From: Comamonas sp. lk
GTDB taxonomy: Bacteria > Pseudomonadota > Gammaproteobacteria > Burkholderiales > Burkholderiaceae_C
Assembly (NCBI RefSeq): GCF_900564145.1
Contig: NZ_UOOB01000001.1
Span: 1,676,754-1,740,753 of the forward strand
Direction of reading: 5' to 3'
DNA length: 64,000 bases
How positions within the stretch are numbered: the stretch's first letter is position 1; every line of letters starts with the position of its first letter. The notes under the pieces are model-generated. The model was not told the origin of the DNA. It searched no databases and saw nothing but the letters and a program-made list of their open reading frames with translations. Positions 1 to 64,000 of this stretch are shown here, in pieces. A program made the translations under genes and the position numbers.

Positions 1-132
1 TCGGGCTACAAGCTGCCGCGCGCCGTCTTCATCGCCGGCGAACTCAAGCGCAGCCCGGCCGGCAAGGCCGATTACCGCTGGGCCAAGGGCTTTGCCGAAA
101 CCCATGAGCCCGTGACGATGGCTGCCGCTTGA
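1..132 (+). CDS. C-terminal end of an acyl-CoA ligase (partial)
   Basis: Only the last 43 codons are present; frame 1 is open from the window edge to TGA at 130-132. The tail contains KLPRAVFIAGELKRSPAGKADYRW, here read as a K-x-PR segment followed by ELKRSPAGKADYRWAK, the C-terminal signature of class I adenylate-forming acyl-CoA ligases; the Lys of the SPAGK part is the catalytic lysine of the family. Such proteins activate carboxylic acids as CoA thioesters. A substrate cannot be read from this fragment, but the neighbouring steroid genes make a steroid or side-chain acid plausible. The gene is closed by a hairpin terminator at 186-209. Confidence 0.75.
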   Translation, partial: SGYKLPRAVFIAGELKRSPAGKADYRWAKGFAETHEPVTMAAA

Positions 133-185
133 GCATCGGTAAGGTATAGAGATTTCCCACTCGTCGCGCCAGACGAAGGGTTTAC

Positions 186-209
186 AGGAGGCTTAGGCCT
201 CCTTTTTTT
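186..209 (+). terminator. Rho-independent terminator
   Basis: AGGAGGC / GCCTCCT stem with a TTAG loop followed by a run of seven T. It ends the partial ligase gene on the plus strand and lies between convergent genes. Confidence 0.85.
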
Positions 210-253
210 ATAGCTGCAACCCAATTCTATGAATGGGCTGCAGCCAGTTTTGA

Positions 254-1972
254 CTATGAAGCTGCGCCCAATTCGCTACGCTTGAGCAGGCGGCCGGGCA
301 GGGCGGTGCTGGCCTGCCCATCCTGGTAGGTGATCTGACCGGACTTGATGGTGTAGCGGTAGCCGTCTGCGCCTTGCAGAAAACGGCGTCCGCCTGCGGG
401 CAGATCCCTAACAATGGTGGGCGGCTGGATTTTCAAGGCCTGGAGGTCGATCACATTGAGATCGGCCAGCTTGCCTGTCTCCAGCGTTCCCCGGTCATGA
501 AAGCCATAGAGTGAGGCCGGGCGTTGCGTCAGCCGCTGAATGGCATCTTCGATACTGAAGAGCTGGCTGTCGCGCACCCATTGTGTGAGAAGAAAGGTGG
601 TGGCGCTGCCATCGCAGATCGTGCCTACGTGGGCACCGCCGTCACCCAGCGCCGGCACGGTATGCGGATGCTTGAGCAGCTCATGCAGGGCCGAGCAGTC
701 GTTGTTGAGGTAGTTGGCCATGGGCAGGTAAACCAGGGCCTGGCCGTTCTGGCCCAGCATGAAGTCATACAGCCATTGCAGCGGCGGAACGCCCTGGGCC
801 GCAGCCAGAGCTTGTACCGATTCCTCCGCCTTGGGCAGGTAGTTAGGCTGCTCGCCCTGCCAGGGATACATGGCCGCATAGTTGTGGCCGAAGTACTCCA
901 TGAAGAGGTGGGGATTCCGATCTTGCTCGCCGAGTATGGCCTGGCGCACTTCGGGCCTGCTCAGGGCCTGCTGGCGCTGCGCGGGCGAGAGCTCGGCCAG
1001 GGCTGCATAGCTGGGGCGGCAGGAAAAAGGATTGAGCGTGCAGTCAAAGCCCATGAGCACGCCTACCGGGCGGTTGAGCACCTGGCCCATCACGGTCTGC
1101 CCTTGCCGGTTGGCTTGCTCTATCAGCTGCAGCAGCTGGCGGTGCAGTTCGGGCTTGTGCGGATACTGGATGACGCTCAACGTGCCTGCGCAGCCCGTGC
1201 TTTGGCAGACATCGGTGAGGATGGCGAACTCATCTTCGGTGTGGTCAAAGTCCGAAATCATCTGGAACACGCTGTTGGCATGGCCTTTGAGTGCCAGCCC
1301 CAGCTGGCGCAGCTCCTCGCCGGCCGCCTGGTACATGGGCGTGAACTCACCCGACTTGGAACGGTGCGCCATGGTGCGCGAGGTGGAAAGCCCTACGGCA
1401 CCGGCGGCAAGGCCCTGGCTTACCAGTTGCTGCATGGTGGCCAGGTCTTGTGCGCTGGCCGGTTCGCGGCGTACCGCGCGCTGGCCCATGGCATAGACGC
1501 GCAAGGGGCCGTGGGGTATGAGCGCAGCAATGTCCACGTCGTAGCTGCGCGCGGCCAGAGATTGCAGATACTGCGCAAAGCTCTCCCAGTTCCAGGGCAG
1601 GCCTTCGTGCAAGGCGGTGTCGGGTATGTCTTCCACGCCCTCCATCAGCTCGATCAGCACATCGCGGTCTGCCGGCCTGCAGGGTGCAAAGCCCACGCCA
1701 CAGTTGCCTATGACCGCCGTGGTCACCCCTTGCTGGGAGCTGGGCCAGAGCCGGTTGTCCCAGGTAGCCTGGCCGTCAAAGTGGGTGTGTACATCCACAA
1801 AGCCCGGTGTGACCAGCAGACCTGAGGCATCTATCTCCTGCTTGCCGGCCGGCAGCTGCGGGCCTATGGCGGCGATGTGCTCGCCGCGAATGCCTATGTC
1901 GGCGCAGAACGGCGGCCCGCCCGTGCCGTTGACTATGGTGCCGGAACGTATGACCAGGTCGAACTCTTGCAT
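254..1972 (-). CDS. Amidohydrolase, N-acyl-D-amino-acid deacylase-like
   Basis: 572 aa metal-dependent amidohydrolase of the D-aminoacylase/amidohydrolase-3 type. Visible are the N-terminal beta-sandwich strand ending in DASGLLVTPGFVD, the metal motif HTHFDGQ at residues 62-68, a distal GDGGAHVG motif near residue 455, and the closing ADLNVID strand typical of the fold. The family hydrolyses N-acyl amino acids, dihydropyrimidines or related amides. The start was set at the ATG at 1972 because AAGGAGAC precedes it at good spacing; the frame stays open upstream only to a TTG. It is divergent from an MFS gene with a perfect palindromic operator between them. Within a steroid locus an amidase for conjugated bile acids is conceivable but unproven. 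Confidence 0.75.
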   Translation of the reverse strand: MQEFDLVIRSGTIVNGTGGPPFCADIGIRGEHIAAIGPQLPAGKQEIDASGLLVTPGFVDVHTHFDGQATWDNRLWPSSQQGVTTAVIGNCGVGFAPCRPADRDVLIELMEGVEDIPDTALHEGLPWNWESFAQYLQSLAARSYDVDIAALIPHGPLRVYAMGQRAVRREPASAQDLATMQQLVSQGLAAGAVGLSTSRTMAHRSKSGEFTPMYQAAGEELRQLGLALKGHANSVFQMISDFDHTEDEFAILTDVCQSTGCAGTLSVIQYPHKPELHRQLLQLIEQANRQGQTVMGQVLNRPVGVLMGFDCTLNPFSCRPSYAALAELSPAQRQQALSRPEVRQAILGEQDRNPHLFMEYFGHNYAAMYPWQGEQPNYLPKAEESVQALAAAQGVPPLQWLYDFMLGQNGQALVYLPMANYLNNDCSALHELLKHPHTVPALGDGGAHVGTICDGSATTFLLTQWVRDSQLFSIEDAIQRLTQRPASLYGFHDRGTLETGKLADLNVIDLQALKIQPPTIVRDLPAGGRRFLQGADGYRYTIKSGQITYQDGQASTALPGRLLKRSELGAAS

Positions 1973-2091
1973 GACGCGATGTCTCCTTCGCAAAGCTTGC
2001 TTTTGGGAATGCGGGGCAGGCCGGTCGCCGTGAGCCCCGCAGCTGTGGCATCAGCTTAGGACGGCTTGGCGGTTTTGCACCCCGGGTAGCT

Positions 2092-2113
2092 ACATCGTCC
2101 GTTGAGACGATGT
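2092..2113. promoter_or_regulatory. Steroid-regulon operator O1 (perfect palindrome)
   Basis: ACATCGTC-CGTTGA-GACGATGT: 8-bp arms that are perfect reverse complements around a 6-bp spacer. It lies midway between the divergent amidohydrolase and MFS start codons (about 120 and 115 bp away). This is the best-conserved copy of a motif found ten times in the window. Confidence 0.75.
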
Positions 2114-2227
2114 GTCTGACCGCCCCCCATCCCAGGATGTGATGGGCTGCTGCCGGAGACCTCGCAGCTGCAGTGCATGAAATCCGCAGGGCAACACCGC
2201 CCGCACGGGCAAGAAACCAAGAAAACA

Positions 2228-3535
2228 ATGACAGATACCAGTGTGGACCACGGCGCAAGAAAATACGTGCTGCTTTTGTTGACGGCCTTGTCGGCCGTCA
2301 CCTTCATGGACAGGCAGATCCTGGCCGTGCTGCTGCAGCCCATCAAGCTGGAGTTCGGCTTTTCCGATCTGCAGATCGGCTTGATCACCGGCCTGGGTTT
2401 TGCCCTGGCGTTTGGCGTTCTGGGCCTGCCGCTGGGGCGGCTGGCGGACAAGCATGAACGCCGCCGCTTGATTGCCTGGTGCCGGGGGCTGGGCGGCTGT
2501 ATTGCGGCCGCGGGAGCCATGGCCACGGGTGCAGGCGGACTGACGGCCTCCCGCTCGGGCGCGGCCCTGGCCGATGCGGGCGGCGGGGCGGCCTCCATGT
2601 CAATTCTGGCGGATTTGTACGGTCCCTCGGAGCGTTCGCGGGTGATGAGCGTTTTCGGCGTGGGAGCTGCCATGGGTGCCATGCTGGCACTGCTGCTGGG
2701 CCCGCTGTTTGCCGAGTGGTGGGGATGGCGGGTGACCATGGCCATTGTGGGGGCCAGCATTGTGCTGCTGTCCCTGGTGCTGCGCTATACGGTGAACGAG
2801 CCCGTACGCACGCTGACGCACGCCACGGCGGCTGCACAGCATGGCGCGGACGGCAAGCAGAAATCCGCTATTGCCCTGATATGGAATGAGCCTGTAACCC
2901 GCTATCTGATTATGGGTGCTGCTTTCGCTTTGGTAGCAGGTCTGTCTATCGGCGCCTGGAACGTGGCTTTGCTGGCCCGGCGTTTCGACCTGAGTTTGAA
3001 GCAGGCGGGCTGGATTTCTTCGGTGGCGGCCTTGCTGTCGGTGTCGGGCAGTCTGTTCTCCGGCTGGCTGACCGATCGCATGGCTCAGCGCGATGTGCGC
3101 TGGCAGATCCGCATTCCGGTCATAGGAGGGGTGATGGCCGTGATCTTAGGCCTGGCTTATCTGCTGGTGAGCTCCAGCATGTTCGAGCTTTCCATCGCCT
3201 TCATGCTGCTGTATTCCTTTTTCACGCCCTGGTGGGGGCCGGCAACCTATGCCGCTCTCAGCCTGGTGGTGCCTGCACAGCGGCGCGCTACCGCCAGCGC
3301 CATGGTGTTGATGGCCGGTGCGTTGCTGGGCAACGGCGTAGGGCCGATTGCGGCTGGATGGCTCAGTGATGCACTCAACGAGGTCACCGATGGCCAAGGC
3401 CTGCGCTATGCCATGGTCATCATGGTGTGCATGTTGCTGCCCAGCCTCTGGGCTTTTTTCAAGGCGCTGTCCCATTACCCTCGGGCCTATCACGCGGCGC
3501 AATCGGTCGGCCTTAAACCCGCAGCAGTGCGGTGA
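2228..3535 (+). CDS. MFS transporter (spinster-like)
   Basis: 435 aa, about 12 hydrophobic segments. The first membrane segment carries FMDRQILAVLLQPIK and the loop 2-3 region has GLPLGRLADKHERRRLIAW, a clear G-x3-D-R/K-x-RR major-facilitator signature. It resembles the transporter at 6958-8301, which has FIDRQVLSILLEPIK at the same place, so the two are paralogues. Likely role is import or export of a steroid, bile acid or pathway intermediate across the inner membrane (inference from context). The start at 2228 (MTDTSVDHG) fits the family better than an upstream in-frame ATG at 2177, although the Shine-Dalgarno sequence is weak. Its promoter region contains operator O1. Confidence 0.8.
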   Translation: MTDTSVDHGARKYVLLLLTALSAVTFMDRQILAVLLQPIKLEFGFSDLQIGLITGLGFALAFGVLGLPLGRLADKHERRRLIAWCRGLGGCIAAAGAMATGAGGLTASRSGAALADAGGGAASMSILADLYGPSERSRVMSVFGVGAAMGAMLALLLGPLFAEWWGWRVTMAIVGASIVLLSLVLRYTVNEPVRTLTHATAAAQHGADGKQKSAIALIWNEPVTRYLIMGAAFALVAGLSIGAWNVALLARRFDLSLKQAGWISSVAALLSVSGSLFSGWLTDRMAQRDVRWQIRIPVIGGVMAVILGLAYLLVSSSMFELSIAFMLLYSFFTPWWGPATYAALSLVVPAQRRATASAMVLMAGALLGNGVGPIAAGWLSDALNEVTDGQGLRYAMVIMVCMLLPSLWAFFKALSHYPRAYHAAQSVGLKPAAVR

Positions 3536-3545
3536 GCGATCCAGC

Positions 3546-4268
3546 ATGAGTGATGTGATGAGCAGCCATTTGCAGATCACGCAAGCCGCAGTGGAGGCCG
3601 AGCCAGTGTGGAAGATGATTTACCTGGCCAGGCGCAACCCTGAGCTGGCGGCCGCTGACTTCCCCCAGGCCTGGCGTGAACATTCGGCCCTGGGCCGTCA
3701 ATGCCGCAACGTGGCTCAGCGCGTACATGCAGTGGCCCAGTGCTCGCGCGTGCTCGAAGCCCAGGCATCCGCGTTCACACAGGCATATGACGGCGTGAAC
3801 CTGATGGTTCTGGCAGATAGAGAATCCGGTCTGGCCATCTGGAGCGATCCGGACACGCTGGCCGTGATGCGTCCCGATGAACCCCGCGTGTTTGCCGACT
3901 ATGTGCGGAATTTTTCCATGCTTTGCCGTGAGCAGCTCTTGTTCAGCGAGGTGCCGGAGCCGGCGCTGGCGAAGACGGGTGACACGCTGCTGATTGGCTT
4001 TTTGCAACTTCAGCATGAATGGCAGCGCACCGCTGCAGGGCCTGAAGAGCTGCCTGCCGCATGGCTGGCGGGTGGCCTGGCGCATGCGCGGCGCGTGGTG
4101 TGCAATCTGGTGGATGAGCCGCCGCCCGCCGGCTATGGCTATCGCTGCATTGTGGAGTGGTGGTTTGAAGATGTGGCGCAGGCCTTGGCTGCGGCGGAGG
4201 GCGTGAAAAGCGCGGCTTTCGGCGAATGCGTGTTCATGCTGACCCAAGTCACGCATAGCCGCCCCTGA
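3546..4268 (+). CDS. EthD-domain / dimeric alpha-beta barrel protein
   Basis: 240 aa. The sequence opens with KMIYLARRNPELAAADFPQAWREHSALGRQ, the R/K-x(3-5)-FxxxWxxxH pattern of EthD-like dimeric alpha-beta barrel proteins; a second half with similar spacing (residues about 135-235) suggests a tandem or pseudo-dimeric barrel. EthD family members are small accessory proteins or lyase-like enzymes in monooxygenase and polyketide loci; no defined reaction can be assigned. It begins 10 bp after the MFS stop codon, so it is co-transcribed with it. A bidirectional terminator follows at 4295-4328. Confidence 0.65.
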   Translation: MSDVMSSHLQITQAAVEAEPVWKMIYLARRNPELAAADFPQAWREHSALGRQCRNVAQRVHAVAQCSRVLEAQASAFTQAYDGVNLMVLADRESGLAIWSDPDTLAVMRPDEPRVFADYVRNFSMLCREQLLFSEVPEPALAKTGDTLLIGFLQLQHEWQRTAAGPEELPAAWLAGGLAHARRVVCNLVDEPPPAGYGYRCIVEWWFEDVAQALAAAEGVKSAAFGECVFMLTQVTHSRP

Positions 4269-4294
4269 CATCGCTTTCTGCAGTGCTTGAAGAC

Positions 4295-4328
4295 AAACGG
4301 CCCATGAGATTCATGGGCCGTTTTGTTT
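4295..4328. terminator. Bidirectional hairpin terminator
   Basis: AAACGGCCCATGA / TCATGGGCCGTTTT stem with a T-rich right flank and an A-rich left flank. It separates the plus-strand EthD gene from the convergent Rieske oxygenase gene. Confidence 0.85.
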
Positions 4329-4360
4329 GAGGGCAGACCTGGTGTCAGGTCTTTGCATGC

Positions 4361-5473
4361 TTAGGCGGTGACGGACTCTTCGCTGTCTTGCGTGTAGGCC
4401 ACCATGCCCTTGGGCACGTACTTGCCTTCGCATTGCTCCAGATAGTCCTGGGTCTTGGCGCGGGGGTTGTAGAACTGCTTGTACCAGATGCGGGCCTTGA
4501 GGAAGGCGCCGTCGCTGGGGATGAACAGCGGGTTCAGGCAAGGAGCTTTTTGCGACCAGACTTCGAAGTCCTGGGCAAAGGCCAGGCGGCTGGCTTCCTG
4601 GAATTGCTTGGCGGCCACCACATCGGCCTTGCCGGGCAGGCCGCCGTGCGCGGTCTTGACCAGCAGGTTGTGCCAGACCTTGATCTTGCCGTCCTCGATG
4701 GGCGTGTGCATGATCATCATGAAAGAGTTGAACATGCCGCTGACCTTGGAGACCAGAATGCCGGGGCCGTGGTACCAGGTGTCGGTGTGCAGATCGGAGC
4801 TTGCGCCGCCTTCGCCCACCAGCGTGCGGTGGCCGCCGCACTGGCGCTGAATGGCGTTATGGCCCTTGAACTCGTTTTCAAAGCGCGCCACGGTGGAGCC
4901 GTGAATGGGGCTCAAGTGGCCGTAGTCGGCGATGTTGTCCACGACTTCCATGGGGTGCTGGTTCAGCTCGCCCAGATAGTCCCATTCGCCGTTGACATAG
5001 GTCGCGTCATCCCAGTCTTCAAAGCGGGGCAGATCGAATTCAGGCTCGCCGCCTTCGGAGTCAAACCAGACCCAGATCGCGCCGTACTGCTCGACCACCT
5101 TCCAGCTCTTGACGGCCGCAGCCGCAGGGATGGCACCGTCGTGGTAGGGGATGTCATTGCACTTGCCGTCCGCGCCAAAGCGCCAGCCGTGGTAAGGGCA
5201 GCGAATGCCATCGCCTTCCACGTTGCTGCCGCCGCCGTCGATCACCACGTAGCTAGTGGTGTTGGGCGCAGCCAGGTGGGTCTTCATGTGGGGGCAGTAG
5301 GCGTCCAGCAAAATCACCTTGCCGCTTTCGCGGCCACGGTAGAGCGCAAAGTCCTGACCGAAGAAGCGCACAGCCACGGGCTTGTGGGTGTCCAGCGCCT
5401 TGGCTTCTGAAATCATGAACCAGCCGCGTGGGTAGGTGAATTCACCGAGGCGATAGTCCTTCGTGGTTGCCAT
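4361..5473 (-). CDS. KshA-like Rieske oxygenase (3-ketosteroid 9alpha-hydroxylase type)
   Basis: 370 aa terminal oxygenase. The Rieske [2Fe-2S] ligands are C60-x-H62 and C92-x2-H95 (CPYHGWRFG). The mononuclear iron site is N180-x5-H186-x4-H191 in EVVDNIADYGHLSPIHG, the arrangement of KshA-type steroid hydroxylases. Expected reaction: hydroxylation of a 3-ketosteroid using electrons from a reductase such as the kshB product at 52.7 kb. The Rieske loop is long: 29 residues separate the two Cys/His pairs, against about 16 in classical KshA. The start at 5473 (MATTKDYRL) follows GGAGAC; an upstream frame extension lacks these features. Operator O2 lies 60-80 bp upstream. It could act at a position other than C9, for example on bile-acid or side-chain-bearing substrates. 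Confidence 0.8.
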   Translation of the reverse strand: MATTKDYRLGEFTYPRGWFMISEAKALDTHKPVAVRFFGQDFALYRGRESGKVILLDAYCPHMKTHLAAPNTTSYVVIDGGGSNVEGDGIRCPYHGWRFGADGKCNDIPYHDGAIPAAAAVKSWKVVEQYGAIWVWFDSEGGEPEFDLPRFEDWDDATYVNGEWDYLGELNQHPMEVVDNIADYGHLSPIHGSTVARFENEFKGHNAIQRQCGGHRTLVGEGGASSDLHTDTWYHGPGILVSKVSGMFNSFMMIMHTPIEDGKIKVWHNLLVKTAHGGLPGKADVVAAKQFQEASRLAFAQDFEVWSQKAPCLNPLFIPSDGAFLKARIWYKQFYNPRAKTQDYLEQCEGKYVPKGMVAYTQDSEESVTA

Positions 5474-5532
5474 TGCAGAGTCTCCGTGTTTAGTTTTTGA
5501 CGGATTGATCTTCGTGGAGCGGGCAGCGCCAC

Positions 5533-5554
5533 GCATACTCTGTTTGGACGAGTG
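5533..5554 (-). promoter_or_regulatory. Steroid-regulon operator O2 (degenerate)
   Basis: Read on the minus strand: CACTCGTC-CAAACA-GAGTATGC. It keeps the TCGTC half, the CAAAC spacer type and the 6-bp spacing of the other sites, 60 bp upstream of the Rieske oxygenase start. Confidence 0.5.
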
Positions 5555-5619
5555 AATGCATGGCTTTGATCTGCCGCAAACTGCTCAGGGTTTGCCCGTA
5601 ATGCTGTGTGAGTGCGTGC

Positions 5620-6027
5620 TCAGAATGGAGAGGGAAGGTGCTGCATGAGTGTTTGGGACTTCCCGTCTTGAGCGTCTATCGCTGATCGGTGTTCATCCAC
5701 AACAAACATGCGTGTGGCGGATCGGTCAAAGACATTGAGTTCGTCTTCCATGATGCGGCGTGCCGTCTCCGGATCGTGGTTTTTTTCAATGAACAGGTCA
5801 TAGCTGGCCTTGTCTTTGAACCACATCTCTGTGACCGAGTTGAAGTCAATCGGTGCGCTGCCATCAAACTGGAACAGGCCCTGCAAATCGATGTAGTTGC
5901 GTCGGTATTCCAGGATCTCGGGGAACAGGGAACGGATCAACACCGAATGGTGATTCTCGTAATAGTCCACGAACTGCTCCTTGCTCAGGTCAGGGCGGCG
6001 TTTGAGCAGCGCGATGCATTTGAACAT
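5620..6027 (-). CDS. EthD-domain protein
   Basis: 135 aa. MFKCIALLKRRPDLSKEQF followed by YYENHHSVL is a textbook EthD N-terminus (beta strand, KRRPxxSxExFxxYYxxxH), and a second strand block carries EMWFKDKASYDLF near residues 67-80. EthD proteins form small dimeric alpha-beta barrels; their role is usually accessory and often unknown. It lies between an SDR gene upstream and the Rieske gene downstream, all on the minus strand. The ATG at 6027 is preceded by AGGAGG, which fixes the start. This is the second EthD gene within 2.5 kb. Confidence 0.75.
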   Translation of the reverse strand: MFKCIALLKRRPDLSKEQFVDYYENHHSVLIRSLFPEILEYRRNYIDLQGLFQFDGSAPIDFNSVTEMWFKDKASYDLFIEKNHDPETARRIMEDELNVFDRSATRMFVVDEHRSAIDAQDGKSQTLMQHLPSPF

Positions 6028-6097
6028 CTGTTCCTCCTTGTGTTGACGTATTCAGCGGCATGTCTTCAGGGACAACTGCCGTTCCTATCTGGCTTGA

Positions 6098-6961
6098 TCA
6101 GACGGTGGCTGCCACACGCTCTTTGTAGAGGGGCTGCAGATCGATCATGGTGTAGGCCTTGGCCAGAGGCAGGGCGTCGTCTTCGGTGCCCAGCCAGAAC
6201 AGGGCCGCCGCGATCTCCTCGGGCGTGGCTGCGCCGTAGCGCTGGGCCAGTACACCATCGTCACCCAGCGTGGCTTTGACGGCCTCGGTGGTGACCACGC
6301 CGGGGTTGACGCTGAAGGCGCGCACGCCCTGGCTCTTGTATTCCGTGTTGATGCAGCCGGCCAGGCGTGCAATGGCGGCCTTGGAGGCGCCATAGGCAAA
6401 GCCCCAGCCGCCCTGGTCCGCCGGCACCGGCGGGTTGTACTGGCCTGCGGCCGAGCACACGTTGACGATGCGGCCGCCGCCTTGCGCCACCATGGCCGGC
6501 AGCAGACGCTGGGCCAGGTGAAACGGGGCAATCACATTGCCCTGCATGGAGCGTTCCAGCGAGGCCACGCTGATCGCGGGAATCAAGTCGTTGATTTCGC
6601 GGTCCTGGTAGACGGCGTTGTTGATCAGCAGATCCACGCGGCCAAAGTGCTGCAGCACGGCATCGACGGCCGTGTCCAGAGACTTCAGATCCATCAGGTC
6701 CATGACGTGGGCAAACACTTCGCCGCCAGCCGCTTCAATGGCCTGGGCTGTGGAGGCCAGGCTGCCCGCCAGTAACTGGCCATTGGGCAGGCGCAACTGG
6801 TGCTCCAGTTGTGCGCCTTCGTTCAAGGTGCGTGCGGTGATAGCCACGCGCCAGCCCTTGCGGGCAAAGTCAATGGCCGTGGCGGCGCCGATGCCGCGGC
6901 TGGCGCCGGTAATGAGGACTACGGGTTGTGTCATTGCGAAGCTTCCGAAAGCGTGGCTCAT
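6098..6961 (-). CDS. Short-chain dehydrogenase/reductase
   Basis: 287 aa classical SDR. LITGASRGIGAATA is the NAD(P)-binding Gly motif, LLINNAVY the NNAG-like motif, and CSAAGQ...YGASK supplies the Ser-Tyr-Lys catalytic residues. A long insertion before the Asp-Leu nucleotide region makes it about 30 aa longer than most SDRs. Likely a steroid hydroxyl/ketone dehydrogenase or a beta-oxidation 3-hydroxyacyl dehydrogenase. The ATG at 6961 overlaps the stop of the upstream MFS gene (ATGA), suggesting translational coupling; an internal ATG at 6934 (MTQPVVLITG) with GGAAG upstream is an equally reasonable start. Confidence 0.75.
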   Translation of the reverse strand: MSHAFGSFAMTQPVVLITGASRGIGAATAIDFARKGWRVAITARTLNEGAQLEHQLRLPNGQLLAGSLASTAQAIEAAGGEVFAHVMDLMDLKSLDTAVDAVLQHFGRVDLLINNAVYQDREINDLIPAISVASLERSMQGNVIAPFHLAQRLLPAMVAQGGGRIVNVCSAAGQYNPPVPADQGGWGFAYGASKAAIARLAGCINTEYKSQGVRAFSVNPGVVTTEAVKATLGDDGVLAQRYGAATPEEIAAALFWLGTEDDALPLAKAYTMIDLQPLYKERVAATV

Positions 6962-8301
6962 GCGGCCTGCAGCTGCTGCAGACGCTGTTTGTAGGGGGTG
7001 ATGGCCAGGGCGAAGAAGATCACCGTCAGCGCCAGGAATGACACCACGCCCATCAGCGCCCAGCGCAGGCCGTCTGCTCCATGGGTCTTGGCAAAGTAGT
7101 CGGAGAGAATTCCGGTCACCAGCGGGCCCATGCCCACACCCAGCAAGGTCATGAACAGATTGAGCAGGGCGGCGGCCACGCTGCGCTCCGCAGATTTCAC
7201 CATCTGGCTTACGGCGCTATAGGACAGCGTGGCAAACCAGCTGCCGAAAAAGCCGAACAGCATGGCAAACGCCATGGCATAAGGCACTTTGATGCTGCCC
7301 ACCATCCAGAAGTCGGCTTCGGGCCAGAAGAACACGGCAATCCCCGAGGGAATGGCGCACAGGGTTCCCAGTGCGGCCAGGGTCAGCTGCCAGCGGGCGT
7401 CGCGCTGGCTGAGCTTGTCGGACAGCCAGCCGCAGAACATGGCGCCAAACACGGCCCCCAGGCCGCTGGCCAGGCCAAACACCAGGCCGGCGTGAGAAAT
7501 GCTCATGCCGTGAATGCGCATGAAAAAGCTGGGCGCCCACACCGCGTAGCCGTAGCCGGCGATGCCGGCCATGCCGCAGGCAAAGCAGATATAGCGCATG
7601 GGCTTCATGCCCAGCAGGCGCCAGACCTGGCGCGACATGGATTCACGCGGCGCGGCAGGTGCTGCAGCGGCGGCTTTGGCCGCAGGCGCTTCGAATGCCC
7701 CGCGCTTGGGTTCCTTGACCAGCAGGTAGACGAACAGGCTCAGAATCACGCCGGGAATGCCGAAGAACAGAAACACCGAGCGCCAGCCGTAGTACTGGGC
7801 CACCATGCCGCCAAGCACCAGACCCAGCAGCGTGCCCAGGTTGGGCCCCATCATGAACAGGCTGATGGCGAAGGAGCGCTTTTGCGGCGGGTAGGCATCC
7901 GAGACGATGGAAATCGAGGGTGCCATGCCGCCGGCTTCTCCAATGGCCACGCTCATGCGGGCGATCAGCATATGCCAGTACTGGGTGGCAAAGCCGCAGG
8001 CCATGGTGGCCAGACTCCAGATGGCGCAGCACACGGCGACGATGTTGCGGCGGTTGTGGGTGTCGGCCAAACGGCCTACGGGAATACCCAGGGCTGCGTA
8101 AAGCAAACCGAAAGCCAGACCGGTGAGCAAGCCCATCTGTGTGTCCGAAGCGCCAAACTCATGCTTGATGGGCTCCAGCAAAATCGAGAGAACCTGCCGG
8201 TCGATAAATGAAAAAATATAGACCAGGGCCAACAGCGCAAGGCTGAGGTGGGTGCGCCAGTTCACTACAGGTGGGGTGTGGGGTGTGCTCATGCGGGGCA
8301 T
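6958..8301 (-). CDS. MFS transporter (spinster-like)
   Basis: 447 aa with 12 predicted membrane segments. FIDRQVLSILLEPIKHEFG in segment 1 and GIPVGRLADTHNRRN after segment 2 are major-facilitator signatures. It is paralogous to the transporter at 2228-3535. A central Ala-rich linker (AAKAAAAAPAAP) separates the two six-helix halves. Probably moves steroids, bile acids or their degradation products. It heads a minus-strand operon with the SDR and EthD genes and is divergent from the aldehyde dehydrogenase gene with operator O3 between. ATG at 8292 is an alternative start; neither has a strong ribosome binding site. Confidence 0.8.
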   Translation of the reverse strand: MPRMSTPHTPPVVNWRTHLSLALLALVYIFSFIDRQVLSILLEPIKHEFGASDTQMGLLTGLAFGLLYAALGIPVGRLADTHNRRNIVAVCCAIWSLATMACGFATQYWHMLIARMSVAIGEAGGMAPSISIVSDAYPPQKRSFAISLFMMGPNLGTLLGLVLGGMVAQYYGWRSVFLFFGIPGVILSLFVYLLVKEPKRGAFEAPAAKAAAAAPAAPRESMSRQVWRLLGMKPMRYICFACGMAGIAGYGYAVWAPSFFMRIHGMSISHAGLVFGLASGLGAVFGAMFCGWLSDKLSQRDARWQLTLAALGTLCAIPSGIAVFFWPEADFWMVGSIKVPYAMAFAMLFGFFGSWFATLSYSAVSQMVKSAERSVAAALLNLFMTLLGVGMGPLVTGILSDYFAKTHGADGLRWALMGVVSFLALTVIFFALAITPYKQRLQQLQAA

Positions 8302-8324
8302 CGTGCGCTGGCATCAGGGTTACG

Positions 8325-8346
8325 CCATCGTCTTTTTGGACGACGC
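8325..8346. promoter_or_regulatory. Steroid-regulon operator O3
   Basis: CCATCGTC-TTTTTG-GACGACGC; arms pair at all but one core position around the usual 6-bp spacer. It lies between the divergent MFS (25 bp from its start) and aldehyde dehydrogenase genes. Confidence 0.7.
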
Positions 8347-8409
8347 CCAGGTCATGCGGGCACCACACTATGGCATTTCTTCTACTTATTAGATTTCAAG
8401 GGGACAACC

Positions 8410-9837
8410 ATGACGCAATCTGCGCATTCTTTTTCCATCCAGCAAGTGCTGGAGGTCCAGCAACGTGCTTTTGTTGAAGAGGGGGCGGTGAGCGCCGAGG
8501 TGCGTGCCGCCCGTCTGCAGCAGGTGATCGATCTGCTGGTGGAATGCCAGGATGAGTTGTGTGCCGCCATGGGTGAAGACTTTGGCGGGCGTCCTGCCGT
8601 GTTTTCCCTGGCCAACGATGTGCTGGGCTCGCTGTCCTCGCTCAAGCATGCGCGTGACAGTTTCCGCCAGTGGATGCCTGATTCGAGCCGCCCCAGCGTC
8701 AAGCCTTTCGATACTTTTGGTGCCAGCGCCTGGGTCAAGTACCAGCCCAAGGGCGTGGTCGGCATCATTGGCACCTGGAATGCGCCGCTGTTCACGCTGC
8801 TGTCCCCTCTGGCCAGCGCTTTTGCTGCCGGCAACCGTGCCGTGCTCAAGCCTTCGGAGATTGCACCACGCACGGCGCAAGTGCTGGCAGAGGCCATCGC
8901 CAAGCGCTTTGATCCCCAGGTGCTGTCCGTGGTGGTGGGCGGCCCCGAGGTTTCCGCCGCATTCTCCGAACAGGCCTGGGACCACCTGGTCTTTACCGGT
9001 TCCATCAATGTGGGCCGCGCCGTGATGGCCGCTGCCGCTAAAAATCTGGTGCCCGTGACGCTGGAGCTGGGCGGCAAGTCGCCGGTGCTGGTGGGCAACT
9101 CGGCCGATGTGGTCAATGCCGCCGAGCGCATTGCCGTGGGCAAGTCGCTCAACTCCGGCCAGCTGTGCGTCTCGCCCGATGTGGTCTGGGTGCAGGAGTC
9201 GCGTCTGGAAGAGCTGCTGCAAGGCATAGCGACCCTGTACGCACAGCTTTACCCGGCCATCACCGGCAACCAGGATCTGACGCCCGTAGTCAACGAACGC
9301 CACCACGCCCGCGTCAGCGGCTATGTGCAGGATGCCAGGTCGCGTGGTGTGCGTGTGGTGGATGTGGGCGCGGTCTCGGCCGAAGGTGTTGACCGCCGCC
9401 TGCCGCTGAGTCTGGTGATCAACCCGCCCGCAGACAGCGAAATCGCCCAACATGAAATCTTCGGCCCGGCCCTGATTCTGCGCACTTTTGCCGACATCCG
9501 TGATGCCGTGGCGCAGATCAATGCGGGCGACCATCCGCTGGCGCTGTACTACTTTGGTACGGACGAAGCGGAAATGAACTGGGTGCTGGATCACACCTTG
9601 TCCGGCGGCGTCTCCATCAACGATGTGGTCATGCACCCGGCGCTGGAAGATGCGCCATTTGGCGGCGTGGGCACTTCAGGCATGGGCCACTACCACGGCC
9701 ATGAAGGTTTTCTGGAGTTCAGCCATGCCCGCTCCATCTACCGCGCCGGCAACCATGATCCGCGCCGCGAGTGGGGCATGCTGCCGCCTTATAACGAGCA
9801 GTTCCTGCAGATGCTCAAGGCGGCCGTGACGCCTTGA
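8410..9837 (+). CDS. Aldehyde dehydrogenase, coniferyl-aldehyde type; possible bile-acid side-chain aldehyde dehydrogenase
   Basis: 475 aa class 3-like NAD(P)-dependent aldehyde dehydrogenase. Glu219 (LELGGKSP) and Cys253 (NSGQLCVSPD) are the catalytic pair; GTWNAPL and VLKPSE are cofactor-binding motifs. The ATG at 8410 follows AAGGGGACAACC. The family oxidises bulky aldehydes to acids. In proteobacterial cholate degradation a steroid C22 aldehyde, produced by the first aldolase, must be oxidised to the acid before the second CoA activation (the Sad-type reaction). This gene is a good local candidate because both aldolase types occur in the same window, but that assignment is inference. Confidence 0.8.
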   Translation: MTQSAHSFSIQQVLEVQQRAFVEEGAVSAEVRAARLQQVIDLLVECQDELCAAMGEDFGGRPAVFSLANDVLGSLSSLKHARDSFRQWMPDSSRPSVKPFDTFGASAWVKYQPKGVVGIIGTWNAPLFTLLSPLASAFAAGNRAVLKPSEIAPRTAQVLAEAIAKRFDPQVLSVVVGGPEVSAAFSEQAWDHLVFTGSINVGRAVMAAAAKNLVPVTLELGGKSPVLVGNSADVVNAAERIAVGKSLNSGQLCVSPDVVWVQESRLEELLQGIATLYAQLYPAITGNQDLTPVVNERHHARVSGYVQDARSRGVRVVDVGAVSAEGVDRRLPLSLVINPPADSEIAQHEIFGPALILRTFADIRDAVAQINAGDHPLALYYFGTDEAEMNWVLDHTLSGGVSINDVVMHPALEDAPFGGVGTSGMGHYHGHEGFLEFSHARSIYRAGNHDPRREWGMLPPYNEQFLQMLKAAVTP

Positions 9838-9854
9838 AGCCAATTCAGTCGAGG

Positions 9855-9904
9855 CCCATGGTCCATCTGGCCGATGCTTTTTGCACGCTGTTAGAGACCA
9901 TGGG
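9855..9904. repeat. Inverted repeat upstream of the 7alpha-HSDH-like gene
   Basis: CCCATGGTC at 9855-9863 and its exact reverse complement GACCATGGG at 9896-9904, 32 bp apart; the right arm is itself embedded in a near-palindrome (AGACC-ATG-GGTCT). It fills the 96-bp space before the SDR gene and could be a regulator site or a leader hairpin. Confidence 0.45.
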
Positions 9905-9933
9905 TCTGCTTGCAACCATTTGAAGGAAGTTGA

Positions 9934-10704
9934 ATGCAGGAAGTTTTTCGCCAGTTCTCGCTGGAAGGACAGGTCGCCATCGTCACCGGTGCCGGCAAAG
10001 GCATTGGCCGTGCATGTGCGGTGATGCTGGCCAAGGCCGGTGCCGATGTGGCCTTGTTTGCGCGCACCGAAGCCGATCTGAAAGCCGTGCAAGCCGAGAT
10101 CCAGGCCCTGGGTCGTCGTGCCATCATCGTGCCCGGTGACGTGAACCAGGAGCAGGATCTGGAGCAGCTGATTCAGCGCACCGTCGCCGAGCTGGGCAAG
10201 CTCACCGTGCTGGTCAACAACGTGGGTGGCGGCGGCCCCAACGATCCGCGCAAGGTCAGCGGCAAGGCCGTGGGCGACATGCTGGCTTTCAACGTGGTGC
10301 CCGCCTATACCTTGATCCAGAAGGCGGCCGTGGCGATGGAAGCGGCAGGCGGCGGCACCGTGGTCAATATCTCGTCCACCGCTGCGCGCTATTCGCAAAA
10401 ATACTTCAGCGCCTATGCTGCAGCCAAGGCGGCGCTCAACCAGATGACGCGCTGCCTGGCACAGGATTACGGCCCCAAGGTGCGTATCAACGCCATTGAG
10501 CCCGGCACCATCATGACCGACGCGCTGGCGCCTTTTCTCACGCCAGAGCGCAAGGCCCGCATGGATGCCACCACGCCCATGGCGCGCCTGGGTCAGCCCG
10601 AAGACATCGCTGCCGCAGCACTGTTTCTGGCCAGCCCCGCATCAAGCTGGGTGACCGGCAAGGTGCTGGGAGTGGACGGCGGCGTAGAAGCGCCCAATTT
10701 CTGA
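9934..10704 (+). CDS. 7alpha-hydroxysteroid dehydrogenase-like SDR
   Basis: 256 aa SDR. TGAGKGIG (18-25) binds the nucleotide; NNVGGGGP follows strand 4; Ser148, Tyr161 and Lys165 form the catalytic set with the same 13-residue Ser-Tyr spacing as E. coli 7alpha-HSDH (Ser146/Tyr159/Lys163). The resemblance to HdhA continues through EPGTIMTDAL, TPM-x-RLGQPEDIA, ALFLASPASSWVTGK and the C-terminal end. Expected reaction: NAD-dependent oxidation of the 7alpha-hydroxyl of bile acids. It is preceded by GAAGGAAG and an inverted repeat rather than the regulon operator, and is followed by a strong terminator. Another hydroxyl position or a beta-oxidation role cannot be excluded. Confidence 0.72.
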   Translation: MQEVFRQFSLEGQVAIVTGAGKGIGRACAVMLAKAGADVALFARTEADLKAVQAEIQALGRRAIIVPGDVNQEQDLEQLIQRTVAELGKLTVLVNNVGGGGPNDPRKVSGKAVGDMLAFNVVPAYTLIQKAAVAMEAAGGGTVVNISSTAARYSQKYFSAYAAAKAALNQMTRCLAQDYGPKVRINAIEPGTIMTDALAPFLTPERKARMDATTPMARLGQPEDIAAAALFLASPASSWVTGKVLGVDGGVEAPNF

Positions 10705-10726
10705 GCGCGTTCCAGAGACCATGAAC

Positions 10727-10753
10727 AAGGGACCCGATGCGGGTCCCTTTTTT
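10727..10753 (+). terminator. Rho-independent terminator
   Basis: AAGGGACCC-GATGC-GGGTCCCTT followed by six T, 23 bp after the 7alpha-HSDH-like gene. Confidence 0.9.
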
Positions 10754-10834
10754 ATGCCGACAGTGGTTCAAGGTGAAATTTCAAGCCAAAACCGCATGTA
10801 GCCTATATAGCTATTGCAGTTTTAGCTATCAAAA

Positions 10835-12961
10835 TCAAACTGTACGGCCCGCGTGATGGCCGGAGTGCATGGCGCCTTCGATATAGCCCAGATCGGCGCA
10901 GTCGCCCAGGCGGCGCACGGCAATCGGCGTCATGCTCTGGATCTGCTCGCTGACGCTGGCGTCGGGCTCGGCCCCAATGGCCAGCACCACGGAATCGGCG
11001 GCCGTGCACTGCTCCTGGCCCTCCTTGTCGGTCCAGACCACCTGTTTGCGCTCGATCCGCGTCACCTGGGCCTGCATCTGCAGCTTGCCGTGGGCCTTGA
11101 CGGCGTCATACACGCGCCAGCGGCGCACGATGGGTAGCTCGCTGCCGGGGTGGGTGCCGGGGTCTAGCACCGTCACTTCGCGGCCGCGCTCGAGCAGGAA
11201 TTCGGCCAGCTCCAGTCCCACCAGGCCTGCGCCCACGATGACTACCTTCTTGCCCAGGGGCATCCACAGCTTGGACAGGCCTTGAATCGCCGCCGTGCTG
11301 TCGGTCACGCCCAGCATGCCGCCGGCCTTGAACATGGCGCGCTCGGTCAGGCTCAGCTTGGCCTTGGCCACTTCGTCGGCGCGGTCGCCGGTCATCAGAC
11401 GGCGCAGCTCGTCGCCGCTCCACACATGGTTCTGGTCGGCGCCGGCAATGGCGGGTGCGGCGCGCCTGGCGCCCGTGCCCACCAAAATCTCATCGGGCTT
11501 CAAGGCATCGATAAGCGGGGCATCGGCCGTGGTGTTCAGGCGCACCTCGATCTGCGGGTGCTTCATCTGCTTGACCAGATAGTCCAGCAGATGCCCGTTT
11601 TCGGGGTAGGCCAGGGCGGCGAAGAACAGGGTGCCGCCCAGGCGGTCGCTGCGTTCCACCAGCGTGACGCGGTGGCCGCGCAAGGCAGCAACACGGGCCG
11701 CTTCCATGCCGGAAGGGCCGCCGCCCACGACCAGAATGTGTTTGGGCTTTTCTGCAAACGTGATCGGCGCTTCGAACTCGTGGCCGGTCTGCGCATTGAC
11801 CGCGCATTTGATGCCGCGGTTGATGAAGATCTCGCTGACGCAGGCATAGCAGTAAATGCAGGGGCGCACGTCCTGGGCCGCATTGGCCTGCAGCTTGTGG
11901 GCAAGATCGGGCTCGGCCAGCAGCTTGCGGCCCATGGCCACAAAGTCGATTTCCTGCTTTGCCACGGCTTCGGCGGCGGCATCGAGTTCCCAGCGGCCGG
12001 CCGAGATGATGGGGATCTTCACGGCTTTTTTGAACTGGCCGGCAAACTGGCGGTAGGCATTGGGCTTTTGCGGAATCGGGGCGTCGGTAAACGCCGTACC
12101 TGTAGGCATGCGCGCATAGGCCGAGACGCTGATGGCATCCATGCCTAACTCCTCGCAGAGCTTGGCGGTCTGCAGCGCTTCCTCCATGGTGATGCCGCCT
12201 GGCGTGTGCATTTCCTCGGAGTCTATGCGCACCCAGACCGGGTAGTCGGGGCCTACGCGCTTGCGCACCTCGGTCAGCACTTCGCGCAGCAGGCGGCTGC
12301 GGTTCTCGTAGCTGCCGCCGTATTCGTCGCTGCGGCTGTTGAAGAAGGGCGAGAGGAAGTTGGCAATCATGTAGTTGTGTGCGCAATGCACTTCAACCGC
12401 ATCGAAATTGGCCTGCTTGGCGCGCAGGGCGGCGGCGGCAAACCATTCGACCATTTGCGCGATATCGGCCTTGTCCATCACGCGGTAGCGATCCGGGTAG
12501 GGGCCTACGCCGACAAAGGTGGAAAACTCCTTGGGTGTGATGGTGCGCATGGCCTCGGGCACCGGGCCCTGAGGGGGAATGGACGAAACCCACATCTCGC
12601 GGCCGCAGGCTCTGTCGTGGGCCGCCACTTTGCCGCTGTGGTTGATCTGCACGGCCACCTTGCCGCCGTGGGCATGGACGCGGCGCGTGACTTCGGCCAG
12701 ACCGGGGATGAAATAGTCTTCGGAAATGCCCAGCTGATGCGGTTCGCTGGTGCCCGAGGGCCAGGAGATGGCGGTCGTTCCCATGATGATGAGGCCGGTG
12801 CCGCCCTTGGCGCGGGCTTCGTAATAGGCATGGGTTCTTTCGCCGCAGATGCCGTCGTCGCTGCCGAAGTTCTCGCCCATGGGGGCCATGGCGATGCGGT
12901 TTTTCAGCTCCATGGAGCCGATGCGGCCCGCTTGCAGCAGTGAGGCGTGGGGATTGTTCAT
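10835..12961 (-). CDS. Old-yellow-enzyme/2,4-dienoyl-CoA reductase-like flavoprotein (BaiCD/BaiH-like)
   Basis: 708 aa with the three-part layout of 2,4-dienoyl-CoA reductase and the bile-acid enzymes BaiCD/BaiH: an N-terminal FMN TIM barrel (LKNRIAMAPMGENFG; QINHSGK; EVHCAHNYMIANFLSPFFNSRSDEYGG, here in parts), a [4Fe-4S] segment C-x2-C-x2-C-x11-C (CIYCYAC...KC) and C-terminal FAD/NAD domains (VVGGGPSGMEAARVA; VVIVGAGLVGLELAEFL). It probably reduces an activated C=C bond, for example in a 3-oxo-steroid or unsaturated side chain. The iron-sulfur motif has one residue less between Cys2 and Cys3 than its neighbour. It follows the second paralogue by 14 bp on the same strand, so both form one operon. 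Confidence 0.78.
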   Translation of the reverse strand: MNNPHASLLQAGRIGSMELKNRIAMAPMGENFGSDDGICGERTHAYYEARAKGGTGLIIMGTTAISWPSGTSEPHQLGISEDYFIPGLAEVTRRVHAHGGKVAVQINHSGKVAAHDRACGREMWVSSIPPQGPVPEAMRTITPKEFSTFVGVGPYPDRYRVMDKADIAQMVEWFAAAALRAKQANFDAVEVHCAHNYMIANFLSPFFNSRSDEYGGSYENRSRLLREVLTEVRKRVGPDYPVWVRIDSEEMHTPGGITMEEALQTAKLCEELGMDAISVSAYARMPTGTAFTDAPIPQKPNAYRQFAGQFKKAVKIPIISAGRWELDAAAEAVAKQEIDFVAMGRKLLAEPDLAHKLQANAAQDVRPCIYCYACVSEIFINRGIKCAVNAQTGHEFEAPITFAEKPKHILVVGGGPSGMEAARVAALRGHRVTLVERSDRLGGTLFFAALAYPENGHLLDYLVKQMKHPQIEVRLNTTADAPLIDALKPDEILVGTGARRAAPAIAGADQNHVWSGDELRRLMTGDRADEVAKAKLSLTERAMFKAGGMLGVTDSTAAIQGLSKLWMPLGKKVVIVGAGLVGLELAEFLLERGREVTVLDPGTHPGSELPIVRRWRVYDAVKAHGKLQMQAQVTRIERKQVVWTDKEGQEQCTAADSVVLAIGAEPDASVSEQIQSMTPIAVRRLGDCADLGYIEGAMHSGHHAGRTV

Positions 12962-12975
12962 TTTTTGTCTGTCTC

Positions 12976-14997
12976 CTAAAGTTTTCGGCCGAGTTCGGCC
13001 CCTTCTCTGATGGCGCGGGCTGCGTCAATTTTGTGAGCGTCGCGCGCACCGCCAATCACGGTGTGCGCAATGTTGTGGGCTTGCAGCTTGGCCGACCATG
13101 GGTCATGGGCCTCCTGGCCGGCGCAGACCACGATATGGTCCACCGAAAGCGCGCGCCGTTCGCCGCGAATGCTCAGGTGCAGACCGTTGTCGTCGATCTG
13201 TATGTAGTGCACATCGTTGAACATGCGGGCGGCCTTGGCTTTCAGCCGGCTGCGGCGTATCCAGCCGGTGGTGGTGGGCAACTGGCTGCCGGGCAGGGAC
13301 TTGCTGCGCTGCAGCAGCCAGATTTCGCGTGGCGAGCCGGCTTTTTCCGTTTTCTTGACGCCGCCGCGGTGCTGGCGCTGGGGGTCCACCCCCCATTCCT
13401 GCTGATAGGCCTGCACGCTGCCCTCGTCCGCTGTGCTTTGGTGGCTCAGCAGCTCGGCCACATCAAAGCCCAGCGGGCCGGCACCCACCACGGCCACGCG
13501 TGCGCCTATCTGGCCGGGCGAGCGTATGGCCTCCACATAGTCGATGACCTTGGCATGGTTCTCGCCGGCAATGCCGCTGCGCCTTGGCACCACGCCGGTG
13601 GCGACCACCACATGGTCAAAGCCTTGCAGCTCCTCCATCGAAGGCCGTGTAGCCAGTTTGACGGCAATGCCCAGCCGCGTGATTTCATGCTGGAAGTAGC
13701 GCAGCGTCTCGCCCATTTCCTCTTTTCCGGGGATGGTCTTGGCCAGATTCAGCTGTCCGCCCATGCGGGCGCGGTTCTCGAACATGGTCACCGTGTGGCC
13801 GCGCTCGGCCGCTTCGCGTGCGCAGGCCAGGCCGGCAGGCCCGGTGCCCAGCACGGCAATGGCCAGCGGCTTGGCCGTCTTGTCCTGCGGCCATTCCCAT
13901 TCATGACAGGCGCGGGGGTTGACGAGACAGCTGACCTGCTGGCGGGTGAAGATGCGATCCAGGCAGGACTGGTTGCAGGCAATGCAGGTGTTGATGGCCT
14001 GGTCATCGCCTGCTATGGCCTTGCTGACAAAGGCCGGGTCGGCCAGAAAAGGGCGGGCCATGGCCACCATGTCCGCATGTCCGGCGGCAATCAGTGCATC
14101 GGCTACCTGGGGCGTGTTGATGCGGTTGCTGGCCGCCACCGGCACGGATACGGCCTGCTTGAGCTGCTCGGCGGCCCAGCTGAAGGCGGCACGCGGCACG
14201 ACCATGGCTACGGTGGGCACACGGGCCTCGTGCCAGCCCACGCTGGTGTTGAACAGGTCCACACCGGCCGCTTCCAGCTGTCCGGCCAGCTGTAGCACCT
14301 CGTTCCAGTGGCCGCCGTCTTCCACCAGATCCATCAGCGACAGGCGAAAGCTCAGCACGAAGTTGTCGGGAATCGCCTGGCGTATGCCTTGCGCGATGCG
14401 CAGCGCAAAGCGGCTGCGGCCGTTGGCATCGCCGCCCCACTGGTCTTCGCGGAAGTTGGTGAAAGGCGCCAGAAACTGGTTGATCAGATAGCCTTCGCCG
14501 CCCATGATTTCCACGCCGTCATAGCCGGCCTCCCTGGCCAGCTGGGCGCAGTGTATGTAGTCGGCAATGATCTGTTCGATCTGTGCGTGGGAGAGCTCGC
14601 GCGAGCTGCGGTTGCTGAGCTTGGAGAGCACGCTGCTGGGCGAGACGCCGCCGCTGCCATGGTCGTAGCGGCCCACATGCAAAATTTGCAGCAGTATGTG
14701 GCCGCCTTCCCGGTGAACCGCTTCGGTGATCAGGCGGTGCTGGTCCACCTGCTCGGGCAGGTACAGTGTGGAGTGCTGGGCATGCTCGGGCATGCCCAGG
14801 GCATACGGGTTGGGGCCGAAGCCGCCGGTGACGATGAGATCCAGCCCCTGCCTGGCACGTTCGCCATAGAAAAGCGCCAGCTTCTCAAAGCCCTGGTCCT
14901 GGTCTTCCAGCCCGGTATGCATGGAGCCCATGATGATCCGGTTCTTCAATGTGAGATGCCCGACTTGCATGGGCTGGAAAAGGTGAGGGAATTTCAT
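12976..14997 (-). CDS. 2,4-dienoyl-CoA reductase (FadH-like)
   Basis: 673 aa. FMN barrel starting PMQVGHLTLKNRIIMGSMHTG, with a loop GGEGYLINQFLAPFTNFREDQWGG typical of FadH (given here as landmark words only). Iron-sulfur ligands CIACNQSC...SC fit C-x2-C-x3-C-x11-C as in E. coli FadH. The C-terminal half has two nucleotide-binding folds (VLGTGPAGLACA; VAVVGAGPLGFDVAELL). Family reaction: NADPH-dependent reduction of a 2,4-dienoyl-CoA. In steroid catabolism such enzymes remove double bonds left by dehydrogenation or dehydration of ring or side chain. It is the first gene of a minus-strand pair and is divergent from hsdA, with operator O4 between. Confidence 0.82.
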   Translation of the reverse strand: MKFPHLFQPMQVGHLTLKNRIIMGSMHTGLEDQDQGFEKLALFYGERARQGLDLIVTGGFGPNPYALGMPEHAQHSTLYLPEQVDQHRLITEAVHREGGHILLQILHVGRYDHGSGGVSPSSVLSKLSNRSSRELSHAQIEQIIADYIHCAQLAREAGYDGVEIMGGEGYLINQFLAPFTNFREDQWGGDANGRSRFALRIAQGIRQAIPDNFVLSFRLSLMDLVEDGGHWNEVLQLAGQLEAAGVDLFNTSVGWHEARVPTVAMVVPRAAFSWAAEQLKQAVSVPVAASNRINTPQVADALIAAGHADMVAMARPFLADPAFVSKAIAGDDQAINTCIACNQSCLDRIFTRQQVSCLVNPRACHEWEWPQDKTAKPLAIAVLGTGPAGLACAREAAERGHTVTMFENRARMGGQLNLAKTIPGKEEMGETLRYFQHEITRLGIAVKLATRPSMEELQGFDHVVVATGVVPRRSGIAGENHAKVIDYVEAIRSPGQIGARVAVVGAGPLGFDVAELLSHQSTADEGSVQAYQQEWGVDPQRQHRGGVKKTEKAGSPREIWLLQRSKSLPGSQLPTTTGWIRRSRLKAKAARMFNDVHYIQIDDNGLHLSIRGERRALSVDHIVVCAGQEAHDPWSAKLQAHNIAHTVIGGARDAHKIDAARAIREGAELGRKL

Positions 14998-15066
14998 GGC
15001 AAAGACGACTGAATACGAGCTGCTTCAGTTTAAGAATCTCCACACTAAATTCCCCTTGGGGCAAAT

Positions 15067-15088
15067 ACATCGTCCGTTTGAATGTGGT
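15067..15088 (-). promoter_or_regulatory. Steroid-regulon operator O4 (one strong half)
   Basis: Plus strand ACATCGTC-CGTTTG-AATGTGGT: one perfect half site, a weak partner, normal 6-bp spacer. It lies 70 bp from the FadH-like start and 66 bp from hsdA, so it could serve both. Confidence 0.55.
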
Positions 15089-15153
15089 GCTTGCATCTAG
15101 GCTCGGTTTTGATGTGTGCTGGCCTTATTCAATTCGACAAAACAGGAGGAGAC

Positions 15154-15927
15154 ATGTCGACAATCGTCATGAGTGGTTGCGCAACCGGTATCGGTGCGGC
15201 CACACGCAAATTGCTGGAAGCTGAAGGTCGCCGTGTGATCGGCATCGATATCCGCGATGCCGAAGTCATCGCCGATCTGTCCACGCCCGAGGGGCGCCAG
15301 CAGGCCATACGCCATGCGCTGGAGCTGACCGGCGGCGCACTCGATGGTCTGGTGCTATGCGCCGGCCTGGGCCCGCAAACCCAGCCGGTGGGCAAGGTGG
15401 TGTCCGTCAATTACTTTGGCGCGGTCGAGTTGCTCGACGCTTTTTTGCCGGCTCTGCAAAAAGGCAGCAAGCCGGCGGCGGTGGTGATTTCCTCGGTAGC
15501 CTCGGCCCATCTGCCCTGGGACAAGAACCCGCTGGCAGCGGCGCTGGAAGCCGGCGAGGAAGCCAAGGCCCAGGCCATTGTGGTGGGCGCTGGCGAAGCC
15601 GGCGGCAACCTGGCTTATGCCGGCACCAAGAATGCGCTCACCGTTGCAGTGCGCAAGCGCACCGATGTCTGGGGCAAGGCGGGCGTGCGCCTCAATACTG
15701 TGGCCCCTGGCGCAACCGATACGCCTTTGCTGCAAGCCGGCCTGCAGGACCCGCGCTATGGCGAATCCATTGCCAAGTTCATCCCGCCCATGGGTCGCCG
15801 CGCCGAGCCTGCGGAGATGGCTTCCGTGGTCGGCTTTCTGATGAGCGATGCGGCCAGCTATGTGCACGGTGCCCAGCTGTGCGTGGATGGTGGCATAGAT
15901 GCACTGATGCGTCCCACCCAGTTCTGA
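15154..15927 (+). CDS. hsdA: 3alpha-hydroxysteroid dehydrogenase/carbonyl reductase
   Basis: 257 aa SDR that I recognise as the C. testosteroni 3alpha-HSD/CR. SGCATGIG binds NAD(H); Ser114, Tyr155 and Lys159 occupy the published catalytic positions; the C-terminus IDALMRPTQF is characteristic. It interconverts 3alpha-hydroxy- and 3-keto-steroids and also reduces xenobiotic carbonyls, the entry step for androsterone and many bile acids; cytosolic. The ATG at 15154 follows AGGAGGAGAC. KSI follows after 9 bp. C. testosteroni hsdA is steroid-inducible; here the likely control site is O4 upstream. Confidence 0.95.
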   Translation: MSTIVMSGCATGIGAATRKLLEAEGRRVIGIDIRDAEVIADLSTPEGRQQAIRHALELTGGALDGLVLCAGLGPQTQPVGKVVSVNYFGAVELLDAFLPALQKGSKPAAVVISSVASAHLPWDKNPLAAALEAGEEAKAQAIVVGAGEAGGNLAYAGTKNALTVAVRKRTDVWGKAGVRLNTVAPGATDTPLLQAGLQDPRYGESIAKFIPPMGRRAEPAEMASVVGFLMSDAASYVHGAQLCVDGGIDALMRPTQF

Positions 15928-16311
<384 letters not shown>

Positions 16312-16317
16312 ATCAAA

Positions 16318-16364
16318 AAAAGCACTCCCGGCGCAGCAGGTGCTGCAGCGGGAGTGCTTTTTTA
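16318..16364. terminator. Bidirectional hairpin terminator
   Basis: AGCACTCCCG (16321-16330) pairs with CGGGAGTGCT (16349-16358); T run on the right and A run on the left. It closes hsdA-ksi and, from the other side, the convergent enoyl-CoA hydratase gene. Confidence 0.88.
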
Positions 16365-16473
16365 TGCTCCTTGTTTAAGAGCGTGAAGCGCTGATTGCAA
16401 AAAGATTTCGAGATTGAATGGCTTCAAAGCGCTTTCTGAATCGGCGCAAGCAGATGCATATTTGAGAGCGATC

Positions 16474-17271
16474 TCAGCGTCCCTCGAACACCGGTTTGCG
16501 CTTTTCGATAAAGGCGTTCATGCCTTCCTTCTGATCCTGGGTGGCAAACAGCAGCTGGTTGGCCTTGCGCTCCAGCATGAGGGCGGTGTCCAGCGAGGCA
16601 TCCATGCCTGCAATCACCACTTCCTTGATCTGCTCCACGGCCAGCGGCGGCATGGCGGCAATCAGCTGGGCCATTTTGAGGGCCTCGCTTTGCACCTGAT
16701 CGTCCTCACAGACTAGGCTGACCAGACCCATCGCATAAGCCTCGTCTGCGCTAACCGGTTTGCCGGTCAGCAGGATGCGCATGGCCTGGAACTTGCCGAC
16801 GGCCCGCACGAGGCGCTGGGTGCCGCCTATGCCCGGCATGATGCCGATGCGGATTTCAGGCTGGGCAAAGCTGGCGCCCTTGCCGGCAATGATGATGTCG
16901 CAGTGCATGGCCAGCTCCGCTCCGCCGCCGAACGCATAGCCGCAGACAGCGGCAATGATGGGCTTGGGACAATTCTCTATCGGTGCCCAGACGCGCTCGG
17001 TATGGCGCTTCATGATCTCTATGGGGCCGCAGTCATCCATGCTTTTGATATCGCCGCCCGCTGCAAAAACCTTGTCGCCGCCGGTGAGCACGATGCAGCG
17101 CACGCTGGCGTCCGTGCCCAGCTGTTGAAACGCTTGCGACAGCGCCGCCTGCAGCGAAAGACTGAGCGCATTGGTGGCCTGGGGGCGGTTCAGGCGCAGC
17201 ACCACCACACCCGCTTCCAGGCGCTGCACTTCCAGCTCCTGGACGGCCGGGCCAGTGTTCGAGATTGACAT
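16474..17271 (-). CDS. Enoyl-CoA hydratase/isomerase family protein
   Basis: 265 aa crotonase. FAAGGDIKSM forms the first half of the oxyanion hole, AVCGYAFGGGAELAMHCD the second with a family-typical Glu, and AQPEIRIGIMPGIGGTQRL carries the second acidic position. These fit a syn-hydrating enoyl-CoA hydratase. Substrate probably a steroid-derived enoyl-CoA; not identifiable from sequence. The start at 17271 (MSISNTGPAVQ) follows GAGGT. It is divergent from the large side-chain operon, with operator O5 in the shared 110-bp promoter region. Confidence 0.82.
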   Translation of the reverse strand: MSISNTGPAVQELEVQRLEAGVVVLRLNRPQATNALSLSLQAALSQAFQQLGTDASVRCIVLTGGDKVFAAGGDIKSMDDCGPIEIMKRHTERVWAPIENCPKPIIAAVCGYAFGGGAELAMHCDIIIAGKGASFAQPEIRIGIMPGIGGTQRLVRAVGKFQAMRILLTGKPVSADEAYAMGLVSLVCEDDQVQSEALKMAQLIAAMPPLAVEQIKEVVIAGMDASLDTALMLERKANQLLFATQDQKEGMNAFIEKRKPVFEGR

Positions 17272-17327
17272 AAGGCTTACCTCTAGACGTTGACTGGTAT
17301 GCATCGTCGTTTTCCCGAGGTCGCCAA

Positions 17328-17349
17328 ACATCGTCCTTTTGGACGTATC
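17328..17349 (-). promoter_or_regulatory. Steroid-regulon operator O5
   Basis: Plus strand ACATCGTC-CTTTTG-GACGTATC. One perfect half, the second half matches in its first four bases. A further isolated half site (GCATCGTC, 17301-17308) lies closer to the enoyl-CoA hydratase gene. Positioned between divergent units. Confidence 0.62.
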
Positions 17350-17381
17350 TGCTGCAGAGGCTGAAACCTAAATTGTCAGCC

Positions 17382-18173
17382 ATGGACACGAATAACGAAT
17401 TTCAATCTCGCGTGGTGCTGGTAACCGGGGGGACCAAGGGCATAGGCAAGGGCATTGCCCAGGCCTTCCTCAAGGCCGGCGCCACGGTAGTCGTCTGCGG
17501 CCGCCAGCAACCCGAAGACCTGCCGAGCTGCGAAGGCCGCTCGGCCGAGTTCATCGCCTGCGATGTGCGTGAAGCCCAGGCCGTCAAGGAGCTGGTGACC
17601 CAGGTGCATGAACGCCACGGTCGCCTCGATGTGCTGATCAACAACGCAGGCGGTGCGCCCGCCGTGGATGCCGCCACCGTCTCGCCGCGCTTTCACGAAG
17701 GCGTGCTGCGCCTGAATCTTTTCTCCACCCTGCATGCCTCGCAGGCGGCCAATGCCGTGATGCAGCAGCAAGAGAGCGGCGGCGTCATCGTCTGCATAGG
17801 CAGCATCAGCGCGCTGCGCCCCTCGCCGGGTACGGCCGCCTACGGCGCGGCCAAGGCGGCGGTGCTCAGCCTGGTGAGCTCCCTGGCCGTGGAATGGGCA
17901 CCCAAGGTGCGCGTGGTGGCCGTGAGCCCGGGCCTGGTGCGCACCGAGCAGTCGCATCTGCACTTTGGCGATGACGACGGGATTGCCAAAGTGGCGCAAA
18001 CCATTCCCGCCGGCCGCCTGGCCGAACCCGAAGACATCGCTCAGGCCTGCCTGTATGTGGCATCGCCGCGCGCAGCCTATATGAGCGGCACGAATTTGCT
18101 GCTGCACGGCGGCGGCGAGCGTCCTGCCTTCATGGGCGCAGCCAATGCCGAGTCCAACACCAAAACCCACTAA
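17382..18173 (+). CDS. Short-chain dehydrogenase/reductase
   Basis: 263 aa SDR. VTGGTKGIGKGIA is the cofactor loop, LINNAGGAP the NNAG motif and GSISALRPSPGTAAYGAAK (shortened) gives Ser, Tyr and Lys. It is the first gene of an 11-gene plus-strand operon running to 30137. Candidate for oxidation of a ring hydroxyl (for example 12alpha or 17beta) or a hydroxyacyl-CoA. The ATG at 17382 has only a weak ribosome binding site; the frame extends upstream to a TTG at 17373. Confidence 0.75.
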   Translation: MDTNNEFQSRVVLVTGGTKGIGKGIAQAFLKAGATVVVCGRQQPEDLPSCEGRSAEFIACDVREAQAVKELVTQVHERHGRLDVLINNAGGAPAVDAATVSPRFHEGVLRLNLFSTLHASQAANAVMQQQESGGVIVCIGSISALRPSPGTAAYGAAKAAVLSLVSSLAVEWAPKVRVVAVSPGLVRTEQSHLHFGDDDGIAKVAQTIPAGRLAEPEDIAQACLYVASPRAAYMSGTNLLLHGGGERPAFMGAANAESNTKTH

Positions 18174-18191
18174 ATTTCAAAGGAGACAATC

Positions 18192-19142
18192 TTGACCGAT
18201 CAAGACTGGATGACAGAAGTCCGCGCATTTGTGGGCAAGCAGTACGGGCGTGTTCACGCTTGGGACCGGGTCAACAGCCCCATGATTCGCCAGTGGTGCG
18301 AGCTGATGGGCGTGAGCATGAAGACCAATGCCGAAGGCAAGGTCATCGCTCCTCCGGCCATGCTCCAGGTCTGGTGCATGGAAGGTCCGGTGCAGAACAA
18401 CTATCCACCGGGCTCCACCACCGAGAACCCCTATGAGGTGCTCAAGCTGCTGGAGGCCAAGGGCTTTTCCTCCACCGTGGCCGTGAACTCCGAACTCACG
18501 TTTGTCCGCGATGTGGTCGAAGGTGAAGACCTTTGCTACACCACGCGCCTGGAAAGCATCAGCGAAGAAAAGACCACGGCACTGGGCACGGGCTATTTCG
18601 TGACGCTGATCATGGACTACGTCTCTCTAGCCGCCAAAAAAGGCGACGATGAGAAGGTGGGCCAACTGCTGTTCCGCGTCTTCAAGTTCCGCCCCGCAAA
18701 CGTACATGCGGCTGCACCGGCTGTCGAGCAAGCGCCGGCACCCAAAGCCAAGCGCCCCGCACCGGGCCTGAGCGATGACAACCGCTTCTTCTGGGAAGGC
18801 GCCAAGCAGGGCAAGCTGATGATTCAGCGCTGCAAGAGCTGTGGCGATCTGCACCACCCTCCAGGCCCCGTCTGCCCCCAATGCCATTCCTTCGACTGGG
18901 ATGCGGTCGAGGCCAGCGGCAAGGGCACGATCTATTCCTTTGTGGTCATGCACTACCCCGAAGTGCCTCCCTTCGATCATCCCAATCCCATTGGACTGAT
19001 TGAGCTGGAAGAGGGTACGCGCCTGATTGCGCAGCTGGTCGGCGTCAAGCCCGGCGATGTGCAGATTGGCCAGAAGGTACAGGTCGAGTTCAACACCTTT
19101 GACGGTGATCTGACTCTGCCCCAGTTCCGCCTGGTGGCCTGA
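18192..19142 (+). CDS. MaoC-like/DUF35 fusion, ChsH2-like subunit of side-chain hydratase and aldolase
   Basis: 316 aa in two parts. Residues about 1-165 form a hot-dog (MaoC-like) domain without the catalytic D-x-x-x-H pattern; after an Ala/Pro-rich linker (about 170-190) comes a DUF35/OB-fold domain with a zinc ribbon RCKSC...CPQC. In mycobacterial cholesterol degradation ChsH2 has the same order: its MaoC half pairs with ChsH1 to form the C22-enoyl-CoA hydratase and its DUF35 half binds the aldolase Ltp2. The ChsH1-like and aldolase genes lie 1.1 and 1.6 kb downstream. Start is TTG at 18192, chosen because AGGAGAC sits directly upstream and no ATG fits. Confidence 0.82.
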   Translation: MTDQDWMTEVRAFVGKQYGRVHAWDRVNSPMIRQWCELMGVSMKTNAEGKVIAPPAMLQVWCMEGPVQNNYPPGSTTENPYEVLKLLEAKGFSSTVAVNSELTFVRDVVEGEDLCYTTRLESISEEKTTALGTGYFVTLIMDYVSLAAKKGDDEKVGQLLFRVFKFRPANVHAAAPAVEQAPAPKAKRPAPGLSDDNRFFWEGAKQGKLMIQRCKSCGDLHHPPGPVCPQCHSFDWDAVEASGKGTIYSFVVMHYPEVPPFDHPNPIGLIELEEGTRLIAQLVGVKPGDVQIGQKVQVEFNTFDGDLTLPQFRLVA

Positions 19143-19160
19143 GCGCAAAGGAGCCCACTC

Positions 19161-20276
19161 ATGGACTTTAGCCTCAGTGAAGATCAGCGTGCATTCGCCG
19201 ACATGGCCCAAAGCCTGTTTGCCGACTTTTGCACGGACGAAAAACTGCGCGAGCACGACACTTCGGGCCAGCCTTTCATGCAGCAGCTGTGGCAGCAATG
19301 CGTGGCAGCGGGCTTGCACAGCATCGTGGTGCCAGAGTCTGCCGGCGGCCTGGGCCTGGGCATGACCGAATTGCTGGCGGTGCTGGAGCAGCAGGGCAAG
19401 GCCCTGGCCCAGGTGCCGCTGTGGCAGCAGCAGGTGGCGGTGGCAGCGATGGCCCAGTTTGCCGCTCATGCTGAGGGTGTGGATGGCGTGGTGCAGGCGG
19501 CCATGGACGGCGGCCTGATTGCCGTCTCGCTGGAGAGCGTGGTGGCCAGCCGTGGCGCGCCCTTGATGCTCAAGGGCCACAAGCTCAACGGCAGCCTGCA
19601 TGCCGTGGCCCTGGGCGCACAAGCCGACGTGGCCCTGGTGGCCGCAGGCGGCGAGGACGGACGCAACCAGCTGGTGCTGGTCAGTCTGAAAGCCGCCGGT
19701 GTCGAGCGCATACCGGGCATGCGCGAGGACTACTGCGCCGTGGCCGACCTGCACTTTGCCAGCACTCCGGTGCTGGCGGTGCTGAGCGGCAATGCGCTGG
19801 AATGGGTCAGCGAGAGGGCGATTGCCAGCCTGGCCAGCCTGCAGCAGGGCGCTACTCAGGAGCAGCTGCGCCGCACCGTGGAATACGTGACGGAGCGCCA
19901 GCAGTTTGGCCGTCCCATAGGCACGTTCCAGCTGGTGCAAGGCCAGATGGCCGATGGCTACATCCTGGCCCAGGCCCAGCGCACGGCGCTGTACCAGCTG
20001 GTGTGGCGCCTGGACCAGAGCTTGCCTTGTGCGCCGCAGGCGCACTGCGTGCGTGCGCAATCGAACGAGCTGGGCCTGAAGGTCAGCCGCGTGGCACAGC
20101 ACGTGCACGGCGGCATGGGCGTGGACGTGACCTACCCCATGCACCGCTTCATGTTCTGGGGCCGTGCCCTGGCGGTGGAGCTGGGCAGTGCCGAACATCA
20201 CCTCGAAGCGCTGGGCCAATGGCTGGCGGACAACGACAACCTGGGCTGGAAGTACGACCTTCCCGAAGACCGCTAA
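19161..20276 (+). CDS. Acyl-CoA dehydrogenase, pair 1, HGGMGV-type subunit
   Basis: 371 aa. MDFSLSEDQRAFADMAQSLF is a standard acyl-CoA dehydrogenase N-terminus; PESAGGLGLGMTELLAVLEQQG follows, and RQQFGRPIGTFQLVQGQMAD with QHVHGGMGVDVTYPMHR marks the C-terminal domain. The middle beta domain is weakly conserved and the C-terminal FAD motif GGxxEI is missing, as in one chain of the alpha2beta2 steroid dehydrogenases (ChsE1-ChsE2 type). The partner is probably the gene at 21927. Expected role: alpha,beta-desaturation of a steroid side-chain acyl-CoA. Confidence 0.8.
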   Translation: MDFSLSEDQRAFADMAQSLFADFCTDEKLREHDTSGQPFMQQLWQQCVAAGLHSIVVPESAGGLGLGMTELLAVLEQQGKALAQVPLWQQQVAVAAMAQFAAHAEGVDGVVQAAMDGGLIAVSLESVVASRGAPLMLKGHKLNGSLHAVALGAQADVALVAAGGEDGRNQLVLVSLKAAGVERIPGMREDYCAVADLHFASTPVLAVLSGNALEWVSERAIASLASLQQGATQEQLRRTVEYVTERQQFGRPIGTFQLVQGQMADGYILAQAQRTALYQLVWRLDQSLPCAPQAHCVRAQSNELGLKVSRVAQHVHGGMGVDVTYPMHRFMFWGRALAVELGSAEHHLEALGQWLADNDNLGWKYDLPEDR

Positions 20277-20290
20277 AAGGATCAAAGATC

Positions 20291-20707
20291 ATGGAAAACC
20301 AACAACCCAGCTTCGAATCGGTCAAGACCGGCGACGAACTTCAACCCATGACCGTTCCCATCACCGTGCCCTTGATCGCCGGTGGTGCGATTTCCACGCG
20401 TGATTATTTTCCCGGTCACCACGACCGTGATGCCGCGCGTGAACTGGGCTCGCCTCATGTCTTCATGAACATCCTGACCACCAACGGCCTGGTGCAGGCC
20501 TTTGTGGAAGGCTGGGCCGGACCCAAGGCACGTCTGATGGATCTGAAGATCCGCCTGGGCGCGCCCAACTATCCCGGCGACAGCATGAAGTTCACCGGCT
20601 CGGTGACCGAAAAGAACGATGCAACGCGCAGCGTTTTGGTCACGCTCAAGGGCAGCAACTCCATGGGTGCCCACGTCAGCGGCACCGTTCAGATCGCCCT
20701 GCCATAA
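20291..20707 (+). CDS. MaoC-like hydratase, ChsH1-like subunit
   Basis: 138 aa single hot-dog domain. ISTRDYFPGHHDRDAARELGSP holds the D-x4-H-x-D-like catalytic element of MaoC/ChsH1 hydratases, and GAPNYPGDSMKFTGSV is the downstream strand pair of the fold. In the known complex ChsH1 provides the active site and ChsH2 the inactive hot-dog. Its position between dehydrogenase and aldolase genes supports hydration of the C22 enoyl-CoA. GTAAAAGGATCAAAGATC precedes the ATG, with AAGGA as the ribosome binding site. Confidence 0.82.
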   Translation: MENQQPSFESVKTGDELQPMTVPITVPLIAGGAISTRDYFPGHHDRDAARELGSPHVFMNILTTNGLVQAFVEGWAGPKARLMDLKIRLGAPNYPGDSMKFTGSVTEKNDATRSVLVTLKGSNSMGAHVSGTVQIALP

Positions 20708-20727
20708 AACGATTCGGAGACAAGCCT

Positions 20728-21909
20728 GTGACTGATATGAACATTTCCGGACGTGCCGCGATTGCGGGTCTGGGTGCAACAGAATTTTCCAAGAACTCCG
20801 GTCGTACCGAGCTGCGCCTGGCCATGGAAGCCACCCTGGCCGCCCTGGCCGACGCCGGCATCGATCCCAAGGAGGTCGACGGCTTCTCGTCGTATTCCGT
20901 GGACAAGGTGCCCGAGTACGAAATTGCCCGCCTGCTGGGCGCGCGCAACGTGAACTTTTTCTCGCAAGTGCCCCACGGCGGCGGCGCTGCCTGCGGCCCC
21001 GTGCTGCATGCGGCCATGGCCGTGGCTACCGGCGTGGCCAAGACCGTGGTGGTGTATCGCGCCATGAACGAGCGCAGCTGGTACCGCTTTGGTACCGGTA
21101 GCTACGGTTTCGGTAGCGCACCGTTCTTCGATAACGTGAACTATGGCTGGTACATGCCCCATGGCTTTCACACGCCTGCATCGTGGGTGGGCATGTTTGC
21201 CCGCCGCTACATGCACACTTTTGGCGCGACCAGCGAAGACTTCGGCCGCGTGGCGGTGGCCGTGCGCGACTTCGCCGCCACCAACCCCGCCGCGTTTTTC
21301 TATGGAAAGCCCATCACGCTGGAAGAGCACCAGGCCAGCCGCTGGATCTGCGAGCCCCTGCACCTGCTGGACTGCTGCCAGGAGTCCGACGGCGCGGTGG
21401 CCATGGTCATCACCTCCAGCGAGCGTGCCCGCGATCTCAAGGCCAAGCCGGTGTTCATCAAGGCCGCAGCCCAGGGTATCTCGGCAGGCCAGCAATCGAT
21501 GACCTCGTTCTTCCGCGAAGACATCACCGGATTGCCCGAAATGGGCCATGTAGCCAAGCAACTGTGGGAGCAAAGCCGTCTGACGCCCAAGGACGTGCAA
21601 AGCGCCGTGCTCTACGACCACTTCTCGCCTTTTGTGCTGCCTCAGCTGGAGGAGTTCGGTTTCGTCAAGCGCGGCGAGGCCAAGGACTTCATCCGTGCGG
21701 GCGAGCATGCACGCGGCGGTTCCCTGCCCATCAACACCCATGGCGGCCAGCTGGGTGAAGCCTATATCCACGGCATGAACGGCATTGCCGAAGCCGTGCG
21801 TCAGATTCGCGGCAGCTCGGTCAACCAGGTCAAGGACGTGCACAACATGGTGGTGACGGCCGGTACCGGCGTGCCCACCAGCGGCCTGATTCTGGGCGAT
21901 GAAGCCTGA
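20728..21909 (+). CDS. Thiolase-fold side-chain aldolase, Ltp2-like
   Basis: 393 aa non-decarboxylating thiolase/SCP-x family protein. Landmarks are GLGATEFSKNSGRTELRLAMEA near the N-terminus, VPHGGGAACGPVLHAA where thiolases hold their nucleophilic loop, and INTHGGQLGEAYIHGMNG near the C-terminus. Ltp2-type proteins of this family cleave 3-hydroxyacyl-CoA side chains by retro-aldol reaction, yielding a 17-ketosteroid and propionyl-CoA, and need a DUF35 partner, here the 18192 gene. The start is GTG at 20728 after GGAGAC; an internal ATG at 20737 is an alternative. Confidence 0.82.
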   Translation: MTDMNISGRAAIAGLGATEFSKNSGRTELRLAMEATLAALADAGIDPKEVDGFSSYSVDKVPEYEIARLLGARNVNFFSQVPHGGGAACGPVLHAAMAVATGVAKTVVVYRAMNERSWYRFGTGSYGFGSAPFFDNVNYGWYMPHGFHTPASWVGMFARRYMHTFGATSEDFGRVAVAVRDFAATNPAAFFYGKPITLEEHQASRWICEPLHLLDCCQESDGAVAMVITSSERARDLKAKPVFIKAAAQGISAGQQSMTSFFREDITGLPEMGHVAKQLWEQSRLTPKDVQSAVLYDHFSPFVLPQLEEFGFVKRGEAKDFIRAGEHARGGSLPINTHGGQLGEAYIHGMNGIAEAVRQIRGSSVNQVKDVHNMVVTAGTGVPTSGLILGDEA

Positions 21910-21926
21910 TGAAAGGGGAGTGATCC

Positions 21927-23108
21927 ATGTTGATTGACTTGACCCCCGAGCAGCACGCGCTGCGTCTCAAGTGCCGTGACTACTTTCAGGCCTTGATGAC
22001 TCCCGAGCTCAAGGCCCGCATGCGCGGTGCCGAGGGCGGCGACGAGTACCGTGACCTGATCCGCAAGATGGGCCGCGACGGCTGGCTGGCCATTGGCTGG
22101 CCCAAGGAATACGGCGGCCAGGGCCTGTCGGCCACCGAGCAGCTGATCTTCTTTGAAGAAGCCAACATCGCCGGCGCGCCATTGCCTTTCGTGACCATCA
22201 GCACCGTCGGCCCCGCGCTGATGGAGCATGGCACGGAGGAGCAAAAGCAGGAATTCCTGCCCGGCATGGCCAGCGGCGACATCATTTTCGCCATCGGCTA
22301 TTCCGAGCCCGGTGCCGGTTCCGACCTGGCCATGCTCAAGACCCAGGCCCAGCTGCAGGGCGATCTGCAGAGCGGCCACTTTGTGGTCAACGGGCAAAAG
22401 CTGTGGACTTCGGGCATCGAGTCTGCCGACTATGTGTGGCTGGGCGCGCGTACCAGCCAGGAGCTGGCACGCCACAAAGGCATCTCCATCATGGTGGTCG
22501 ATACCAAGGCCGAAGGCTTCTCGCATACGCTGATCGAAACCGTGGGCAACTACACGGCGGCCACCTATTTCGACAATGTGCATGTGCCGGCCAGCCGCCT
22601 GATCGGCAATCTGCACGGCGGCTGGAAGTTGATCACGGCCCAGCTCAACCATGAGCGCCTGGGTCTGGGTGCCTGGTCCGACAAGGTGTTTGCGCCTTTC
22701 ACCAAGGTGCTGCAGTGGGCCAAGGCCAAGGACGAAAACGGCCGCCGCGCCGTGGATCTGCCCTGGGTGCGCCGCTCTCTGGCCGAGTGCTATGTCCGCA
22801 TGGAAGCCATGCGGCTGATGAACTTCCGCATCGCTGCCGATCTGGAAGCCAATGCCATGGAAGTGGGCCTGGCCTCCACCACCAAGGTCTATGGCTCCGA
22901 GGGCGTGGTGGAAATCCTGCACCGTCTGATGGAGATCGTGGGCAGCAGCTCTCTGGTGCGTGGCGGCTCGGCCGCTGCCTATCTGATGGGCGAGCTGGAG
23001 TACGAGCTGCGCGCTGCGCCCATCAACACCTTTGGCGGCGGCACCAACGAGATTCAGCGTGAGCTGATTGCTCAGTTTGGCTTGGGCATGCCACGTCCGC
23101 AGCGCTGA
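21927..23108 (+). CDS. Acyl-CoA dehydrogenase, pair 1, GGGTNEIQ-type subunit
   Basis: 393 aa. GWPKEYGGQGLSATEQLIFFEE, the FAD/substrate loop GYSEPGAGSDLAMLKT, LWTSG and a C-terminal FGGGTNEIQRELI motif place it in the acyl-CoA dehydrogenase family. Gly stands where MCAD has its catalytic Glu (YEGT), so the base must lie elsewhere, as in steroid-specific heteromeric dehydrogenases. It complements the gene at 19161, which lacks the GGxxEIQ element. Together they probably desaturate a steroid side-chain CoA ester. Confidence 0.82.
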   Translation: MLIDLTPEQHALRLKCRDYFQALMTPELKARMRGAEGGDEYRDLIRKMGRDGWLAIGWPKEYGGQGLSATEQLIFFEEANIAGAPLPFVTISTVGPALMEHGTEEQKQEFLPGMASGDIIFAIGYSEPGAGSDLAMLKTQAQLQGDLQSGHFVVNGQKLWTSGIESADYVWLGARTSQELARHKGISIMVVDTKAEGFSHTLIETVGNYTAATYFDNVHVPASRLIGNLHGGWKLITAQLNHERLGLGAWSDKVFAPFTKVLQWAKAKDENGRRAVDLPWVRRSLAECYVRMEAMRLMNFRIAADLEANAMEVGLASTTKVYGSEGVVEILHRLMEIVGSSSLVRGGSAAAYLMGELEYELRAAPINTFGGGTNEIQRELIAQFGLGMPRPQR

Positions 23109-23155
23109 GCGCACAGACGACAACAACGATAACAAGGACCAGCAGGAGACAAGTG

Positions 23156-24967
23156 ATGAGCGCTTCGACAGCCATCTCGCGCGAGCTGACCCAGCAAAAG
23201 CTGGATCGCCGCGCACCCATTGCCAGCAAGTACATGGCGGCAACGCCCTACACCACGGCAGACCGTCTGCAGGAGTGCGCCCGTGACTTCGGCGAGCGCA
23301 CCTTTCTGATGGAAGGCGATGTGCGTTATACCTACGCGCAATTCAACCAGCGGGCCAACCAGGTGGCGCGCGCTTTGCGCGAGCAGGGCGTGAAGATGGG
23401 CGACGTGGTGGCGATGTCCATCGAAAATCGCTCGGCCTTTTTCTTTGCCTGGTTCGGTCTGGCCAAGCTGGGGGCCGTGGCGGCTTTCATCAACACCCAT
23501 GTGACGGGCAAGCCCCTGCTGCATGCGCTGGAAGTGACCCAGGCCGCCTATGTCATCGTGGGTGAGGAATGTGCGGCGCGGTTTGCCGAGACCGAGGGCC
23601 TGAACACCGCTCTGACCTATTTGCACTGGCCCGATGCCGACCGTCCGGCCCCACCGGAGGTGCTGACACAGTTTGGTGCCGATCTGCAAGCCTTGAGCAG
23701 CGGACAGGACGGCAGCGAAGTGCCTGCCCAATGGCGCGCCGGTCTGCAAGCCGGTGACACGGCGCAGTACATCTTCACCTCGGGCACCACCGGTCTGCCC
23801 AAGGCCGCCGTCATCAGCCACGCCCGCTGGCTGATGGCAGGTGACTCCATGCAGCTGCTGTGGGAGATTTCGCCCGAAGATTGTTTCTACGTTTTTTTGC
23901 CGCTCTATCACGGTGCGGCCTCGATGTCGGCCACCTCCACGGCCATGAGTGCCGGTGCCAGCGTGGTGGTGCGCCGCAAGTTCAGTCGCAGCGAGTTCTG
24001 GAACGATGTGCGCCGTTACGGCATCACCTCCTGCCAGTACGTGGGCGAGATCTGCCGCTTCTTGCTCAGCGCTCCGGCCCAGGCCGACGACAAGCAGCAC
24101 ACGTTGCGCAAAATGTCGGGCACGGGCCTGACGCCCGAGATCTGGGCGCAGTGGATGGGCCGATTTGGTGACCAGTTCCGCATTTTTGAGAGCTGGGGTG
24201 GTACAGAATCCAACACCAATACCGTCAATCTGGACAATCGCGTGGGCTCTTGTGGTCGTGTGCCGTTCTGGGAGAAAACCAATCTGCGCCTGGTGCGTTA
24301 CGACCAGGACAAGGGTGAGTACATCCGTGACGAAAACGGTTATCTGCAACTGGCCGGCGTGAACGAGCCCGGCGAAGCCATAGGCATGGTCATTCAGCAC
24401 CCCGGCGTGGTGGCTGGCCGCTTTGAGGGCTATACCAGCGCGGAAGCCTCCGAAAAGAAACTGATCCGCAATGTGTTCGAGCCGGGCGATGTCTGGTGGA
24501 CTTCGGGCGATCTGCTGCGTTGCGACGAGGAAGGTTATTGTTGGTTTGTGGATCGTATCGGCGACACCTTCCGCTGGAAGAGCGAGAACGTCTCCACCAT
24601 GGAAGTAGGCGATGCGCTGGGCGATTTCACCGGCCTGGATGCCATCACCGTCTATGGCGTGCAAGTGCCAGGCCACGAAGGCCGTGCCGGCATGGCTGCC
24701 CTGGTGTTCAATGGCGAGGCAGGCTTTGACCCCGCCGCTTTCTGGGAAGTGGCTACCAGCCGCCTGCCGCGCTATGCTGCGCCATTGTTTTTGCGCCTCA
24801 TGGACACACCGGACATGACGGGTAATTACAAGCTGCGCAAGGTGGACCTGCAAAAACAGGGCTTTGACCTCCAGCAGATCAAGGACCCGCTGTTCGTACG
24901 CGACGACAGACTCAAAACCTATTTGCCGCTGACGCCGGAAGCCGTGCAAGGAGCTTTGCGTGGATAA
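23156..24967 (+). CDS. Acyl-CoA synthetase, FATP/very-long-chain type
   Basis: 603 aa adenylate-forming enzyme. P-loop-like motif YIFTSGTTGLPKAAVISHARW, GTESNTNTVNLD and WWTSGDLLRCDEEGYCWFVDR (in parts), then RIGDTFRWKSENVSTMEV, a stretch characteristic of fatty-acid transport protein/bile-acyl-CoA synthetase relatives. The mammalian branch of this family includes bile-acid CoA ligases. Expected role: ATP-dependent activation of the steroid side-chain carboxylate. Start is ATG at 23156, directly after a GTG in the same frame. It overlaps the following hydrolase gene by 8 bp. Confidence 0.8.
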   Translation: MSASTAISRELTQQKLDRRAPIASKYMAATPYTTADRLQECARDFGERTFLMEGDVRYTYAQFNQRANQVARALREQGVKMGDVVAMSIENRSAFFFAWFGLAKLGAVAAFINTHVTGKPLLHALEVTQAAYVIVGEECAARFAETEGLNTALTYLHWPDADRPAPPEVLTQFGADLQALSSGQDGSEVPAQWRAGLQAGDTAQYIFTSGTTGLPKAAVISHARWLMAGDSMQLLWEISPEDCFYVFLPLYHGAASMSATSTAMSAGASVVVRRKFSRSEFWNDVRRYGITSCQYVGEICRFLLSAPAQADDKQHTLRKMSGTGLTPEIWAQWMGRFGDQFRIFESWGGTESNTNTVNLDNRVGSCGRVPFWEKTNLRLVRYDQDKGEYIRDENGYLQLAGVNEPGEAIGMVIQHPGVVAGRFEGYTSAEASEKKLIRNVFEPGDVWWTSGDLLRCDEEGYCWFVDRIGDTFRWKSENVSTMEVGDALGDFTGLDAITVYGVQVPGHEGRAGMAALVFNGEAGFDPAAFWEVATSRLPRYAAPLFLRLMDTPDMTGNYKLRKVDLQKQGFDLQQIKDPLFVRDDRLKTYLPLTPEAVQGALRG

Positions 24968-26030
24968 CGCAGCCGCCGCTGTGCGCGCACGGGCCAAGCC
25001 CGCGACCGAGCTGCGCTATGCATTCGAGCCCCCCAAGCCCGATGGCAGCTATGTGGAAGTAGCACCGGGCCTGCTGTGGTTTCGCATGCCCATGCCCATG
25101 ACGCTGGATCACATCAATGTCTATCTGCTGCGCGATGGCGAAGGCTGGGCCGTGGTGGATACGGGCCTGGGCATTCCCAAGACGCATGAGCTGTGGGAGC
25201 ACATCTTTGGCACGGTGCTTGCGGGCCAGCCCATGACCCGGCTGATCTGCACCCATTGCCACTACGACCACGCGGGCAGTGCCGCCTGGTTGCAGCAGCG
25301 CTTTGATGTGCCGCTGCTGATGACCTATGGCGAGTACATGATGCTGCGCTCGCTGATGGCACCGCCGCCAGACCCGCTGCCCGTCTCTCATATGGACTTT
25401 TACCGCCGGGCCGGCCTGAATGACGAGCAGATTGAGCGCATGTTCGCCGCCATGCGCAAGGATCCCTTCATGCCCCAGCCGCCGGTGTCTTACCAGCGCA
25501 TACGCCCCGGCGAAGTGCTGCGCATAGGCGAGCGCGATTGGATGGTGGTGCTGGGTGAGGGGCATTCGCCGGAACATGCCTGCCTGTACAGCGAGCAGGA
25601 CAAGATACTGATTGCCGGTGATCAGCTGCTGCCGCGGATCACTTCCAATGTGATGGTGTCGCCCATCGAGCCCGAGGGCGACCCGCTCAAGCATTGGATA
25701 GAGTCCATGCACCGCCTGCGCACTCTGGACAACGCCGCTCTGGTGCTGCCTTCGCACCAAGGGGTGTACTACGGCGTACATGAGCGCGTGGATCAGGTGC
25801 TGGAGCACCATGAAATGCAGTTCGAGCTGCTGCGCTCGCATTTGCACGAACATGGCAAGGCAACGGCGATTGAGCTGATGGCCGTGTTGTTTCCTCGTCT
25901 GCGCAGCGCCATGGACCAGCTGATGGCCCTGGGCGAGACGCTGGCGCATTTGAATTTTCTGCGGCATGCAGTTGGTCTGCGCCGTGAACGAGCGGCTGGC
26001 CAGCCCGATTATTTCTCGGTGGCCGGTTGA
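24960..26030 (+). CDS. Metallo-beta-lactamase-fold hydrolase
   Basis: 356 aa. ICTHCHYDHAG supplies the H-x-H-x-D-H zinc motif; GEGHSPEH, AGDQLLP and PSHQG supply the remaining ligands, so a binuclear metal centre is intact. A helical C-terminal domain of about 90 aa follows. The start is GTG at 24960 after AAGGAG, overlapping the CoA ligase by 8 bp, which suggests translational coupling. A thioesterase, lactonase or esterase activity on a CoA or lactone intermediate is plausible; the substrate is unknown. Confidence 0.75.
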   Translation: MDNAAAAVRARAKPATELRYAFEPPKPDGSYVEVAPGLLWFRMPMPMTLDHINVYLLRDGEGWAVVDTGLGIPKTHELWEHIFGTVLAGQPMTRLICTHCHYDHAGSAAWLQQRFDVPLLMTYGEYMMLRSLMAPPPDPLPVSHMDFYRRAGLNDEQIERMFAAMRKDPFMPQPPVSYQRIRPGEVLRIGERDWMVVLGEGHSPEHACLYSEQDKILIAGDQLLPRITSNVMVSPIEPEGDPLKHWIESMHRLRTLDNAALVLPSHQGVYYGVHERVDQVLEHHEMQFELLRSHLHEHGKATAIELMAVLFPRLRSAMDQLMALGETLAHLNFLRHAVGLRRERAAGQPDYFSVAG

Positions 26031-26042
26031 TAAGGAGTTGTC

Positions 26043-27239
26043 ATGGTTGAACTAGACACATTCAAACAGGAAGTCGGCCAGTGGCTTGACGAGAACTGCC
26101 CGGCCAGCATGCGCCGCCCCATTGTTGCGGAAGAAATGGTGTGGGGCAGCTCCCAGCTGCAATTCATCAGCGAGGACCAGAAGCTCTGGTTCGAGCGCAT
26201 GCGCGATCGCGGCTGGTTTGCGCCTTCGTGGCCCAAGGAATACGGCGGCGGCGGTCTGTCGCCCAAGGAAGCGCGCATTCTGGAAGTGGAAATGGCCAAG
26301 CGCGGCTGCCGCCAGCCCCAGTACAACCTGGGCGTGTGGATGCTGGGTCCGGTGCTGGTGGAAGTCGGCACGCACGAGCAAAAGCTCGAGCACCTGCTGC
26401 CCATGATGCGTGGCCAGCAGCGTTGGTGCCAGGGCTTCTCCGAGCCCAATGCGGGATCGGACCTGGCCAGCCTCAAGACTTCGGCGCGCCGCGTATCGGA
26501 CGAGCAGGGCGAGGCCTATATCGTCAACGGCGGCAAGATCTGGACTTCTGACGGCGACAAGGGCGACTGGATGTATGCCCTGGTGCGCACCGACAGCCAT
26601 GTCAAAAAGCAGGAGGGCATCAGCTTTTTGTTGATCGACATGAAGAGCCCCGGCGTGACCGTCAAGCCCATCGAGCTGATCAGCGGCAAGTCCAGTTTTT
26701 GCCAGGTGTTCTTCGACGATGTGCGCGTACCGGTTCGCCAGCTGGTGGGCAAGGAAGGCGAAGGCTGGACGCTGGGCAAGAAGCTGCTGCAGCACGAGCG
26801 TGCCGCCATGTCCAAGTTCACCGAAGGCGGTGCGCCCTCGCACGATGTGCTCAAGACCGCGTTGCCTTATATGGTCGATGAGCAGGGCAGGATCAACGAG
26901 CCCGTGCTGCGCGACAAGCTGGCCGCCGTGCTCATGGAAGCCCAGGCTTTTGCGCTGACGCACCGTCGCGTGACGGAAAAAGCGCTGGCCCGCAAAGATG
27001 TTTCCGGCCCGTCCAGCATCATGAAACTGGTGCAGACCGAGCAGGAAGTCGTCAAATACGAGTTGCTGGAGCAAGCCCTTGGCCTGCGCGGCCTGGGCTG
27101 GGAAGGCGAGGACTTCTCTGCCGAGGAGCTGGATGTTTGCCGTGCCTGGCTGCGTTCCAAAAGCTACACCATTGCCGGTGGCAGCTCCGAGGTGCAGCTG
27201 AACATCATTGCCAAGCGTGTGCTGGAGCTTCCGGGCTGA
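26043..27239 (+). CDS. Acyl-CoA dehydrogenase, pair 2, AGGSSEVQ-type subunit
   Basis: 398 aa. APSWPKEYGGGGLSPKEARI, QGFSEPNAGSDLASLKT, IWTSDGDKGDWMYALVRTD and a C-terminal YTIAGGSSEVQLNIIAKRVL identify an acyl-CoA dehydrogenase with intact FAD loops. Its neighbour at 27290 has the complementary HGGIGV type, so the two form a second heteromeric pair. Start ATG 26043 follows AAGGAG. Probably desaturates a second, different steroid acyl-CoA from that of pair 1. Confidence 0.82.
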   Translation: MVELDTFKQEVGQWLDENCPASMRRPIVAEEMVWGSSQLQFISEDQKLWFERMRDRGWFAPSWPKEYGGGGLSPKEARILEVEMAKRGCRQPQYNLGVWMLGPVLVEVGTHEQKLEHLLPMMRGQQRWCQGFSEPNAGSDLASLKTSARRVSDEQGEAYIVNGGKIWTSDGDKGDWMYALVRTDSHVKKQEGISFLLIDMKSPGVTVKPIELISGKSSFCQVFFDDVRVPVRQLVGKEGEGWTLGKKLLQHERAAMSKFTEGGAPSHDVLKTALPYMVDEQGRINEPVLRDKLAAVLMEAQAFALTHRRVTEKALARKDVSGPSSIMKLVQTEQEVVKYELLEQALGLRGLGWEGEDFSAEELDVCRAWLRSKSYTIAGGSSEVQLNIIAKRVLELPG

Positions 27240-27289
27240 GCATCAGCCTTCAAGCGTACGCATCGATTACAAGAAATGGAGACAACCAC

Positions 27290-28414
27290 ATGACCATGCT
27301 TTTGTCGCAGGAGCAGGAGTTGCTCAAAGACAGCGCGGTGGCTTTTCTGGCCGATCAGACCGGCGTAGCTCAGCAGCGCAAGCTGCGTGACGACAAGGCC
27401 CCTCTGGGTTTTGATCCCGCCGTCTGGCAGCAGATGGTGGAAATGGGCTGGCCGATTGCGGTGCTGCCCGAAGAGCACGACGGACTGGCCGCAGGCTATC
27501 TGGGAATGGGCGGCGTGTTCGAAGCCATAGGTCGCAATCTGTCTGCCCAGCCTTTGCTGAGCCAGGCAATCGTGGCCCCGGAGCTGCTGATTCGTGCCGG
27601 CTCCAAGGCTCAGCAGGCGCAGTGGCTACCTTTGCTGGCCCAGGGTGATGCCAGGATAGCTCTGGCCCTGGACGAAAAATCCGGCAAGCACCTGGCAGGC
27701 ATGAGCACCCAGGCCCGCCAGACCAGCACCGGCTGGGAGCTGTGCGGCGAGAAGTATTTTGTGCTGGACGGGGTGGGAGCCGACGCATTCATCGTGGCTG
27801 CGGCTTCCGAAACCGGAGCCCCGGGTCTGTGGCTGGTGCCTGCAGATGCGGCCGGCGTGACGGTGCAAGCTCAAGCCATGATAGATAGCCGCAACAGCGC
27901 CAAGGTGGTGTTCGCTCAGGTGGCGTTGACGGCCGACATGGCACTGGTGGCCACACCTGCCGCACAGGCCCTGGATGCGGCGCTTGACCGCGCTCGCGCC
28001 TGCCTGGCTGCGGAGGCCCTGGGCTTGTTGCGCGAGGTGTTCGAGCGCACGATGGCCTACCTCAAGGAGCGTGTGCAGTTTGATGTGGTCATCGGCTCCT
28101 TTCAGGCGCTGCAGCACCGCGCAGCACGGCTTTATGTCGAGCTGGAGCTGCTGGAAAGCTGCGTGCTTGCGGCGCTTGAAGCGATTGATGCGGGCAAGGA
28201 AGCCGAGATTGCCTTGCACGCCAGCCTGGCCAAGGCCAAGGCTTCGGATCTGTGCGAGAAACTGTGCAACGAGGCCGTGCAGATGCACGGCGGCATTGGC
28301 GTGACGGATGAGCTCGAGCTGGGTCTGTTCTTCAAGCGTGCGCGTGTGCTGCAGCACACTTTTGGTGATGCAGGCTTTCATCGCAACCGCTTTGCCCAGC
28401 TGAAAGGATTTTGA
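27290..28414 (+). CDS. Acyl-CoA dehydrogenase, pair 2, HGGIGV-type subunit
   Basis: 374 aa. MLLSQEQELLKDSAVAFL start, VLPEEHDGLAAGYLGMGGVFEAIG, and QMHGGIGVTDELELGLFFKRA near the end. The central FAD loop (SEPGAGSD-like) is replaced by divergent ALDEKSGKHL, so FAD binding is probably shared with the partner at 26043. This is the same division of labour as seen in pair 1. ATG 27290 follows TGGAGACAACC. It ends 1 bp before the ligase gene. Confidence 0.8.
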   Translation: MTMLLSQEQELLKDSAVAFLADQTGVAQQRKLRDDKAPLGFDPAVWQQMVEMGWPIAVLPEEHDGLAAGYLGMGGVFEAIGRNLSAQPLLSQAIVAPELLIRAGSKAQQAQWLPLLAQGDARIALALDEKSGKHLAGMSTQARQTSTGWELCGEKYFVLDGVGADAFIVAAASETGAPGLWLVPADAAGVTVQAQAMIDSRNSAKVVFAQVALTADMALVATPAAQALDAALDRARACLAAEALGLLREVFERTMAYLKERVQFDVVIGSFQALQHRAARLYVELELLESCVLAALEAIDAGKEAEIALHASLAKAKASDLCEKLCNEAVQMHGGIGVTDELELGLFFKRARVLQHTFGDAGFHRNRFAQLKGF

Positions 28415-28415
28415 T

Positions 28416-30137
28416 ATGACGCAGCAGACTATTGCCGGCGAGTCCATAGAAGACAAGCTCAAGGCCGTGCGCGCCCAGCTGACCTCGGCTGGTGCTCCCT
28501 TTGAAGTGCAGACTACGGCCTTGCCGGACGGGCGCCTGATCGGAGCCTATCGCAATGCCTTCACCTATCTGCCCGAACTCATCAATGCCGGTCGTGCCCA
28601 TGGTGCTGCCGAATTCATGGTGTATGGCGAAGAGCGCTGGAGCTTTGACCGTTTCTTTGCCGCGGTGGATGCCCTGGCCAGCCGCTTGCAAAAGCAGCAA
28701 GGCCTGAAAGCGGGCGAACGCGTGGCGATTGCCATGCGCAACCGTCCGGAGTGGCCGATTGCCTTTGCTGCCGTGGCCTTGCTGGGCGCCGTGCCCGTAC
28801 CGCTGAACAGCTTCGGCCTGACCAGCGAGCTGATGTCCAATATCGAGGACACCACACCGTCCTGGCTGATCTGCGACGCGGATCGTTTTGAGCGCGTGCG
28901 CGAGAGCTTGAAGGGCAGCGCCGTCAAGGTGCTGGTGGTAGATGAGGTGGTGGCAGGCCTGGACTGGAATGCGCTGCTGGCCCCTGGCCATGATGGCTTT
29001 GATGCACCAACGCTGAACCAGGACGACACGGCTCTGATTCTGTTCACCTCGGGGGCTACCAGCCGTGCCAAGGGGGTGGAGTCCACACATCGCGCCGTGT
29101 GTCAGTCCATCTTCAATATCGACTTTATCGGTGCAGTGGCCGCCATGACTTCGCCTGAGGCCATTGCCACCATCATGGCCAAGCGTTTGCAGCCGACCAC
29201 GCTGTCTGCCGTTCCGCTGTTCCATGTGAGCGGTCTGCATGCGCAAATGCTGGCGTCTTTGCGCCACGGCCGCCGCCTGATCTTCATGTACCGCTGGGAT
29301 CCGCTGCTGGCCATGGACGTGATCCGCAAGGAAAAAGTCACCCAGTTCAATGGCGCACCCAGCATGGTGCAGCAGCTCATCAGCCTGCCCGGCTTTGCCG
29401 ATGCCGAGAACTCCGGCAATCTGTCAGGCGTAGGTTTTGGCGGTGGCTCCCTGCATCCACGTCTGATCGATGAGGTGCTGGGCAAGTTCAGCGGCCGCAT
29501 GTCGGGCATTGGCTTTGGCCTGACCGAGTCCAACGGTGTATGTGCCGGCAGCTCCGGTCGCATGTTCGAAGCCCATCCACGAGCGGCAGGCATGCTGTCG
29601 CCCATCATCGAGGTGCGTATTGCTGATCTGGATGGTTCCGCGCTGCCGGTAGGTGAGGCGGGCGAGATCTGGCTCAAGGGCGTGACCCTCATGCAAGGTT
29701 ATTGGGGCGAGCAGGAGGTGACCGCCAAGGCCATGCATGAGGGCTGGTTCCGTACCGGGGATATTGGAGTGGTGGATGCCGACGGCTTTCTGACCATCGT
29801 GGACCGCATCAAGGACGTGATCAACCGCAGCGGAGAAAAAATTGCCGCCGCCGAGGTGGAGGCCTGCCTGCTGCAGCATGAGCTTCTGGAGGAGGTTGCC
29901 GTGTTTTCCATGCCGCACGAGGTGACGGGAGAACAAGTGGTGGCCGTCGTGGTCTCAAAGCCCCAGGCGCAGCTGACGGAAGAGACTTTGCGGGCGTTTG
30001 TGGCGCAGCGTCTGGCGGGCTACAAGGTGCCCAGCAAGATCGTGGTGCGCAGCGATCCGCTGCCGCGCAATCCTGCAGGAAAGATGTTGAAGGCGGCGAT
30101 CCGCAAGGAGTGCGCACACCTGCTGGTTCCCGCCTAG
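28416..30137 (+). CDS. Acyl-CoA ligase (class I adenylate-forming)
   Basis: 573 aa. LILFTSGATSRAKGVESTHRAV is the phosphate loop, GFGLTESNG the adenine-binding loop, GWFRTGDIGVVDADG the hinge region, DRIKDVINRSGEKI the A8 region, and RNPAGKMLKAAIRKE holds the catalytic Lys. The N-terminal about 80 residues before the AMP-binding domain are longer than usual. Last gene of the 17.4-30.1 kb operon; the second ligase in the operon fits re-activation of a shortened side-chain acid after aldehyde oxidation. A terminator follows. Confidence 0.82.
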   Translation: MTQQTIAGESIEDKLKAVRAQLTSAGAPFEVQTTALPDGRLIGAYRNAFTYLPELINAGRAHGAAEFMVYGEERWSFDRFFAAVDALASRLQKQQGLKAGERVAIAMRNRPEWPIAFAAVALLGAVPVPLNSFGLTSELMSNIEDTTPSWLICDADRFERVRESLKGSAVKVLVVDEVVAGLDWNALLAPGHDGFDAPTLNQDDTALILFTSGATSRAKGVESTHRAVCQSIFNIDFIGAVAAMTSPEAIATIMAKRLQPTTLSAVPLFHVSGLHAQMLASLRHGRRLIFMYRWDPLLAMDVIRKEKVTQFNGAPSMVQQLISLPGFADAENSGNLSGVGFGGGSLHPRLIDEVLGKFSGRMSGIGFGLTESNGVCAGSSGRMFEAHPRAAGMLSPIIEVRIADLDGSALPVGEAGEIWLKGVTLMQGYWGEQEVTAKAMHEGWFRTGDIGVVDADGFLTIVDRIKDVINRSGEKIAAAEVEACLLQHELLEEVAVFSMPHEVTGEQVVAVVVSKPQAQLTEETLRAFVAQRLAGYKVPSKIVVRSDPLPRNPAGKMLKAAIRKECAHLLVPA

Positions 30138-30156
30138 AAACGCGCCAATGAATGCC

Positions 30157-30188
30157 AAGGGCGATGCAGTGATGCATCGCCCTTTTTT
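30157..30188 (+). terminator. Rho-independent terminator
   Basis: AGGGCGATGCA-GTGA... pairs with TGCATCGCCCT and is followed by six T. It ends the large operon. The rest of the 299-bp intergenic space holds operator O6 and the DUF1329 gene leader. Confidence 0.9.
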
Positions 30189-30290
30189 CATTCCGAATCT
30201 CCCTGTTTACCCTGGGCCGCACCGCGTCGATACCGGGCTTGCGGCCGCTTGCCTATGGAGTGGATTGGGGCTTGTTTTGACAGGGTCTGT

Positions 30291-30312
30291 CAGTAGTCTC
30301 AACAGACGATGG
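30291..30312 (+). promoter_or_regulatory. Steroid-regulon operator O6
   Basis: CAGTAGTC-TCAACA-GACGATGG: strong right half, TAGTC left half, 6-bp spacer, 125 bp upstream of the DUF1329 gene. Confidence 0.65.
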
Positions 30313-30436
30313 GAAAAAAGTCTGTAACGGCGAGTATGCGACTGCCGAGAGTGGCGCAGACCTTGTTTTTGGATGGTTCCGGCTAGAAGAGTTTTATCAC
30401 CACCAAAGAACAAGACCTATAACCTAGGAGACATAG

Positions 30437-31816
30437 ATGATGAGTGTAATGACCAAGACTCCGCTGGCTCTGACCGTGGGCTTGATCCTGGCTGGTTCGG
30501 CATTGGCGAAAGTGCCGGCCAGCGAAGCGGAGCAACTGGGCAAGGATTTGACCTGTGTGGGCGCCGTCAAGGCCGCCAACAAAGAGGGCACGATTCCTGA
30601 ATTTACGGGCAAGTGGGCAGGCGCACCGGCCGGTGTGGCCCATGCGCAATCCAGCGGCAAGCATCCGGTGGACATCTATGCCGATGAAAAGCCGCTGTAT
30701 GTGATCACCGCCGAAAACGTGGAGAAGTACGGCGACAAGCTCAGCCCTGGCCAGAAGGCCATGTTCCAGAAGTACCCCAAGACCATGCAGTTGCCGGTGT
30801 ACAAGGGGCACCGCGACTTCCGCTACACCGATGAGGTGTGCGCGGTGGTCAAGAAAAATGCCGTGGAGTCCGAAGTGACCGACAACGGCCTGGGAGTCAA
30901 AGGCCATCTGGGTGCCATCAACTTCCCCATCCCCAAAAGCGGCATAGAAGTTATCTGGAACAACCTGCTGCCCACGCGCGCCTACAACGAAAAAATCATT
31001 CGTGACATGGGCCGCGTGCTGTCCGATGGCTCCGTCACTTACGGCCGGATGGAGAACTGGAATCTGGATATGGTCAACCGGCCAGACAACCTGGGCAAGC
31101 CGGTTGAAGGCCCCATGGCTTACTCCATGACCAAGGGCATGTTGCCAGAGCGCGAAAAAGGCGGTGTGACCAATTCGGTGGAGCCCACCAATTTCGGCAA
31201 GGACAAGCGCCTAGCCTGGAGCTATGACCCAGGTACCCGTCGTGTGCGCCAGGTGCCTGAGTACGGCTTCGACCAGCCCATGACGGGCACCGGCGGCAAG
31301 CTGACCATTGACTCCGACCGTTTGTTCAACGGATCGCCCGAGCGCTACAACTGGAAGCTGATTGGCAAGAAGGAGATGTACATCCCCGCAAATGCCTACA
31401 AGATCCATCAGGCCACGGTGAAGTACGCCGATCTGCTCAAGCAGAACCACGCCAATCCCGACTTCATGCGCTATGAGCTGCGCCGCGTCTGGGCGGTGGA
31501 AGGCACGCTCAAGGACGGCTATCGCCACCTCTATGGCAAGCGTGTGCTGTTTGTGGATGAGGACACCGGTCAGGCCGTCGCTTCCGACATTTATGACGCC
31601 CGTGGCCAGCTGTGGCAGCACGCCCTCATCAACACCTACTACTCCTTCGATATCAAGGCCTGGCATGCCGGCACTTCGTTCTATTACGACCTGAATTCCG
31701 GTTCCTACATGGCCTACAACCTGTTCCAGGAGCGACCACTGGGCCCGATTCTGAACAAGGGTGACCTGACGCCCAATATGTTCACGCCTGAAGCCGCACG
31801 CAACGCAGGCACCTAA
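30437..31816 (+). CDS. DUF1329 family exported protein
   Basis: 459 aa. The N-terminus MTKTPLALTVGLILAGSALA is a signal peptide with probable cleavage after ALA; the mature protein is rich in aromatic residues and matches the DUF1329 pattern (NNLLPTRAYNEK region, GRMENWNLD, YDPGTRRVRQVPEYGFDQP in parts, KKEMYIPANAYK, ELRRVWAVEGTLKDGYRH). DUF1329 proteins resemble periplasmic LolB/MucB-like lipid-binding proteins and almost always sit next to DUF1302 and RND genes in steroid or hydrocarbon degraders. Likely helps move hydrophobic substrate through the periplasm (inference). AGGAGACAT precedes the start; ATG 30440 is equivalent. Confidence 0.8.
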   Translation: MMSVMTKTPLALTVGLILAGSALAKVPASEAEQLGKDLTCVGAVKAANKEGTIPEFTGKWAGAPAGVAHAQSSGKHPVDIYADEKPLYVITAENVEKYGDKLSPGQKAMFQKYPKTMQLPVYKGHRDFRYTDEVCAVVKKNAVESEVTDNGLGVKGHLGAINFPIPKSGIEVIWNNLLPTRAYNEKIIRDMGRVLSDGSVTYGRMENWNLDMVNRPDNLGKPVEGPMAYSMTKGMLPEREKGGVTNSVEPTNFGKDKRLAWSYDPGTRRVRQVPEYGFDQPMTGTGGKLTIDSDRLFNGSPERYNWKLIGKKEMYIPANAYKIHQATVKYADLLKQNHANPDFMRYELRRVWAVEGTLKDGYRHLYGKRVLFVDEDTGQAVASDIYDARGQLWQHALINTYYSFDIKAWHAGTSFYYDLNSGSYMAYNLFQERPLGPILNKGDLTPNMFTPEAARNAGT

Positions 31817-31839
31817 GTTTTATCAAAGAGCGACTCACC

Positions 31840-33348
31840 ATGAAAAACAACATGAAAAAACTCAAGCCCGTTGCCCTGGCGGCACTGCTGACACTGGGCA
31901 TGACGGCTGTTCAGGCCGGGGAAACCATTGAACTCGGCGATGGCCTGAAGTTCGACTGGCGTTTGAATACCAGTTACGGGGTTGGCGTGCGTCTGGAAAG
32001 GCCTTCTGCCGTGCTGAACACCGACGGCAACAAGAACTTCGACAAAGGTTCGCTGACTGCCAACCGTCTGGGTGCGGTGTTTGAAAGCAAGTTGTCCAAG
32101 GGCGATAGCGGCTTTGTTCTCAATGCCAGCACCTTCTACGACGACGTCTATCACGGTCGCAACGACAACCCCGGTCCCACGATCAGCACCGGCGGCCAGT
32201 ACGACCGCTTCACCCCGGCAGCCAAGCGCTACGGCGGTGGTTATTCCCGTCTGCTGGATACCTATGCCTATACCAGCTTCAACATGGGTGAGAGCCGTGC
32301 CACGGTGCGCCTGGGCAAGCAGGTGGTGAACTGGGGCGAGTCCATGTTCTTCGCCAATATCGCTTCGGCCCAAGGCCCCAGCGACGGTGCCAAAGCAGCA
32401 TCGCCAGGTGCCGAGGTGAAGGAAATCCTGCTGCCTGAAGATCAGATTTCCGCGTCGCTGGAGTTGACGCCCAATCTGTCCTTGCTGGCCCACTATCAAT
32501 TCGGCTTCCACGAAACACTGTTGCCTGCCGTGGGCATGTACACCAGCACCAGCAATCTGCTGGGCCCAGGCGCCAATTGCGGATTCCGCGCGGGTGCGGC
32601 TTGCTTTCTGAATCGCGGCAGCGATATTCGCCCCAGCAGCACCGGACAGTGGGGCATTGGTAGCCGCTATCGCGTAACCAGCGAAACCGAAGTCGGCGTG
32701 TATTACCTGGACTACAACGATCGTTCGCCCAACATCGTCGTGAATGGCAATGGCACCTATCAGGTGCGCTACTTCGACGACATCAAGATGCTGGGCACCA
32801 CGGTCAGCACCACCTTCGGCAAGTTCTCTGCTTTTGGTGAAGCCAGCTATCGCAAGGGCGCTGCAGTGTTGGTGGGCGCGGCCTCCACGGCTGTGCGCGG
32901 CAACGTGGTGCAGGGCAATATGGGTGGTATCTACAACATCGGCCGTACGGCATTTGCCGATGACATGTCGCTGGCTGCGGAAATTTCCGGCTCTCGCGTG
33001 TTGAGCGTGGAGCAGGGCAGCGTCGACAACCTGGCCTTCAAGACCCGTAACTCGCTGGTTGCGGCAACCACCTTGACTCTGGGCTACCCCGGCATCTTCG
33101 AGGGCTGGGATATGACCGTGCCCATCAGCTACCAGTCGCAGCTGCGCGGCCGTTCCCTGGTCGGCACCTTCGGTGGTGGTCAAAGCGACAGCCGCCTGAG
33201 CATTGGTGCGACTTTTGTTCGCAAGAGCAATTTCTCCATCAACGTCGCCTACATCAACTACCTGGGCAATCCTTCGACCGATCCTCTGCGTGCTCGCACG
33301 TTGGCGGACCGCGATCAGCTGTCCATGACCATGAAGTACTCGTTCTGA
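31840..33348 (+). CDS. DUF1302 outer-membrane beta-barrel protein
   Basis: 502 aa. Signal peptide of about 26 residues (LALAALLTLGMTAVQA-like, cut before GETIELGDG). The mature chain shows alternating hydrophobic strands and ends in KYSF, an aromatic C-terminus suited to BAM-dependent outer-membrane insertion. RLGKQVVNWGESMFFANI and DQLSMTMKYSF are typical DUF1302 landmarks. Likely an outer-membrane channel for steroids or other hydrophobic compounds. It lies 23 bp after the DUF1329 gene. A hairpin follows at 33371-33394. Confidence 0.8.
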   Translation: MKNNMKKLKPVALAALLTLGMTAVQAGETIELGDGLKFDWRLNTSYGVGVRLERPSAVLNTDGNKNFDKGSLTANRLGAVFESKLSKGDSGFVLNASTFYDDVYHGRNDNPGPTISTGGQYDRFTPAAKRYGGGYSRLLDTYAYTSFNMGESRATVRLGKQVVNWGESMFFANIASAQGPSDGAKAASPGAEVKEILLPEDQISASLELTPNLSLLAHYQFGFHETLLPAVGMYTSTSNLLGPGANCGFRAGAACFLNRGSDIRPSSTGQWGIGSRYRVTSETEVGVYYLDYNDRSPNIVVNGNGTYQVRYFDDIKMLGTTVSTTFGKFSAFGEASYRKGAAVLVGAASTAVRGNVVQGNMGGIYNIGRTAFADDMSLAAEISGSRVLSVEQGSVDNLAFKTRNSLVAATTLTLGYPGIFEGWDMTVPISYQSQLRGRSLVGTFGGGQSDSRLSIGATFVRKSNFSINVAYINYLGNPSTDPLRARTLADRDQLSMTMKYSF

Positions 33349-33370
33349 TCCTGCGGGTCTGATAGAGAGC

Positions 33371-33394
33371 AAGGCCCGGTTTTACCGGGCCTTT
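33371..33394 (+). terminator. Hairpin, probable terminator (weak T run)
   Basis: AAGGCCCGG pairs with CCGGGCCTT around a T-rich loop; only three T follow, so read-through into the next gene is possible. Confidence 0.6.
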
Positions 33395-33423
33395 GTGTCT
33401 GTGCTTTGCTAGGGAGTCGCGAT

Positions 33424-34527
33424 ATGCAAATCCTGCTTGGAAAAATGGTACGGCACGCCTGTGTGGGCATGCTGTGTGTATGGGGTGTTGGCGGGCAGGC
33501 CCAATCCATGTTCAATGCGTTGCCGCCTCTGCCCAAAGTGGCTCCCATGATGCCGCCCACGGTGTTGTACAGCGATACCCAGGGCGAGATACGCTTCAAG
33601 TCCAGCAGCCCTTATGACCTGGATGTGCTGATGGCGCAGCCGGCCAAGGCCGAATCCATCACGGGCATGGGCAAGCTGTTCCTGCCGGCGCAGGCTGATG
33701 AAAAGCGGCAGGTCCCGGCCATGATTATTTTGCCTGGCAGTGCCGGCGCCATACCGGGGCGGGAGTACGAGACGGCAGAAGCCCTTGTCAAGAACGGGAT
33801 CGCTGCCCTGGTCATCGACTATTTCAAACCGAGAGGCATCAGCGAGGAGATGCCGTACTCGCTCAAGCTCATGGGGGCCTCCGAGTTCGATGCGGTAGCC
33901 GATGCCTACTCGGCTCTCAAGGCCTTGAACCAGCATCCCGCCATCGACGGCAAGCGGATTGGCGTTCTGGGTTTTTCCAAGGGCGGCATTGCGGCGCGCA
34001 TGAGCATGGATGAACGCATTCGCAGCAAGCTCGCCCCCAATGTGGCGCCCTTCAATCTGCATGTGGATTTTTACGGCCCTTGCTATGCCGAGCTGCCAAC
34101 CCGCAAGACCACGGGCGCGCCGCTGGTGAGCTTTCGCGCGGGTGAAGATGCATCGAATGATCTGGTAGCCTGCGCCGCACAGGAGGCCAGCTTGCGCAAG
34201 GCGGGCTCGCCCGTAAGCACGGTGATTTATGCCAAGGCCGGTCACGATTGGGAAAGCAGCCGTCCGCGTGAAGTGGCCGACAGACCCTATCTGGCAGGCT
34301 GCACCATAGAGTTCGATGACAAGGATATGCCCACGCTCAAAGGCCAGGCCTTGATTCCCGCCGATGCCAAGGCCGACCGACAGACGCGCTACCAGATCCG
34401 CATGCAAAGCAGCAAGGCTTTGGGCGATTGCGTGAAAGTGGGCTATATCAGCGGCCGGGATGAAACGGCCAGAAGCCTGGCGCAAAAGCAGCTGCTGCAG
34501 TTTCTCAAGGCGCGCTTCGCTTCCTGA
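33424..34527 (+). CDS. Exported dienelactone hydrolase-like alpha/beta hydrolase
   Basis: 367 aa. A signal peptide (MVRHACVGMLCVWGVGGQAQS) starts the protein. The alpha/beta-hydrolase core shows IILPGSAGAIPG (oxyanion loop), GVLGFSKGGIAA with the nucleophilic Ser, and KAGHDWES with the His. Dienelactone hydrolase family members cleave lactones or esters; here the location outside the inner membrane suggests action on incoming steroid esters or lactones (inference). An additional Cys-containing C-terminal segment (residues about 285-367) is not part of the core fold. Start ATG 33424 follows AGGGAG; a TTG at 33406 extends the frame. Confidence 0.72.
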   Translation: MQILLGKMVRHACVGMLCVWGVGGQAQSMFNALPPLPKVAPMMPPTVLYSDTQGEIRFKSSSPYDLDVLMAQPAKAESITGMGKLFLPAQADEKRQVPAMIILPGSAGAIPGREYETAEALVKNGIAALVIDYFKPRGISEEMPYSLKLMGASEFDAVADAYSALKALNQHPAIDGKRIGVLGFSKGGIAARMSMDERIRSKLAPNVAPFNLHVDFYGPCYAELPTRKTTGAPLVSFRAGEDASNDLVACAAQEASLRKAGSPVSTVIYAKAGHDWESSRPREVADRPYLAGCTIEFDDKDMPTLKGQALIPADAKADRQTRYQIRMQSSKALGDCVKVGYISGRDETARSLAQKQLLQFLKARFAS

Positions 34528-34567
34528 CTGACGCAACAGCGGCGCATGCGCCGTTGCCTATTTCATC

Positions 34568-34593
34568 AAGCCAGCCTTAGCGCTGGCTTTTTT
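34568..34593 (+). terminator. Rho-independent terminator
   Basis: AGCCAGC-CTTAGC-GCTGGCT followed by six T, 41 bp after the hydrolase gene. Between it and the next terminator (34761) I see no gene. Confidence 0.88.
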
Positions 34594-34760
34594 ATGTCAA
34601 AAACGAGCTGAAGCGTATATGAAAATGAGCGCTTTACGCTATTGATATGGGAGCGTGACTGCTCGGTGATGGGGAAGCGTCTCAGCGCTAAACGCATCGC
34701 AGCTGCCGGCCAGCAAGAGCTAACGGAAATGACGAGCTGACAGGCAGTGGCGCGGCCAAG

Positions 34761-34795
34761 AAAAAAGCCACACAGCTTGCACTGTGTGGCTTTTT
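34761..34795. terminator. Bidirectional hairpin terminator
   Basis: AAAAAAGCCACACAG pairs with CTGTGTGGCTTTTT. The A-rich left arm gives the T tract for the minus-strand SnoaL gene ending at 34809. Confidence 0.88.
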
Positions 34796-34808
34796 CATGC
34801 GGCTCCGA

Positions 34809-35276
34809 TCAGGGCTTGGCGGCCGGCTGGAGCACGCTGCGGTCTCCGATCTCCAGCAGCAGGCTCATGCTGCGCTTGTGAATGCGCCAGCCTTGGGGCT
34901 GCAGCAGCCATTCGTCTTCGTAAAAGCCGATGGCGTCGTAGCGGGTGCCGGAACGTTCATGCAGACCCTTGTGCGCTGCACGCACCTGGATCTTGCTGCG
35001 CACGGCCTGGGGGTTGCGGGCATCGACTTGCAGATTGCCCTGCAGATGCTGGGTGGGACCGCAGCCGTCCAGGTGGGAGCTGATCATGTACCGGACTTTG
35101 TCAATGCCCTGGCAGATATAGCTGCCGCCATAGACCGTGGTGCAGTCCGCTGTGAACACCTGGTCCAGCAGCGCCCAGTCGCGTGTATCGCAAGCGGTGG
35201 CGTAGCGGGTCAGCACCTGGGCCAGAGCATGCTCCACAAGCAGTTGCTCCAGCGTGCTGGGGGCGTTGTGCATCAT
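34809..35276 (-). CDS. SnoaL-like protein with a dehydratase-type Tyr-Asp-His set
   Basis: 155 aa, SnoaL/NTF2 cone fold. Numbering from the ATG at 35276, Tyr25 and Asp30 (TRYATACDTRDW) and His77 (PTQHLQG) match the spacing of Tyr30, Asp35 and His83 in the bile-acid 7alpha-dehydratase BaiE and related scytalone-dehydratase-like proteins. It does not have the KSI residue pattern. A steroid dehydratase is therefore possible; other SnoaL functions remain open. It is the last gene of a minus-strand operon after the RND transporter; a GTG at 35288 would overlap that gene's stop (GTGA) and is an alternative start. Confidence 0.65.
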   Translation of the reverse strand: MMHNAPSTLEQLLVEHALAQVLTRYATACDTRDWALLDQVFTADCTTVYGGSYICQGIDKVRYMISSHLDGCGPTQHLQGNLQVDARNPQAVRSKIQVRAAHKGLHERSGTRYDAIGFYEDEWLLQPQGWRIHKRSMSLLLEIGDRSVLQPAAKP

Positions 35277-35284
35277 TGTCGGCT

Positions 35285-37756
35285 TCACAGTTTGGGGTTG
35301 ACGGAGGATTGAGGTTCGGGCTGCAGGGCGCGGCCGCCGCCGTGCACGGCGTTGGCGTTGCTTGCGGGCTTGGGCTGCTTGCGCAGCTTGGCCGCGCGGG
35401 CCTTGGCTTCAGCGGTTTGCACATTGAGCCAGCAGGCCATGGCAGGCAATAGGAAGATGGCACCCAGCATGTTCACCAGGAACATGAAGGCCAGCAAGAT
35501 ACCCATATCCGCCTGGAACTTGAGCGAAGAGAATGCCCAGGTACCCACACCAATGGACATGGTCAGCGCCGTGAAGATGGCGGCATTACCGCGCTGGCGC
35601 ATGGCTTCATAGAAGGCTTCGCGCAGCGTGATGTCGCGCTCGCGCAAGGCATGCTGCATGCTCTCGAACAGGTAAATGCCGTAGTCCACGCCCACGCCCA
35701 CGCCCAGTGCCACCACGGGCAGGGTAGGCACCTTCAGGCCAATGCCCAGCAAAGCCATCAGTGCGTTGCACAGAATGGAAACCAGGGCCAGGGGTACGAC
35801 GATGCACAGCACGGCGCGCCAGCTGCGGAAGGTGAGCCAGCACAGCAAGGTGATGGCACCGAAGATGGAGCCCAGCATCTGCACTTCGGCGTGTTCCACC
35901 GCTTCATTGGTGGCAAAGGCCACACCGGCATTGCCGCCGGCCAGCTGGAACTTCACGTTAGGCGTCTTGTCGGCGGCGATGAAGTTGCGAGCTTCGTTGA
36001 CCACATGGGTCAGCGTGGAGCCTTCGTGGTCCTTGAGGAAGACCTGCAGATTGATGACCTTGCAGCCTTCCGTGTTCAGGCCCAGATCGGGCGACAAGGC
36101 CTTGGTACCCGAGCGCAGTGCGGCTTCCGTACGTTGAAGTGCTGCCCAGCGGGGGTTGCCTTCGTTGTTGCCGGAGGCGGCGATCTTGGCCAGACCGGAA
36201 GCGGTGGACACCGACTGCACGCCATCGACACGGCTCATGCGCGCTTCAAAGCGTTCCACGGCATTCATCACCTCCCAGTTCAGGCAGGCCTCGTCCAGAT
36301 TGGAGGTCTCCACAAACACTGACAGCACGTCCATGCCTATGGAGTAATTGCCGATGATGTTCTGGTTGTCGAGGTTGTAGCGCGAATCGGCACGCAGCTC
36401 GGGTGCGCCCGTGCCCACATCGCCGGTGCGCAGATCGCGGGAGATATAGGTGCCCACGGCGAGGAACGCCATGGAGATCGCCAGCGTGATCAGGGCCGGG
36501 CGTGGCTCGGCCAGAGCGGACAGTGCCCACCAGCGGCTGTTGCGGCCGTTGGCATCCGAGCTGGGGGCTGCCATGGCGCTTTTTTCCAGACGGATATTGG
36601 CCAGCACGGCAGGCAGAAACACCTTGTTGGTGATGATCATCAGCAGCACGCCCAGGCAGGCGGTCAGGCCCAGCTCGTGCACGATGGGAATGTCGATCAG
36701 CATGATGACCATAAAGCCCAGGGCATTGGTCAGCAGGGCCAGCGTGCCGGGAATGGCCAGCTTGCGAATGGCGTTCTCAGCCGCCAGCTTGGCGCTCAGG
36801 CCGGCACGAATGTCATGCTTCCAGGCGCCTGTCATCTGCACCGCGTGCGAGACGCCAATGGAGAAGATCAGAAACGGCACCAGGATGGACATGGGGTCGA
36901 TGCCGTAGCCCGCCAGGGGCAGCAGGCCCAGCAGCCAGATCACGGGCAGCAAGGCCACCAGCAGGCCCACTACGGTGAGGTTGGTGGAGCGGGTATACAG
37001 GCGCAGCAAGATGGCGGTGATCACGAAGGCGATGGCAAAGAAAGTCATCACCGTCATCAGACCGTCCATCACATCGCCCAGAACCTTGGAAAAACCGATG
37101 ATGTGGATTTCGACGTTCTGCTTCTCGAACTTCTGGCGAATCTCTTCCAGGCGCTGGGCCACCTTGTGGTAGTCCAGCTTCTCGCCCGTCTTGGGATCCA
37201 CTTCCAGCAGATCGGCGCGCACCATGGCCGATTTGAGATCGTTGCTGACCAGCGAGCCGATCTGGCCCGACTTGGCCACGTTGGAGCGCACCTGGGCCAG
37301 GCCTTGCTCATTGGCTTCGAAGCGCGATGGAATCAGCACTTCGCCCACATAGCCGTCTTCGGTGATTTCGATGTATCTCACGTTGGGTGTGAACAGCGAA
37401 TACACCTGGCCGCGGTTCACGCCGGGGGTGAAGAAGACTTCGTCGGTCACGCCGCGCAGCGTTTCCAGGAACTCCTTGTTGTAGATATCGCCGTTGCCCT
37501 TCCACTGAACGCTGACCAGAATCCGGTTGGCGCCCGAGAAAGTGGCCGAGTGCTTGAGAAATGCCGCCATATAGTCATGGCGCAGCGGAATCAGCTTGTT
37601 GAAGCCGGGGTCCAGGTGGGTGCGCATGGCGGACGCGGCCAGCAGGCCGGTGGCAATCAGCGTGAGCACGACGATGGTCTTGCTCCAGGAGATCAACCCG
37701 CGGGCGATGGCGGCAATCATTTTTTCCAGCCGCGAGATGGGTTCGGTCAATGTCAT
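35285..37756 (-). CDS. RND/MMPL superfamily transporter
   Basis: 823 aa with two repeats of six membrane helices and large periplasmic loops (residues about 45-215 and 430-600). GIDPMSILVPFLIFSIGVSHAVQM and VVALGVGVGVDYGIYLFESM are the helix-4 type motifs of the family, the latter with the GVDYG element. It ends in a basic cytoplasmic tail. Such exporters, together with Ycf48-like, DUF1302 and DUF1329 proteins, are typical of steroid and hydrocarbon degraders and probably move hydrophobic molecules. Its ATG overlaps the Ycf48-like stop (ATGA). Confidence 0.85.
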   Translation of the reverse strand: MTLTEPISRLEKMIAAIARGLISWSKTIVVLTLIATGLLAASAMRTHLDPGFNKLIPLRHDYMAAFLKHSATFSGANRILVSVQWKGNGDIYNKEFLETLRGVTDEVFFTPGVNRGQVYSLFTPNVRYIEITEDGYVGEVLIPSRFEANEQGLAQVRSNVAKSGQIGSLVSNDLKSAMVRADLLEVDPKTGEKLDYHKVAQRLEEIRQKFEKQNVEIHIIGFSKVLGDVMDGLMTVMTFFAIAFVITAILLRLYTRSTNLTVVGLLVALLPVIWLLGLLPLAGYGIDPMSILVPFLIFSIGVSHAVQMTGAWKHDIRAGLSAKLAAENAIRKLAIPGTLALLTNALGFMVIMLIDIPIVHELGLTACLGVLLMIITNKVFLPAVLANIRLEKSAMAAPSSDANGRNSRWWALSALAEPRPALITLAISMAFLAVGTYISRDLRTGDVGTGAPELRADSRYNLDNQNIIGNYSIGMDVLSVFVETSNLDEACLNWEVMNAVERFEARMSRVDGVQSVSTASGLAKIAASGNNEGNPRWAALQRTEAALRSGTKALSPDLGLNTEGCKVINLQVFLKDHEGSTLTHVVNEARNFIAADKTPNVKFQLAGGNAGVAFATNEAVEHAEVQMLGSIFGAITLLCWLTFRSWRAVLCIVVPLALVSILCNALMALLGIGLKVPTLPVVALGVGVGVDYGIYLFESMQHALRERDITLREAFYEAMRQRGNAAIFTALTMSIGVGTWAFSSLKFQADMGILLAFMFLVNMLGAIFLLPAMACWLNVQTAEAKARAAKLRKQPKPASNANAVHGGGRALQPEPQSSVNPKL

Positions 37757-38751
37757 TGCGTGGCTCCTTGGCCGGTGGCGGCTGGCGCTTGCGCAGCCGG
37801 CGGGAATGGTTGCAGCCCGGCAGCGCTGGAGATCCAGCCCTTGTCCTGGTTGAACAGGGCGATATCGGTGAGCGTGGCCCGGCCCTTGGCTTTTTGCAGC
37901 TCAAAAGTCTTGCCGCCGTCCTTGCTGATGCCCAGCATGCCGCCCTGGCCTACCAGCACGATGTTGGAATCCTTGTCCAGCGTGTGACCAAAGAAGGACA
38001 CGGGGGCGGGAACGCTGGAGCGGGTCCATGGCGCACCGGCCTCGGCCTGCAGAAAGACGTTGCCGCGCATGCCGTAAACCAGCCAGCCGCCGTTGTGCGT
38101 GGGCATGGCGTTGTAGAACGAGCCCTTGTAGAAGGCCGGCTCGGTCTGCCAGCTTTCACCGGCATCCTTGGACTGGAGCACCAGGCCGCGTTCGCCCACG
38201 ATCAGCCAGTTCTTGCCGTCGTCAGAACTGGCAATGCGGTTCATGTGCTTGTCCTCCACCTCGGCGGGCAGAGTCAGGGCTTGCCAGGTCTGGCCGTTGT
38301 CCTTGGAAACCAGGGCGCGACCGAAGGCCCCCACCGTGATCCAGTCGCCCGATGGCAGGCGGGCAATCGACATCAGCGGCTCGCCGTTTTCCTTGGAGAA
38401 AGCCATTTCCTCCCAGGAGCTTCCGCCATCCTTGGTGCGCAGAATCCAGCCTTCATGCCCCACTGCGAAGCCGGTCTTCTTGTCAGGCGCAAACGCCATG
38501 TTGACCAGCAGGGCCTGCCGGTCCTGGTTCAGCTTGGCTGCCTGCCAGTGGGCACCCCGGTCGTCGGTGTAGAGGATCTCGCCCATGGCACCGGCGGCCA
38601 CCAGGCGGTCGCCGGCCATGGCCAGGGTGTTGAACTGGGTGTGTTCGGCACCAGCGTGGTGGGGGCCAAGGGCGGCGGGGTTCGGGGGGAAAGCAAGAGC
38701 AGAGGCAAATGCCACCAATGCTGCTGCTCCTATGCCTACGGCTGTTTTCAC
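37753..38751 (-). CDS. Ycf48/BNR-repeat exported protein
   Basis: 332 aa. A signal peptide (KTAVGIGAAALVAFASALA) is followed by repeated blades ending in Asp box motifs such as YTDDRGAHWQAA, TKDGGSSWEEM, SKDNGQTWQAL, SKDAGESWQTE and SKDGGKTFEL, the S/T-x-D-x-G-x-x-W pattern of BNR/Ycf48-like beta-propellers. Probably a periplasmic partner of the RND transporter encoded next. The start is GTG at 38751 with AAGGAGACAAC upstream. Operator O7 points toward it. Confidence 0.82.
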   Translation of the reverse strand: MKTAVGIGAAALVAFASALAFPPNPAALGPHHAGAEHTQFNTLAMAGDRLVAAGAMGEILYTDDRGAHWQAAKLNQDRQALLVNMAFAPDKKTGFAVGHEGWILRTKDGGSSWEEMAFSKENGEPLMSIARLPSGDWITVGAFGRALVSKDNGQTWQALTLPAEVEDKHMNRIASSDDGKNWLIVGERGLVLQSKDAGESWQTEPAFYKGSFYNAMPTHNGGWLVYGMRGNVFLQAEAGAPWTRSSVPAPVSFFGHTLDKDSNIVLVGQGGMLGISKDGGKTFELQKAKGRATLTDIALFNQDKGWISSAAGLQPFPPAAQAPAATGQGATQ

Positions 38752-38835
38752 GTTGTCTCCTTCATCAGTCTTTTACGGGCCCATGCGCGAGCCCTCAATA
38801 CCTAGGCGGGAGATTGTTGTTTCGAGGGTTTTGGA

Positions 38836-38857
38836 ACATCGTCCGAATGGACGTTTG
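38836..38857 (-). promoter_or_regulatory. Steroid-regulon operator O7
   Basis: Plus strand ACATCGTC-CGAATG-GACGTTTG. Read on the minus strand the strong half faces the Ycf48-RND operon, 85 bp from its start. Confidence 0.65.
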
Positions 38858-38890
38858 CCAGGATGGCCAAGGGTATGTCCGGAGCCGATT

Positions 38891-38912
38891 TCTTAGTCTG
38901 CACAGACGATGG
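38891..38912 (+). promoter_or_regulatory. Steroid-regulon operator O8
   Basis: TCTTAGTC-TGCACA-GACGATGG; strong half faces the aldolase gene at 38969. It forms a back-to-back pair with O7, 55 bp apart centre to centre. Confidence 0.65.
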
Positions 38913-38968
38913 TTGGCAGCCGCTTCGTTCTCACAATGAAGTCATACTTGCTTAGAAAAGGAAGACAT

Positions 38969-40183
38969 ATGGGTTTGCAAGGAAAAGCGGCGCTGGTTGG
39001 CGCTGCGCAATACAAGCCTGAGAAGTACGCGACGGCTCCACGCATGTTCCATCTGGAACAGGTTGCGGATCTGACGCTGCAGGCTCTCGATGACGCGGGC
39101 ATGGAATTGTCCGAGGTGGACGGTCTGATTACCAGCGGCCCGCACTTTCATGAAGCCAACAGCTTTGTGCCCGCCATGGCCGGTGAGTACCTGGGGGTGC
39201 GCCTGAATTTCGCCGAGGTGGTGGATTTGGGTGGCGCCAGCTCGGTGGCCATGGTCTGGCGTGCTGCGGCGGCAATTGAGCTGGGACTTTGCAACACGGT
39301 GGCCTGCGTGCTGCCGTCGCGCATGGCGCCCATTTCCGAGCATGACGACCACATCAAGGAAGTGATGAAGGCCAGCCGTTTTGGCGGTCACAGCACACGC
39401 TTTGGTGCACCCGAAGCGGAAATGGATCTGCCCTACGGCCACATGGCCCAGAACACGGGTTACGCCATGATCGCCCAGCGCTATGGCGCGATTTACGGCT
39501 ACGACCCGGCAGCGCTGGCCCGCATCAGCGTGGATCAGCGTTTCAATGCCTGCCACAACCCCAACGCCATGTTCTACGGTCAACCCATCACGGTGGATGA
39601 TGTGCTGAACTCGCGCATGGTGGCCGATCCGCTGCACGTGCTTGAAATCGTGCTGCCTGCCGCCGGCGGCGGCGCCATGATCGTCACCCGCGCCGACCGT
39701 GCCAAGAGCACGCGGAACCGGCCGGTCAGCATCATTGGCTGCGGCGAGCATGTCAGCAGCAAGTCGCCCACCTATATGGCCGATATGTTGCAGACGCCGA
39801 TCGGCCCCGCCTCGGCCAAGGCTTTCGAGATGTCGGGTCTCAAGCCTTCGGATATGCACATGGCGCAGATCTATGACTGCTACACCATCACGGTGATGCT
39901 GACGCTGGAAGACGCGGGCTTTTGCGAAAAAGGCAAGGGCATGGAGTTTCTGCGCAACAACGACTTCACCTTCAAGGGCAACTTCCCCATGAACACCCAT
40001 GGCGGCCAGCTGAGCTTTGGCCAGTCGGGCACGGCGGGCGGCATGTCGCAGGTGATTGAAGCCATTCACCAGATTCAGGGCCGTGCCGGCGAGCGTCAGC
40101 TGGCCCGCAACGATCTGGCCTATGTGTCCGGTACCGGTGGCGTGATGAGCGAGCAGGGCGCCTTGATCCTGCGGGGAGCATAA
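38969..40183 (+). CDS. Thiolase-fold protein, second side-chain aldolase candidate
   Basis: 404 aa SCP-x thiolase-like protein. GKAALVGAAQYKPEKYA near the start, NFAEVVDLGGASSVAMVWRAA at the nucleophile region (no Cys where thiolases hold it), HMAQIYDCYTI, and MNTHGGQLSFGQSGTAGG near the end. Lack of the thiolase Cys and a DUF35 partner gene 3 bp downstream suggest a retro-aldolase rather than a thiolase. It differs clearly from the Ltp2-like protein at 20728, so the two probably act on different side-chain lengths. The ATG at 38969 follows AAGGAAGAC; an upstream ATG-like extension is unlikely. Confidence 0.78.
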   Translation: MGLQGKAALVGAAQYKPEKYATAPRMFHLEQVADLTLQALDDAGMELSEVDGLITSGPHFHEANSFVPAMAGEYLGVRLNFAEVVDLGGASSVAMVWRAAAAIELGLCNTVACVLPSRMAPISEHDDHIKEVMKASRFGGHSTRFGAPEAEMDLPYGHMAQNTGYAMIAQRYGAIYGYDPAALARISVDQRFNACHNPNAMFYGQPITVDDVLNSRMVADPLHVLEIVLPAAGGGAMIVTRADRAKSTRNRPVSIIGCGEHVSSKSPTYMADMLQTPIGPASAKAFEMSGLKPSDMHMAQIYDCYTITVMLTLEDAGFCEKGKGMEFLRNNDFTFKGNFPMNTHGGQLSFGQSGTAGGMSQVIEAIHQIQGRAGERQLARNDLAYVSGTGGVMSEQGALILRGA

Positions 40184-40186
40184 GAA

Positions 40187-41128
40187 ATGGCCTGGAACAA
40201 ACCTCTGCCCCATCCCACGGAAATTTCGGCTCCGTACTGGGAAGGCCTCAAGGCCCACGAAGTGCGCATTCAGCAATGCGATCGTGGACACTCACTGTTT
40301 TTCCCTCGAACCCATTGCCCCACTTGCGGATTGCGCTCCTTGAAGTGGAGCAAGGTATCGGGCGAAGGCAAGCTCTACAGCTTCACCATTGCCCGTATTC
40401 CGACCATGCCGGAGTTCACCGACGAGATGCCCCAGGCTCTGGCGGTGGTGGAGCTGGCCGAAGGCGTGCGCATCAACACCACCATGGTCGGTGTGGAGCC
40501 TGAGGCGCTCAAGATCGGCATGGATGTGCGTCCGGTGTTTGATGATCGCCCCGGCGAAGTCACGCTGCTGCGTTTTACCGACAAGGCTGGGAATCACCCT
40601 TCGGTGATCAAGGCCGAGGCCGAAGAAGCACCTGCCGCCTCAGTGGTGCCCGATACGGCCGTCAAGCGCAAGATCTCGGTCAAGGACATCGAGGCGATGA
40701 AAGCGCTGGTGTCCGAGGAGTACAGCCCCTGGTCCAATGAGTTCACTGTGAGCCAGGAAGTCATCAATGACTTTGCCAAGCTCTCCGGTGACGATTACTG
40801 GATCCACACCGATCCGGCCCAGGCCAGGGAAAAAAGTCCTTTTGGCACCACGATTGCCCATGGCGCGCTGGTGCAGGTGCTGGCCAGCCAGCTCAAGATT
40901 CCGCTGGACTACGAGGTCGTTGACTTCAACAACATGGTCAATTACGGCTCGGACCGTCTGCGCTTTCCCAGCCCGGTTCCCTCGGGTTGCAAGATTCGCG
41001 GCCGCGCACGCATCAAGTCCGTGGAGCAGGTCAAGAGCGGCGTGCAGGCCACGATGGAGTTGAACATCCATGTGGTGGGCCAGGACCGGCCTGCAGTCAT
41101 CAATGATCTGGTGATTCTCTACATGTAA
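40187..41128 (+). CDS. DUF35-MaoC fusion (domain order reversed relative to ChsH2)
   Basis: 313 aa. Residues about 1-135 are a DUF35/OB-fold domain with the zinc-ribbon-like CDRGH...CPTC (one position His-like rather than Cys). After a linker (about 140-165) a hot-dog domain follows with LSGDDYWIHTDPAQA and TTIAHGAL, the catalytic Asp/His signature of active MaoC-type (R)-hydratases. So one chain carries both the aldolase-binding module and an active hydratase, whereas the first locus splits these over two genes. Begins 3 bp after the aldolase gene. Probable role: hydration and aldolytic cleavage of a steroid side chain. Confidence 0.8.
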   Translation: MAWNKPLPHPTEISAPYWEGLKAHEVRIQQCDRGHSLFFPRTHCPTCGLRSLKWSKVSGEGKLYSFTIARIPTMPEFTDEMPQALAVVELAEGVRINTTMVGVEPEALKIGMDVRPVFDDRPGEVTLLRFTDKAGNHPSVIKAEAEEAPAASVVPDTAVKRKISVKDIEAMKALVSEEYSPWSNEFTVSQEVINDFAKLSGDDYWIHTDPAQAREKSPFGTTIAHGALVQVLASQLKIPLDYEVVDFNNMVNYGSDRLRFPSPVPSGCKIRGRARIKSVEQVKSGVQATMELNIHVVGQDRPAVINDLVILYM

Positions 41129-41148
41129 TTGGCGATAAAAGGACTGCC

Positions 41149-42327
41149 ATGGGTGCGACCCTGAAATCTCGAAATGTGGTCGTGCTCATGTTGGCGGCCA
41201 GTCTGGCCTCCACCATCGGCGGTCTGCCATTCAACACCTTGCCTGTGCTGCTGGGCAGCCTGGCAGATAGTTTTTCCCTGCCACCCGAGCAGGTGGGGCT
41301 GCTGGGCTCGATCTGCTTTGGCGGCTATCTGCTGGGTACGCTGGGTGCGCCGATCTGGATGAATCGGCTCAACTGGCGCTGGCTGACGGTGGTTGGAGCC
41401 ATGGGCACGGCGCTGTGCTTTGCGCTCAGTGCCATGGTGCAGGCCTTGCCGCTGCTGTATGTGAGCTGGGCCTGCATAGGCTTTTTCGCCTCCACCATGA
41501 CGTGTCTGGGCATGCGTGTGCTCTCGGACCTGCCGAACAAGGAGCGGGCTTTTGGCGTGCGCCAGGGGGTGGAGCTGTCGGTGACGGCGGCCGTGCTGTT
41601 TGCCTTGCCGCCGCTGGTGATTGCCCGCTTTCATTACGCGGGCGCGGCCTGGGCTTTGGCGGCCTTGATTTTGCTTCTGGGGCTCTCCGCCTTCTGGGTG
41701 CCTGGCGGTGCGCAAGCCCGTTTGATTTCCGCAACCGATGCGTTGGCCAGTCAGCCGCAGCGCATGCCTGTGACAGCCTGGTGGGCGCTGGCAGTGCTGT
41801 GGCTGTTCCTGGTCGGAAATATCGGTCTGTGGGCTTTTCTGGAGCGCATAGGTGTCCATCTTTCCGTCAGCGCCACCGACATGGGCGTGGTCTTTGCCGT
41901 GCTCAAGCTGCTGGGCAGCGTGGCGGCTTTCTTCATTGCCGGCGTGGGCGCACGCTGGTCTCTGGCGCGGGGGCTGAGCTTGGCCTTGCTGGGGCTGATG
42001 GCCGGGCTGGGCCTGCTGGCATCGGCAACGGGCTTTGGTTTTTATGCGGCAGGTGCCTGGTTGTGGGAGTTCGCCTTTACCTGCGGCTGCGTGCTGCAGA
42101 CCGCGCATATTGCGCGCACCGACCCATCGGGCCGGGCCATCATGCTGGTGCCCGGTGCCTTTGCGCTGGCTTCCATGGTGGGGCCTGGCGTGGCGGGCAA
42201 GCTCATGGGCGCGCAGGGGCTGGAGCCCGTGCTGTGGTTTGCTCTGGCCTCAAGCGTCGTGCCCGTGCTCAATCTGCTGTGGAGCAAGAAATCAGGCTCA
42301 AATCGGCCTCTGGTGCATGCAGGATAA
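41149..42327 (+). CDS. MFS transporter
   Basis: 392 aa with about 12 hydrophobic helices. The N-terminal half has MLAASLASTIGGLPFNTLPVL, then a short loop with NRLNWRW, and CLGMRVLSDLPNKERAFGVRQG in the middle. It is not closely similar to the two spinster-like transporters at 2.2 and 7 kb. Co-transcribed with the aldolase and DUF35-MaoC genes. Substrate unknown; location suggests a steroid intermediate or a side-chain product. Confidence 0.75.
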   Translation: MGATLKSRNVVVLMLAASLASTIGGLPFNTLPVLLGSLADSFSLPPEQVGLLGSICFGGYLLGTLGAPIWMNRLNWRWLTVVGAMGTALCFALSAMVQALPLLYVSWACIGFFASTMTCLGMRVLSDLPNKERAFGVRQGVELSVTAAVLFALPPLVIARFHYAGAAWALAALILLLGLSAFWVPGGAQARLISATDALASQPQRMPVTAWWALAVLWLFLVGNIGLWAFLERIGVHLSVSATDMGVVFAVLKLLGSVAAFFIAGVGARWSLARGLSLALLGLMAGLGLLASATGFGFYAAGAWLWEFAFTCGCVLQTAHIARTDPSGRAIMLVPGAFALASMVGPGVAGKLMGAQGLEPVLWFALASSVVPVLNLLWSKKSGSNRPLVHAG

Positions 42328-42450
42328 GCGTTAGTAGCTACTGATTTGATAGTTTTCTTGCGTTTCACACCTGTATCGAGCACAGCTGCTTTGCGCGCCG
42401 TTGCTGCGCTGCTGGAGCGCCATCCTGGGGTTGCGCCCTAGGTAAATACC

Positions 42451-42472
42451 TGCTCATCAAAACGGACGATGT
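42451..42472 (+). promoter_or_regulatory. Steroid-regulon operator O9
   Basis: TGCTCATC-AAAACG-GACGATGT; one perfect half plus a weaker left half, 98 bp upstream of the small gene at 42570 and pointing toward it. Confidence 0.6.
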
Positions 42473-42569
42473 CGGGCTTTGGGTGCTGGCCATACTGCAG
42501 GCAAAGAGGGCTTGAGAACGCCAGTCGCTTCTCAAGCCTGCACGGCGCAGCACAGCACAGGAGACGACG

Positions 42570-42773
42570 ATGAAAAAGCCTTTTCGCCCTATGAATGGTG
42601 TCCGGCTTGTACTGCTGGGGACGGCAGCGCTGGCGCTGTATCTGCCTGCCATGAATCTGCAGCAGGACAAGGCTGCCGCTGCGCAGGGAGCTGCGCAAGT
42701 CAAGCTGCCTGCCGGCATCAGCCTGGCCAGTGCACAGACTTCCTGGCACGCCGTTTTTGCATCGCGCTATTGA
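42570..42773 (+). CDS. Small exported or membrane peptide
   Basis: 67 aa, no family recognised. MKKPFRPMNGVRLVLLGTAALALYLPAM is a positively charged start followed by a hydrophobic stretch (residues about 11-28), a signal anchor or signal peptide; the rest is small and Ala-rich with aromatic residues at the end (WHAVFASRY). A strong AGGAGACGACG ribosome binding site precedes the ATG, and operator O9 sits upstream, which argues for a real, regulated gene. It forms a single-gene unit between the MFS gene and the convergent tes operon. Possible roles include an accessory subunit for a transporter, but this is not supported by sequence. Confidence 0.62.
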   Translation: MKKPFRPMNGVRLVLLGTAALALYLPAMNLQQDKAAAAQGAAQVKLPAGISLASAQTSWHAVFASRY

Positions 42774-42830
42774 GGTTTCGGACAGGTCGCCGGGCCGGTC
42801 CCGACTCTGCTTTGCCTCGCACCTGGCCAT

Positions 42831-42871
42831 AAAAAAAGGTTCGGAGGCCGCCCCAAGCAGCCTCCGAACCT
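42831..42871 (-). terminator. Rho-independent terminator of the tesA2-D-E-F-G operon
   Basis: On the minus strand AGGTTCGGAGGC pairs with GCCTCCGAACCT and is followed by seven T. It lies 41 bp after tesG. Confidence 0.9.
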
Positions 42872-42911
42872 CTGAATACCCAATGGCAATGGAGAACTCG
42901 AGAAAAACGGC

Positions 42912-43949
42912 TTAAGCCGCGACAGCCTCCTTGCGCTGGCGCACCAGGGTCAGAGCCGTGTCTTCAATCATGTCTTCCTGGCCGCCCACCATGCCGCGAC
43001 GGCCCAGCTCCAGCAGCAGCTCACGTGCGGGAATGCCGTACTTGGCTTCGGCACGTTTGGCAAACAGCAGGAAGCTTCCGTACACGCCGGCGTAACCCAG
43101 GGTCAGTGCGTCGCGGTCGATGCGGATGGGGAAGTCCATCAAGGGTACGACCAGGTCTTCGGCCACGTCTTGAATCTTGAACACGTCCACACCGGTTTCA
43201 ATGCCCATGCGTGCGCACACGGCGATCAGCACTTCCATGGGGGTGTTGCCCGCGCCAGCGCCCAAGCCTGCGGCAGCCGCGTCAATGCGGTTGGCGCCGA
43301 CTTCGATGGCAGCCAGTGAGTTGGCAATGCCCATGGCCATGTTGTGATGGCCGTGGAAGCCCAGCTCAGTCTCGTTGTTCAGTGCTTGGCGCACAGCACC
43401 CAAACGCTCTTTCACATCGTCGGGCAGCATGTAGCCGGCCGAGTCGGTGATGTAGATGCAGTTGGCGCCGTAGCTTTCCATCAGCTTGGCTTGCTTGACC
43501 AGGCCTTCGGCGCTGTTCATGTGGGCCATCATCAAAAAGCCGACGGTGTCCATGCCCAGCTTGCGGGCGAAGGAGATGTGCTGCTCAGAGACATCGGCCT
43601 CGGTGCAGTGGGTGGCCACGCGGATGGTGGAGACGCCCAGTTCGTGGGCCATCTTCAGGTGGTCGACGGTACCAATACCGGGCAGCAGCAAGGCGGAAAC
43701 CTTGGCCTGCTTCATCAGTGGAATGACGGCCGACAGGTATTCCTCGTCCGTGTGCGAGGGGAAGCCGTAGTTGACCGAGCTGCCGCCCAGGCCGTCGCCG
43801 TGGGTGACTTCGATCAGGGGCACGCCTGCGGCGTCCAGACCGGTGGCCACAGCCTTCATTTGCTCCAGCGAGATGAGGTGGCGCTTGGGGTGCATGCCGT
43901 CACGCAGAGTCATGTCGTGAACGGTGATTTTTTTGCCTTTGAGGGACAT
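42912..43949 (-). CDS. tesG: 4-Hydroxy-2-oxoacid aldolase
   Basis: 345 aa DRE-TIM metallolyase. Arg16, Asp17 and His20 ([10 protein letters not shown]) match the catalytic set of BphI/Dmp[14 protein letters not shown] carries the metal-binding histidines. In testosterone degradation it cleaves 4-hydroxy-2-oxohexanoate into pyruvate and propanal. It pairs with TesF, with which homologues form a channelling complex; the genes are separated by 14 bp. Last gene of the minus-strand operon. Confidence 0.93.
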
Positions 43950-43963
43950 GTGTTTCTCCTAGA

Positions 43964-44887
43964 TCAGGCTGCAACAGCGGCTTCAGCGGGCTCAAAGCGG
44001 CCAGCCAGGATTTCTTCGGCAAACATCTCGGCCGTGCGCGCGGCGGCGGCGGTCATGATGTCCAGATTGCCGGCGTACTTGGGCAGGTAGTCGCCCAGAC
44101 CTTCGACTTCCATGTAGATGGAGACGCGGTTGCCGTCGATCACAGGGCCGTTGACCAGCTTGTAGCCGGGTACGTACTTCTGCACTTCCTTGATCATGGC
44201 GTGCACCGAAGCCTCGATTTCAGCGGGCTTGGGGGTGTCCACGGTCAAGCAGTGAATGGTGTCGCGCATGATCAGTGGCGGCTCGGCCGGGTTGATCACG
44301 ATGATGGCCTTGCCCTTTTGGGCGCCGCCAATTTTTTCGACAGCGCCGGCGGTGGTGCGGGTGAATTCATCAATGTTCTTGCGGGTGCCGGGGCCGACCG
44401 ATTTGCTGGAGACGGTGGCCACGATTTCACCGTAGCTCACGGCTTGCACGCGCGAGACCGCTGCCACCATGGGGATGGTGGCCTGGCCGCCGCAGGTGAC
44501 CATGTTCACGTTCATGGCCTTTTCGGCAACCTTCTCGGCCAAGTTCACGCTGGGCACGCAGTAAGGGCCAATGGCAGCAGGGGTCAGGTCGATCATCAGC
44601 ACGCCCAGCTCGTTGAGCTTGCGGCTGTTTTCGGCATGGACATAGGCGCTGGTGGCATCGAAGGCGATCTGAATGCCGTCTTCCTTGACGAAGGGCAGCA
44701 GGCCGTCCACACCTTCGGCCGTGGTCTTGATGCCCATTTCGCGGGCACGCTTCAAGCCATCGGATTCGGGGTCGATACCGACCATCCACACAGGCTCCAG
44801 AATGGAAGAGCGCTGCAGTTTCATGAGCAGATCGGTGCCGATATTGCCGGGACCGATCAGTGCGCACTTGATCTTTTTTTGCGTCAT
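43964..44887 (-). CDS. tesF: Acylating aldehyde dehydrogenase (propanal/acetaldehyde)
   Basis: 307 aa. [10 protein letters not shown] binds NAD; Cys132 ([11 protein letters not shown]) is at the same number as the catalytic Cys of DmpF. It converts propanal (or acetaldehyde) from the TesG reaction to propionyl-CoA with NAD+ and CoA. Length and motif order are normal. Start at ATG 44887 after AAGACACC, with a weak ribosome binding site; 6 bp separate it from tesE, so it is translated from the shared message. Confidence 0.93.
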
Positions 44888-44893
44888 GGTGTC

Positions 44894-45688
44894 TTACTCA
44901 GTGAATTGAATGGAACAGCTGCCCATGCCGGCTATGACCATGTCGAAGCGGTCACCGGCAGCGGCAGGCACGAGAGGGGCGAGGGAGCCGGAAAGAATCA
45001 CTTCGCCGGCCTTGAAAGGGATGCCGAAAGCGCCCAGGGTGTTGGCCAGCCAGGCCACGGCTTCGGCAGGATGGCCTTGCACGGCGCTGCCCAGGCCAGC
45101 GCCTGCGGGCTGGCCGTTCTTGTTCATCTGCATGGCGGCAGCGGCCAGATCCAGCGAGGCCGGATCGGTGTGTTGCTTGCCGATGACGAAGACACCGCAG
45201 GAGGCGTTGTCGGCCACGGTGTCCTGAATCTTGATCTTCCAGTCGTTGATGCGCGAATCGACGATTTCGAAGCAAGGTGCGACCCATTCGGTAGCGGCCA
45301 GCACGTCTTCGCGGGTCACGCCCGGGCCTTGCAGGTCGGTCTTGAGCATGAAGGCAATTTCGCCTTCGGCACGTGGCTGGATCAGGCCGGATGCTTTGAG
45401 CGAGACGGCAGCGCCGTCTTCGAACTGCATGCTGTCGGTCAGAAAGCCGAAGTCGGGCTGGAACACGCCCAGCATGTCTTGCACGGGCTTGGAGGTCACA
45501 CCTATCTTTTTGCCAATCACGCGCTCGCCCGAGGCCTCGCGCAGGCGCAGCATGTGCAGGGAGATGTGATAGGCGTCTTCCACCGTCATTTCAGGGTGGC
45601 TGTCGGTCAGTGGTGCCAGGGTTTTGGCGGTGCGCAGCGCGTCGTAAAGGCGCTGGCCCTGGGTTTGGATGAATTCTTTGTTACTCAT
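44894..45688 (-). CDS. tesE: 2-Hydroxyhexa-2,4-dienoate hydratase
   Basis: 264 aa, MhpD/fumarylacetoacetase-like fold. GKKIGVTSKPVQDMLGV, AEGEIAFML and ASCGVFVIG are family blocks; the metal-binding acidic residues lie in the AEGEIAF block. In the steroid pathway it hydrates 2-hydroxyhexa-2,4-dienoate to 4-hydroxy-2-oxohexanoate. The ATG at 45688 (MSNKEFIQTQG) was chosen over a longer open frame because that extension runs into tesD and has no family similarity. It starts 5 bp after the tesD stop. Confidence 0.92.
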   Translation of the reverse strand: MSNKEFIQTQGQRLYDALRTAKTLAPLTDSHPEMTVEDAYHISLHMLRLREASGERVIGKKIGVTSKPVQDMLGVFQPDFGFLTDSMQFEDGAAVSLKASGLIQPRAEGEIAFMLKTDLQGPGVTREDVLAATEWVAPCFEIVDSRINDWKIKIQDTVADNASCGVFVIGKQHTDPASLDLAAAAMQMNKNGQPAGAGLGSAVQGHPAEAVAWLANTLGAFGIPFKAGEVILSGSLAPLVPAAAGDRFDMVIAGMGSCSIQFTE

Positions 45689-45693
45689 GGGAA

Positions 45694-46533
45694 TCAGCCG
45701 TTTTGCATGAAGTCGATGCAGCTGCGGTTGAACATCTCGCGGTGTTCCACCTGCACCCAGTGGCCGCACTGGTTGACCAGGATCACGCGGCAGTTCTTGA
45801 TGCCCTTGGCCAGCTTGTCGGCGCCACCCACGGGGTTGAAGGCATCCTGTATGCCCCAGAAGCCCAGCACATTGCACTTCAGCTCGGGCAGTTGCTCGGT
45901 CATGTTCGGCACCACCAGCACGGAGCGTGCTGCCTGGGTCTGGGTCTCGGCAATCGGGGCGCGCTCGTTGATGATTTCGTCGGTCAGCAGCGATTGATCC
46001 ACCAGCTGCATGGACATCACGGCACGCATGGCTTCCTTGCCCGCCTTGCCCGACTTGTAGATGTTGAACATATTGGCAATGCCGGGCATGGCCAGATAGG
46101 TGTCCAGATCTTCCACGCCGCCGGGGGCCATCAGGATCAGGCTTTTGACGTCTTCGGGGTGCTTCAATGCATAACCCAGCGCTACGGCGCCGCCCAGCGA
46201 ATTGCCCAGCAGGGTGATGTTCTTGAGACCCAGCTTGTCAACCAGGCCCTTGATGCCGGCAATGAAGAAGTCCAGGTGGTATTGCTTGGGTTCTTCCGTC
46301 TTGGAGGACAGACCGTAGCCCAGCAGATCCGGCACGATGGAGCGAAAGCCGGCCTTGGCAAACTCGGGGTAGTTGCCCTTGAAGTTGCTGTAGCCGCTGG
46401 CACCACCGCCTGCGCCGTGCAGGAAGATCACGGGATCGCCCGTACCTTGCTCGTGGTAGTGCACCCGCTGGGCTTGGCCCGCGATTTCTCCGATGTCTAC
46501 GTATTGGCCTTCGGGAATGGAAAAGTGGCTCAT
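45694..46533 (-). CDS. tesD: 4,5-9,10-Diseco steroid hydrolase
   Basis: 279 aa alpha/beta hydrolase of the BphD/HsaD family. Ser112 in LGNSLGGAV is the nucleophile at BphD numbering; FLHGAGGG forms the oxyanion loop; QCGHWVQVEH holds the His. It hydrolyses the meta-cleavage product (DSHA) to 2-hydroxyhexa-2,4-dienoate and the C/D-ring acid 9,17-dioxo-hexanorandrostanoate. ATG 46533. It is followed by tesE and preceded by tesA2 on the same strand. Confidence 0.92.
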   Translation of the reverse strand: MSHFSIPEGQYVDIGEIAGQAQRVHYHEQGTGDPVIFLHGAGGGASGYSNFKGNYPEFAKAGFRSIVPDLLGYGLSSKTEEPKQYHLDFFIAGIKGLVDKLGLKNITLLGNSLGGAVALGYALKHPEDVKSLILMAPGGVEDLDTYLAMPGIANMFNIYKSGKAGKEAMRAVMSMQLVDQSLLTDEIINERAPIAETQTQAARSVLVVPNMTEQLPELKCNVLGFWGIQDAFNPVGGADKLAKGIKNCRVILVNQCGHWVQVEHREMFNRSCIDFMQNG

Positions 46534-46606
46534 CAGTGTTCTTTATGGCTTGAGTTGAACGGCGAAGGCTTGTCTCCAGCCTTCGGATGGGGAACGGGGT
46601 AGAACT

Positions 46607-47584
46607 TCAGGCCTTGGCTTGCCAGAGCTTGGGCAGGCCGGGGTCGGTGGCGGCAATGGCTTTTTTCAGCAAATTGCGCAGGGTCACGGCTTCCATCTCG
46701 CCCAGGCGGGAGACGATGTCGGTTTCCACGGCCTTGGCGGCGGCCAGCACGTGAAGAATGGCTTCGTTGCCCTGGGCCGTCAGTTGCAGTGCCCGGGCAT
46801 GCTCGGCGCTTTCCTCCACCCAGCCCTTGCGGATCAGGGACTGCAAGGCAACCGCACCGATATCGATGCCGGTATAGGCCATGTGCGCAGCGATCTCTGC
46901 AGGCGACAGCGGCTGCTGGATGCTGAGCAGGGACAGCACGTAGAAATCGGCATCCGTCATGCCGAACTCGTTCATGGGCTTGCGTATGCCGCTCAGAAAT
47001 TGGAAGTGGGCGCGACCCATCAGATAGCCGATCAGATTCTCTGAATAAGCGGTGTCGGTATCGGCGGCAGGTTCGGTGGCAATGGCCTGCGACTTGGGCG
47101 AGGCCAGGGCGTAGCCGCCGGTGACATACAGCAGCGGTGGCGTGGGGTTGGCGTCGTAGTCCGTCACCTCGCCGACAAAAATGATGTGGTCGCCGCCGTC
47201 GTACTGGAAAGCGGTCTTGCAGCGAAAGCGGGCGCTGCAGTCCTGCAGCAGCGGTGCATGCTCTTGCTCGGAATCCAGCGGCAGGCCGGAGAATTTGTCT
47301 TCGCCGGCGCGGGCAAAGCGGTTGGACAGGGCTTCCTGCTCGTTCGAGAGGATGTGCACATTCCAGGTTGCGGCGTTCTGGAACACCGGCAGGCTGCGTG
47401 CATTCTTGGCCAGGCTCCACAGCACCATGGGTGGCTCAAGCGATACCGAGTTGAAGCTGTTGGCCGTGATTCCCACAGGCTCTCCGCCTTCGGCGCGCGT
47501 GGTGACGATGGTGACCCCGGTGCCGAACATGCCCAGAGCGCGGCGAAAGTCCTTGGGATCGAATGTGGCAGCAGTACTTTGCAT
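46607..47584 (-). CDS. tesA2: Flavin reductase of 3-HSA 4-hydroxylase, with MarR-like C-terminal domain
   Basis: 325 aa. Residues about 1-165 are a flavin reductase domain (ALGMFGTGVTIVTTR, GITANSFNSVSLEPPMVLWSL in parts, GDHIIFVGEV). Residues about 185-315 form a MarR-like helical/winged-helix region (YVLSLLSIQQPLSPAEIAAHMAYTG, ALQSLIRKGWVEE). The same fusion occurs in the reductase C1 of p-hydroxyphenylacetate hydroxylase of Acinetobacter, where the MarR-like part senses substrate. TesA2 should supply reduced flavin to TesA1 for 4-hydroxylation of 3-hydroxy-9,10-secoandrostatriene-9,17-dione. The start at 47584 follows GGAGACATTCACC. Confidence 0.88.
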   Translation of the reverse strand: MQSTAATFDPKDFRRALGMFGTGVTIVTTRAEGGEPVGITANSFNSVSLEPPMVLWSLAKNARSLPVFQNAATWNVHILSNEQEALSNRFARAGEDKFSGLPLDSEQEHAPLLQDCSARFRCKTAFQYDGGDHIIFVGEVTDYDANPTPPLLYVTGGYALASPKSQAIATEPAADTDTAYSENLIGYLMGRAHFQFLSGIRKPMNEFGMTDADFYVLSLLSIQQPLSPAEIAAHMAYTGIDIGAVALQSLIRKGWVEESAEHARALQLTAQGNEAILHVLAAAKAVETDIVSRLGEMEAVTLRNLLKKAIAATDPGLPKLWQAKA

Positions 47585-47688
47585 GGTGAATGTCTCCTTG
47601 ATGCAAGAGTGCTTGTGGCGGCCCGCTTTTGAATCCTTCACATGGACTAGCCGGGTGGATTCGGACTCGGTGATTTCCCGGGATGCAC

Positions 47689-47710
47689 CGTTAGTCTGAT
47701 CGGACGATGA
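47689..47710 (+). promoter_or_regulatory. Steroid-regulon operator O10
   Basis: CGTTAGTC-TGATCG-GACGATGA between divergent tesA2 (105 bp) and tesA1 (99 bp). The strong half faces tesA1. A single shared site could coordinate both monooxygenase components. Confidence 0.68.
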
Positions 47711-47808
47711 ACAGGCAAATGCATGGTGAGAGCATTCTTTCCCAAAGGCGTAGCGCCTTGCCCACCACACTAAAAGCCGCCAGGTGGAGCGGAAACGGAG
47801 ACTTGTTC

Positions 47809-49005
47809 ATGAACACAATGACAGACAACTACCTCACCCCCGATGCACTTGCCGTGATTGAGCGCACCAAGGCCCTGGTGCCCAAGCTGCTGGAACGTGC
47901 TCAGCAGGCGGACCGTGACGGCAAGATCAGCGACGCAACCATTCAGGAAATGGCCGAGGCAGGTCTCTTCAAGGTGCTGCAGCCCAAGCGCTGGGGCGGT
48001 TACGAGATGGATCCGCGTGTGTTCTACACCGTGCAGATGGAGCTGGCCAAAGGCTGCATGTCCACGGCCTGGATTTATGGCGTGGTCGGTGTTCACCCCT
48101 GGCAGCTGGCGCTGTTTCCCGCTCAGGCGCAGCAAGACGTGTGGGGCAAGGATGGCGGCGTGCGCATTGCCTCGACCTATATGCCCACGGGCAAGGCCGA
48201 GCCGGTAGAAGGCGGCTTCAATTTCAACGGCCGCTGGAGCTTTTCCACCGGCTCCAAGCATTGCGACTGGCTGTTCCTGGGCGGCTTGCTGCCCAAGCGC
48301 GACGGCACTCCGGGCCTGGAGCACGTGACTTTCCTGCTGCCCAAGTCCGACTACCGCATCGAAGACAACTGGGATGTGCTGGGTCTGCGCGGCACCGGCA
48401 GCCATGACATCGTGGTGGAAAACGCTTTCGTGCCTGCGCACCGCATTCAATACACCAATGACCACAGCGATTTGGGCTGCCCCGGCCGCGTGGAGAACCC
48501 GGGCTGGCTGTATCGCATTCCGTTTACCCATGTGTTCCAGCGTGCTGTGTCCACCGCCTGCCTGGGCGCGCTGGAAGGCGCGATTGCCGAATTCACCCGC
48601 CGCGCCACCTCGCACGTGGGCAAGCACGGCAACCGAATGGCGGAAGATGTGAATGCGCAGACCGCCGTGACGGAAGCCACGATTGCGGTGGATCAGCTCA
48701 AGCTGGTGATGTTCCGCAACTACGCCCGCATCGTGGACGCCGCCAAGACCGGCATCCAGCTGTCGCTGGACGAGCGTCTGCTGCAGCGTGCCCAAGCCTC
48801 CTATGTGCCCAAGCTGACGGGTCTGCACGCCAATGAGTTGATGCGTGCCTGTGCTGCCAGTGGTACTTTCAAGACCAATATGATCGAGCGCGTGTTCCGC
48901 GACATCCACCAGGGCCGCACCCATATTGCCAACAACACGGACGCTTATGTTCGCGCCTACGGCTCCCATGTGCTGGGCATTCCCAACCAGGAGCCCTTCG
49001 TCTAA
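47809..49005 (+). CDS. tesA1: 3-HSA 4-hydroxylase oxygenase component
   Basis: 398 aa two-component flavin-dependent monooxygenase of the HsaA/acyl-CoA-dehydrogenase fold. MAEAGLFKVLQPKRWGGYEMD, GRWSFSTGSKHCDWLFLGGL, VLGLRGTGSHDIVVENAFVP and NEL-MRACAASGTFKTN near the end are HsaA-type blocks. It hydroxylates 3-HSA to the catechol (3,4-DHSA) using reduced flavin from TesA2. The ATG at 47809 is preceded by GGAG with 8-nt spacing; upstream in-frame Met codons lie in the promoter region with O10. Confidence 0.9.
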   Translation: MNTMTDNYLTPDALAVIERTKALVPKLLERAQQADRDGKISDATIQEMAEAGLFKVLQPKRWGGYEMDPRVFYTVQMELAKGCMSTAWIYGVVGVHPWQLALFPAQAQQDVWGKDGGVRIASTYMPTGKAEPVEGGFNFNGRWSFSTGSKHCDWLFLGGLLPKRDGTPGLEHVTFLLPKSDYRIEDNWDVLGLRGTGSHDIVVENAFVPAHRIQYTNDHSDLGCPGRVENPGWLYRIPFTHVFQRAVSTACLGALEGAIAEFTRRATSHVGKHGNRMAEDVNAQTAVTEATIAVDQLKLVMFRNYARIVDAAKTGIQLSLDERLLQRAQASYVPKLTGLHANELMRACAASGTFKTNMIERVFRDIHQGRTHIANNTDAYVRAYGSHVLGIPNQEPFV

Positions 49006-49023
49006 TCGCTGCCACTGAAACCA

Positions 49024-49073
49024 GGCTGCGCCGCTTGCTGGGCGCAGCCCGGAGTTGCCGGGGCATTTGCCCC
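49024..49073 (+). repeat. Two consecutive intercistronic hairpins between tesA1 and tesH
   Basis: GGCTGCGCC (49024-49032) pairs with GGCGCAGCC (49041-49049); then GGGGCATTTGCCCC (49060-49073). Neither has a T run, so RNA stability or attenuation is more likely than termination. Confidence 0.6.
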
Positions 49074-49104
49074 TTCCATAAAAAAATGATCAAGGAGACA
49101 AGGC

Positions 49105-50835
49105 GTGGCAGAACAAGAATATGACGTGGTGGTGGTGGGCTCGGGTGCAGGAGCCTTGCTGGGTGCGATTCGCGCCAAGGAGCAGGGTCTGAAGACCTTG
49201 CTGATTGAAAAGACAGAGCTTTTTGGCGGCACCTCGGCATTGTCCGGTGGCGGCATCTGGATTCCGATCAACTACGATCAAAAGCACGCCGGTGTGAAAG
49301 ACGATCTGGAAACCGCTTTCAGTTACATGAAGCGCTGTGTGCGCGGCATGGCCACCGACGACCGCGTGCTGGCCTATGTGGAAACCGCCCACAAGATGGC
49401 CGATTACCTGCGCGATATCGGTATTCCTTACCGCGCCATGGCCAAGTATGCTGACTACTACCCGCATATCGAAGGTTCCAGGCCCGGTGGCCGCACCATG
49501 GATCCGGTGGATTTCAATGCCGCCAAGTTGGGTGTGGAGGCTCTGGAGAGCATGCGCCCAGGCCCTCCCGGCAATCAGCTGTTTGGCCGTATGAGCATCA
49601 ATGCCTTTGAGGCGCATTCCATGCTCTCGCGTGAGTTGAAGTCTCGCTTCACCCTCATCGGCATCATGCTCAAGTACTTCCTGGATTACCCCTGGCGCAA
49701 CAAGACCCGGCGCGATCGCCGCTTGACCGGTGGCCAGGCTTTGATTGCCGGTCTGCTGACGGCTGCACGCAAAGCCGGTGTGGAAATGTGGAGCAGCTCT
49801 GCGCTCAAGGAATTGGTTCAGGATGCCAGTGGCCGTGTGACGGGCGTCATCATTGAAAAAAGCGGCCAGCGCCAGCAGATCAATGCCAAGCGCGGCGTGC
49901 TGCTGGCTGCCGGTGGCTTTGAGCGCAACCAGGAAATGCGCGACCAGTACCTGAATAAGCCCAGCAAGGCTGAATGGACGGCGACCCCGGTGGGCGGCAA
50001 TACCGGTGATGCCCATCGAGCCGGGCAGGCTGTGGGTGCGCAGCTGCATCTGATGGATTGGTCCTGGGGCGTGCCGACCATGGATGTACCCAAGGAGCCC
50101 GCATTCCGCGGCATTTTTGTGGAGCGTTCGCTGCCGGGCTGCATGGTGGTTAATGCCAAGGGTCAACGTTTTCTCAATGAATCCGGTCCTTATCCCGAGT
50201 TTCAGCAGGCCATGCTGGCCGAGCATGCCAAGGGTAATGGCGGTGTTCCCGCGTGGATCGTGTTTGATGCAAGCTTTAGGGCCCAGAACCCCATGGGCCC
50301 CTTGATGCCTGGTTCGGCCGTGCCCGACAGCAAGCTGCGCAGAAGCTGGTTGAACAATGTGTACTGGAAGGGCGAGACGCTGGAAGATCTGGCGGCCCAG
50401 ATCGGCGTGGATGCAGCCGGTCTCAAAGACAGTGCCCGCAAGATGACGGAGTATGCCCAGAGCGGCAAGGACCTCGACTTCGATCGCGGCGGCAATGTGT
50501 TCGATCGCTACTACGGCGATCCGCGCATGAAAAACCCCAATCTGGGGGCCATAGACAAAGGTCCGTTCTACGCCATGCGCCTGTGGCCCGGCGAGATCGG
50601 AACCAAGGGTGGCCTGCTCACCGATCGCGAAGCCCGTGTGCTCGACGCGCAGGGCAAGGTCATTGAAGGGCTGTATTGCGTGGGCAACAACTCTGCTTCC
50701 GTCATGGGCCCGGCATATGCGGGGGCTGGCTCCACTTTGGGGCCTGCCATGACGTTTGCTTTTCGCGCCGTGGCCGAGATGAGCGGCAAGCCACTGCCTC
50801 TGGAACGCACCGATTTGCTGGGCAAAGCGGTCTGA
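49105..50835 (+). CDS. tesH: 3-Ketosteroid Delta1-dehydrogenase
   Basis: 576 aa flavoprotein of the fumarate reductase/KstD family. VVVVGSGAGALLGAIRAKEQG is the Rossmann FAD motif; GGTSALSGGGIWIPIN, AAGGFERNQEM and YCVGNNSASVMGPAYAGAGSTLG (in parts) are typical KstD blocks. It introduces the C1-C2 double bond into 3-ketosteroids. Start is GTG at 49105 with AAGGAGACAAGGC upstream. It precedes tesI by 14 bp. Confidence 0.92.
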   Translation: MAEQEYDVVVVGSGAGALLGAIRAKEQGLKTLLIEKTELFGGTSALSGGGIWIPINYDQKHAGVKDDLETAFSYMKRCVRGMATDDRVLAYVETAHKMADYLRDIGIPYRAMAKYADYYPHIEGSRPGGRTMDPVDFNAAKLGVEALESMRPGPPGNQLFGRMSINAFEAHSMLSRELKSRFTLIGIMLKYFLDYPWRNKTRRDRRLTGGQALIAGLLTAARKAGVEMWSSSALKELVQDASGRVTGVIIEKSGQRQQINAKRGVLLAAGGFERNQEMRDQYLNKPSKAEWTATPVGGNTGDAHRAGQAVGAQLHLMDWSWGVPTMDVPKEPAFRGIFVERSLPGCMVVNAKGQRFLNESGPYPEFQQAMLAEHAKGNGGVPAWIVFDASFRAQNPMGPLMPGSAVPDSKLRRSWLNNVYWKGETLEDLAAQIGVDAAGLKDSARKMTEYAQSGKDLDFDRGGNVFDRYYGDPRMKNPNLGAIDKGPFYAMRLWPGEIGTKGGLLTDREARVLDAQGKVIEGLYCVGNNSASVMGPAYAGAGSTLGPAMTFAFRAVAEMSGKPLPLERTDLLGKAV

Positions 50836-50849
50836 AAAGCGAGGCAAGC

Positions 50850-52589
50850 ATGAGTCAGAGCAACAAGAATCGCAGCACCATCAACCCCATTGAGTCGGCG
50901 CTTGATGTGGATTCTGCAGATGAAATCCGGTGGAGTGACAGTGCCGATGTTGTCGTGGTCGGCTGGGGCGCTGCCGGTGCCAGCGCTGCCATCGAAGCCA
51001 GGGCGCAAGGCGCTGATGTGCTGGTGATTGACCGCTTCAGCGGCGGCGGTGCCAGCGTGCTCTCGGGCGGTGTGGTCTATGCCGGTGGCGGTACCCGCTA
51101 CCAGAAGCAGGCGGGCTACGAAGACAGCCCCGAAGCCATGGCCGATTACCTCAAGCACGAGGCCAACGGGGTTGTCAGTGAGCAAACCCTGGCGCGCTTC
51201 AGCCGCGAGAGCGTCTCCAATCTGGACTGGCTGGAAAAGCAGGGCGTGCGCTTTGACTCCAGCATGCCCAAGTACAAGACTTCGTATCCACCAGACGGCG
51301 TTTATCTTTACTACTCCGGCAACGAGGTGGTCCCGGCCTATGGCAACTCCAAGCTGCAAGCCAGGCCTGCGCCGCGCGGTCACCGTGTGGTGGCCAAAGG
51401 TCAGTCAGGAGCTACTTTTTTTGCGGCCTTGAAGCAGTCCACGCTGGACAGCGGCGCGCGTGCCTTGACGCAGGCCCGGGTCCGCCGACTGGTGCGCGAG
51501 CAGGCCACGGGTCGCATCATCGGTGTGGAAGTCTGGGTTTTGCCCGAGGGCGATGCGCGTACGGAACGCCATAAAAAGCTCGACGAGCTGGTGGCCAAAT
51601 GGCGCTTGTATCAGGCACCGCGGGCCCAGGCTGGCCGCCGAGAAGCCGCGCAGATTGAAAACGAGATGGGTGAAAAGCGCTTTATCCGCGCCCACAAGGC
51701 CGTGATTCTGTCCACCGGTGGCTATATCTTCAACGCCGATCTGATGGAGCAGCATGCACCGGCCTACAAGCCGGGCTGGCTCACCGGTGCCGCTGGCTGT
51801 GATGGCTCGGGCCTGCGCCTGGGCCAGAGCGTGGGCGGCGTGGGCAAGGATTTACACAATATCTCGGCCTGGCGCTTCATCACGCCGCCTTCGGCCTGGC
51901 CCAAGGGGTTGGTGGTCAATGCCAGGGGTGAGCGCTTTTGCAATGAGCAGGTCTATGGCGCCAAGCTGGGCTACGAGATGATGGAAAAGCAGGGCGGCAA
52001 GGCCTGGCTCATCATTGACGGCAGCCTGCGCAGGCAGGCCACGTGGCAGTGTCTGTTTGGTGGCCTGTGGGCGTTCCAGTCCATGCCGGCCCTGGCGCTG
52101 ATGTACAAGGTGGCGCTCAAAGGCAGCTCGGTGGCCGATCTGGCCCGGAAGATGGGTGCCGATGCCGCCACGCTGCAGCGCCAGTTTGACGAGGCCAATG
52201 CGGCTGCGCGCGGCGAGCGTGAGGACGCCATGGGCAAGTCCAAGGATATGCGCCATGAGTTCAAAGGCGGCTCGCTGTTCGCCATCGATATCTCCATCAA
52301 TCAGAAGATGTTCCCGTTGGCCGTGCTCAGTCTGGGCGGTCTGCAGGTTAATGAAGACGACGGTGGCGTGCTCGATGGCGCGGGGCAGAACATTCCCGGT
52401 CTGTTTGCCGCCGGGCGCACAGCCATAGGCATTGCGTCATCACGCTATGTCAGCGGTCTGTCGCTGGCCGACTGTGTTTTTTCCGGTAGACGTGCCGGAC
52501 GTGCTGCCGTCGTGCTGCACGACGTGGTCAAGGCGCCTGCCATGGCAGGTGCCGGTGTCGCAGCGCTTGAGGGTATAGGTCAGTCGTAA
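50850..52589 (+). CDS. tesI: 3-Ketosteroid Delta4(5alpha)-dehydrogenase
   Basis: 579 aa FAD-dependent dehydrogenase related to TesH. VVVVGWGAAGASAAIEARAQGADVL (shortened) binds FAD; GGGASVLSGGVVYAGGG is the isoalloxazine loop; GLFAAGRTAIGIASSRYVSGLSLADC near the C-terminus closes the FAD domain. A Lys/Glu-rich insertion around residues 225-275 is absent from TesH. It creates the C4-C5 double bond in 5alpha-3-ketosteroids, complementing TesH. ATG 50850 follows GAGGCAAGC. Confidence 0.88.
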   Translation: MSQSNKNRSTINPIESALDVDSADEIRWSDSADVVVVGWGAAGASAAIEARAQGADVLVIDRFSGGGASVLSGGVVYAGGGTRYQKQAGYEDSPEAMADYLKHEANGVVSEQTLARFSRESVSNLDWLEKQGVRFDSSMPKYKTSYPPDGVYLYYSGNEVVPAYGNSKLQARPAPRGHRVVAKGQSGATFFAALKQSTLDSGARALTQARVRRLVREQATGRIIGVEVWVLPEGDARTERHKKLDELVAKWRLYQAPRAQAGRREAAQIENEMGEKRFIRAHKAVILSTGGYIFNADLMEQHAPAYKPGWLTGAAGCDGSGLRLGQSVGGVGKDLHNISAWRFITPPSAWPKGLVVNARGERFCNEQVYGAKLGYEMMEKQGGKAWLIIDGSLRRQATWQCLFGGLWAFQSMPALALMYKVALKGSSVADLARKMGADAATLQRQFDEANAAARGEREDAMGKSKDMRHEFKGGSLFAIDISINQKMFPLAVLSLGGLQVNEDDGGVLDGAGQNIPGLFAAGRTAIGIASSRYVSGLSLADCVFSGRRAGRAAVVLHDVVKAPAMAGAGVAALEGIGQS

Positions 52590-52674
52590 CCCCAGGAATC
52601 GGGGGCGGCCATGCGCCGGGCAGTTGCCTGGTGTCGGTCGCACAGTGAGTGTGTGAGAGTAAGGGGTCAAGAAA

Positions 52675-53748
52675 ATGAGCAGTGAAGCCACAGCAACCGC
52701 AACACGCTATCACCCGCTGCGCGTGCGCGCGGTGATCGAAGAGACGCATGACACCAAATCGATTGAGTTCGATGTGCCTCAGGCACTGGCGGAGCAGTTT
52801 CGCTATCGTCCGGGTCAGTTTCTGACGCTGCGACTGCCAATAGAAGGCCGTTATGTGCCGCGCTGCTATTCCATGTCCAGCGCACCTGCGCTTGACGATG
52901 CCTTGCGCGTCACCGTCAAGCGTGTCCATCGCGGTCGGGGTTCCAACTGGGTGTGCGACAAGGTTCGTGTGGGCGACACCATTGAGTTGATGCCGCCATC
53001 GGGTCTGTTCTCGCCCAGCAATCTGGGCCAGGACTTCCTGCTCATGGCTGGCGGCAGCGGCATTACGCCGGTGTTCTCCATCTTGCGTACCGTGCTCAAG
53101 CAGCATCAGGGCAAGGTCGTGCTGTTCTATGCCAACCGCGATGAGCGCTCGGTCATCTTCAAGCGGGACTTGCAACAGTTGGCCGCCGATTATCCAGAGC
53201 GTCTGCAAATCGTGCACTGGCTGGATTCCATACAAGGCCCACCTTCGCTGCTGCAGATCGCTGCCTGGGCCAAGCCCTGGGTTGCCAGCTCCGGACAGGC
53301 CTTTATTTGCGGGCCGGGCCCTTTTATGGATGCAGCGCAAGCCGCTTTGCTTCAGGCTGGCATGCAGGAGGCTCAGGTGCATGTGGAGCGCTTTGTCTCT
53401 CTGCCCGATGAAGAGACCTTGCAGCAAATGCAGGCGCAGGATGCGGCAAACCCGGTTACGGCAGCAGTGGACGAGGCCCTGGTGCAACTGCGTCTGGATG
53501 GCGAGGAATACGAGTTCACTTGCAGCGGTACCGAAACCATTCTGGAAGCCGGTCTGCGTGCGGGTATCAATGTTCCCTTCTCCTGCCAGGCCGGCATGTG
53601 CGCTTCATGCATGTGTCAGGTGCAGGACGGTACGGTACATCTGCGCCACAACGAAGTGCTGGATGCCAAGGATCTGTCCAAGAAATGGACGCTGGCCTGC
53701 CAATCCATTCCCACCAGCGAGAAGCTGCGCGTCAAATTTCCGGAGTAA
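52675..53748 (+). CDS. kshB: 3-Ketosteroid 9alpha-hydroxylase reductase component
   Basis: 357 aa. N-terminal FAD domain (PGQFLTLRLP, RCYSMSSAP), NAD domain (MAGGSGITPVFSIL, CGPGPFMDA), and a C-terminal plant-type [2Fe-2S] domain with C304-x4-C309-x2-C312-x29-C342. This FAD-NAD-Fe2S order is the KshB arrangement. It passes electrons from NADH to KshA. In C. testosteroni TA441 the corresponding gene lies between tesI and the C/D-ring CoA ligase gene (established knowledge, from memory). No oxygenase gene is adjacent; the nearest Rieske gene is about 47 kb away in this window. Confidence 0.88.
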   Translation: MSSEATATATRYHPLRVRAVIEETHDTKSIEFDVPQALAEQFRYRPGQFLTLRLPIEGRYVPRCYSMSSAPALDDALRVTVKRVHRGRGSNWVCDKVRVGDTIELMPPSGLFSPSNLGQDFLLMAGGSGITPVFSILRTVLKQHQGKVVLFYANRDERSVIFKRDLQQLAADYPERLQIVHWLDSIQGPPSLLQIAAWAKPWVASSGQAFICGPGPFMDAAQAALLQAGMQEAQVHVERFVSLPDEETLQQMQAQDAANPVTAAVDEALVQLRLDGEEYEFTCSGTETILEAGLRAGINVPFSCQAGMCASCMCQVQDGTVHLRHNEVLDAKDLSKKWTLACQSIPTSEKLRVKFPE

Positions 53749-53754
53749 TCATTG

Positions 53755-55371
53755 ATGTCGAATAACAAACAGAATCAGACTGCCTTGACCTTGCCTGGCA
53801 TGCTGGCCGATGTGGCCCGGCGCTTTGCCAGCCGTGCTGCCGTGATGGAAAACGGTCGCACCATCACTTATCAGGAGCTGCAGGCGCTGAGCCGCCAAGC
53901 GGCGCGGGCTTTCATGAGTCTGGGTGTTCAATCCGGCGACCGTGTGGCCTTGTGGGCTCCAAACCTGAGCGAATGGATCATCGCTGCCTGCGGTGTGCAT
54001 GCCGCAGGTGGTGTGCTGGTCCCGCTGAATACCCGCATGAAGGGGGCAGAAGCCGCGGATATTCTGGAACGCAGCCGCGCCAAGGTGCTGGTGAGCGTGG
54101 GCGACTTTCTGAACAACTACTACCCCGATCTGCTGGCAGGCCTGCGCCCCTCTTCGCTGCAGCATGTGGTGGTGCTGGGCGACAAGCTGCTGCCCAGCGC
54201 AGACCTGAACTGGTTGCAGTTCATGGCCCGGGCTGAGAGCACGGGCGCCGAGGCCCAGCTGCAGCGTGAAGCCCAGATCGGGCCGGATGATACGGCCGAT
54301 CTGATGTTCACTTCGGGCACCACGGGCCGCCCCAAGGGTGTGATGGCCGCGCATCGCCCCACCATCCTGGCGTTCCAGGCCTGGTCGGATGTGGTGGGCT
54401 TGACCGAAGGCAGCCGCTACCTCATCGTCAATCCCTTCTTTCACACCTTCGGCTACAAGGCCGGATGGGTGGCCGCTTTGCTGCAAGGTGCAACGGTGTA
54501 TCCGGAGCAGGTGTTTGATGCCGAGGCCATTTTGCGTCGCATCGAGTCGGACCGCATCAGCTTCATGCCTGGGCCGCCTACGCTGTTCCTGTCCATGCTG
54601 GCCCATCCCAAGCTCAAGGAGTTTGATCTGAGCTCGCTCAAGGCCTCGGTGACCGGTGCTTCGACCGTGCCGCCCATTCTCATTCGTCGCATGCGCGAAG
54701 AGCTGGGTATTGGCAATGTGACTACCGCCTACGGCCTGACCGAGTGCGGCGGCTGTGCCACCTTGTGCGACCCGTCCGACGACGTGAAAACGGTGGCCAC
54801 GACCTGCGGCAAGGCCTTGCCCGGCACCGAGGTGCGTTGCGTGGATGAGCTGGGCAATACCGTGCCTGTGGGCCAGGCCGGCGAGGTGCTGCTGCGTGGC
54901 TATCACATCATGCAAGGCTATTTCGAGGATGCAAAAGCCACCGAAGAAACCATCGATGCCGACGGCTGGCTGCACACCGGCGATGTGGGCGTGCTGGACG
55001 AGCGCGGCTATCTGCGCATTACCGACCGTTTGAAGGATATGTTCATTGTCGGTGGCTTTAATTGCTACCCGGCCGAAATTGAACGCATGCTGGCCGACCA
55101 CCCCGATGTGGCGCAGGTTGCCGTGCTGGGGGTGGAGGATGAGCGCATGGGCGAAGTGGGCTGTGCCTGCGTTGTGGCCCGCAATGGCGTGACGCTGGAC
55201 AAGGACGCGTTCACCTCCTGGTGCCGCGCCAATATGGCGAACTACAAGGTGCCGCGCTTTGTGTTGCAGATGGATTCGCTACCCGTCAACGCTTCCAACA
55301 AGGTGCAAAAGCGCGATCTGCAGCTGCTTGTCAAGTCCCTGCTTGCGCAGCCTGTGGAGCAGACGGCTTGA
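53755..55371 (+). CDS. scdA: Acyl-CoA ligase for the C/D-ring acid (ScdA-like)
   Basis: 538 aa class I adenylate-forming ligase. [49 protein letters not shown] and [17 protein letters not shown] are core motifs; the terminal Lys-containing [10 protein letters not shown] is the catalytic A10 region. By position after kshB it corresponds to the gene reported in TA441 as the CoA-activating enzyme for 9,17-dioxo-1,2,3,4,10,19-hexanorandrostan-5-oic acid, the step that follows TesD. I recognise the position better than the sequence, so the symbol is moderately certain. Last steroid gene of the window. Confidence 0.72.
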
Positions 55372-55400
55372 ATAGTTAGCAAGAAAGTCGCCTCGATTTT

Positions 55401-55429
55401 TTCCAGGGCTATGAAATGGTGGCTATAAT
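55401..55429 (+). promoter_or_regulatory. Promoter of tRNA-Gly
   Basis: TATAAT at 55424-55429 with TTCCAG 17 bp upstream as a weak -35; transcription would start about 32 bp before the tRNA. Confidence 0.6.
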
Positions 55430-55467
55430 CGACGTCTGTTCTGTGAGCTGCAAGGTTTTTCAGAGAT

Positions 55468-55543
55468 GCGGGAATAGCTCAGTTGGTAGAGCGATACCTT
55501 GCCAAGGTATAGGTCGACGGTTCGAACCCGTTTTCCCGCTCCA
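55468..55543 (+). tRNA. tRNA-Gly (anticodon GCC)
   Basis: 76-nt cloverleaf: acceptor GCGGGAA/TTCCCGC, anticodon stem ATACC/GGTAT with loop TTGCCAA, T-loop TTCGAAC, encoded CCA at 55541-55543. Reads GGC/GGU glycine codons. Confidence 0.97.
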
Positions 55544-55550
55544 GATTCGA

Positions 55551-55577
55551 AAAAGGGAAGCGAAAGCTTCCCTTTTT
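55551..55577 (+). terminator. Hairpin with T run after tRNA-Gly
   Basis: AAAGGGAAGC-GAAA-GCTTCCCTTT followed by T residues, between the two tRNA genes. Confidence 0.8.
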
Positions 55578-55642
55578 CATTGCATGGGTCGTTATGCCAA
55601 TGCAATACTTAGGGTGGCAGATTTGTCTGTCGCACCAAGTGG

Positions 55643-55731
55643 GCCCCGATGGTGAAATTGGTAGACACTGCAGACTTAAAATCTGCCGCTTTTAACAAAG
55701 CGTACCGGTTCGATTCCGGTTCGGGGCACCA
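55643..55731 (+). tRNA. tRNA-Leu (anticodon TAA)
   Basis: 89-nt class II tRNA: acceptor GCCCCGA/TCGGGGC, long variable arm, anticodon loop CTTAAAA with TAA, T-loop TTCGATT, encoded CCA at 55729-55731. Decodes UUA/UUG. Confidence 0.96.
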
Positions 55732-55743
55732 GGAAATTTCTGC

Positions 55744-55782
55744 AAAAGCCTGCTTTTTCATTGAAAGCAGGCTTTTGTTTTT
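55744..55782 (+). terminator. Terminator after tRNA-Leu
   Basis: AAAAGCCTGCTTT pairs with AAAGCAGGCTTTT and is followed by TGTTTTT. Confidence 0.82.
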
Positions 55783-56100
55783 GGCGCTGGCTGCAATGGC
55801 CTTCATCGTGCCGGATCGCGCCATTGACGTGAATGCCTCCATGGTTAGGGCCTCAAGCCATTTTCGCTGGCCCGCTCAGCTCAAAAAAATCAATATCCAA
55901 GCTCGCCGTCGGCGGGCTTTTTTTGCCTCTGTGTCGATGGCCTTGACTGGTGTATTGATAGGGGGAACGTGCGAAAATAGCCCTTAAACCGGTGCAGGCT
56001 TGAGTTGCGGTTTGCCTGATTGGACAGTTCACGCAATGCTTGCAATATGGAGCCTGTGTGGCGAGCGCTTTGCTTTAATCACCGGACTGTGAGAGAAAAG
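55783..56100. other. Intergenic stretch without a supported gene
   Basis: Holds a further hairpin at about 55900-55924 (AGCTCGCC / GGCGGGCT plus seven T). I see no coding signal; the open frame that runs through from the tRNA-Leu gene is an artefact. Confidence 0.6.
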
Positions 56101-56727
56101 ATGTCAAGTTACAACGCTGCTTTTGAGATTCATGTTCACGGCCAGGTGCTTTTGCGTGCCGACGTTACGTTTGAGCAGCTGCAAGACGCTCTGCGCCCGT
56201 TGTGGGCTTATGCGGGCGCGCGTTCGCTCAGTGATGGCGCGCAAAGCTATTACGACGAAGAGCCTGGCATCAAGTTCGACGAGCAGGAGCACGCCGTGCA
56301 AATGTGCTGGACAGTGCGTGGCGATGATGATTTTCGCCAAGCGCTGGATGACATGTGCATGGGGCTCAATGAGTTGGCAGAGCAGGGTGCGGCCATTGAG
56401 GTGACTTTCTACGACACCGACTTCGACGAAGAAGAGGCTCCCGAAGAAGCCCAAAGCCGTGATGATTTCCTGATGCTGTTTGTGGGTCCCAATCCCGCAG
56501 CCATCATGCAGGTGCAGCGCGATTTGCTGGTGCAAGATGTGATCAATATGATGGAGCGCCACTTTGACGCTTCGGAGTTGAGCGGCGTGGTGGCCGAGGT
56601 CGACAAGCTGTTTTCGCAACGCTTCGAGGCCCTGGTGAGTTCGCTGGAGCTGGGAAAGCCACCGCGTGGTGCCGGCGGTTCGGGTTCGGGGCACGGCGGC
56701 AATCGCCGTCCTCGCCATTTGCACTGA
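56101..56727 (+). CDS. Conserved hypothetical acidic protein
   Basis: 208 aa, function not recognised. It starts SSYNAAFEIHVHGQVLLRADVTFEQL, is soluble, and has an acidic stretch DTDFDEEEAPEEAQSRDD near residues 127-145, while the C-terminus is Gly- and basic-rich (GAGGSGSGHGGNRRPRHLH). No membrane segments or signal peptide. The ATG at 56101 follows GAGAGAAAAG. It is followed by the metallopeptidase gene, with 93 bp between. Confidence 0.6.
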   Translation: MSSYNAAFEIHVHGQVLLRADVTFEQLQDALRPLWAYAGARSLSDGAQSYYDEEPGIKFDEQEHAVQMCWTVRGDDDFRQALDDMCMGLNELAEQGAAIEVTFYDTDFDEEEAPEEAQSRDDFLMLFVGPNPAAIMQVQRDLLVQDVINMMERHFDASELSGVVAEVDKLFSQRFEALVSSLELGKPPRGAGGSGSGHGGNRRPRHLH

Positions 56728-56820
56728 GCCTTTGCTCAGGTGGCCGCCAGGCCGCTGCCATCTCGCCCTCTTGCGCATGTGCCAAGAGGGCTTTGTTTTT
56801 GAAGTGCCTGTTCAACTGCT

Positions 56821-57444
56821 GTGAAACCGATACCCACCCCGAAATACTCAGGTGCAATCACGCCCCAGATGCGCAAGAAATCGGTGCCTGCGGTTTCCGG
56901 GGGCGGGTGTTTGCCAATGGCTTTGCCTTATCTGGCCGGCTATGCCTCTTCGCTGCAAAACAAGGCGCGAGACTGGTTGCAGGCCGGCAAGGCTGGCCGA
57001 TGGTTGCTGCAAAAATACCCGGCAGCGCATGCCATGCGCAACGACAAGGCTCTGTACGACTATGTGGATGGCCTCAAGTCCGAGCATTTGCGCAATGCCG
57101 GGCTGCTGCACAAAGTGGCATATGACAGCAAGATTCATGTGGTGCGCAACGCGCTGGGTCTGCACACCCGCCGGGTCATTGCCCATGGGAGCAAGCTCAA
57201 CGCCCGCCACGAGATTCATGTGGCGTCCATGTTCAAGCAGACGCCCGAGGCATTCTTGCGCATGATTTGCGTGCATGAGTTGGCGCATCTGCGCGTGATG
57301 GATCACGACAAGGCCTTCTATCAGCTATGCACCCATATGGCGCCTGATTACCATCAGCTGGAATTTGATGTGCGCCTGTATCTCAGCCATCTGGACCAAG
57401 GCGGCGAACCTCTTTGGAGTTCGTCGGCGGACGTGCTTGCTTGA
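56821..57444 (+). CDS. YgjP-like (M48-type) metallopeptidase
   Basis: 207 aa. ICVHELAHLRVMDHDKAFYQL contains HELAH as the HExxH zinc motif with a downstream His in MDHDKAF, the pattern of YgjP/WLM-like proteins. The N-terminal half is basic and variable. The start is uncertain: GTG at 56821 gives the full frame; ATG at 56869 (MRKKSVPA) is a shorter option. Cytosolic; a role in nucleotide or protein metabolism has been suggested for the family, but the substrate is unknown here. Confidence 0.65.
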   Translation: MKPIPTPKYSGAITPQMRKKSVPAVSGGGCLPMALPYLAGYASSLQNKARDWLQAGKAGRWLLQKYPAAHAMRNDKALYDYVDGLKSEHLRNAGLLHKVAYDSKIHVVRNALGLHTRRVIAHGSKLNARHEIHVASMFKQTPEAFLRMICVHELAHLRVMDHDKAFYQLCTHMAPDYHQLEFDVRLYLSHLDQGGEPLWSSSADVLA

Positions 57445-57449
57445 AGGCT

Positions 57450-58346
57450 TCAGCAGACCTGTGCGCTGAGTGACGGTACCTGCACCTGGACGCAGGTTTG
57501 TGCAGGTAGCTCCAGCCAGCGCTGGGCGGCGGCTTGCAGTGCACTCAGGCTTCCGGTCGTCATCAGCTGTATCTGCACCGCGCCGGCGATCACTTCGTCG
57601 GATGCTGTCTTGATTTCGGTGAGCAGCGTCTGGTGCTGCTCCAACATGCGACGGGTCTGGCGTGCCACGGGAGCGCCGGTGTCCAGGAACTGGATATCAG
57701 GTCCCAGCAGGGCGCGCAAATCGTCTTTGACAAACACATAGTGGGTGCAACCCAGCACCAAGGTGTCCATTTGCCCGGTTTTTTGGCCAAAACTACCTAA
57801 AGCCTTTGTATATGTTGCGCAGAGTGCTCTTATTTCGGTAGTTTCTGGGTCTGCGGGCAGCGGCAACTCCGTGCTGCGCTCTATGGCTTTTGCCAATCCG
57901 TCGCAAGGCTGTAGATGAAAGCGAGCGCGCTGACCGTGTTCGTCCACTAGGCGTGCCACGCGATGGCTAGTAATGGTGCCGCGCGTGGCCATCACCCCCA
58001 CGTGGTGGGTCTGGCTGGAGTAAGACGCGGGCTTGATCGCCGGTTCCACGCCAATGACCGGCAGATCCGGCATCTGGGCGCGCAATGTCTCCACGGCCGC
58101 GGCCGTGGCGGTGTTACAGGCAATCACCAGAATTTTGATGTCGTGCTGCTGGCGAAGGTACTGGGCGATGGCCAGAGTGCGTTCCTGCACAAAGGCGTCT
58201 CCGCGCGCATCGCCGTATGGGGCATTGCCACTGTCGGCCAGATAGGCAAAATGCTCATGAGGCAGCTCATGCCTCAGGGCTTGCAGCACGCTCAGGCCGC
58301 CAACGCCGCTGTCAAAAATGCCTATGGGTGAGTTGAAAGTGGGCAT
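57450..58346 (-). CDS. murI: Glutamate racemase
   Basis: 298 aa. MPTFNSPIGIFDSGVGGLSVLQAL is the typical N-terminus (given in part); the two catalytic cysteines lie in IACNTATAAA and LGCTHYVF. Supplies D-glutamate for peptidoglycan. The start at 58346 was chosen because family members begin just before the P-I-G-I-F-D-S-G-V-G-G motif; the frame extends 19 codons upstream. It is convergent with the metallopeptidase gene, whose stop is 5 bp away. Confidence 0.93.
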   Translation of the reverse strand: MPTFNSPIGIFDSGVGGLSVLQALRHELPHEHFAYLADSGNAPYGDARGDAFVQERTLAIAQYLRQQHDIKILVIACNTATAAAVETLRAQMPDLPVIGVEPAIKPASYSSQTHHVGVMATRGTITSHRVARLVDEHGQRARFHLQPCDGLAKAIERSTELPLPADPETTEIRALCATYTKALGSFGQKTGQMDTLVLGCTHYVFVKDDLRALLGPDIQFLDTGAPVARQTRRMLEQHQTLLTEIKTASDEVIAGAVQIQLMTTGSLSALQAAAQRWLELPAQTCVQVQVPSLSAQVC

Positions 58347-58505
58347 GGAGCTGGCGTTTCGCAGAGTATGGTCAAAACTGGGCGCGAGTATGCGCCGTAT
58401 CAAGCAGCTGAGGTGAGCTTGGGGGCATCACAAGGATGGCGCTGCCATGGCTTGTTGGCCTTGGGTTATTTCAAGCAAAAACAGCACTTGTCGTTATGTT
58501 GCGCA

Positions 58506-59105
58506 TCATTCATTTAAATCGCCTTCAGTGGTGCTTATTTGTATGGATTGCACAAATTCTCCGAAAAAGGATTGGCGCACGTTCAATAGTGCGGAAAGAG
58601 AACCCGCTGGGTATTGTTCAAAGCTTTCGCCATCAATGCAGAATTCAAAAAAAAGATAGCCAACGCCTTTGATCTTGAACTGGTAGGGGCAGCTTTTGCC
58701 TGAGCCACGCTTTTTCTCTACCATGGCCGTTCGGCTGCTGTCCTGGCCTCGCAGCACGGTGTAGGCCATGGGCAGGCTGGACGAAATATCCAGCCACAGC
58801 ACGCCAAAGAAAAAAGCCAGGCAAAGCGGCGCCATCAGCCAGCGTTTCAATGGGCTGTAAGTGAGCCAGGGGCCTGCCGGTCGCCATAGGCCGCGCCGAT
58901 ACAAAGCCCGTAGCAGCATGCAGCTAGCAGCTATCAATAGCAGGGCCAGATAGGTAGCCGTGATGCGCCAGTGAGTTGCGGGAATGAACCCACGCCAAAA
59001 AATCGGCGCCAGTGCGCCCAGCAAGCAGAGCAGGAATATAGAGATCAGCCATTTCTGGTGATTGGGTGTGCCGTTTTGCCAAAGTCCATTTATCTTCCGG
59101 TTCAT
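58506..59105 (-). CDS. Membrane protein of unknown function
   Basis: 199 aa. Three hydrophobic stretches at about residues 19-36, 48-66 and 91-108 indicate membrane segments; a soluble C-terminal domain (about 110-199) contains several Cys and aromatic residues (SCPYQFKIKGVGYLFFEFC). No family recognised. Single gene, AT-richer than its neighbours, which may indicate a separate history. Confidence 0.55.
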   Translation of the reverse strand: MNRKINGLWQNGTPNHQKWLISIFLLCLLGALAPIFWRGFIPATHWRITATYLALLLIAASCMLLRALYRRGLWRPAGPWLTYSPLKRWLMAPLCLAFFFGVLWLDISSSLPMAYTVLRGQDSSRTAMVEKKRGSGKSCPYQFKIKGVGYLFFEFCIDGESFEQYPAGSLSALLNVRQSFFGEFVQSIQISTTEGDLNE

Positions 59106-59476
59106 GCCAAAGTTTCCAGTTCGGGTCAGAGACTATGCCAGTCTGTTGTCGATCCACGGCACGAACCGCCGGTATGCCTCAGACCCAGCGGGCAGGTTGG
59201 GCGCCAGCAGTCTGCTGGACTCAGGAGCGGCTCGGAGACTGATAACTCCGGATAGGCATGATGGACTGAATGGTGTTGAATGCCGTTGTGAACGTTTGGA
59301 AATTGGCTCTTTTTTGGTGAAATGGGTCTGCATACAGGTGCTCTGAGGTTTTGCTCTGATCAGATTGCTACCAGCCTTTTCTGATGGTAATTGAAGGCTA
59401 TCTTTGGATTAAATCCTGTGGATGCTCAGGTTTTTATAGCGGGGCAATAAGCGCTTGCCCCTAGAATGGTTCGCCC
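59106..59476. other. Intergenic stretch upstream of mrpA
   Basis: 371 bp without a supported gene. Contains AT-rich sequence and a segment ATAGCGGGGCAATAAGCGC typical of extragenic DNA in Comamonadaceae. It presumably holds the mrp promoter, but I could not assign a clear -35/-10. Confidence 0.5.
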
Positions 59477-62452
59477 ATGCCCCTGATTACCCTCGTACTA
59501 CTTCCCTTTGTTGGCAGCCTTCTTGCTGCCTTTTTGCCTGCAAATGCACGCAATTCAGAGTCAACTCTGGCAGGCATCATTGCTCTGGTGTGTGCGGTAC
59601 AGGTGGGAATGTTGTTCCCCGAGGTGGCTGATGGGACGGTTCTGCGCCAGGAAATCGCCTGGTTACCTGCGCTGGGTCTGAATCTGGTGATTCGCATCGA
59701 CGGCTTCGCATGGATGTTTGCCATGCTGGTGTTTGGCATCGGAGCACTGGTGGTGCTCTATGCCCGCTATTACATGTCGCCGGCCGATCCTGTGCCGCGT
59801 TTTTTCTCCTTCTTTCTGGCCTTCATGGGTGCCATGGCTGGGGTGGTGCTGTCGGGCAACATCATTCAGCTGGTGTTTTTCTGGGAACTGACCAGTCTTT
59901 TCTCGTTTTTGCTGATCGGTTACTGGTACCACCGCAAGGATGCGCGCCGTGGCGCGCGCATGGCGTTGACGGTAACGGGTACCGGGGGGCTGGCCATGCT
60001 TGCGGGCATGCTGGTGCTGGGTCATGTGGTGGGCAGCTACGATCTGGACAATGTGCTGGCCGCGGGTCAGCAGATTCGCGATAGTCATCTGTATTTGCCG
60101 GCATTGGTGTTGATCTTGATGGGTGCGCTCACCAAAAGTGCTCAATTTCCATTTCATTTCTGGCTGCCCAATGCCATGGCCGCACCCACGCCGGTATCTG
60201 CATATCTGCACTCGGCCACCATGGTCAAGGCCGGTGTGTTCTTGCTGGCACGCATGTGGCCTGTGCTGGGGGACACCGATGCCTGGTTCTGGATGGTGGG
60301 TGGGGCCGGAGCCTTAACTTTGCTCATTGGCGGTTATTGCGCCATGTTCCAACATGATCTCAAGGGATTGTTGGCATATTCCACGATTTCCCATCTGGGC
60401 TTGATCACATTGCTGCTGGGCTTGAATAGCAAGCTGGCAGCGGTGGCGGCTGTGTTTCACATCATGAATCACGCCACGTTCAAGGCCTCACTCTTCATGG
60501 CGGCCGGCATTGTGGACCACGAAAGCGGTACGCGCGATATCCGCCGTCTCTCGGGCTTGCGGCATCTGATGCCGATTACGGCCACCCTGGCCTGTGTGGC
60601 CAGTGCGGCCATGGCGGGCGTGCCTCTGCTCAACGGCTTCATCTCCAAAGAGATGTTTTTTGCCGAAACTGTGTATCTGGATGCCGCACCCTGGGTCAAG
60701 ACAGTGCTGCCGGTGGCGGCCACGGTGGCGGGCATGTTCAGCGTGGCATATTCGCTGCGTTTTACGGCCGATGTGTTCTTTGGCCCCAAGGCCACGGATT
60801 TGCCACACACCCCGCATGAGCCCCCGCATTGGATGCGCGTGCCTGTGGAGTTGCTGGTCATGGCCTGCCTGATCGTGGGCATCTTCCCGGCCTGGGCCGT
60901 GGGCGGGTTTCTTGCTGCTGCGGCTGGGCCTGTAGTCGGGGGCGAATTGCCGGAGTACAGCCTGGCGATCTGGCATGGCTGGAATATGCCGCTGATCATG
61001 AGCCTGGTGGCTTTGGCGGGCGGCATTGTGCTCTACACCATGCTGCGCTGGCAGCGTGAGCTGGGGCGTTTTGACGATACACCGCTTCTGGGCCGTATCA
61101 GCGGCAGCCGGGCGTTTGAAAACCTGCTGGCGCGCATCACCCTGGCCGGTCGTGCGGGCCGCAGGGCGCTGTCCACACGGCGGCTGCAGTGGCAAATGCT
61201 GTGGCTGGTCTGCGTGGCCATTGTTGCCCTGGCTTTGCCGCTGTGGTTGCAAGGCATGAAGCTGGGAGATCGTGGCACCTTGCCCATCTCGCCCTCGTTT
61301 GTGTTGCTGTGGATCATTGGCGGCCTGTGTGCCCTGGGCACGGCCTGGAAAGCCAAGTACCACAGACTGACGGCGCTGATCATGCTGGGCGGGACGGGTC
61401 TATGTACCGTGCTGACCTTTCTCTGGTTCTCGGCCCCCGATCTGGCCCTGACGCAGCTGGTGGTGGAAGTGGCCACCACGGTGCTGATGCTGCTGGGCCT
61501 GCGCTGGTTGCCCAAGCGTGACAAGGCCATGCGTACCAACGATAGCTTTGACGCGCGCGCCAAGGTGCGCCGTCTGCGCGATCTGATTCTTTCGCTGATT
61601 GCCGGTGGCGGCATGGCCTGGCTGGCCTTTGCCATGATGAGCCGGCCCTTCTACGAAAGCTCTTCCACTTTCTTCCTGGAGCATGCACTCAGCGGCGGCG
61701 GCGGCACCAACGTGGTCAATGTGATGCTGGTGGATTTCCGCGGCTTTGACACCTTTGGCGAAATTGTGGTGCTGGGCATTGTGGCCATTGTGATTTATGC
61801 GCTGCTCAGGCGCTTTCGCCCCGCACGCGAAACCATGGATATTCCGGAGCAGCAGCGCTATGTGCCAGGAGACTTGCAGACCGATCTGCTGAATCCACGC
61901 AACGCCAGCGACACCGCTGTGGGCTATCTCATGGTGCCCGCCGTGCTGGTGCGACTGCTGTTGCCGTTTTCCACGCTGGTGGCTGCTTACATCTTCATGC
62001 GCGGCCACAACCAGCCCGGCGGCGGCTTTGTGGCGGGACTGGTGTTCTCTGTGGCTTTGCTCATGCAATACATCATCTCCGGCACGCATTGGGTGGAGGC
62101 TCATCTGCCGCTGTATCCACGCCGCTGGATCGCGGCCGGCCTGCTGTGCGCTCTGGCCACGGGCATGGGCTCCATCGTGGCTGGCTACCCTTTCCTGACC
62201 AGCCACAGCTTTGACTTCGAACTGCCGCTGCTGGGCCACATACATATAGCAAGTGCTACGTTTTTTGATATTGGCGTGTTTGCGCTGGTGGTTGGCTCCA
62301 CCATGCTGATCCTGACTGCGATTGCCCACCAATCGGTACGTGGCCACCGTTTTCATGCGCGTCTGATCGAAGAACGTGAACAAGAAGCCAAGGAAGCGGA
62401 GGCTGCCGTGCAGGCGGCGACTGCCGAGGCATTGGCCCGAGGAGGTATGTGA
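59477..62452 (+). CDS. mrpA: Na+/H+ antiporter subunit A (MrpA/PhaAB type)
   Basis: 991 aa, more than 20 membrane helices. The N-terminal two thirds is NuoL-like (VFFWELTSLFSFLLIGYWYH; FPFHFWLPNAMAAPTPVSAYLHSATMVKAG in parts). The C-terminal third carries the MrpB-like domain (RGHNQPGGGFVAGLVFSVALLMQYI in parts), so A and B are fused as in PhaAB. Part of a multi-subunit cation/proton antiporter for pH and salt homeostasis. The ATG at 59477 is only 7 bp after AATGG; mrpC overlaps its stop (TGATG). Confidence 0.92.
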   Translation: MPLITLVLLPFVGSLLAAFLPANARNSESTLAGIIALVCAVQVGMLFPEVADGTVLRQEIAWLPALGLNLVIRIDGFAWMFAMLVFGIGALVVLYARYYMSPADPVPRFFSFFLAFMGAMAGVVLSGNIIQLVFFWELTSLFSFLLIGYWYHRKDARRGARMALTVTGTGGLAMLAGMLVLGHVVGSYDLDNVLAAGQQIRDSHLYLPALVLILMGALTKSAQFPFHFWLPNAMAAPTPVSAYLHSATMVKAGVFLLARMWPVLGDTDAWFWMVGGAGALTLLIGGYCAMFQHDLKGLLAYSTISHLGLITLLLGLNSKLAAVAAVFHIMNHATFKASLFMAAGIVDHESGTRDIRRLSGLRHLMPITATLACVASAAMAGVPLLNGFISKEMFFAETVYLDAAPWVKTVLPVAATVAGMFSVAYSLRFTADVFFGPKATDLPHTPHEPPHWMRVPVELLVMACLIVGIFPAWAVGGFLAAAAGPVVGGELPEYSLAIWHGWNMPLIMSLVALAGGIVLYTMLRWQRELGRFDDTPLLGRISGSRAFENLLARITLAGRAGRRALSTRRLQWQMLWLVCVAIVALALPLWLQGMKLGDRGTLPISPSFVLLWIIGGLCALGTAWKAKYHRLTALIMLGGTGLCTVLTFLWFSAPDLALTQLVVEVATTVLMLLGLRWLPKRDKAMRTNDSFDARAKVRRLRDLILSLIAGGGMAWLAFAMMSRPFYESSSTFFLEHALSGGGGTNVVNVMLVDFRGFDTFGEIVVLGIVAIVIYALLRRFRPARETMDIPEQQRYVPGDLQTDLLNPRNASDTAVGYLMVPAVLVRLLLPFSTLVAAYIFMRGHNQPGGGFVAGLVFSVALLMQYIISGTHWVEAHLPLYPRRWIAAGLLCALATGMGSIVAGYPFLTSHSFDFELPLLGHIHIASATFFDIGVFALVVGSTMLILTAIAHQSVRGHRFHARLIEEREQEAKEAEAAVQAATAEALARGGM

Positions 62453-62817
62453 TGGAATTGATTCTGGCTTTGGCTATCGGTGTACTCACCGGCTCGGGCG
62501 TGTGGCTGTTGCTGCGCCCACGTACTTATCAGGTCATCATGGGCTTGGCCCTGATGTCCTATGCCGTCAATCTCTTCATTTTCAGCATGGGCCGCCAGGG
62601 GCTGGCCATCAACAAGGCTCCGGTGCTGCGTAACGGCGTGCCCACCGATCTGGCCCACTATGCCGATCCCATGCCTCAGGCACTGGTGTTGACCGCCATC
62701 GTCATCGGCTTTGCCATGACGGCGCTGTTTCTGGTGGTGCTGCTGGCGTCGCGCGGCTCCTCCGGGACCGACCATGTGGATGGCGTTCATTCGCGCACCG
62801 AGCAGGAAATGCTATGA
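62452..62817 (+). CDS. mrpC: Na+/H+ antiporter subunit C
   Basis: 121 aa with three helices, NuoK-like. LLRPRTYQVIMGLALMSYAVNLFIFSMG and DPMPQALVLTAIVIGFAMTALFL are MrpC blocks (given in part). Overlaps mrpA (TGATG) and mrpD (ATGA), so translation is coupled. Confidence 0.92.
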   Translation: MELILALAIGVLTGSGVWLLLRPRTYQVIMGLALMSYAVNLFIFSMGRQGLAINKAPVLRNGVPTDLAHYADPMPQALVLTAIVIGFAMTALFLVVLLASRGSSGTDHVDGVHSRTEQEML

Positions 62818-64000
62818 CGCAGTGGATCGCCAATCTGATGCCGCATCTGATGCTGGCACCCATCATGCTGCCCATGTTCACGGCGGCCTTGATGCTGTTC
62901 CTGCGCGAGGAGCATCAGCGCTTCAAGCTGGGCATGAACCTGATTTCCACCGTGATCGGGCTGGCAAGCGTGATCATGCTGCTGGGCTGGACCAATCAGG
63001 CCGGCGCGCCCGTCACCATGGCTGTTTACATGCCGGGCAACTGGCCTGCGCCCTTTGGTATTGCGCTGGCGTTGGATCGTCTGACGGCGCTGATGTTATT
63101 GGTCACTTACGTGGTGGCCTTGGCTGCGCTGATGTTTTCGGCGGCGCGCTGGCATCGAGCCGGCGTGCATTTTCACCCGCTGTTCCAGTTGCAGCTCATG
63201 GGCTTGTGCGGTGCGTTCCTGACGGCCGACCTGTTCAATCTGTTCGTGTTTTTCGAGATCATGCTGGCCGCGTCCTACGGTTTGCTGCTCCATGGTTCGG
63301 GCCGCACCCGCATACAGTCCGGCTTGCACTACATCGCCATCAATCTGGCGGCGTCCTCGCTGTTCCTGATCGGCGTGTCCATGCTCTACGGCATTACCGG
63401 CACGCTGAACATGGCCGACCTGGCCCGCGCCATTCCCCAGGTGCATGAGGCGGATAGAGGCTTGTTGCACGCGGCCGCCGGTATTTTGGGTACGGCCTTT
63501 TTGATCAAGGCCGCCATGTGGCCGCTGAACTTCTGGCTGGTGCCCGGCTACAGCGCTGCCACGGCGCCGGTAGGTGCGGTGTTCGCCCTCATGACCAAGG
63601 TGGGGGTCTATGTCATCTTGCGTCTGTGGACGCTGCTGTTCAGCTCGGAGGCCGGTGCCTCGGCCCTGTTCGGCAGCAGCTGGCTGATTTTGGGCGGCAT
63701 GGTCACCATGGCGTTTGGTGCCATCGGCATGCTGGGCTCCCAGCGCCTCACGCATATGGCAGGCTTTGCGGCCATTCTTTCGTCGGGCACCTTGCTGGCC
63801 GCCACGGGATTTGGCGAGAACCTGCTGACGGCCGGCCTGCTTTATTACCTGCCCAGCTCCACCCTGGCCGTCAGCGCCTTGTTTCTGATTGCCGACGTGG
63901 TGGACCGCTGGCGTGCCGATGAAGAGGAGGGCGAGCCCTACGAGGATGATGAGGCGCCGTTTCTCAATGCCGAACTCCTGCCCTCCGTGGGCTTCAATCT
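62814..64000 (+). CDS. mrpD: Na+/H+ antiporter subunit D (partial, cut by window end)
   Basis: The frame starts at ATG 62814, overlapping the mrpC stop, and is open to the edge (about 395 codons of an expected 500 or more). NuoN/NuoL-like helices: ADLFNLFVFFEIMLAASYGL and KAAMWPLNFWLVPGYSAATAPVGAVFA (shortened) with the conserved Glu and Lys of proton-translocating subunits. The visible end is an acidic loop (DEEEGEPYEDDEAP). Confidence 0.92.
   Translation, partial: MTQWIANLMPHLMLAPIMLPMFTAALMLFLREEHQRFKLGMNLISTVIGLASVIMLLGWTNQAGAPVTMAVYMPGNWPAPFGIALALDRLTALMLLVTYVVALAALMFSAARWHRAGVHFHPLFQLQLMGLCGAFLTADLFNLFVFFEIMLAASYGLLLHGSGRTRIQSGLHYIAINLAASSLFLIGVSMLYGITGTLNMADLARAIPQVHEADRGLLHAAAGILGTAFLIKAAMWPLNFWLVPGYSAATAPVGAVFALMTKVGVYVILRLWTLLFSSEAGASALFGSSWLILGGMVTMAFGAIGMLGSQRLTHMAGFAAILSSGTLLAATGFGENLLTAGLLYYLPSSTLAVSALFLIADVVDRWRADEEEGEPYEDDEAPFLNAELLPSVGFN

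What the first reader, a model, noticed from the sequence alone, without database searches (positions are those of the whole stretch)
2092..47710. Ten-copy 22-bp palindromic operator defines a steroid regulon across the window
Ten sites share the form ACATCGTC-N6-GACGATGT: 2092-2113 (perfect), 5533-5554, 8325-8346, 15067-15088, 17328-17349, 30291-30312, 38836-38857, 38891-38912, 42451-42472 and 47689-47710. All lie between genes, all have a 6-bp spacer (often CAAAxG in one orientation) and at least one well-conserved half. They precede nearly all the steroid transcription units and are absent from the housekeeping part. I know of no published description of this motif, but could not search.
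Basis: partly seen in the sequence, partly recalled or inferred. Interest (0 to 1): 0.85.

Follow-up and report, generated by a model that had tools for sequence, protein, structure and literature searches.

The report
Shared switch for bacterial steroid-eating genes
A short DNA signal sits at a fixed distance in front of the predicted start points of most steroid-breakdown operons in this Comamonas bacterium, and is most likely the landing site of the known steroid-response activator TesR/TeiR.

Summary
The ten sites are real. The symmetric consensus given is loose (3 of 10 sites within 3 mismatches), but a refined, directional motif, TMGTCY-N4-RGACGATG, separates all ten from every other place in the window and from 400 kb of background in leave-one-out tests. 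Outside the window it also marks tesB, an SDR gene, the gene run that ends in tesR, and an acyl-CoA synthetase gene. New here: the motif is in phase with a sigma70-type -10. Over 55 sites from five genomes the only other columns above 0.3 bit are three bases of a NANNAT hexamer, which puts the operator centre at about -42.5, the lux-box (class II activator) position. Operator plus -10 also leads to bhsd, 1.7 Mb away. Operators are 93.5% identical between two Comamonas genomes, flanks 39-53%. Presence tracks TesR: 10 of 10 family genomes with a TesR ortholog have 6-15 hits, 2 of 240 others have 6 or more. Best explanation: TesR/TeiR, a LuxR-type activator, binds directly; three operators may serve divergent promoter pairs. 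Binding is inferred, not shown.

The parts
2092..2138 (+). TesR-box 1 (2092-2113, both arms perfect); -10 CAGGAT at 2133-2138 in phase for the MFS transporter gene (ATG 2228). Toward the amidohydrolase (-, ATG 1972), the higher-scoring strand of the matrix, no in-phase -10
5508..5554 (-). TesR-box 2 (5533-5554) with -10 GAAGAT (5513-5508), upstream of a Rieske-oxygenase-like (kshA-like) gene (ATG 5473)
8300..8371 (.). TesR-box 3 (8325-8346) with in-phase -10s on both sides: CACGAT toward MFS/SDR (-) and CACTAT toward aldehyde dehydrogenase (+, ATG 8410)
15042..15113 (.). TesR-box 4 (15067-15088) between old-yellow-enzyme-like genes (-, TAGTGT) and hsdA, 3alpha-HSD (+, TTTGAT, ATG 15154); two of three key bases on each side
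17303..17374 (.). TesR-box 5 (17328-17349) between the enoyl-CoA hydratase gene (-, GACGAT, three of three) and an SDR-led gene run (+, TAAATT, two of three, ATG 17382)
30291..30337 (+). TesR-box 6 (30291-30312) with -10 GAGTAT, upstream of the DUF1329/DUF1302 genes (ATG 30437)
38811..38857 (-). TesR-box 7 (38836-38857) facing the Ycf48-like and RND-exporter-like genes (GTG 38751); in-phase hexamer CAATCT has two of three key bases, or AACAAT 2 bp closer
38891..38937 (+). TesR-box 8 (38891-38912) with -10 CACAAT, upstream of the thiolase-led gene run (ATG 38969)
42451..42497 (+). TesR-box 9 (42451-42472), upstream of a 67-aa ORF (ATG 42570); no in-phase -10, candidate CATACT 1 bp closer
47606..47652 (-). 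TesR-box 11 (47631-47652, GGCTAGTCCATGTGAAGGATTC), degenerate but conserved, with CACTCT at the usual distance (two of three key bases; read from the sequence); faces the hsaB-hsaD-tesEFG genes (ATG 47584).
47689..47735 (+). TesR-box 10 (47689-47710) with -10 GAGCAT, upstream of hsaA (ATG about 47809) and the kstD, FAD-enzyme, reductase and acyl-CoA ligase genes after it

Best explanation
The sites are operators of TesR (TeiR), the LuxR-type positive regulator of steroid degradation, whose gene lies 17 kb upstream of the window (G000:C1:1658945-1660195). In the presence of steroid a TesR dimer binds the imperfect dyad TMGTCY-N4-RGACGATG (18 bp). The nearly invariant half GACGATG lies at about -39 to -33, where a -35 element would be, and the dyad centre at about -42.5 from the start site, so that TesR recruits sigma70 RNA polymerase to a promoter that has only a -10 (NANNAT): a class II, lux-box-like arrangement. 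At three places (8325, 15067, 17328) hexamers in phase on both sides suggest that one operator drives two divergent promoters. A site upstream of the gene run that ends in tesR suggests positive autoregulation. Shown here by computation: the sites, their conservation, the in-phase -10, the genes downstream and the co-occurrence with TesR. Inferred: direct TesR binding, activation, the start sites and the operons. Not addressed: what TesR senses, and how.
For: (1) Leave-one-out: 10 of 10 sites beat all other places in the window and in 400 kb of background. A matrix from 29 sites of three non-Comamonas genomes (themselves found with the window matrix) also puts the ten on top: 7 of 10 at 22.9 bits or more, the other three at 13.5-14.8, next place 13.3, background maximum 13.7. 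(2) Outside the window the matrix finds tesB (26.2 bits), the SDR-MaoC-thiolase-tesR gene run (20.2), an SDR gene (18.0) and an acyl-CoA synthetase gene (18.4). (3) -10 phase: over 55 sites (17 bits or more) A+20 (40/55), A+23 (33/55) and T+24 (39/55) are the only columns above 0.3 bit outside the operator from -30 to +57; C leans at +30 (31/55). Of 15 own-genome sites read from the stronger strand, 10 have all three bases and 13 at least two; no other offset from 0 to 59 has two or more sites with all three; of 45 background hits 0 have all three and 9 have two or more; in other genomes 22 of 41 have all three (at most 3 at any other offset). (4) Footprint over 14 site pairs, ungapped: operator 93.5%, core 99%, upstream 53%, operator-to-(-10) spacer 49%, downstream 39% identity. 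(5) Operator plus -10 without mismatch: 11 places genome-wide, 9 in the steroid region (these had helped to define the pattern), 1 upstream of bhsd (475.6 bits to 1hxh), 1 upstream of an SDR gene; a bhsd-locus box with AACAAT is also found in two other Comamonas in front of the gene before bhsd and in a third directly upstream of bhsd (L226). (6) Co-occurrence: 10 of 10 genomes with TesR at 60% identity or more have 6 or more hits, against 2 of 240 (the cut of 6 was set after seeing the counts). (7) The protein is a TeiR ortholog (91% over 94% of the query to Q6URL0), has a GerE HTH over cut-off, and its HTH is nearly invariant in 33 chosen homologs (60-91% identity). (8) A review says tesR/teiR is needed for induction of 3,17beta-HSD, 3alpha-HSD, ketosteroid dehydrogenases and most identified steroid genes (passages of PMC6678751). 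(9) Published RNA-seq Table 4 (PMC10637631, section 19 read): first genes that I match by annotation and order to the sites rise by log2 4.2-8.4 after 3 h of testosterone.
Against: No binding, footprint or start-site data are at hand. TeiR has been reported as a polar membrane kinase acting through phosphorylation (passages of reviews), which would make it indirect. Regulator and motif follow each other along phylogeny, so co-occurrence is not independent evidence. G104 (8 hits) and G175 (6 hits) have the pattern without a detected TesR. Of six loci with distant or weak TesR homologs that I scanned whole, two (L082 19.5, L087 18.0 bits) have a hit away from hsaA, without an all-three in-phase hexamer. 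TesR homologs of 25-34% identity lack the motif at hsaA, but for one weak hit. The hsaB-facing site is degenerate; 42451 has no in-phase -10 and 38836 an imperfect one; at 2092 the stronger strand has none, so the amidohydrolase is not explained. The bhsd operator scores only 10.0 bits here, within the range of background hits, and 12 of 14 other Comamonas loci have no site of 10 bits or more within 220 bp of bhsd itself. In Table 4 two induced genes (GM003882, 3883) have no site that I can assign.
Confidence: 0.8

Rival explanations
1. The sites are operators of a steroid-relieved repressor (such as the PhaR-, LuxR- or TetR-named repressors reported for bhsd), which blocks the promoters by binding at the -35 region.
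For: Several repressors of bhsd are reported in C. testosteroni (passages of PMC6678751). A dyad is the usual form of a TetR-type operator (recalled).
Against: A fixed distance to the -10 and no conserved -35 outside the operator are what an activator needs; a repressor needs no fixed phase. The motif is directional. No TetR or LysR family headed the match lists of the window ORFs scanned (51 of the 118 ORFs), and of 13 GerE matches in the genome only the TesR one lies in or near the cluster. TetR and LysR genes were not searched genome-wide.
Confidence: 0.07
2. The sites are bound by an activator other than TesR (for example a LysR-type HsdR-like protein or an unlinked LuxR-type protein); TesR acts upstream through a signalling cascade, as the kinase reports say.
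For: Reports of TeiR as a kinase. G104 and G175 carry 8 and 6 pattern hits without a detected TesR. The genome has 12 other GerE matches.
Against: 10 of 10 TesR genomes against 2 of 240 others. TesR has a nearly invariant LuxR-type HTH and Pfam names no kinase domain in it. The -42.5 position is that of LuxR-type activators (recalled). The dyad is not the ATC-N9-GAT of some LysR sites (recalled); here it is ATC-N12-GAT.
Confidence: 0.1
3. A by-product of gene starts or chance: GACGATG-like strings around ATG codons and shared ancestry of intergenic DNA.
For: Longest-ORF starts fall inside five sites.
Against: The likely starts lie downstream; operators are 93.5% identical while the flanks are at 39-53%; background holds nothing comparable.
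Confidence: 0.01
4. An RNA-level element in the 5' leaders.
For: It lies upstream of genes and is a dyad.
Against: It is upstream of the predicted -10 and start site, so it would not be transcribed from that promoter; three sites have hexamers in phase on both sides.
Confidence: 0.02

Closest known systems
lux box and other LuxR-type class II activator sites (LuxR, TraR; recalled, not compared here)
   Same: A dyad of about 20 bp centred near -42.5, overlapping the -35 position, with sigma70 -10; the activator has a GerE-type HTH.
   Different: Different sequence (as recalled); TesR has no autoinducer-binding domain match (Pfam); the targets are a dispersed steroid regulon; the downstream half is nearly invariant and the upstream half relaxed.
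TesR/TeiR of Comamonas testosteroni (TA441, ATCC 11996)
   Same: Same protein (91% to Q6URL0), encoded next to a thiolase gene; known positive regulator of steroid genes.
   Different: In the passages I read no operator is given and a kinase cascade is proposed; here a direct operator and promoter architecture are predicted.
KstR/KstR2 operators of Actinobacteria (passages; motifs recalled)
   Same: One motif repeated before steroid-degradation genes.
   Different: TetR-type repressors; here an activator arrangement and a LuxR-type protein.
EdcR operator of Caenibius tardaugens (TnnCnnTACnAnTnGTAnnGnnA; passages)
   Same: Palindrome at steroid (estrogen) degradation promoters of a proteobacterium.
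   Different: TetR-type repressor site that overlaps the -10; different sequence.

Membership tests
LuxR/FixJ-type (GerE HTH) regulator: TesR | C-terminal GerE HTH over Pfam cut-off | tested here: met
   27.7 bits against cut-off 23.5, residues 353-406; HTH nearly invariant in 33 chosen homologs
LuxR/FixJ-type (GerE HTH) regulator: TesR | Orthology to experimentally studied TeiR/TesR | tested here: met
   91% identity over 94% of the query to TeiR Q6URL0
Quorum-sensing LuxR | Autoinducer-binding domain | tested here: not met
   At E 0.001 Pfam lists only GerE and HTH_30
NarL/FixJ response regulator | Receiver domain | tested here: not met
   At E 0.001 Pfam lists no receiver domain
Class II activator site (lux-box-like) | Dyad centred at -41.5 or -42.5 with sigma70 -10 and no separate -35 | tested here: met
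   NANNAT at offset 19-24, centre at -42.5 by sequence, in most but not all sites; start sites not mapped
Class II activator site (lux-box-like) | Protein binding and dependence of transcription on the site | not testable with these tools
   needs gel shift/footprint and promoter fusions
LysR-type operator | ATC-N9-GAT or T-N11-A type core (recalled) | tested here: not met
   The spacing read from the sequences is ATC-N12-GAT; only the first form was checked
KstR/TetR-type operator | Known KstR/KstR2 motif, or a TetR gene in the cluster | tested here: inconclusive
   No TetR family headed the lists of the 51 window ORFs scanned; TetR genes were not searched genome-wide; no motif comparison was run

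The most novel reading that the evidence does not exclude
One LuxR-type protein, TesR, directly and alone switches on the whole dispersed steroid-degradation regulon (rings A-D, side chain, transport, hsdA, bhsd, its own operon) of Comamonas and of many other beta- and some gammaproteobacteria through a single class II box at -42.5, with several boxes firing two divergent promoters at once; the kinase-cascade model of TeiR is then wrong or secondary.
Probability: 0.65. Interest if true: 0.7.

Novelty: new member of a known kind. Interest (0 to 1): 0.6.

Why it matters
How proteobacteria coordinate about 90 steroid genes (92 annotated genes in the induced cluster of one strain) has stayed unclear since TesR/TeiR was described in 2004; the review passages I read describe a kinase cascade and several repressors, and one calls the mechanisms largely unknown for bile-acid degraders. 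A defined operator with a fixed promoter geometry makes the question directly testable, predicts the regulon in unstudied genomes, points to candidate steroid genes outside the cluster (an SDR at C1:2.43 Mb, a gene with weak similarity to the dehydratase BaiE at C1:2.65 Mb), and offers a part for steroid biosensors.

Tried and rejected
The symmetric consensus as a definition: rejected, since it has 112 places per strand genome-wide at 3 mismatches or fewer (control 25). TCGTCYNNNNRGACGA with 1 mismatch: 56 places per strand, while the read-backwards control has 166, so that pattern alone has no genome-wide specificity. The perfect dyad at C1:563366 (24.7 bits) lies inside a 474-aa ORF and is taken as chance. 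Hits at C1:715731 and C1:810737 (12.3 and 14.3 bits) and three hits on C2 look like chance; I did not annotate their surroundings. Weak hits at L154:7159 and L154:11165 lie beside repeated ORFs that look like a mobile element and have no all-three in-phase hexamer: rejected. LysR-type and RNA-element readings: rejected as above. Three loci without a site within 600 bp of hsaA (L059, L060, L072) have sites elsewhere in the locus. Divergent TesR homologs may use another motif; not pursued. A TesR fold prediction was wanted but the machine was busy at all six attempts, so nothing is said about its sensor fold.
Full report
WHAT WAS CHECKED. The window is part of a Comamonas-like genome (HsaA 92% identical to C. 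testosteroni ATCC 11996; G000:C1:1676754-1740753) and holds a steroid-degradation cluster: HsaA, HsaB and HsaD homologs, 4-hydroxy-2-oxovalerate aldolase, a ketosteroid dehydrogenase homolog, acyl-CoA ligases, a Rieske-type oxygenase, hsdA. The ten sites are at the stated places, but the symmetric consensus fits loosely: 3 of 10 sites within 3 mismatches and 112 places per strand in the genome, control 25.

THE REAL MOTIF. Oriented by the better half, the ten sites give (T)(A/C)GTC(C/T)-N4-(A/G)GACGATG. With a weight matrix that leaves out the tested site, all ten (16.9-23.8 bits) exceed every other place in the window (12.2-13.9; places within 25 bp of a listed site not counted) and everything in 20 control stretches of 20 kb from the same genome (0 of 400 kb). 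A matrix from 29 sites in three non-Comamonas genomes also puts the ten on top, but three of them (42451, 15067, 5533: 14.8, 13.8, 13.5) only at the level of the best background hit (13.7). Those 29 sites had themselves been found with the window matrix.

OUTSIDE THE WINDOW. The window-trained matrix finds sites upstream of a tesB homolog (extradiol dioxygenase, C1:1640597, 26.2), an SDR gene (C1:1637005, 18.0), an SDR-MaoC-thiolase-LuxR gene run (C1:1656226, 20.2) and an acyl-CoA synthetase gene (C1:1675154, 18.4). The control stretches have no hit of 16 bits or more and four of 14 or more. The pattern GTCYNNNNRGACGATG has 16 distinct places in the genome: 10 in the steroid region (7 in the window, 3 outside) and 6 elsewhere; the read-backwards control has 1.

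PROMOTER PHASE. I aligned 55 sites (17 bits or more; 14 from the own genome, 41 from G128, G004, G168, G142) on the operator. Outside the 22-mer, from -30 to +57, only three columns exceed 0.3 bit: A at +20 (40/55), A at +23 (33/55), T at +24 (39/55), the key bases of a -10 hexamer; +30/+31 lean to C (31/55) and A (22/55), as expected for -1/+1. The dyad centre is then at -42.5. Of 15 own-genome sites read from the stronger strand, 10 have all three bases and 13 at least two; no other offset has two or more sites with all three. Background hits of the matrix: 0 of 45 have all three, 9 of 45 have two or more. In the other genomes 22 of 41 have all three and 27 at least two, against at most 3 with all three at any other offset. 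Exceptions: 2092 is in phase only on its lower-scoring strand; 42451 has CATACT one base closer; 38836 has two of three. At 8325, 15067 and 17328 both directions carry an in-phase hexamer with at least two of the three bases. Orthologous sites in related genomes are not independent of each other.

CONSERVATION. Upstream of hsaA, 54 of 80 loci from other genomes have a site of 16 bits or more within 600 bp (two loci had almost no upstream DNA and two less than 600 bp). An eleventh site, 47631-47652, facing hsaB, has a conserved left half, a degenerate right half and an in-phase hexamer; a similar element is found in 27 of 39 loci.

DISTANT TARGETS. Operator plus -10 with no mismatch gives 11 places in the genome: 6 in the window and 3 in the flanking steroid region (all nine had helped to define the pattern), and 2 elsewhere. 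With one mismatch allowed there are 49, against 12 for the control, so most one-mismatch hits may be chance. The two distant ones lie upstream of SDR genes: one is the 3beta/17beta-hydroxysteroid dehydrogenase bhsd (475.6 bits to 1hxh); the other is an unassigned SDR with an operator of 21.8 bits. At bhsd the operator scores only 10.0 with the matrix, so the -10 and conservation carry the case. In G128 and G302 a like box (13.0 and 16.2 bits) with AACAAT lies in front of the gene that precedes bhsd; in this genome that gene is missing there and the box is directly upstream of bhsd. Of 14 other Comamonas loci in which I placed the bhsd start, 12 have no site of 10 bits or more within 220 bp of bhsd, L226 has the box with AACAAT and L228 another site; only G128 and G302 were looked at further upstream, and L229 was not resolved. 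A one-mismatch hit at C1:2649119 (operator 20.7 bits) precedes a gene with weak similarity to bile-acid 7alpha-dehydratase BaiE (E 8e-9).

THE REGULATOR. Of 13 GerE (LuxR-type HTH) matches in the genome, the only one in or near the cluster is at C1:1660001-1660162, in a protein 91% identical to TeiR of C. testosteroni; its HTH is almost invariant in 33 homologs that I chose from the 120 listed. In 250 genomes of the family, 23 have a TesR match at E 1e-20; the ten at 60% identity or more have 6-15 hits of TMGTCYNNNNRGACGATG (palindromic sites count twice); of the other 240 (13 of them with a match of 25-40% identity), two have 6 or more, mean 0.87. The cut of 6 was set after seeing the counts. 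The two exceptions, G104 and G175, have no TesR match at E 1e-5. Among 46 of the 80 hsaA genomes (the rest not searched), 28 of 31 with a TesR homolog at 36% or more have a site of 16 bits or more within 600 bp of hsaA, and the other three have sites elsewhere in the locus; of 15 with a TesR homolog under 35% or none, one has a weak hit there. Of six of those 15 scanned over the whole locus, two have a hit elsewhere (L082 19.5, L087 18.0 bits). This follows phylogeny and is not independent evidence.

EXPRESSION. In a published transcriptome of C. testosteroni JLU460ET (PMC10637631; passages, and section 19 with Table 4 read) first genes that I match by annotation and order to the sites rise by log2 4.2 (amidohydrolase) to 8.4 after 3 h of testosterone. 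Genes of the same table that change by 1.4 or less or show a dash at 3 h are GM003878-3881, 3888-3896, 3914-3915 and 3938; by order most of them have no room in this window. Rows that do not fit neatly: GM003856 (2.57) and GM003905 (1.94) are intermediate, and GM003882 and 3883 (4.40, 3.34) are induced without a site that I can assign. The matching is mine, from names and order, not from sequence.

LITERATURE. Reviews state that TesR/TeiR is required for induction of most steroid genes, including 3,17beta-HSD and 3alpha-HSD, and describe it as a polar membrane kinase (passages of PMC6678751, PMC8399759, PMC8700777); a 2026 paper calls tesR the positive regulator (passages of PMC13101464). Seven searches of the open-access library listed no paper whose title or abstract start gives an operator for it, and the passages I read give none; I did not read the listed papers in full. 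The one TeiR primary paper that I asked for is not held, so an operator may be in print there or elsewhere.

CONCLUSION. The finding is real and stronger than stated. The most likely mechanism is direct class II activation by TesR at -42.5. Binding, activation and start sites are inferred.

Noticed in passing
17374-17384 and 8292-8301: Predicted start sites at 17381 and 8293 fall within a base of the ATG of the SDR gene (17382) and the MFS gene (8292), suggesting leaderless transcripts.
   Followed up: no
47631-47652: Conserved degenerate site facing hsaB, with intact left half TAGTCC and altered right half in 27 of 39 loci; perhaps tuned.
   Followed up: partly
L192:8958-9797 and L139:9348-9884: An SDR gene and a gene with weak similarity to BaiE, far from the cluster, carry operator and in-phase -10; candidate new steroid genes.
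   Followed up: partly
G104, G175, G122, G234 (unnamed family genomes): Fully or nearly symmetric sites such as TCGTCCGATCGGACGATG in genomes with no TesR match at E 1e-5; perhaps another regulator uses a similar box.
   Followed up: no
G128:C1:1781092 and G128:C1:2925855; TesR paralog at G128:C1:1676726: Two identical sites TAGTCCCAAAGGACGATG away from the cluster, in a genome with a second TesR-like protein (60% identity).
   Followed up: no
L193:8955-9719 against L239:8714-11029: The gene that sits between the operator and bhsd in G128 is missing there in this genome, so the operator lies directly upstream of bhsd.
   Followed up: partly
30437-33348: DUF1329 and DUF1302 genes directly downstream of a site; their function in steroid handling is unknown to me.
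   Followed up: no
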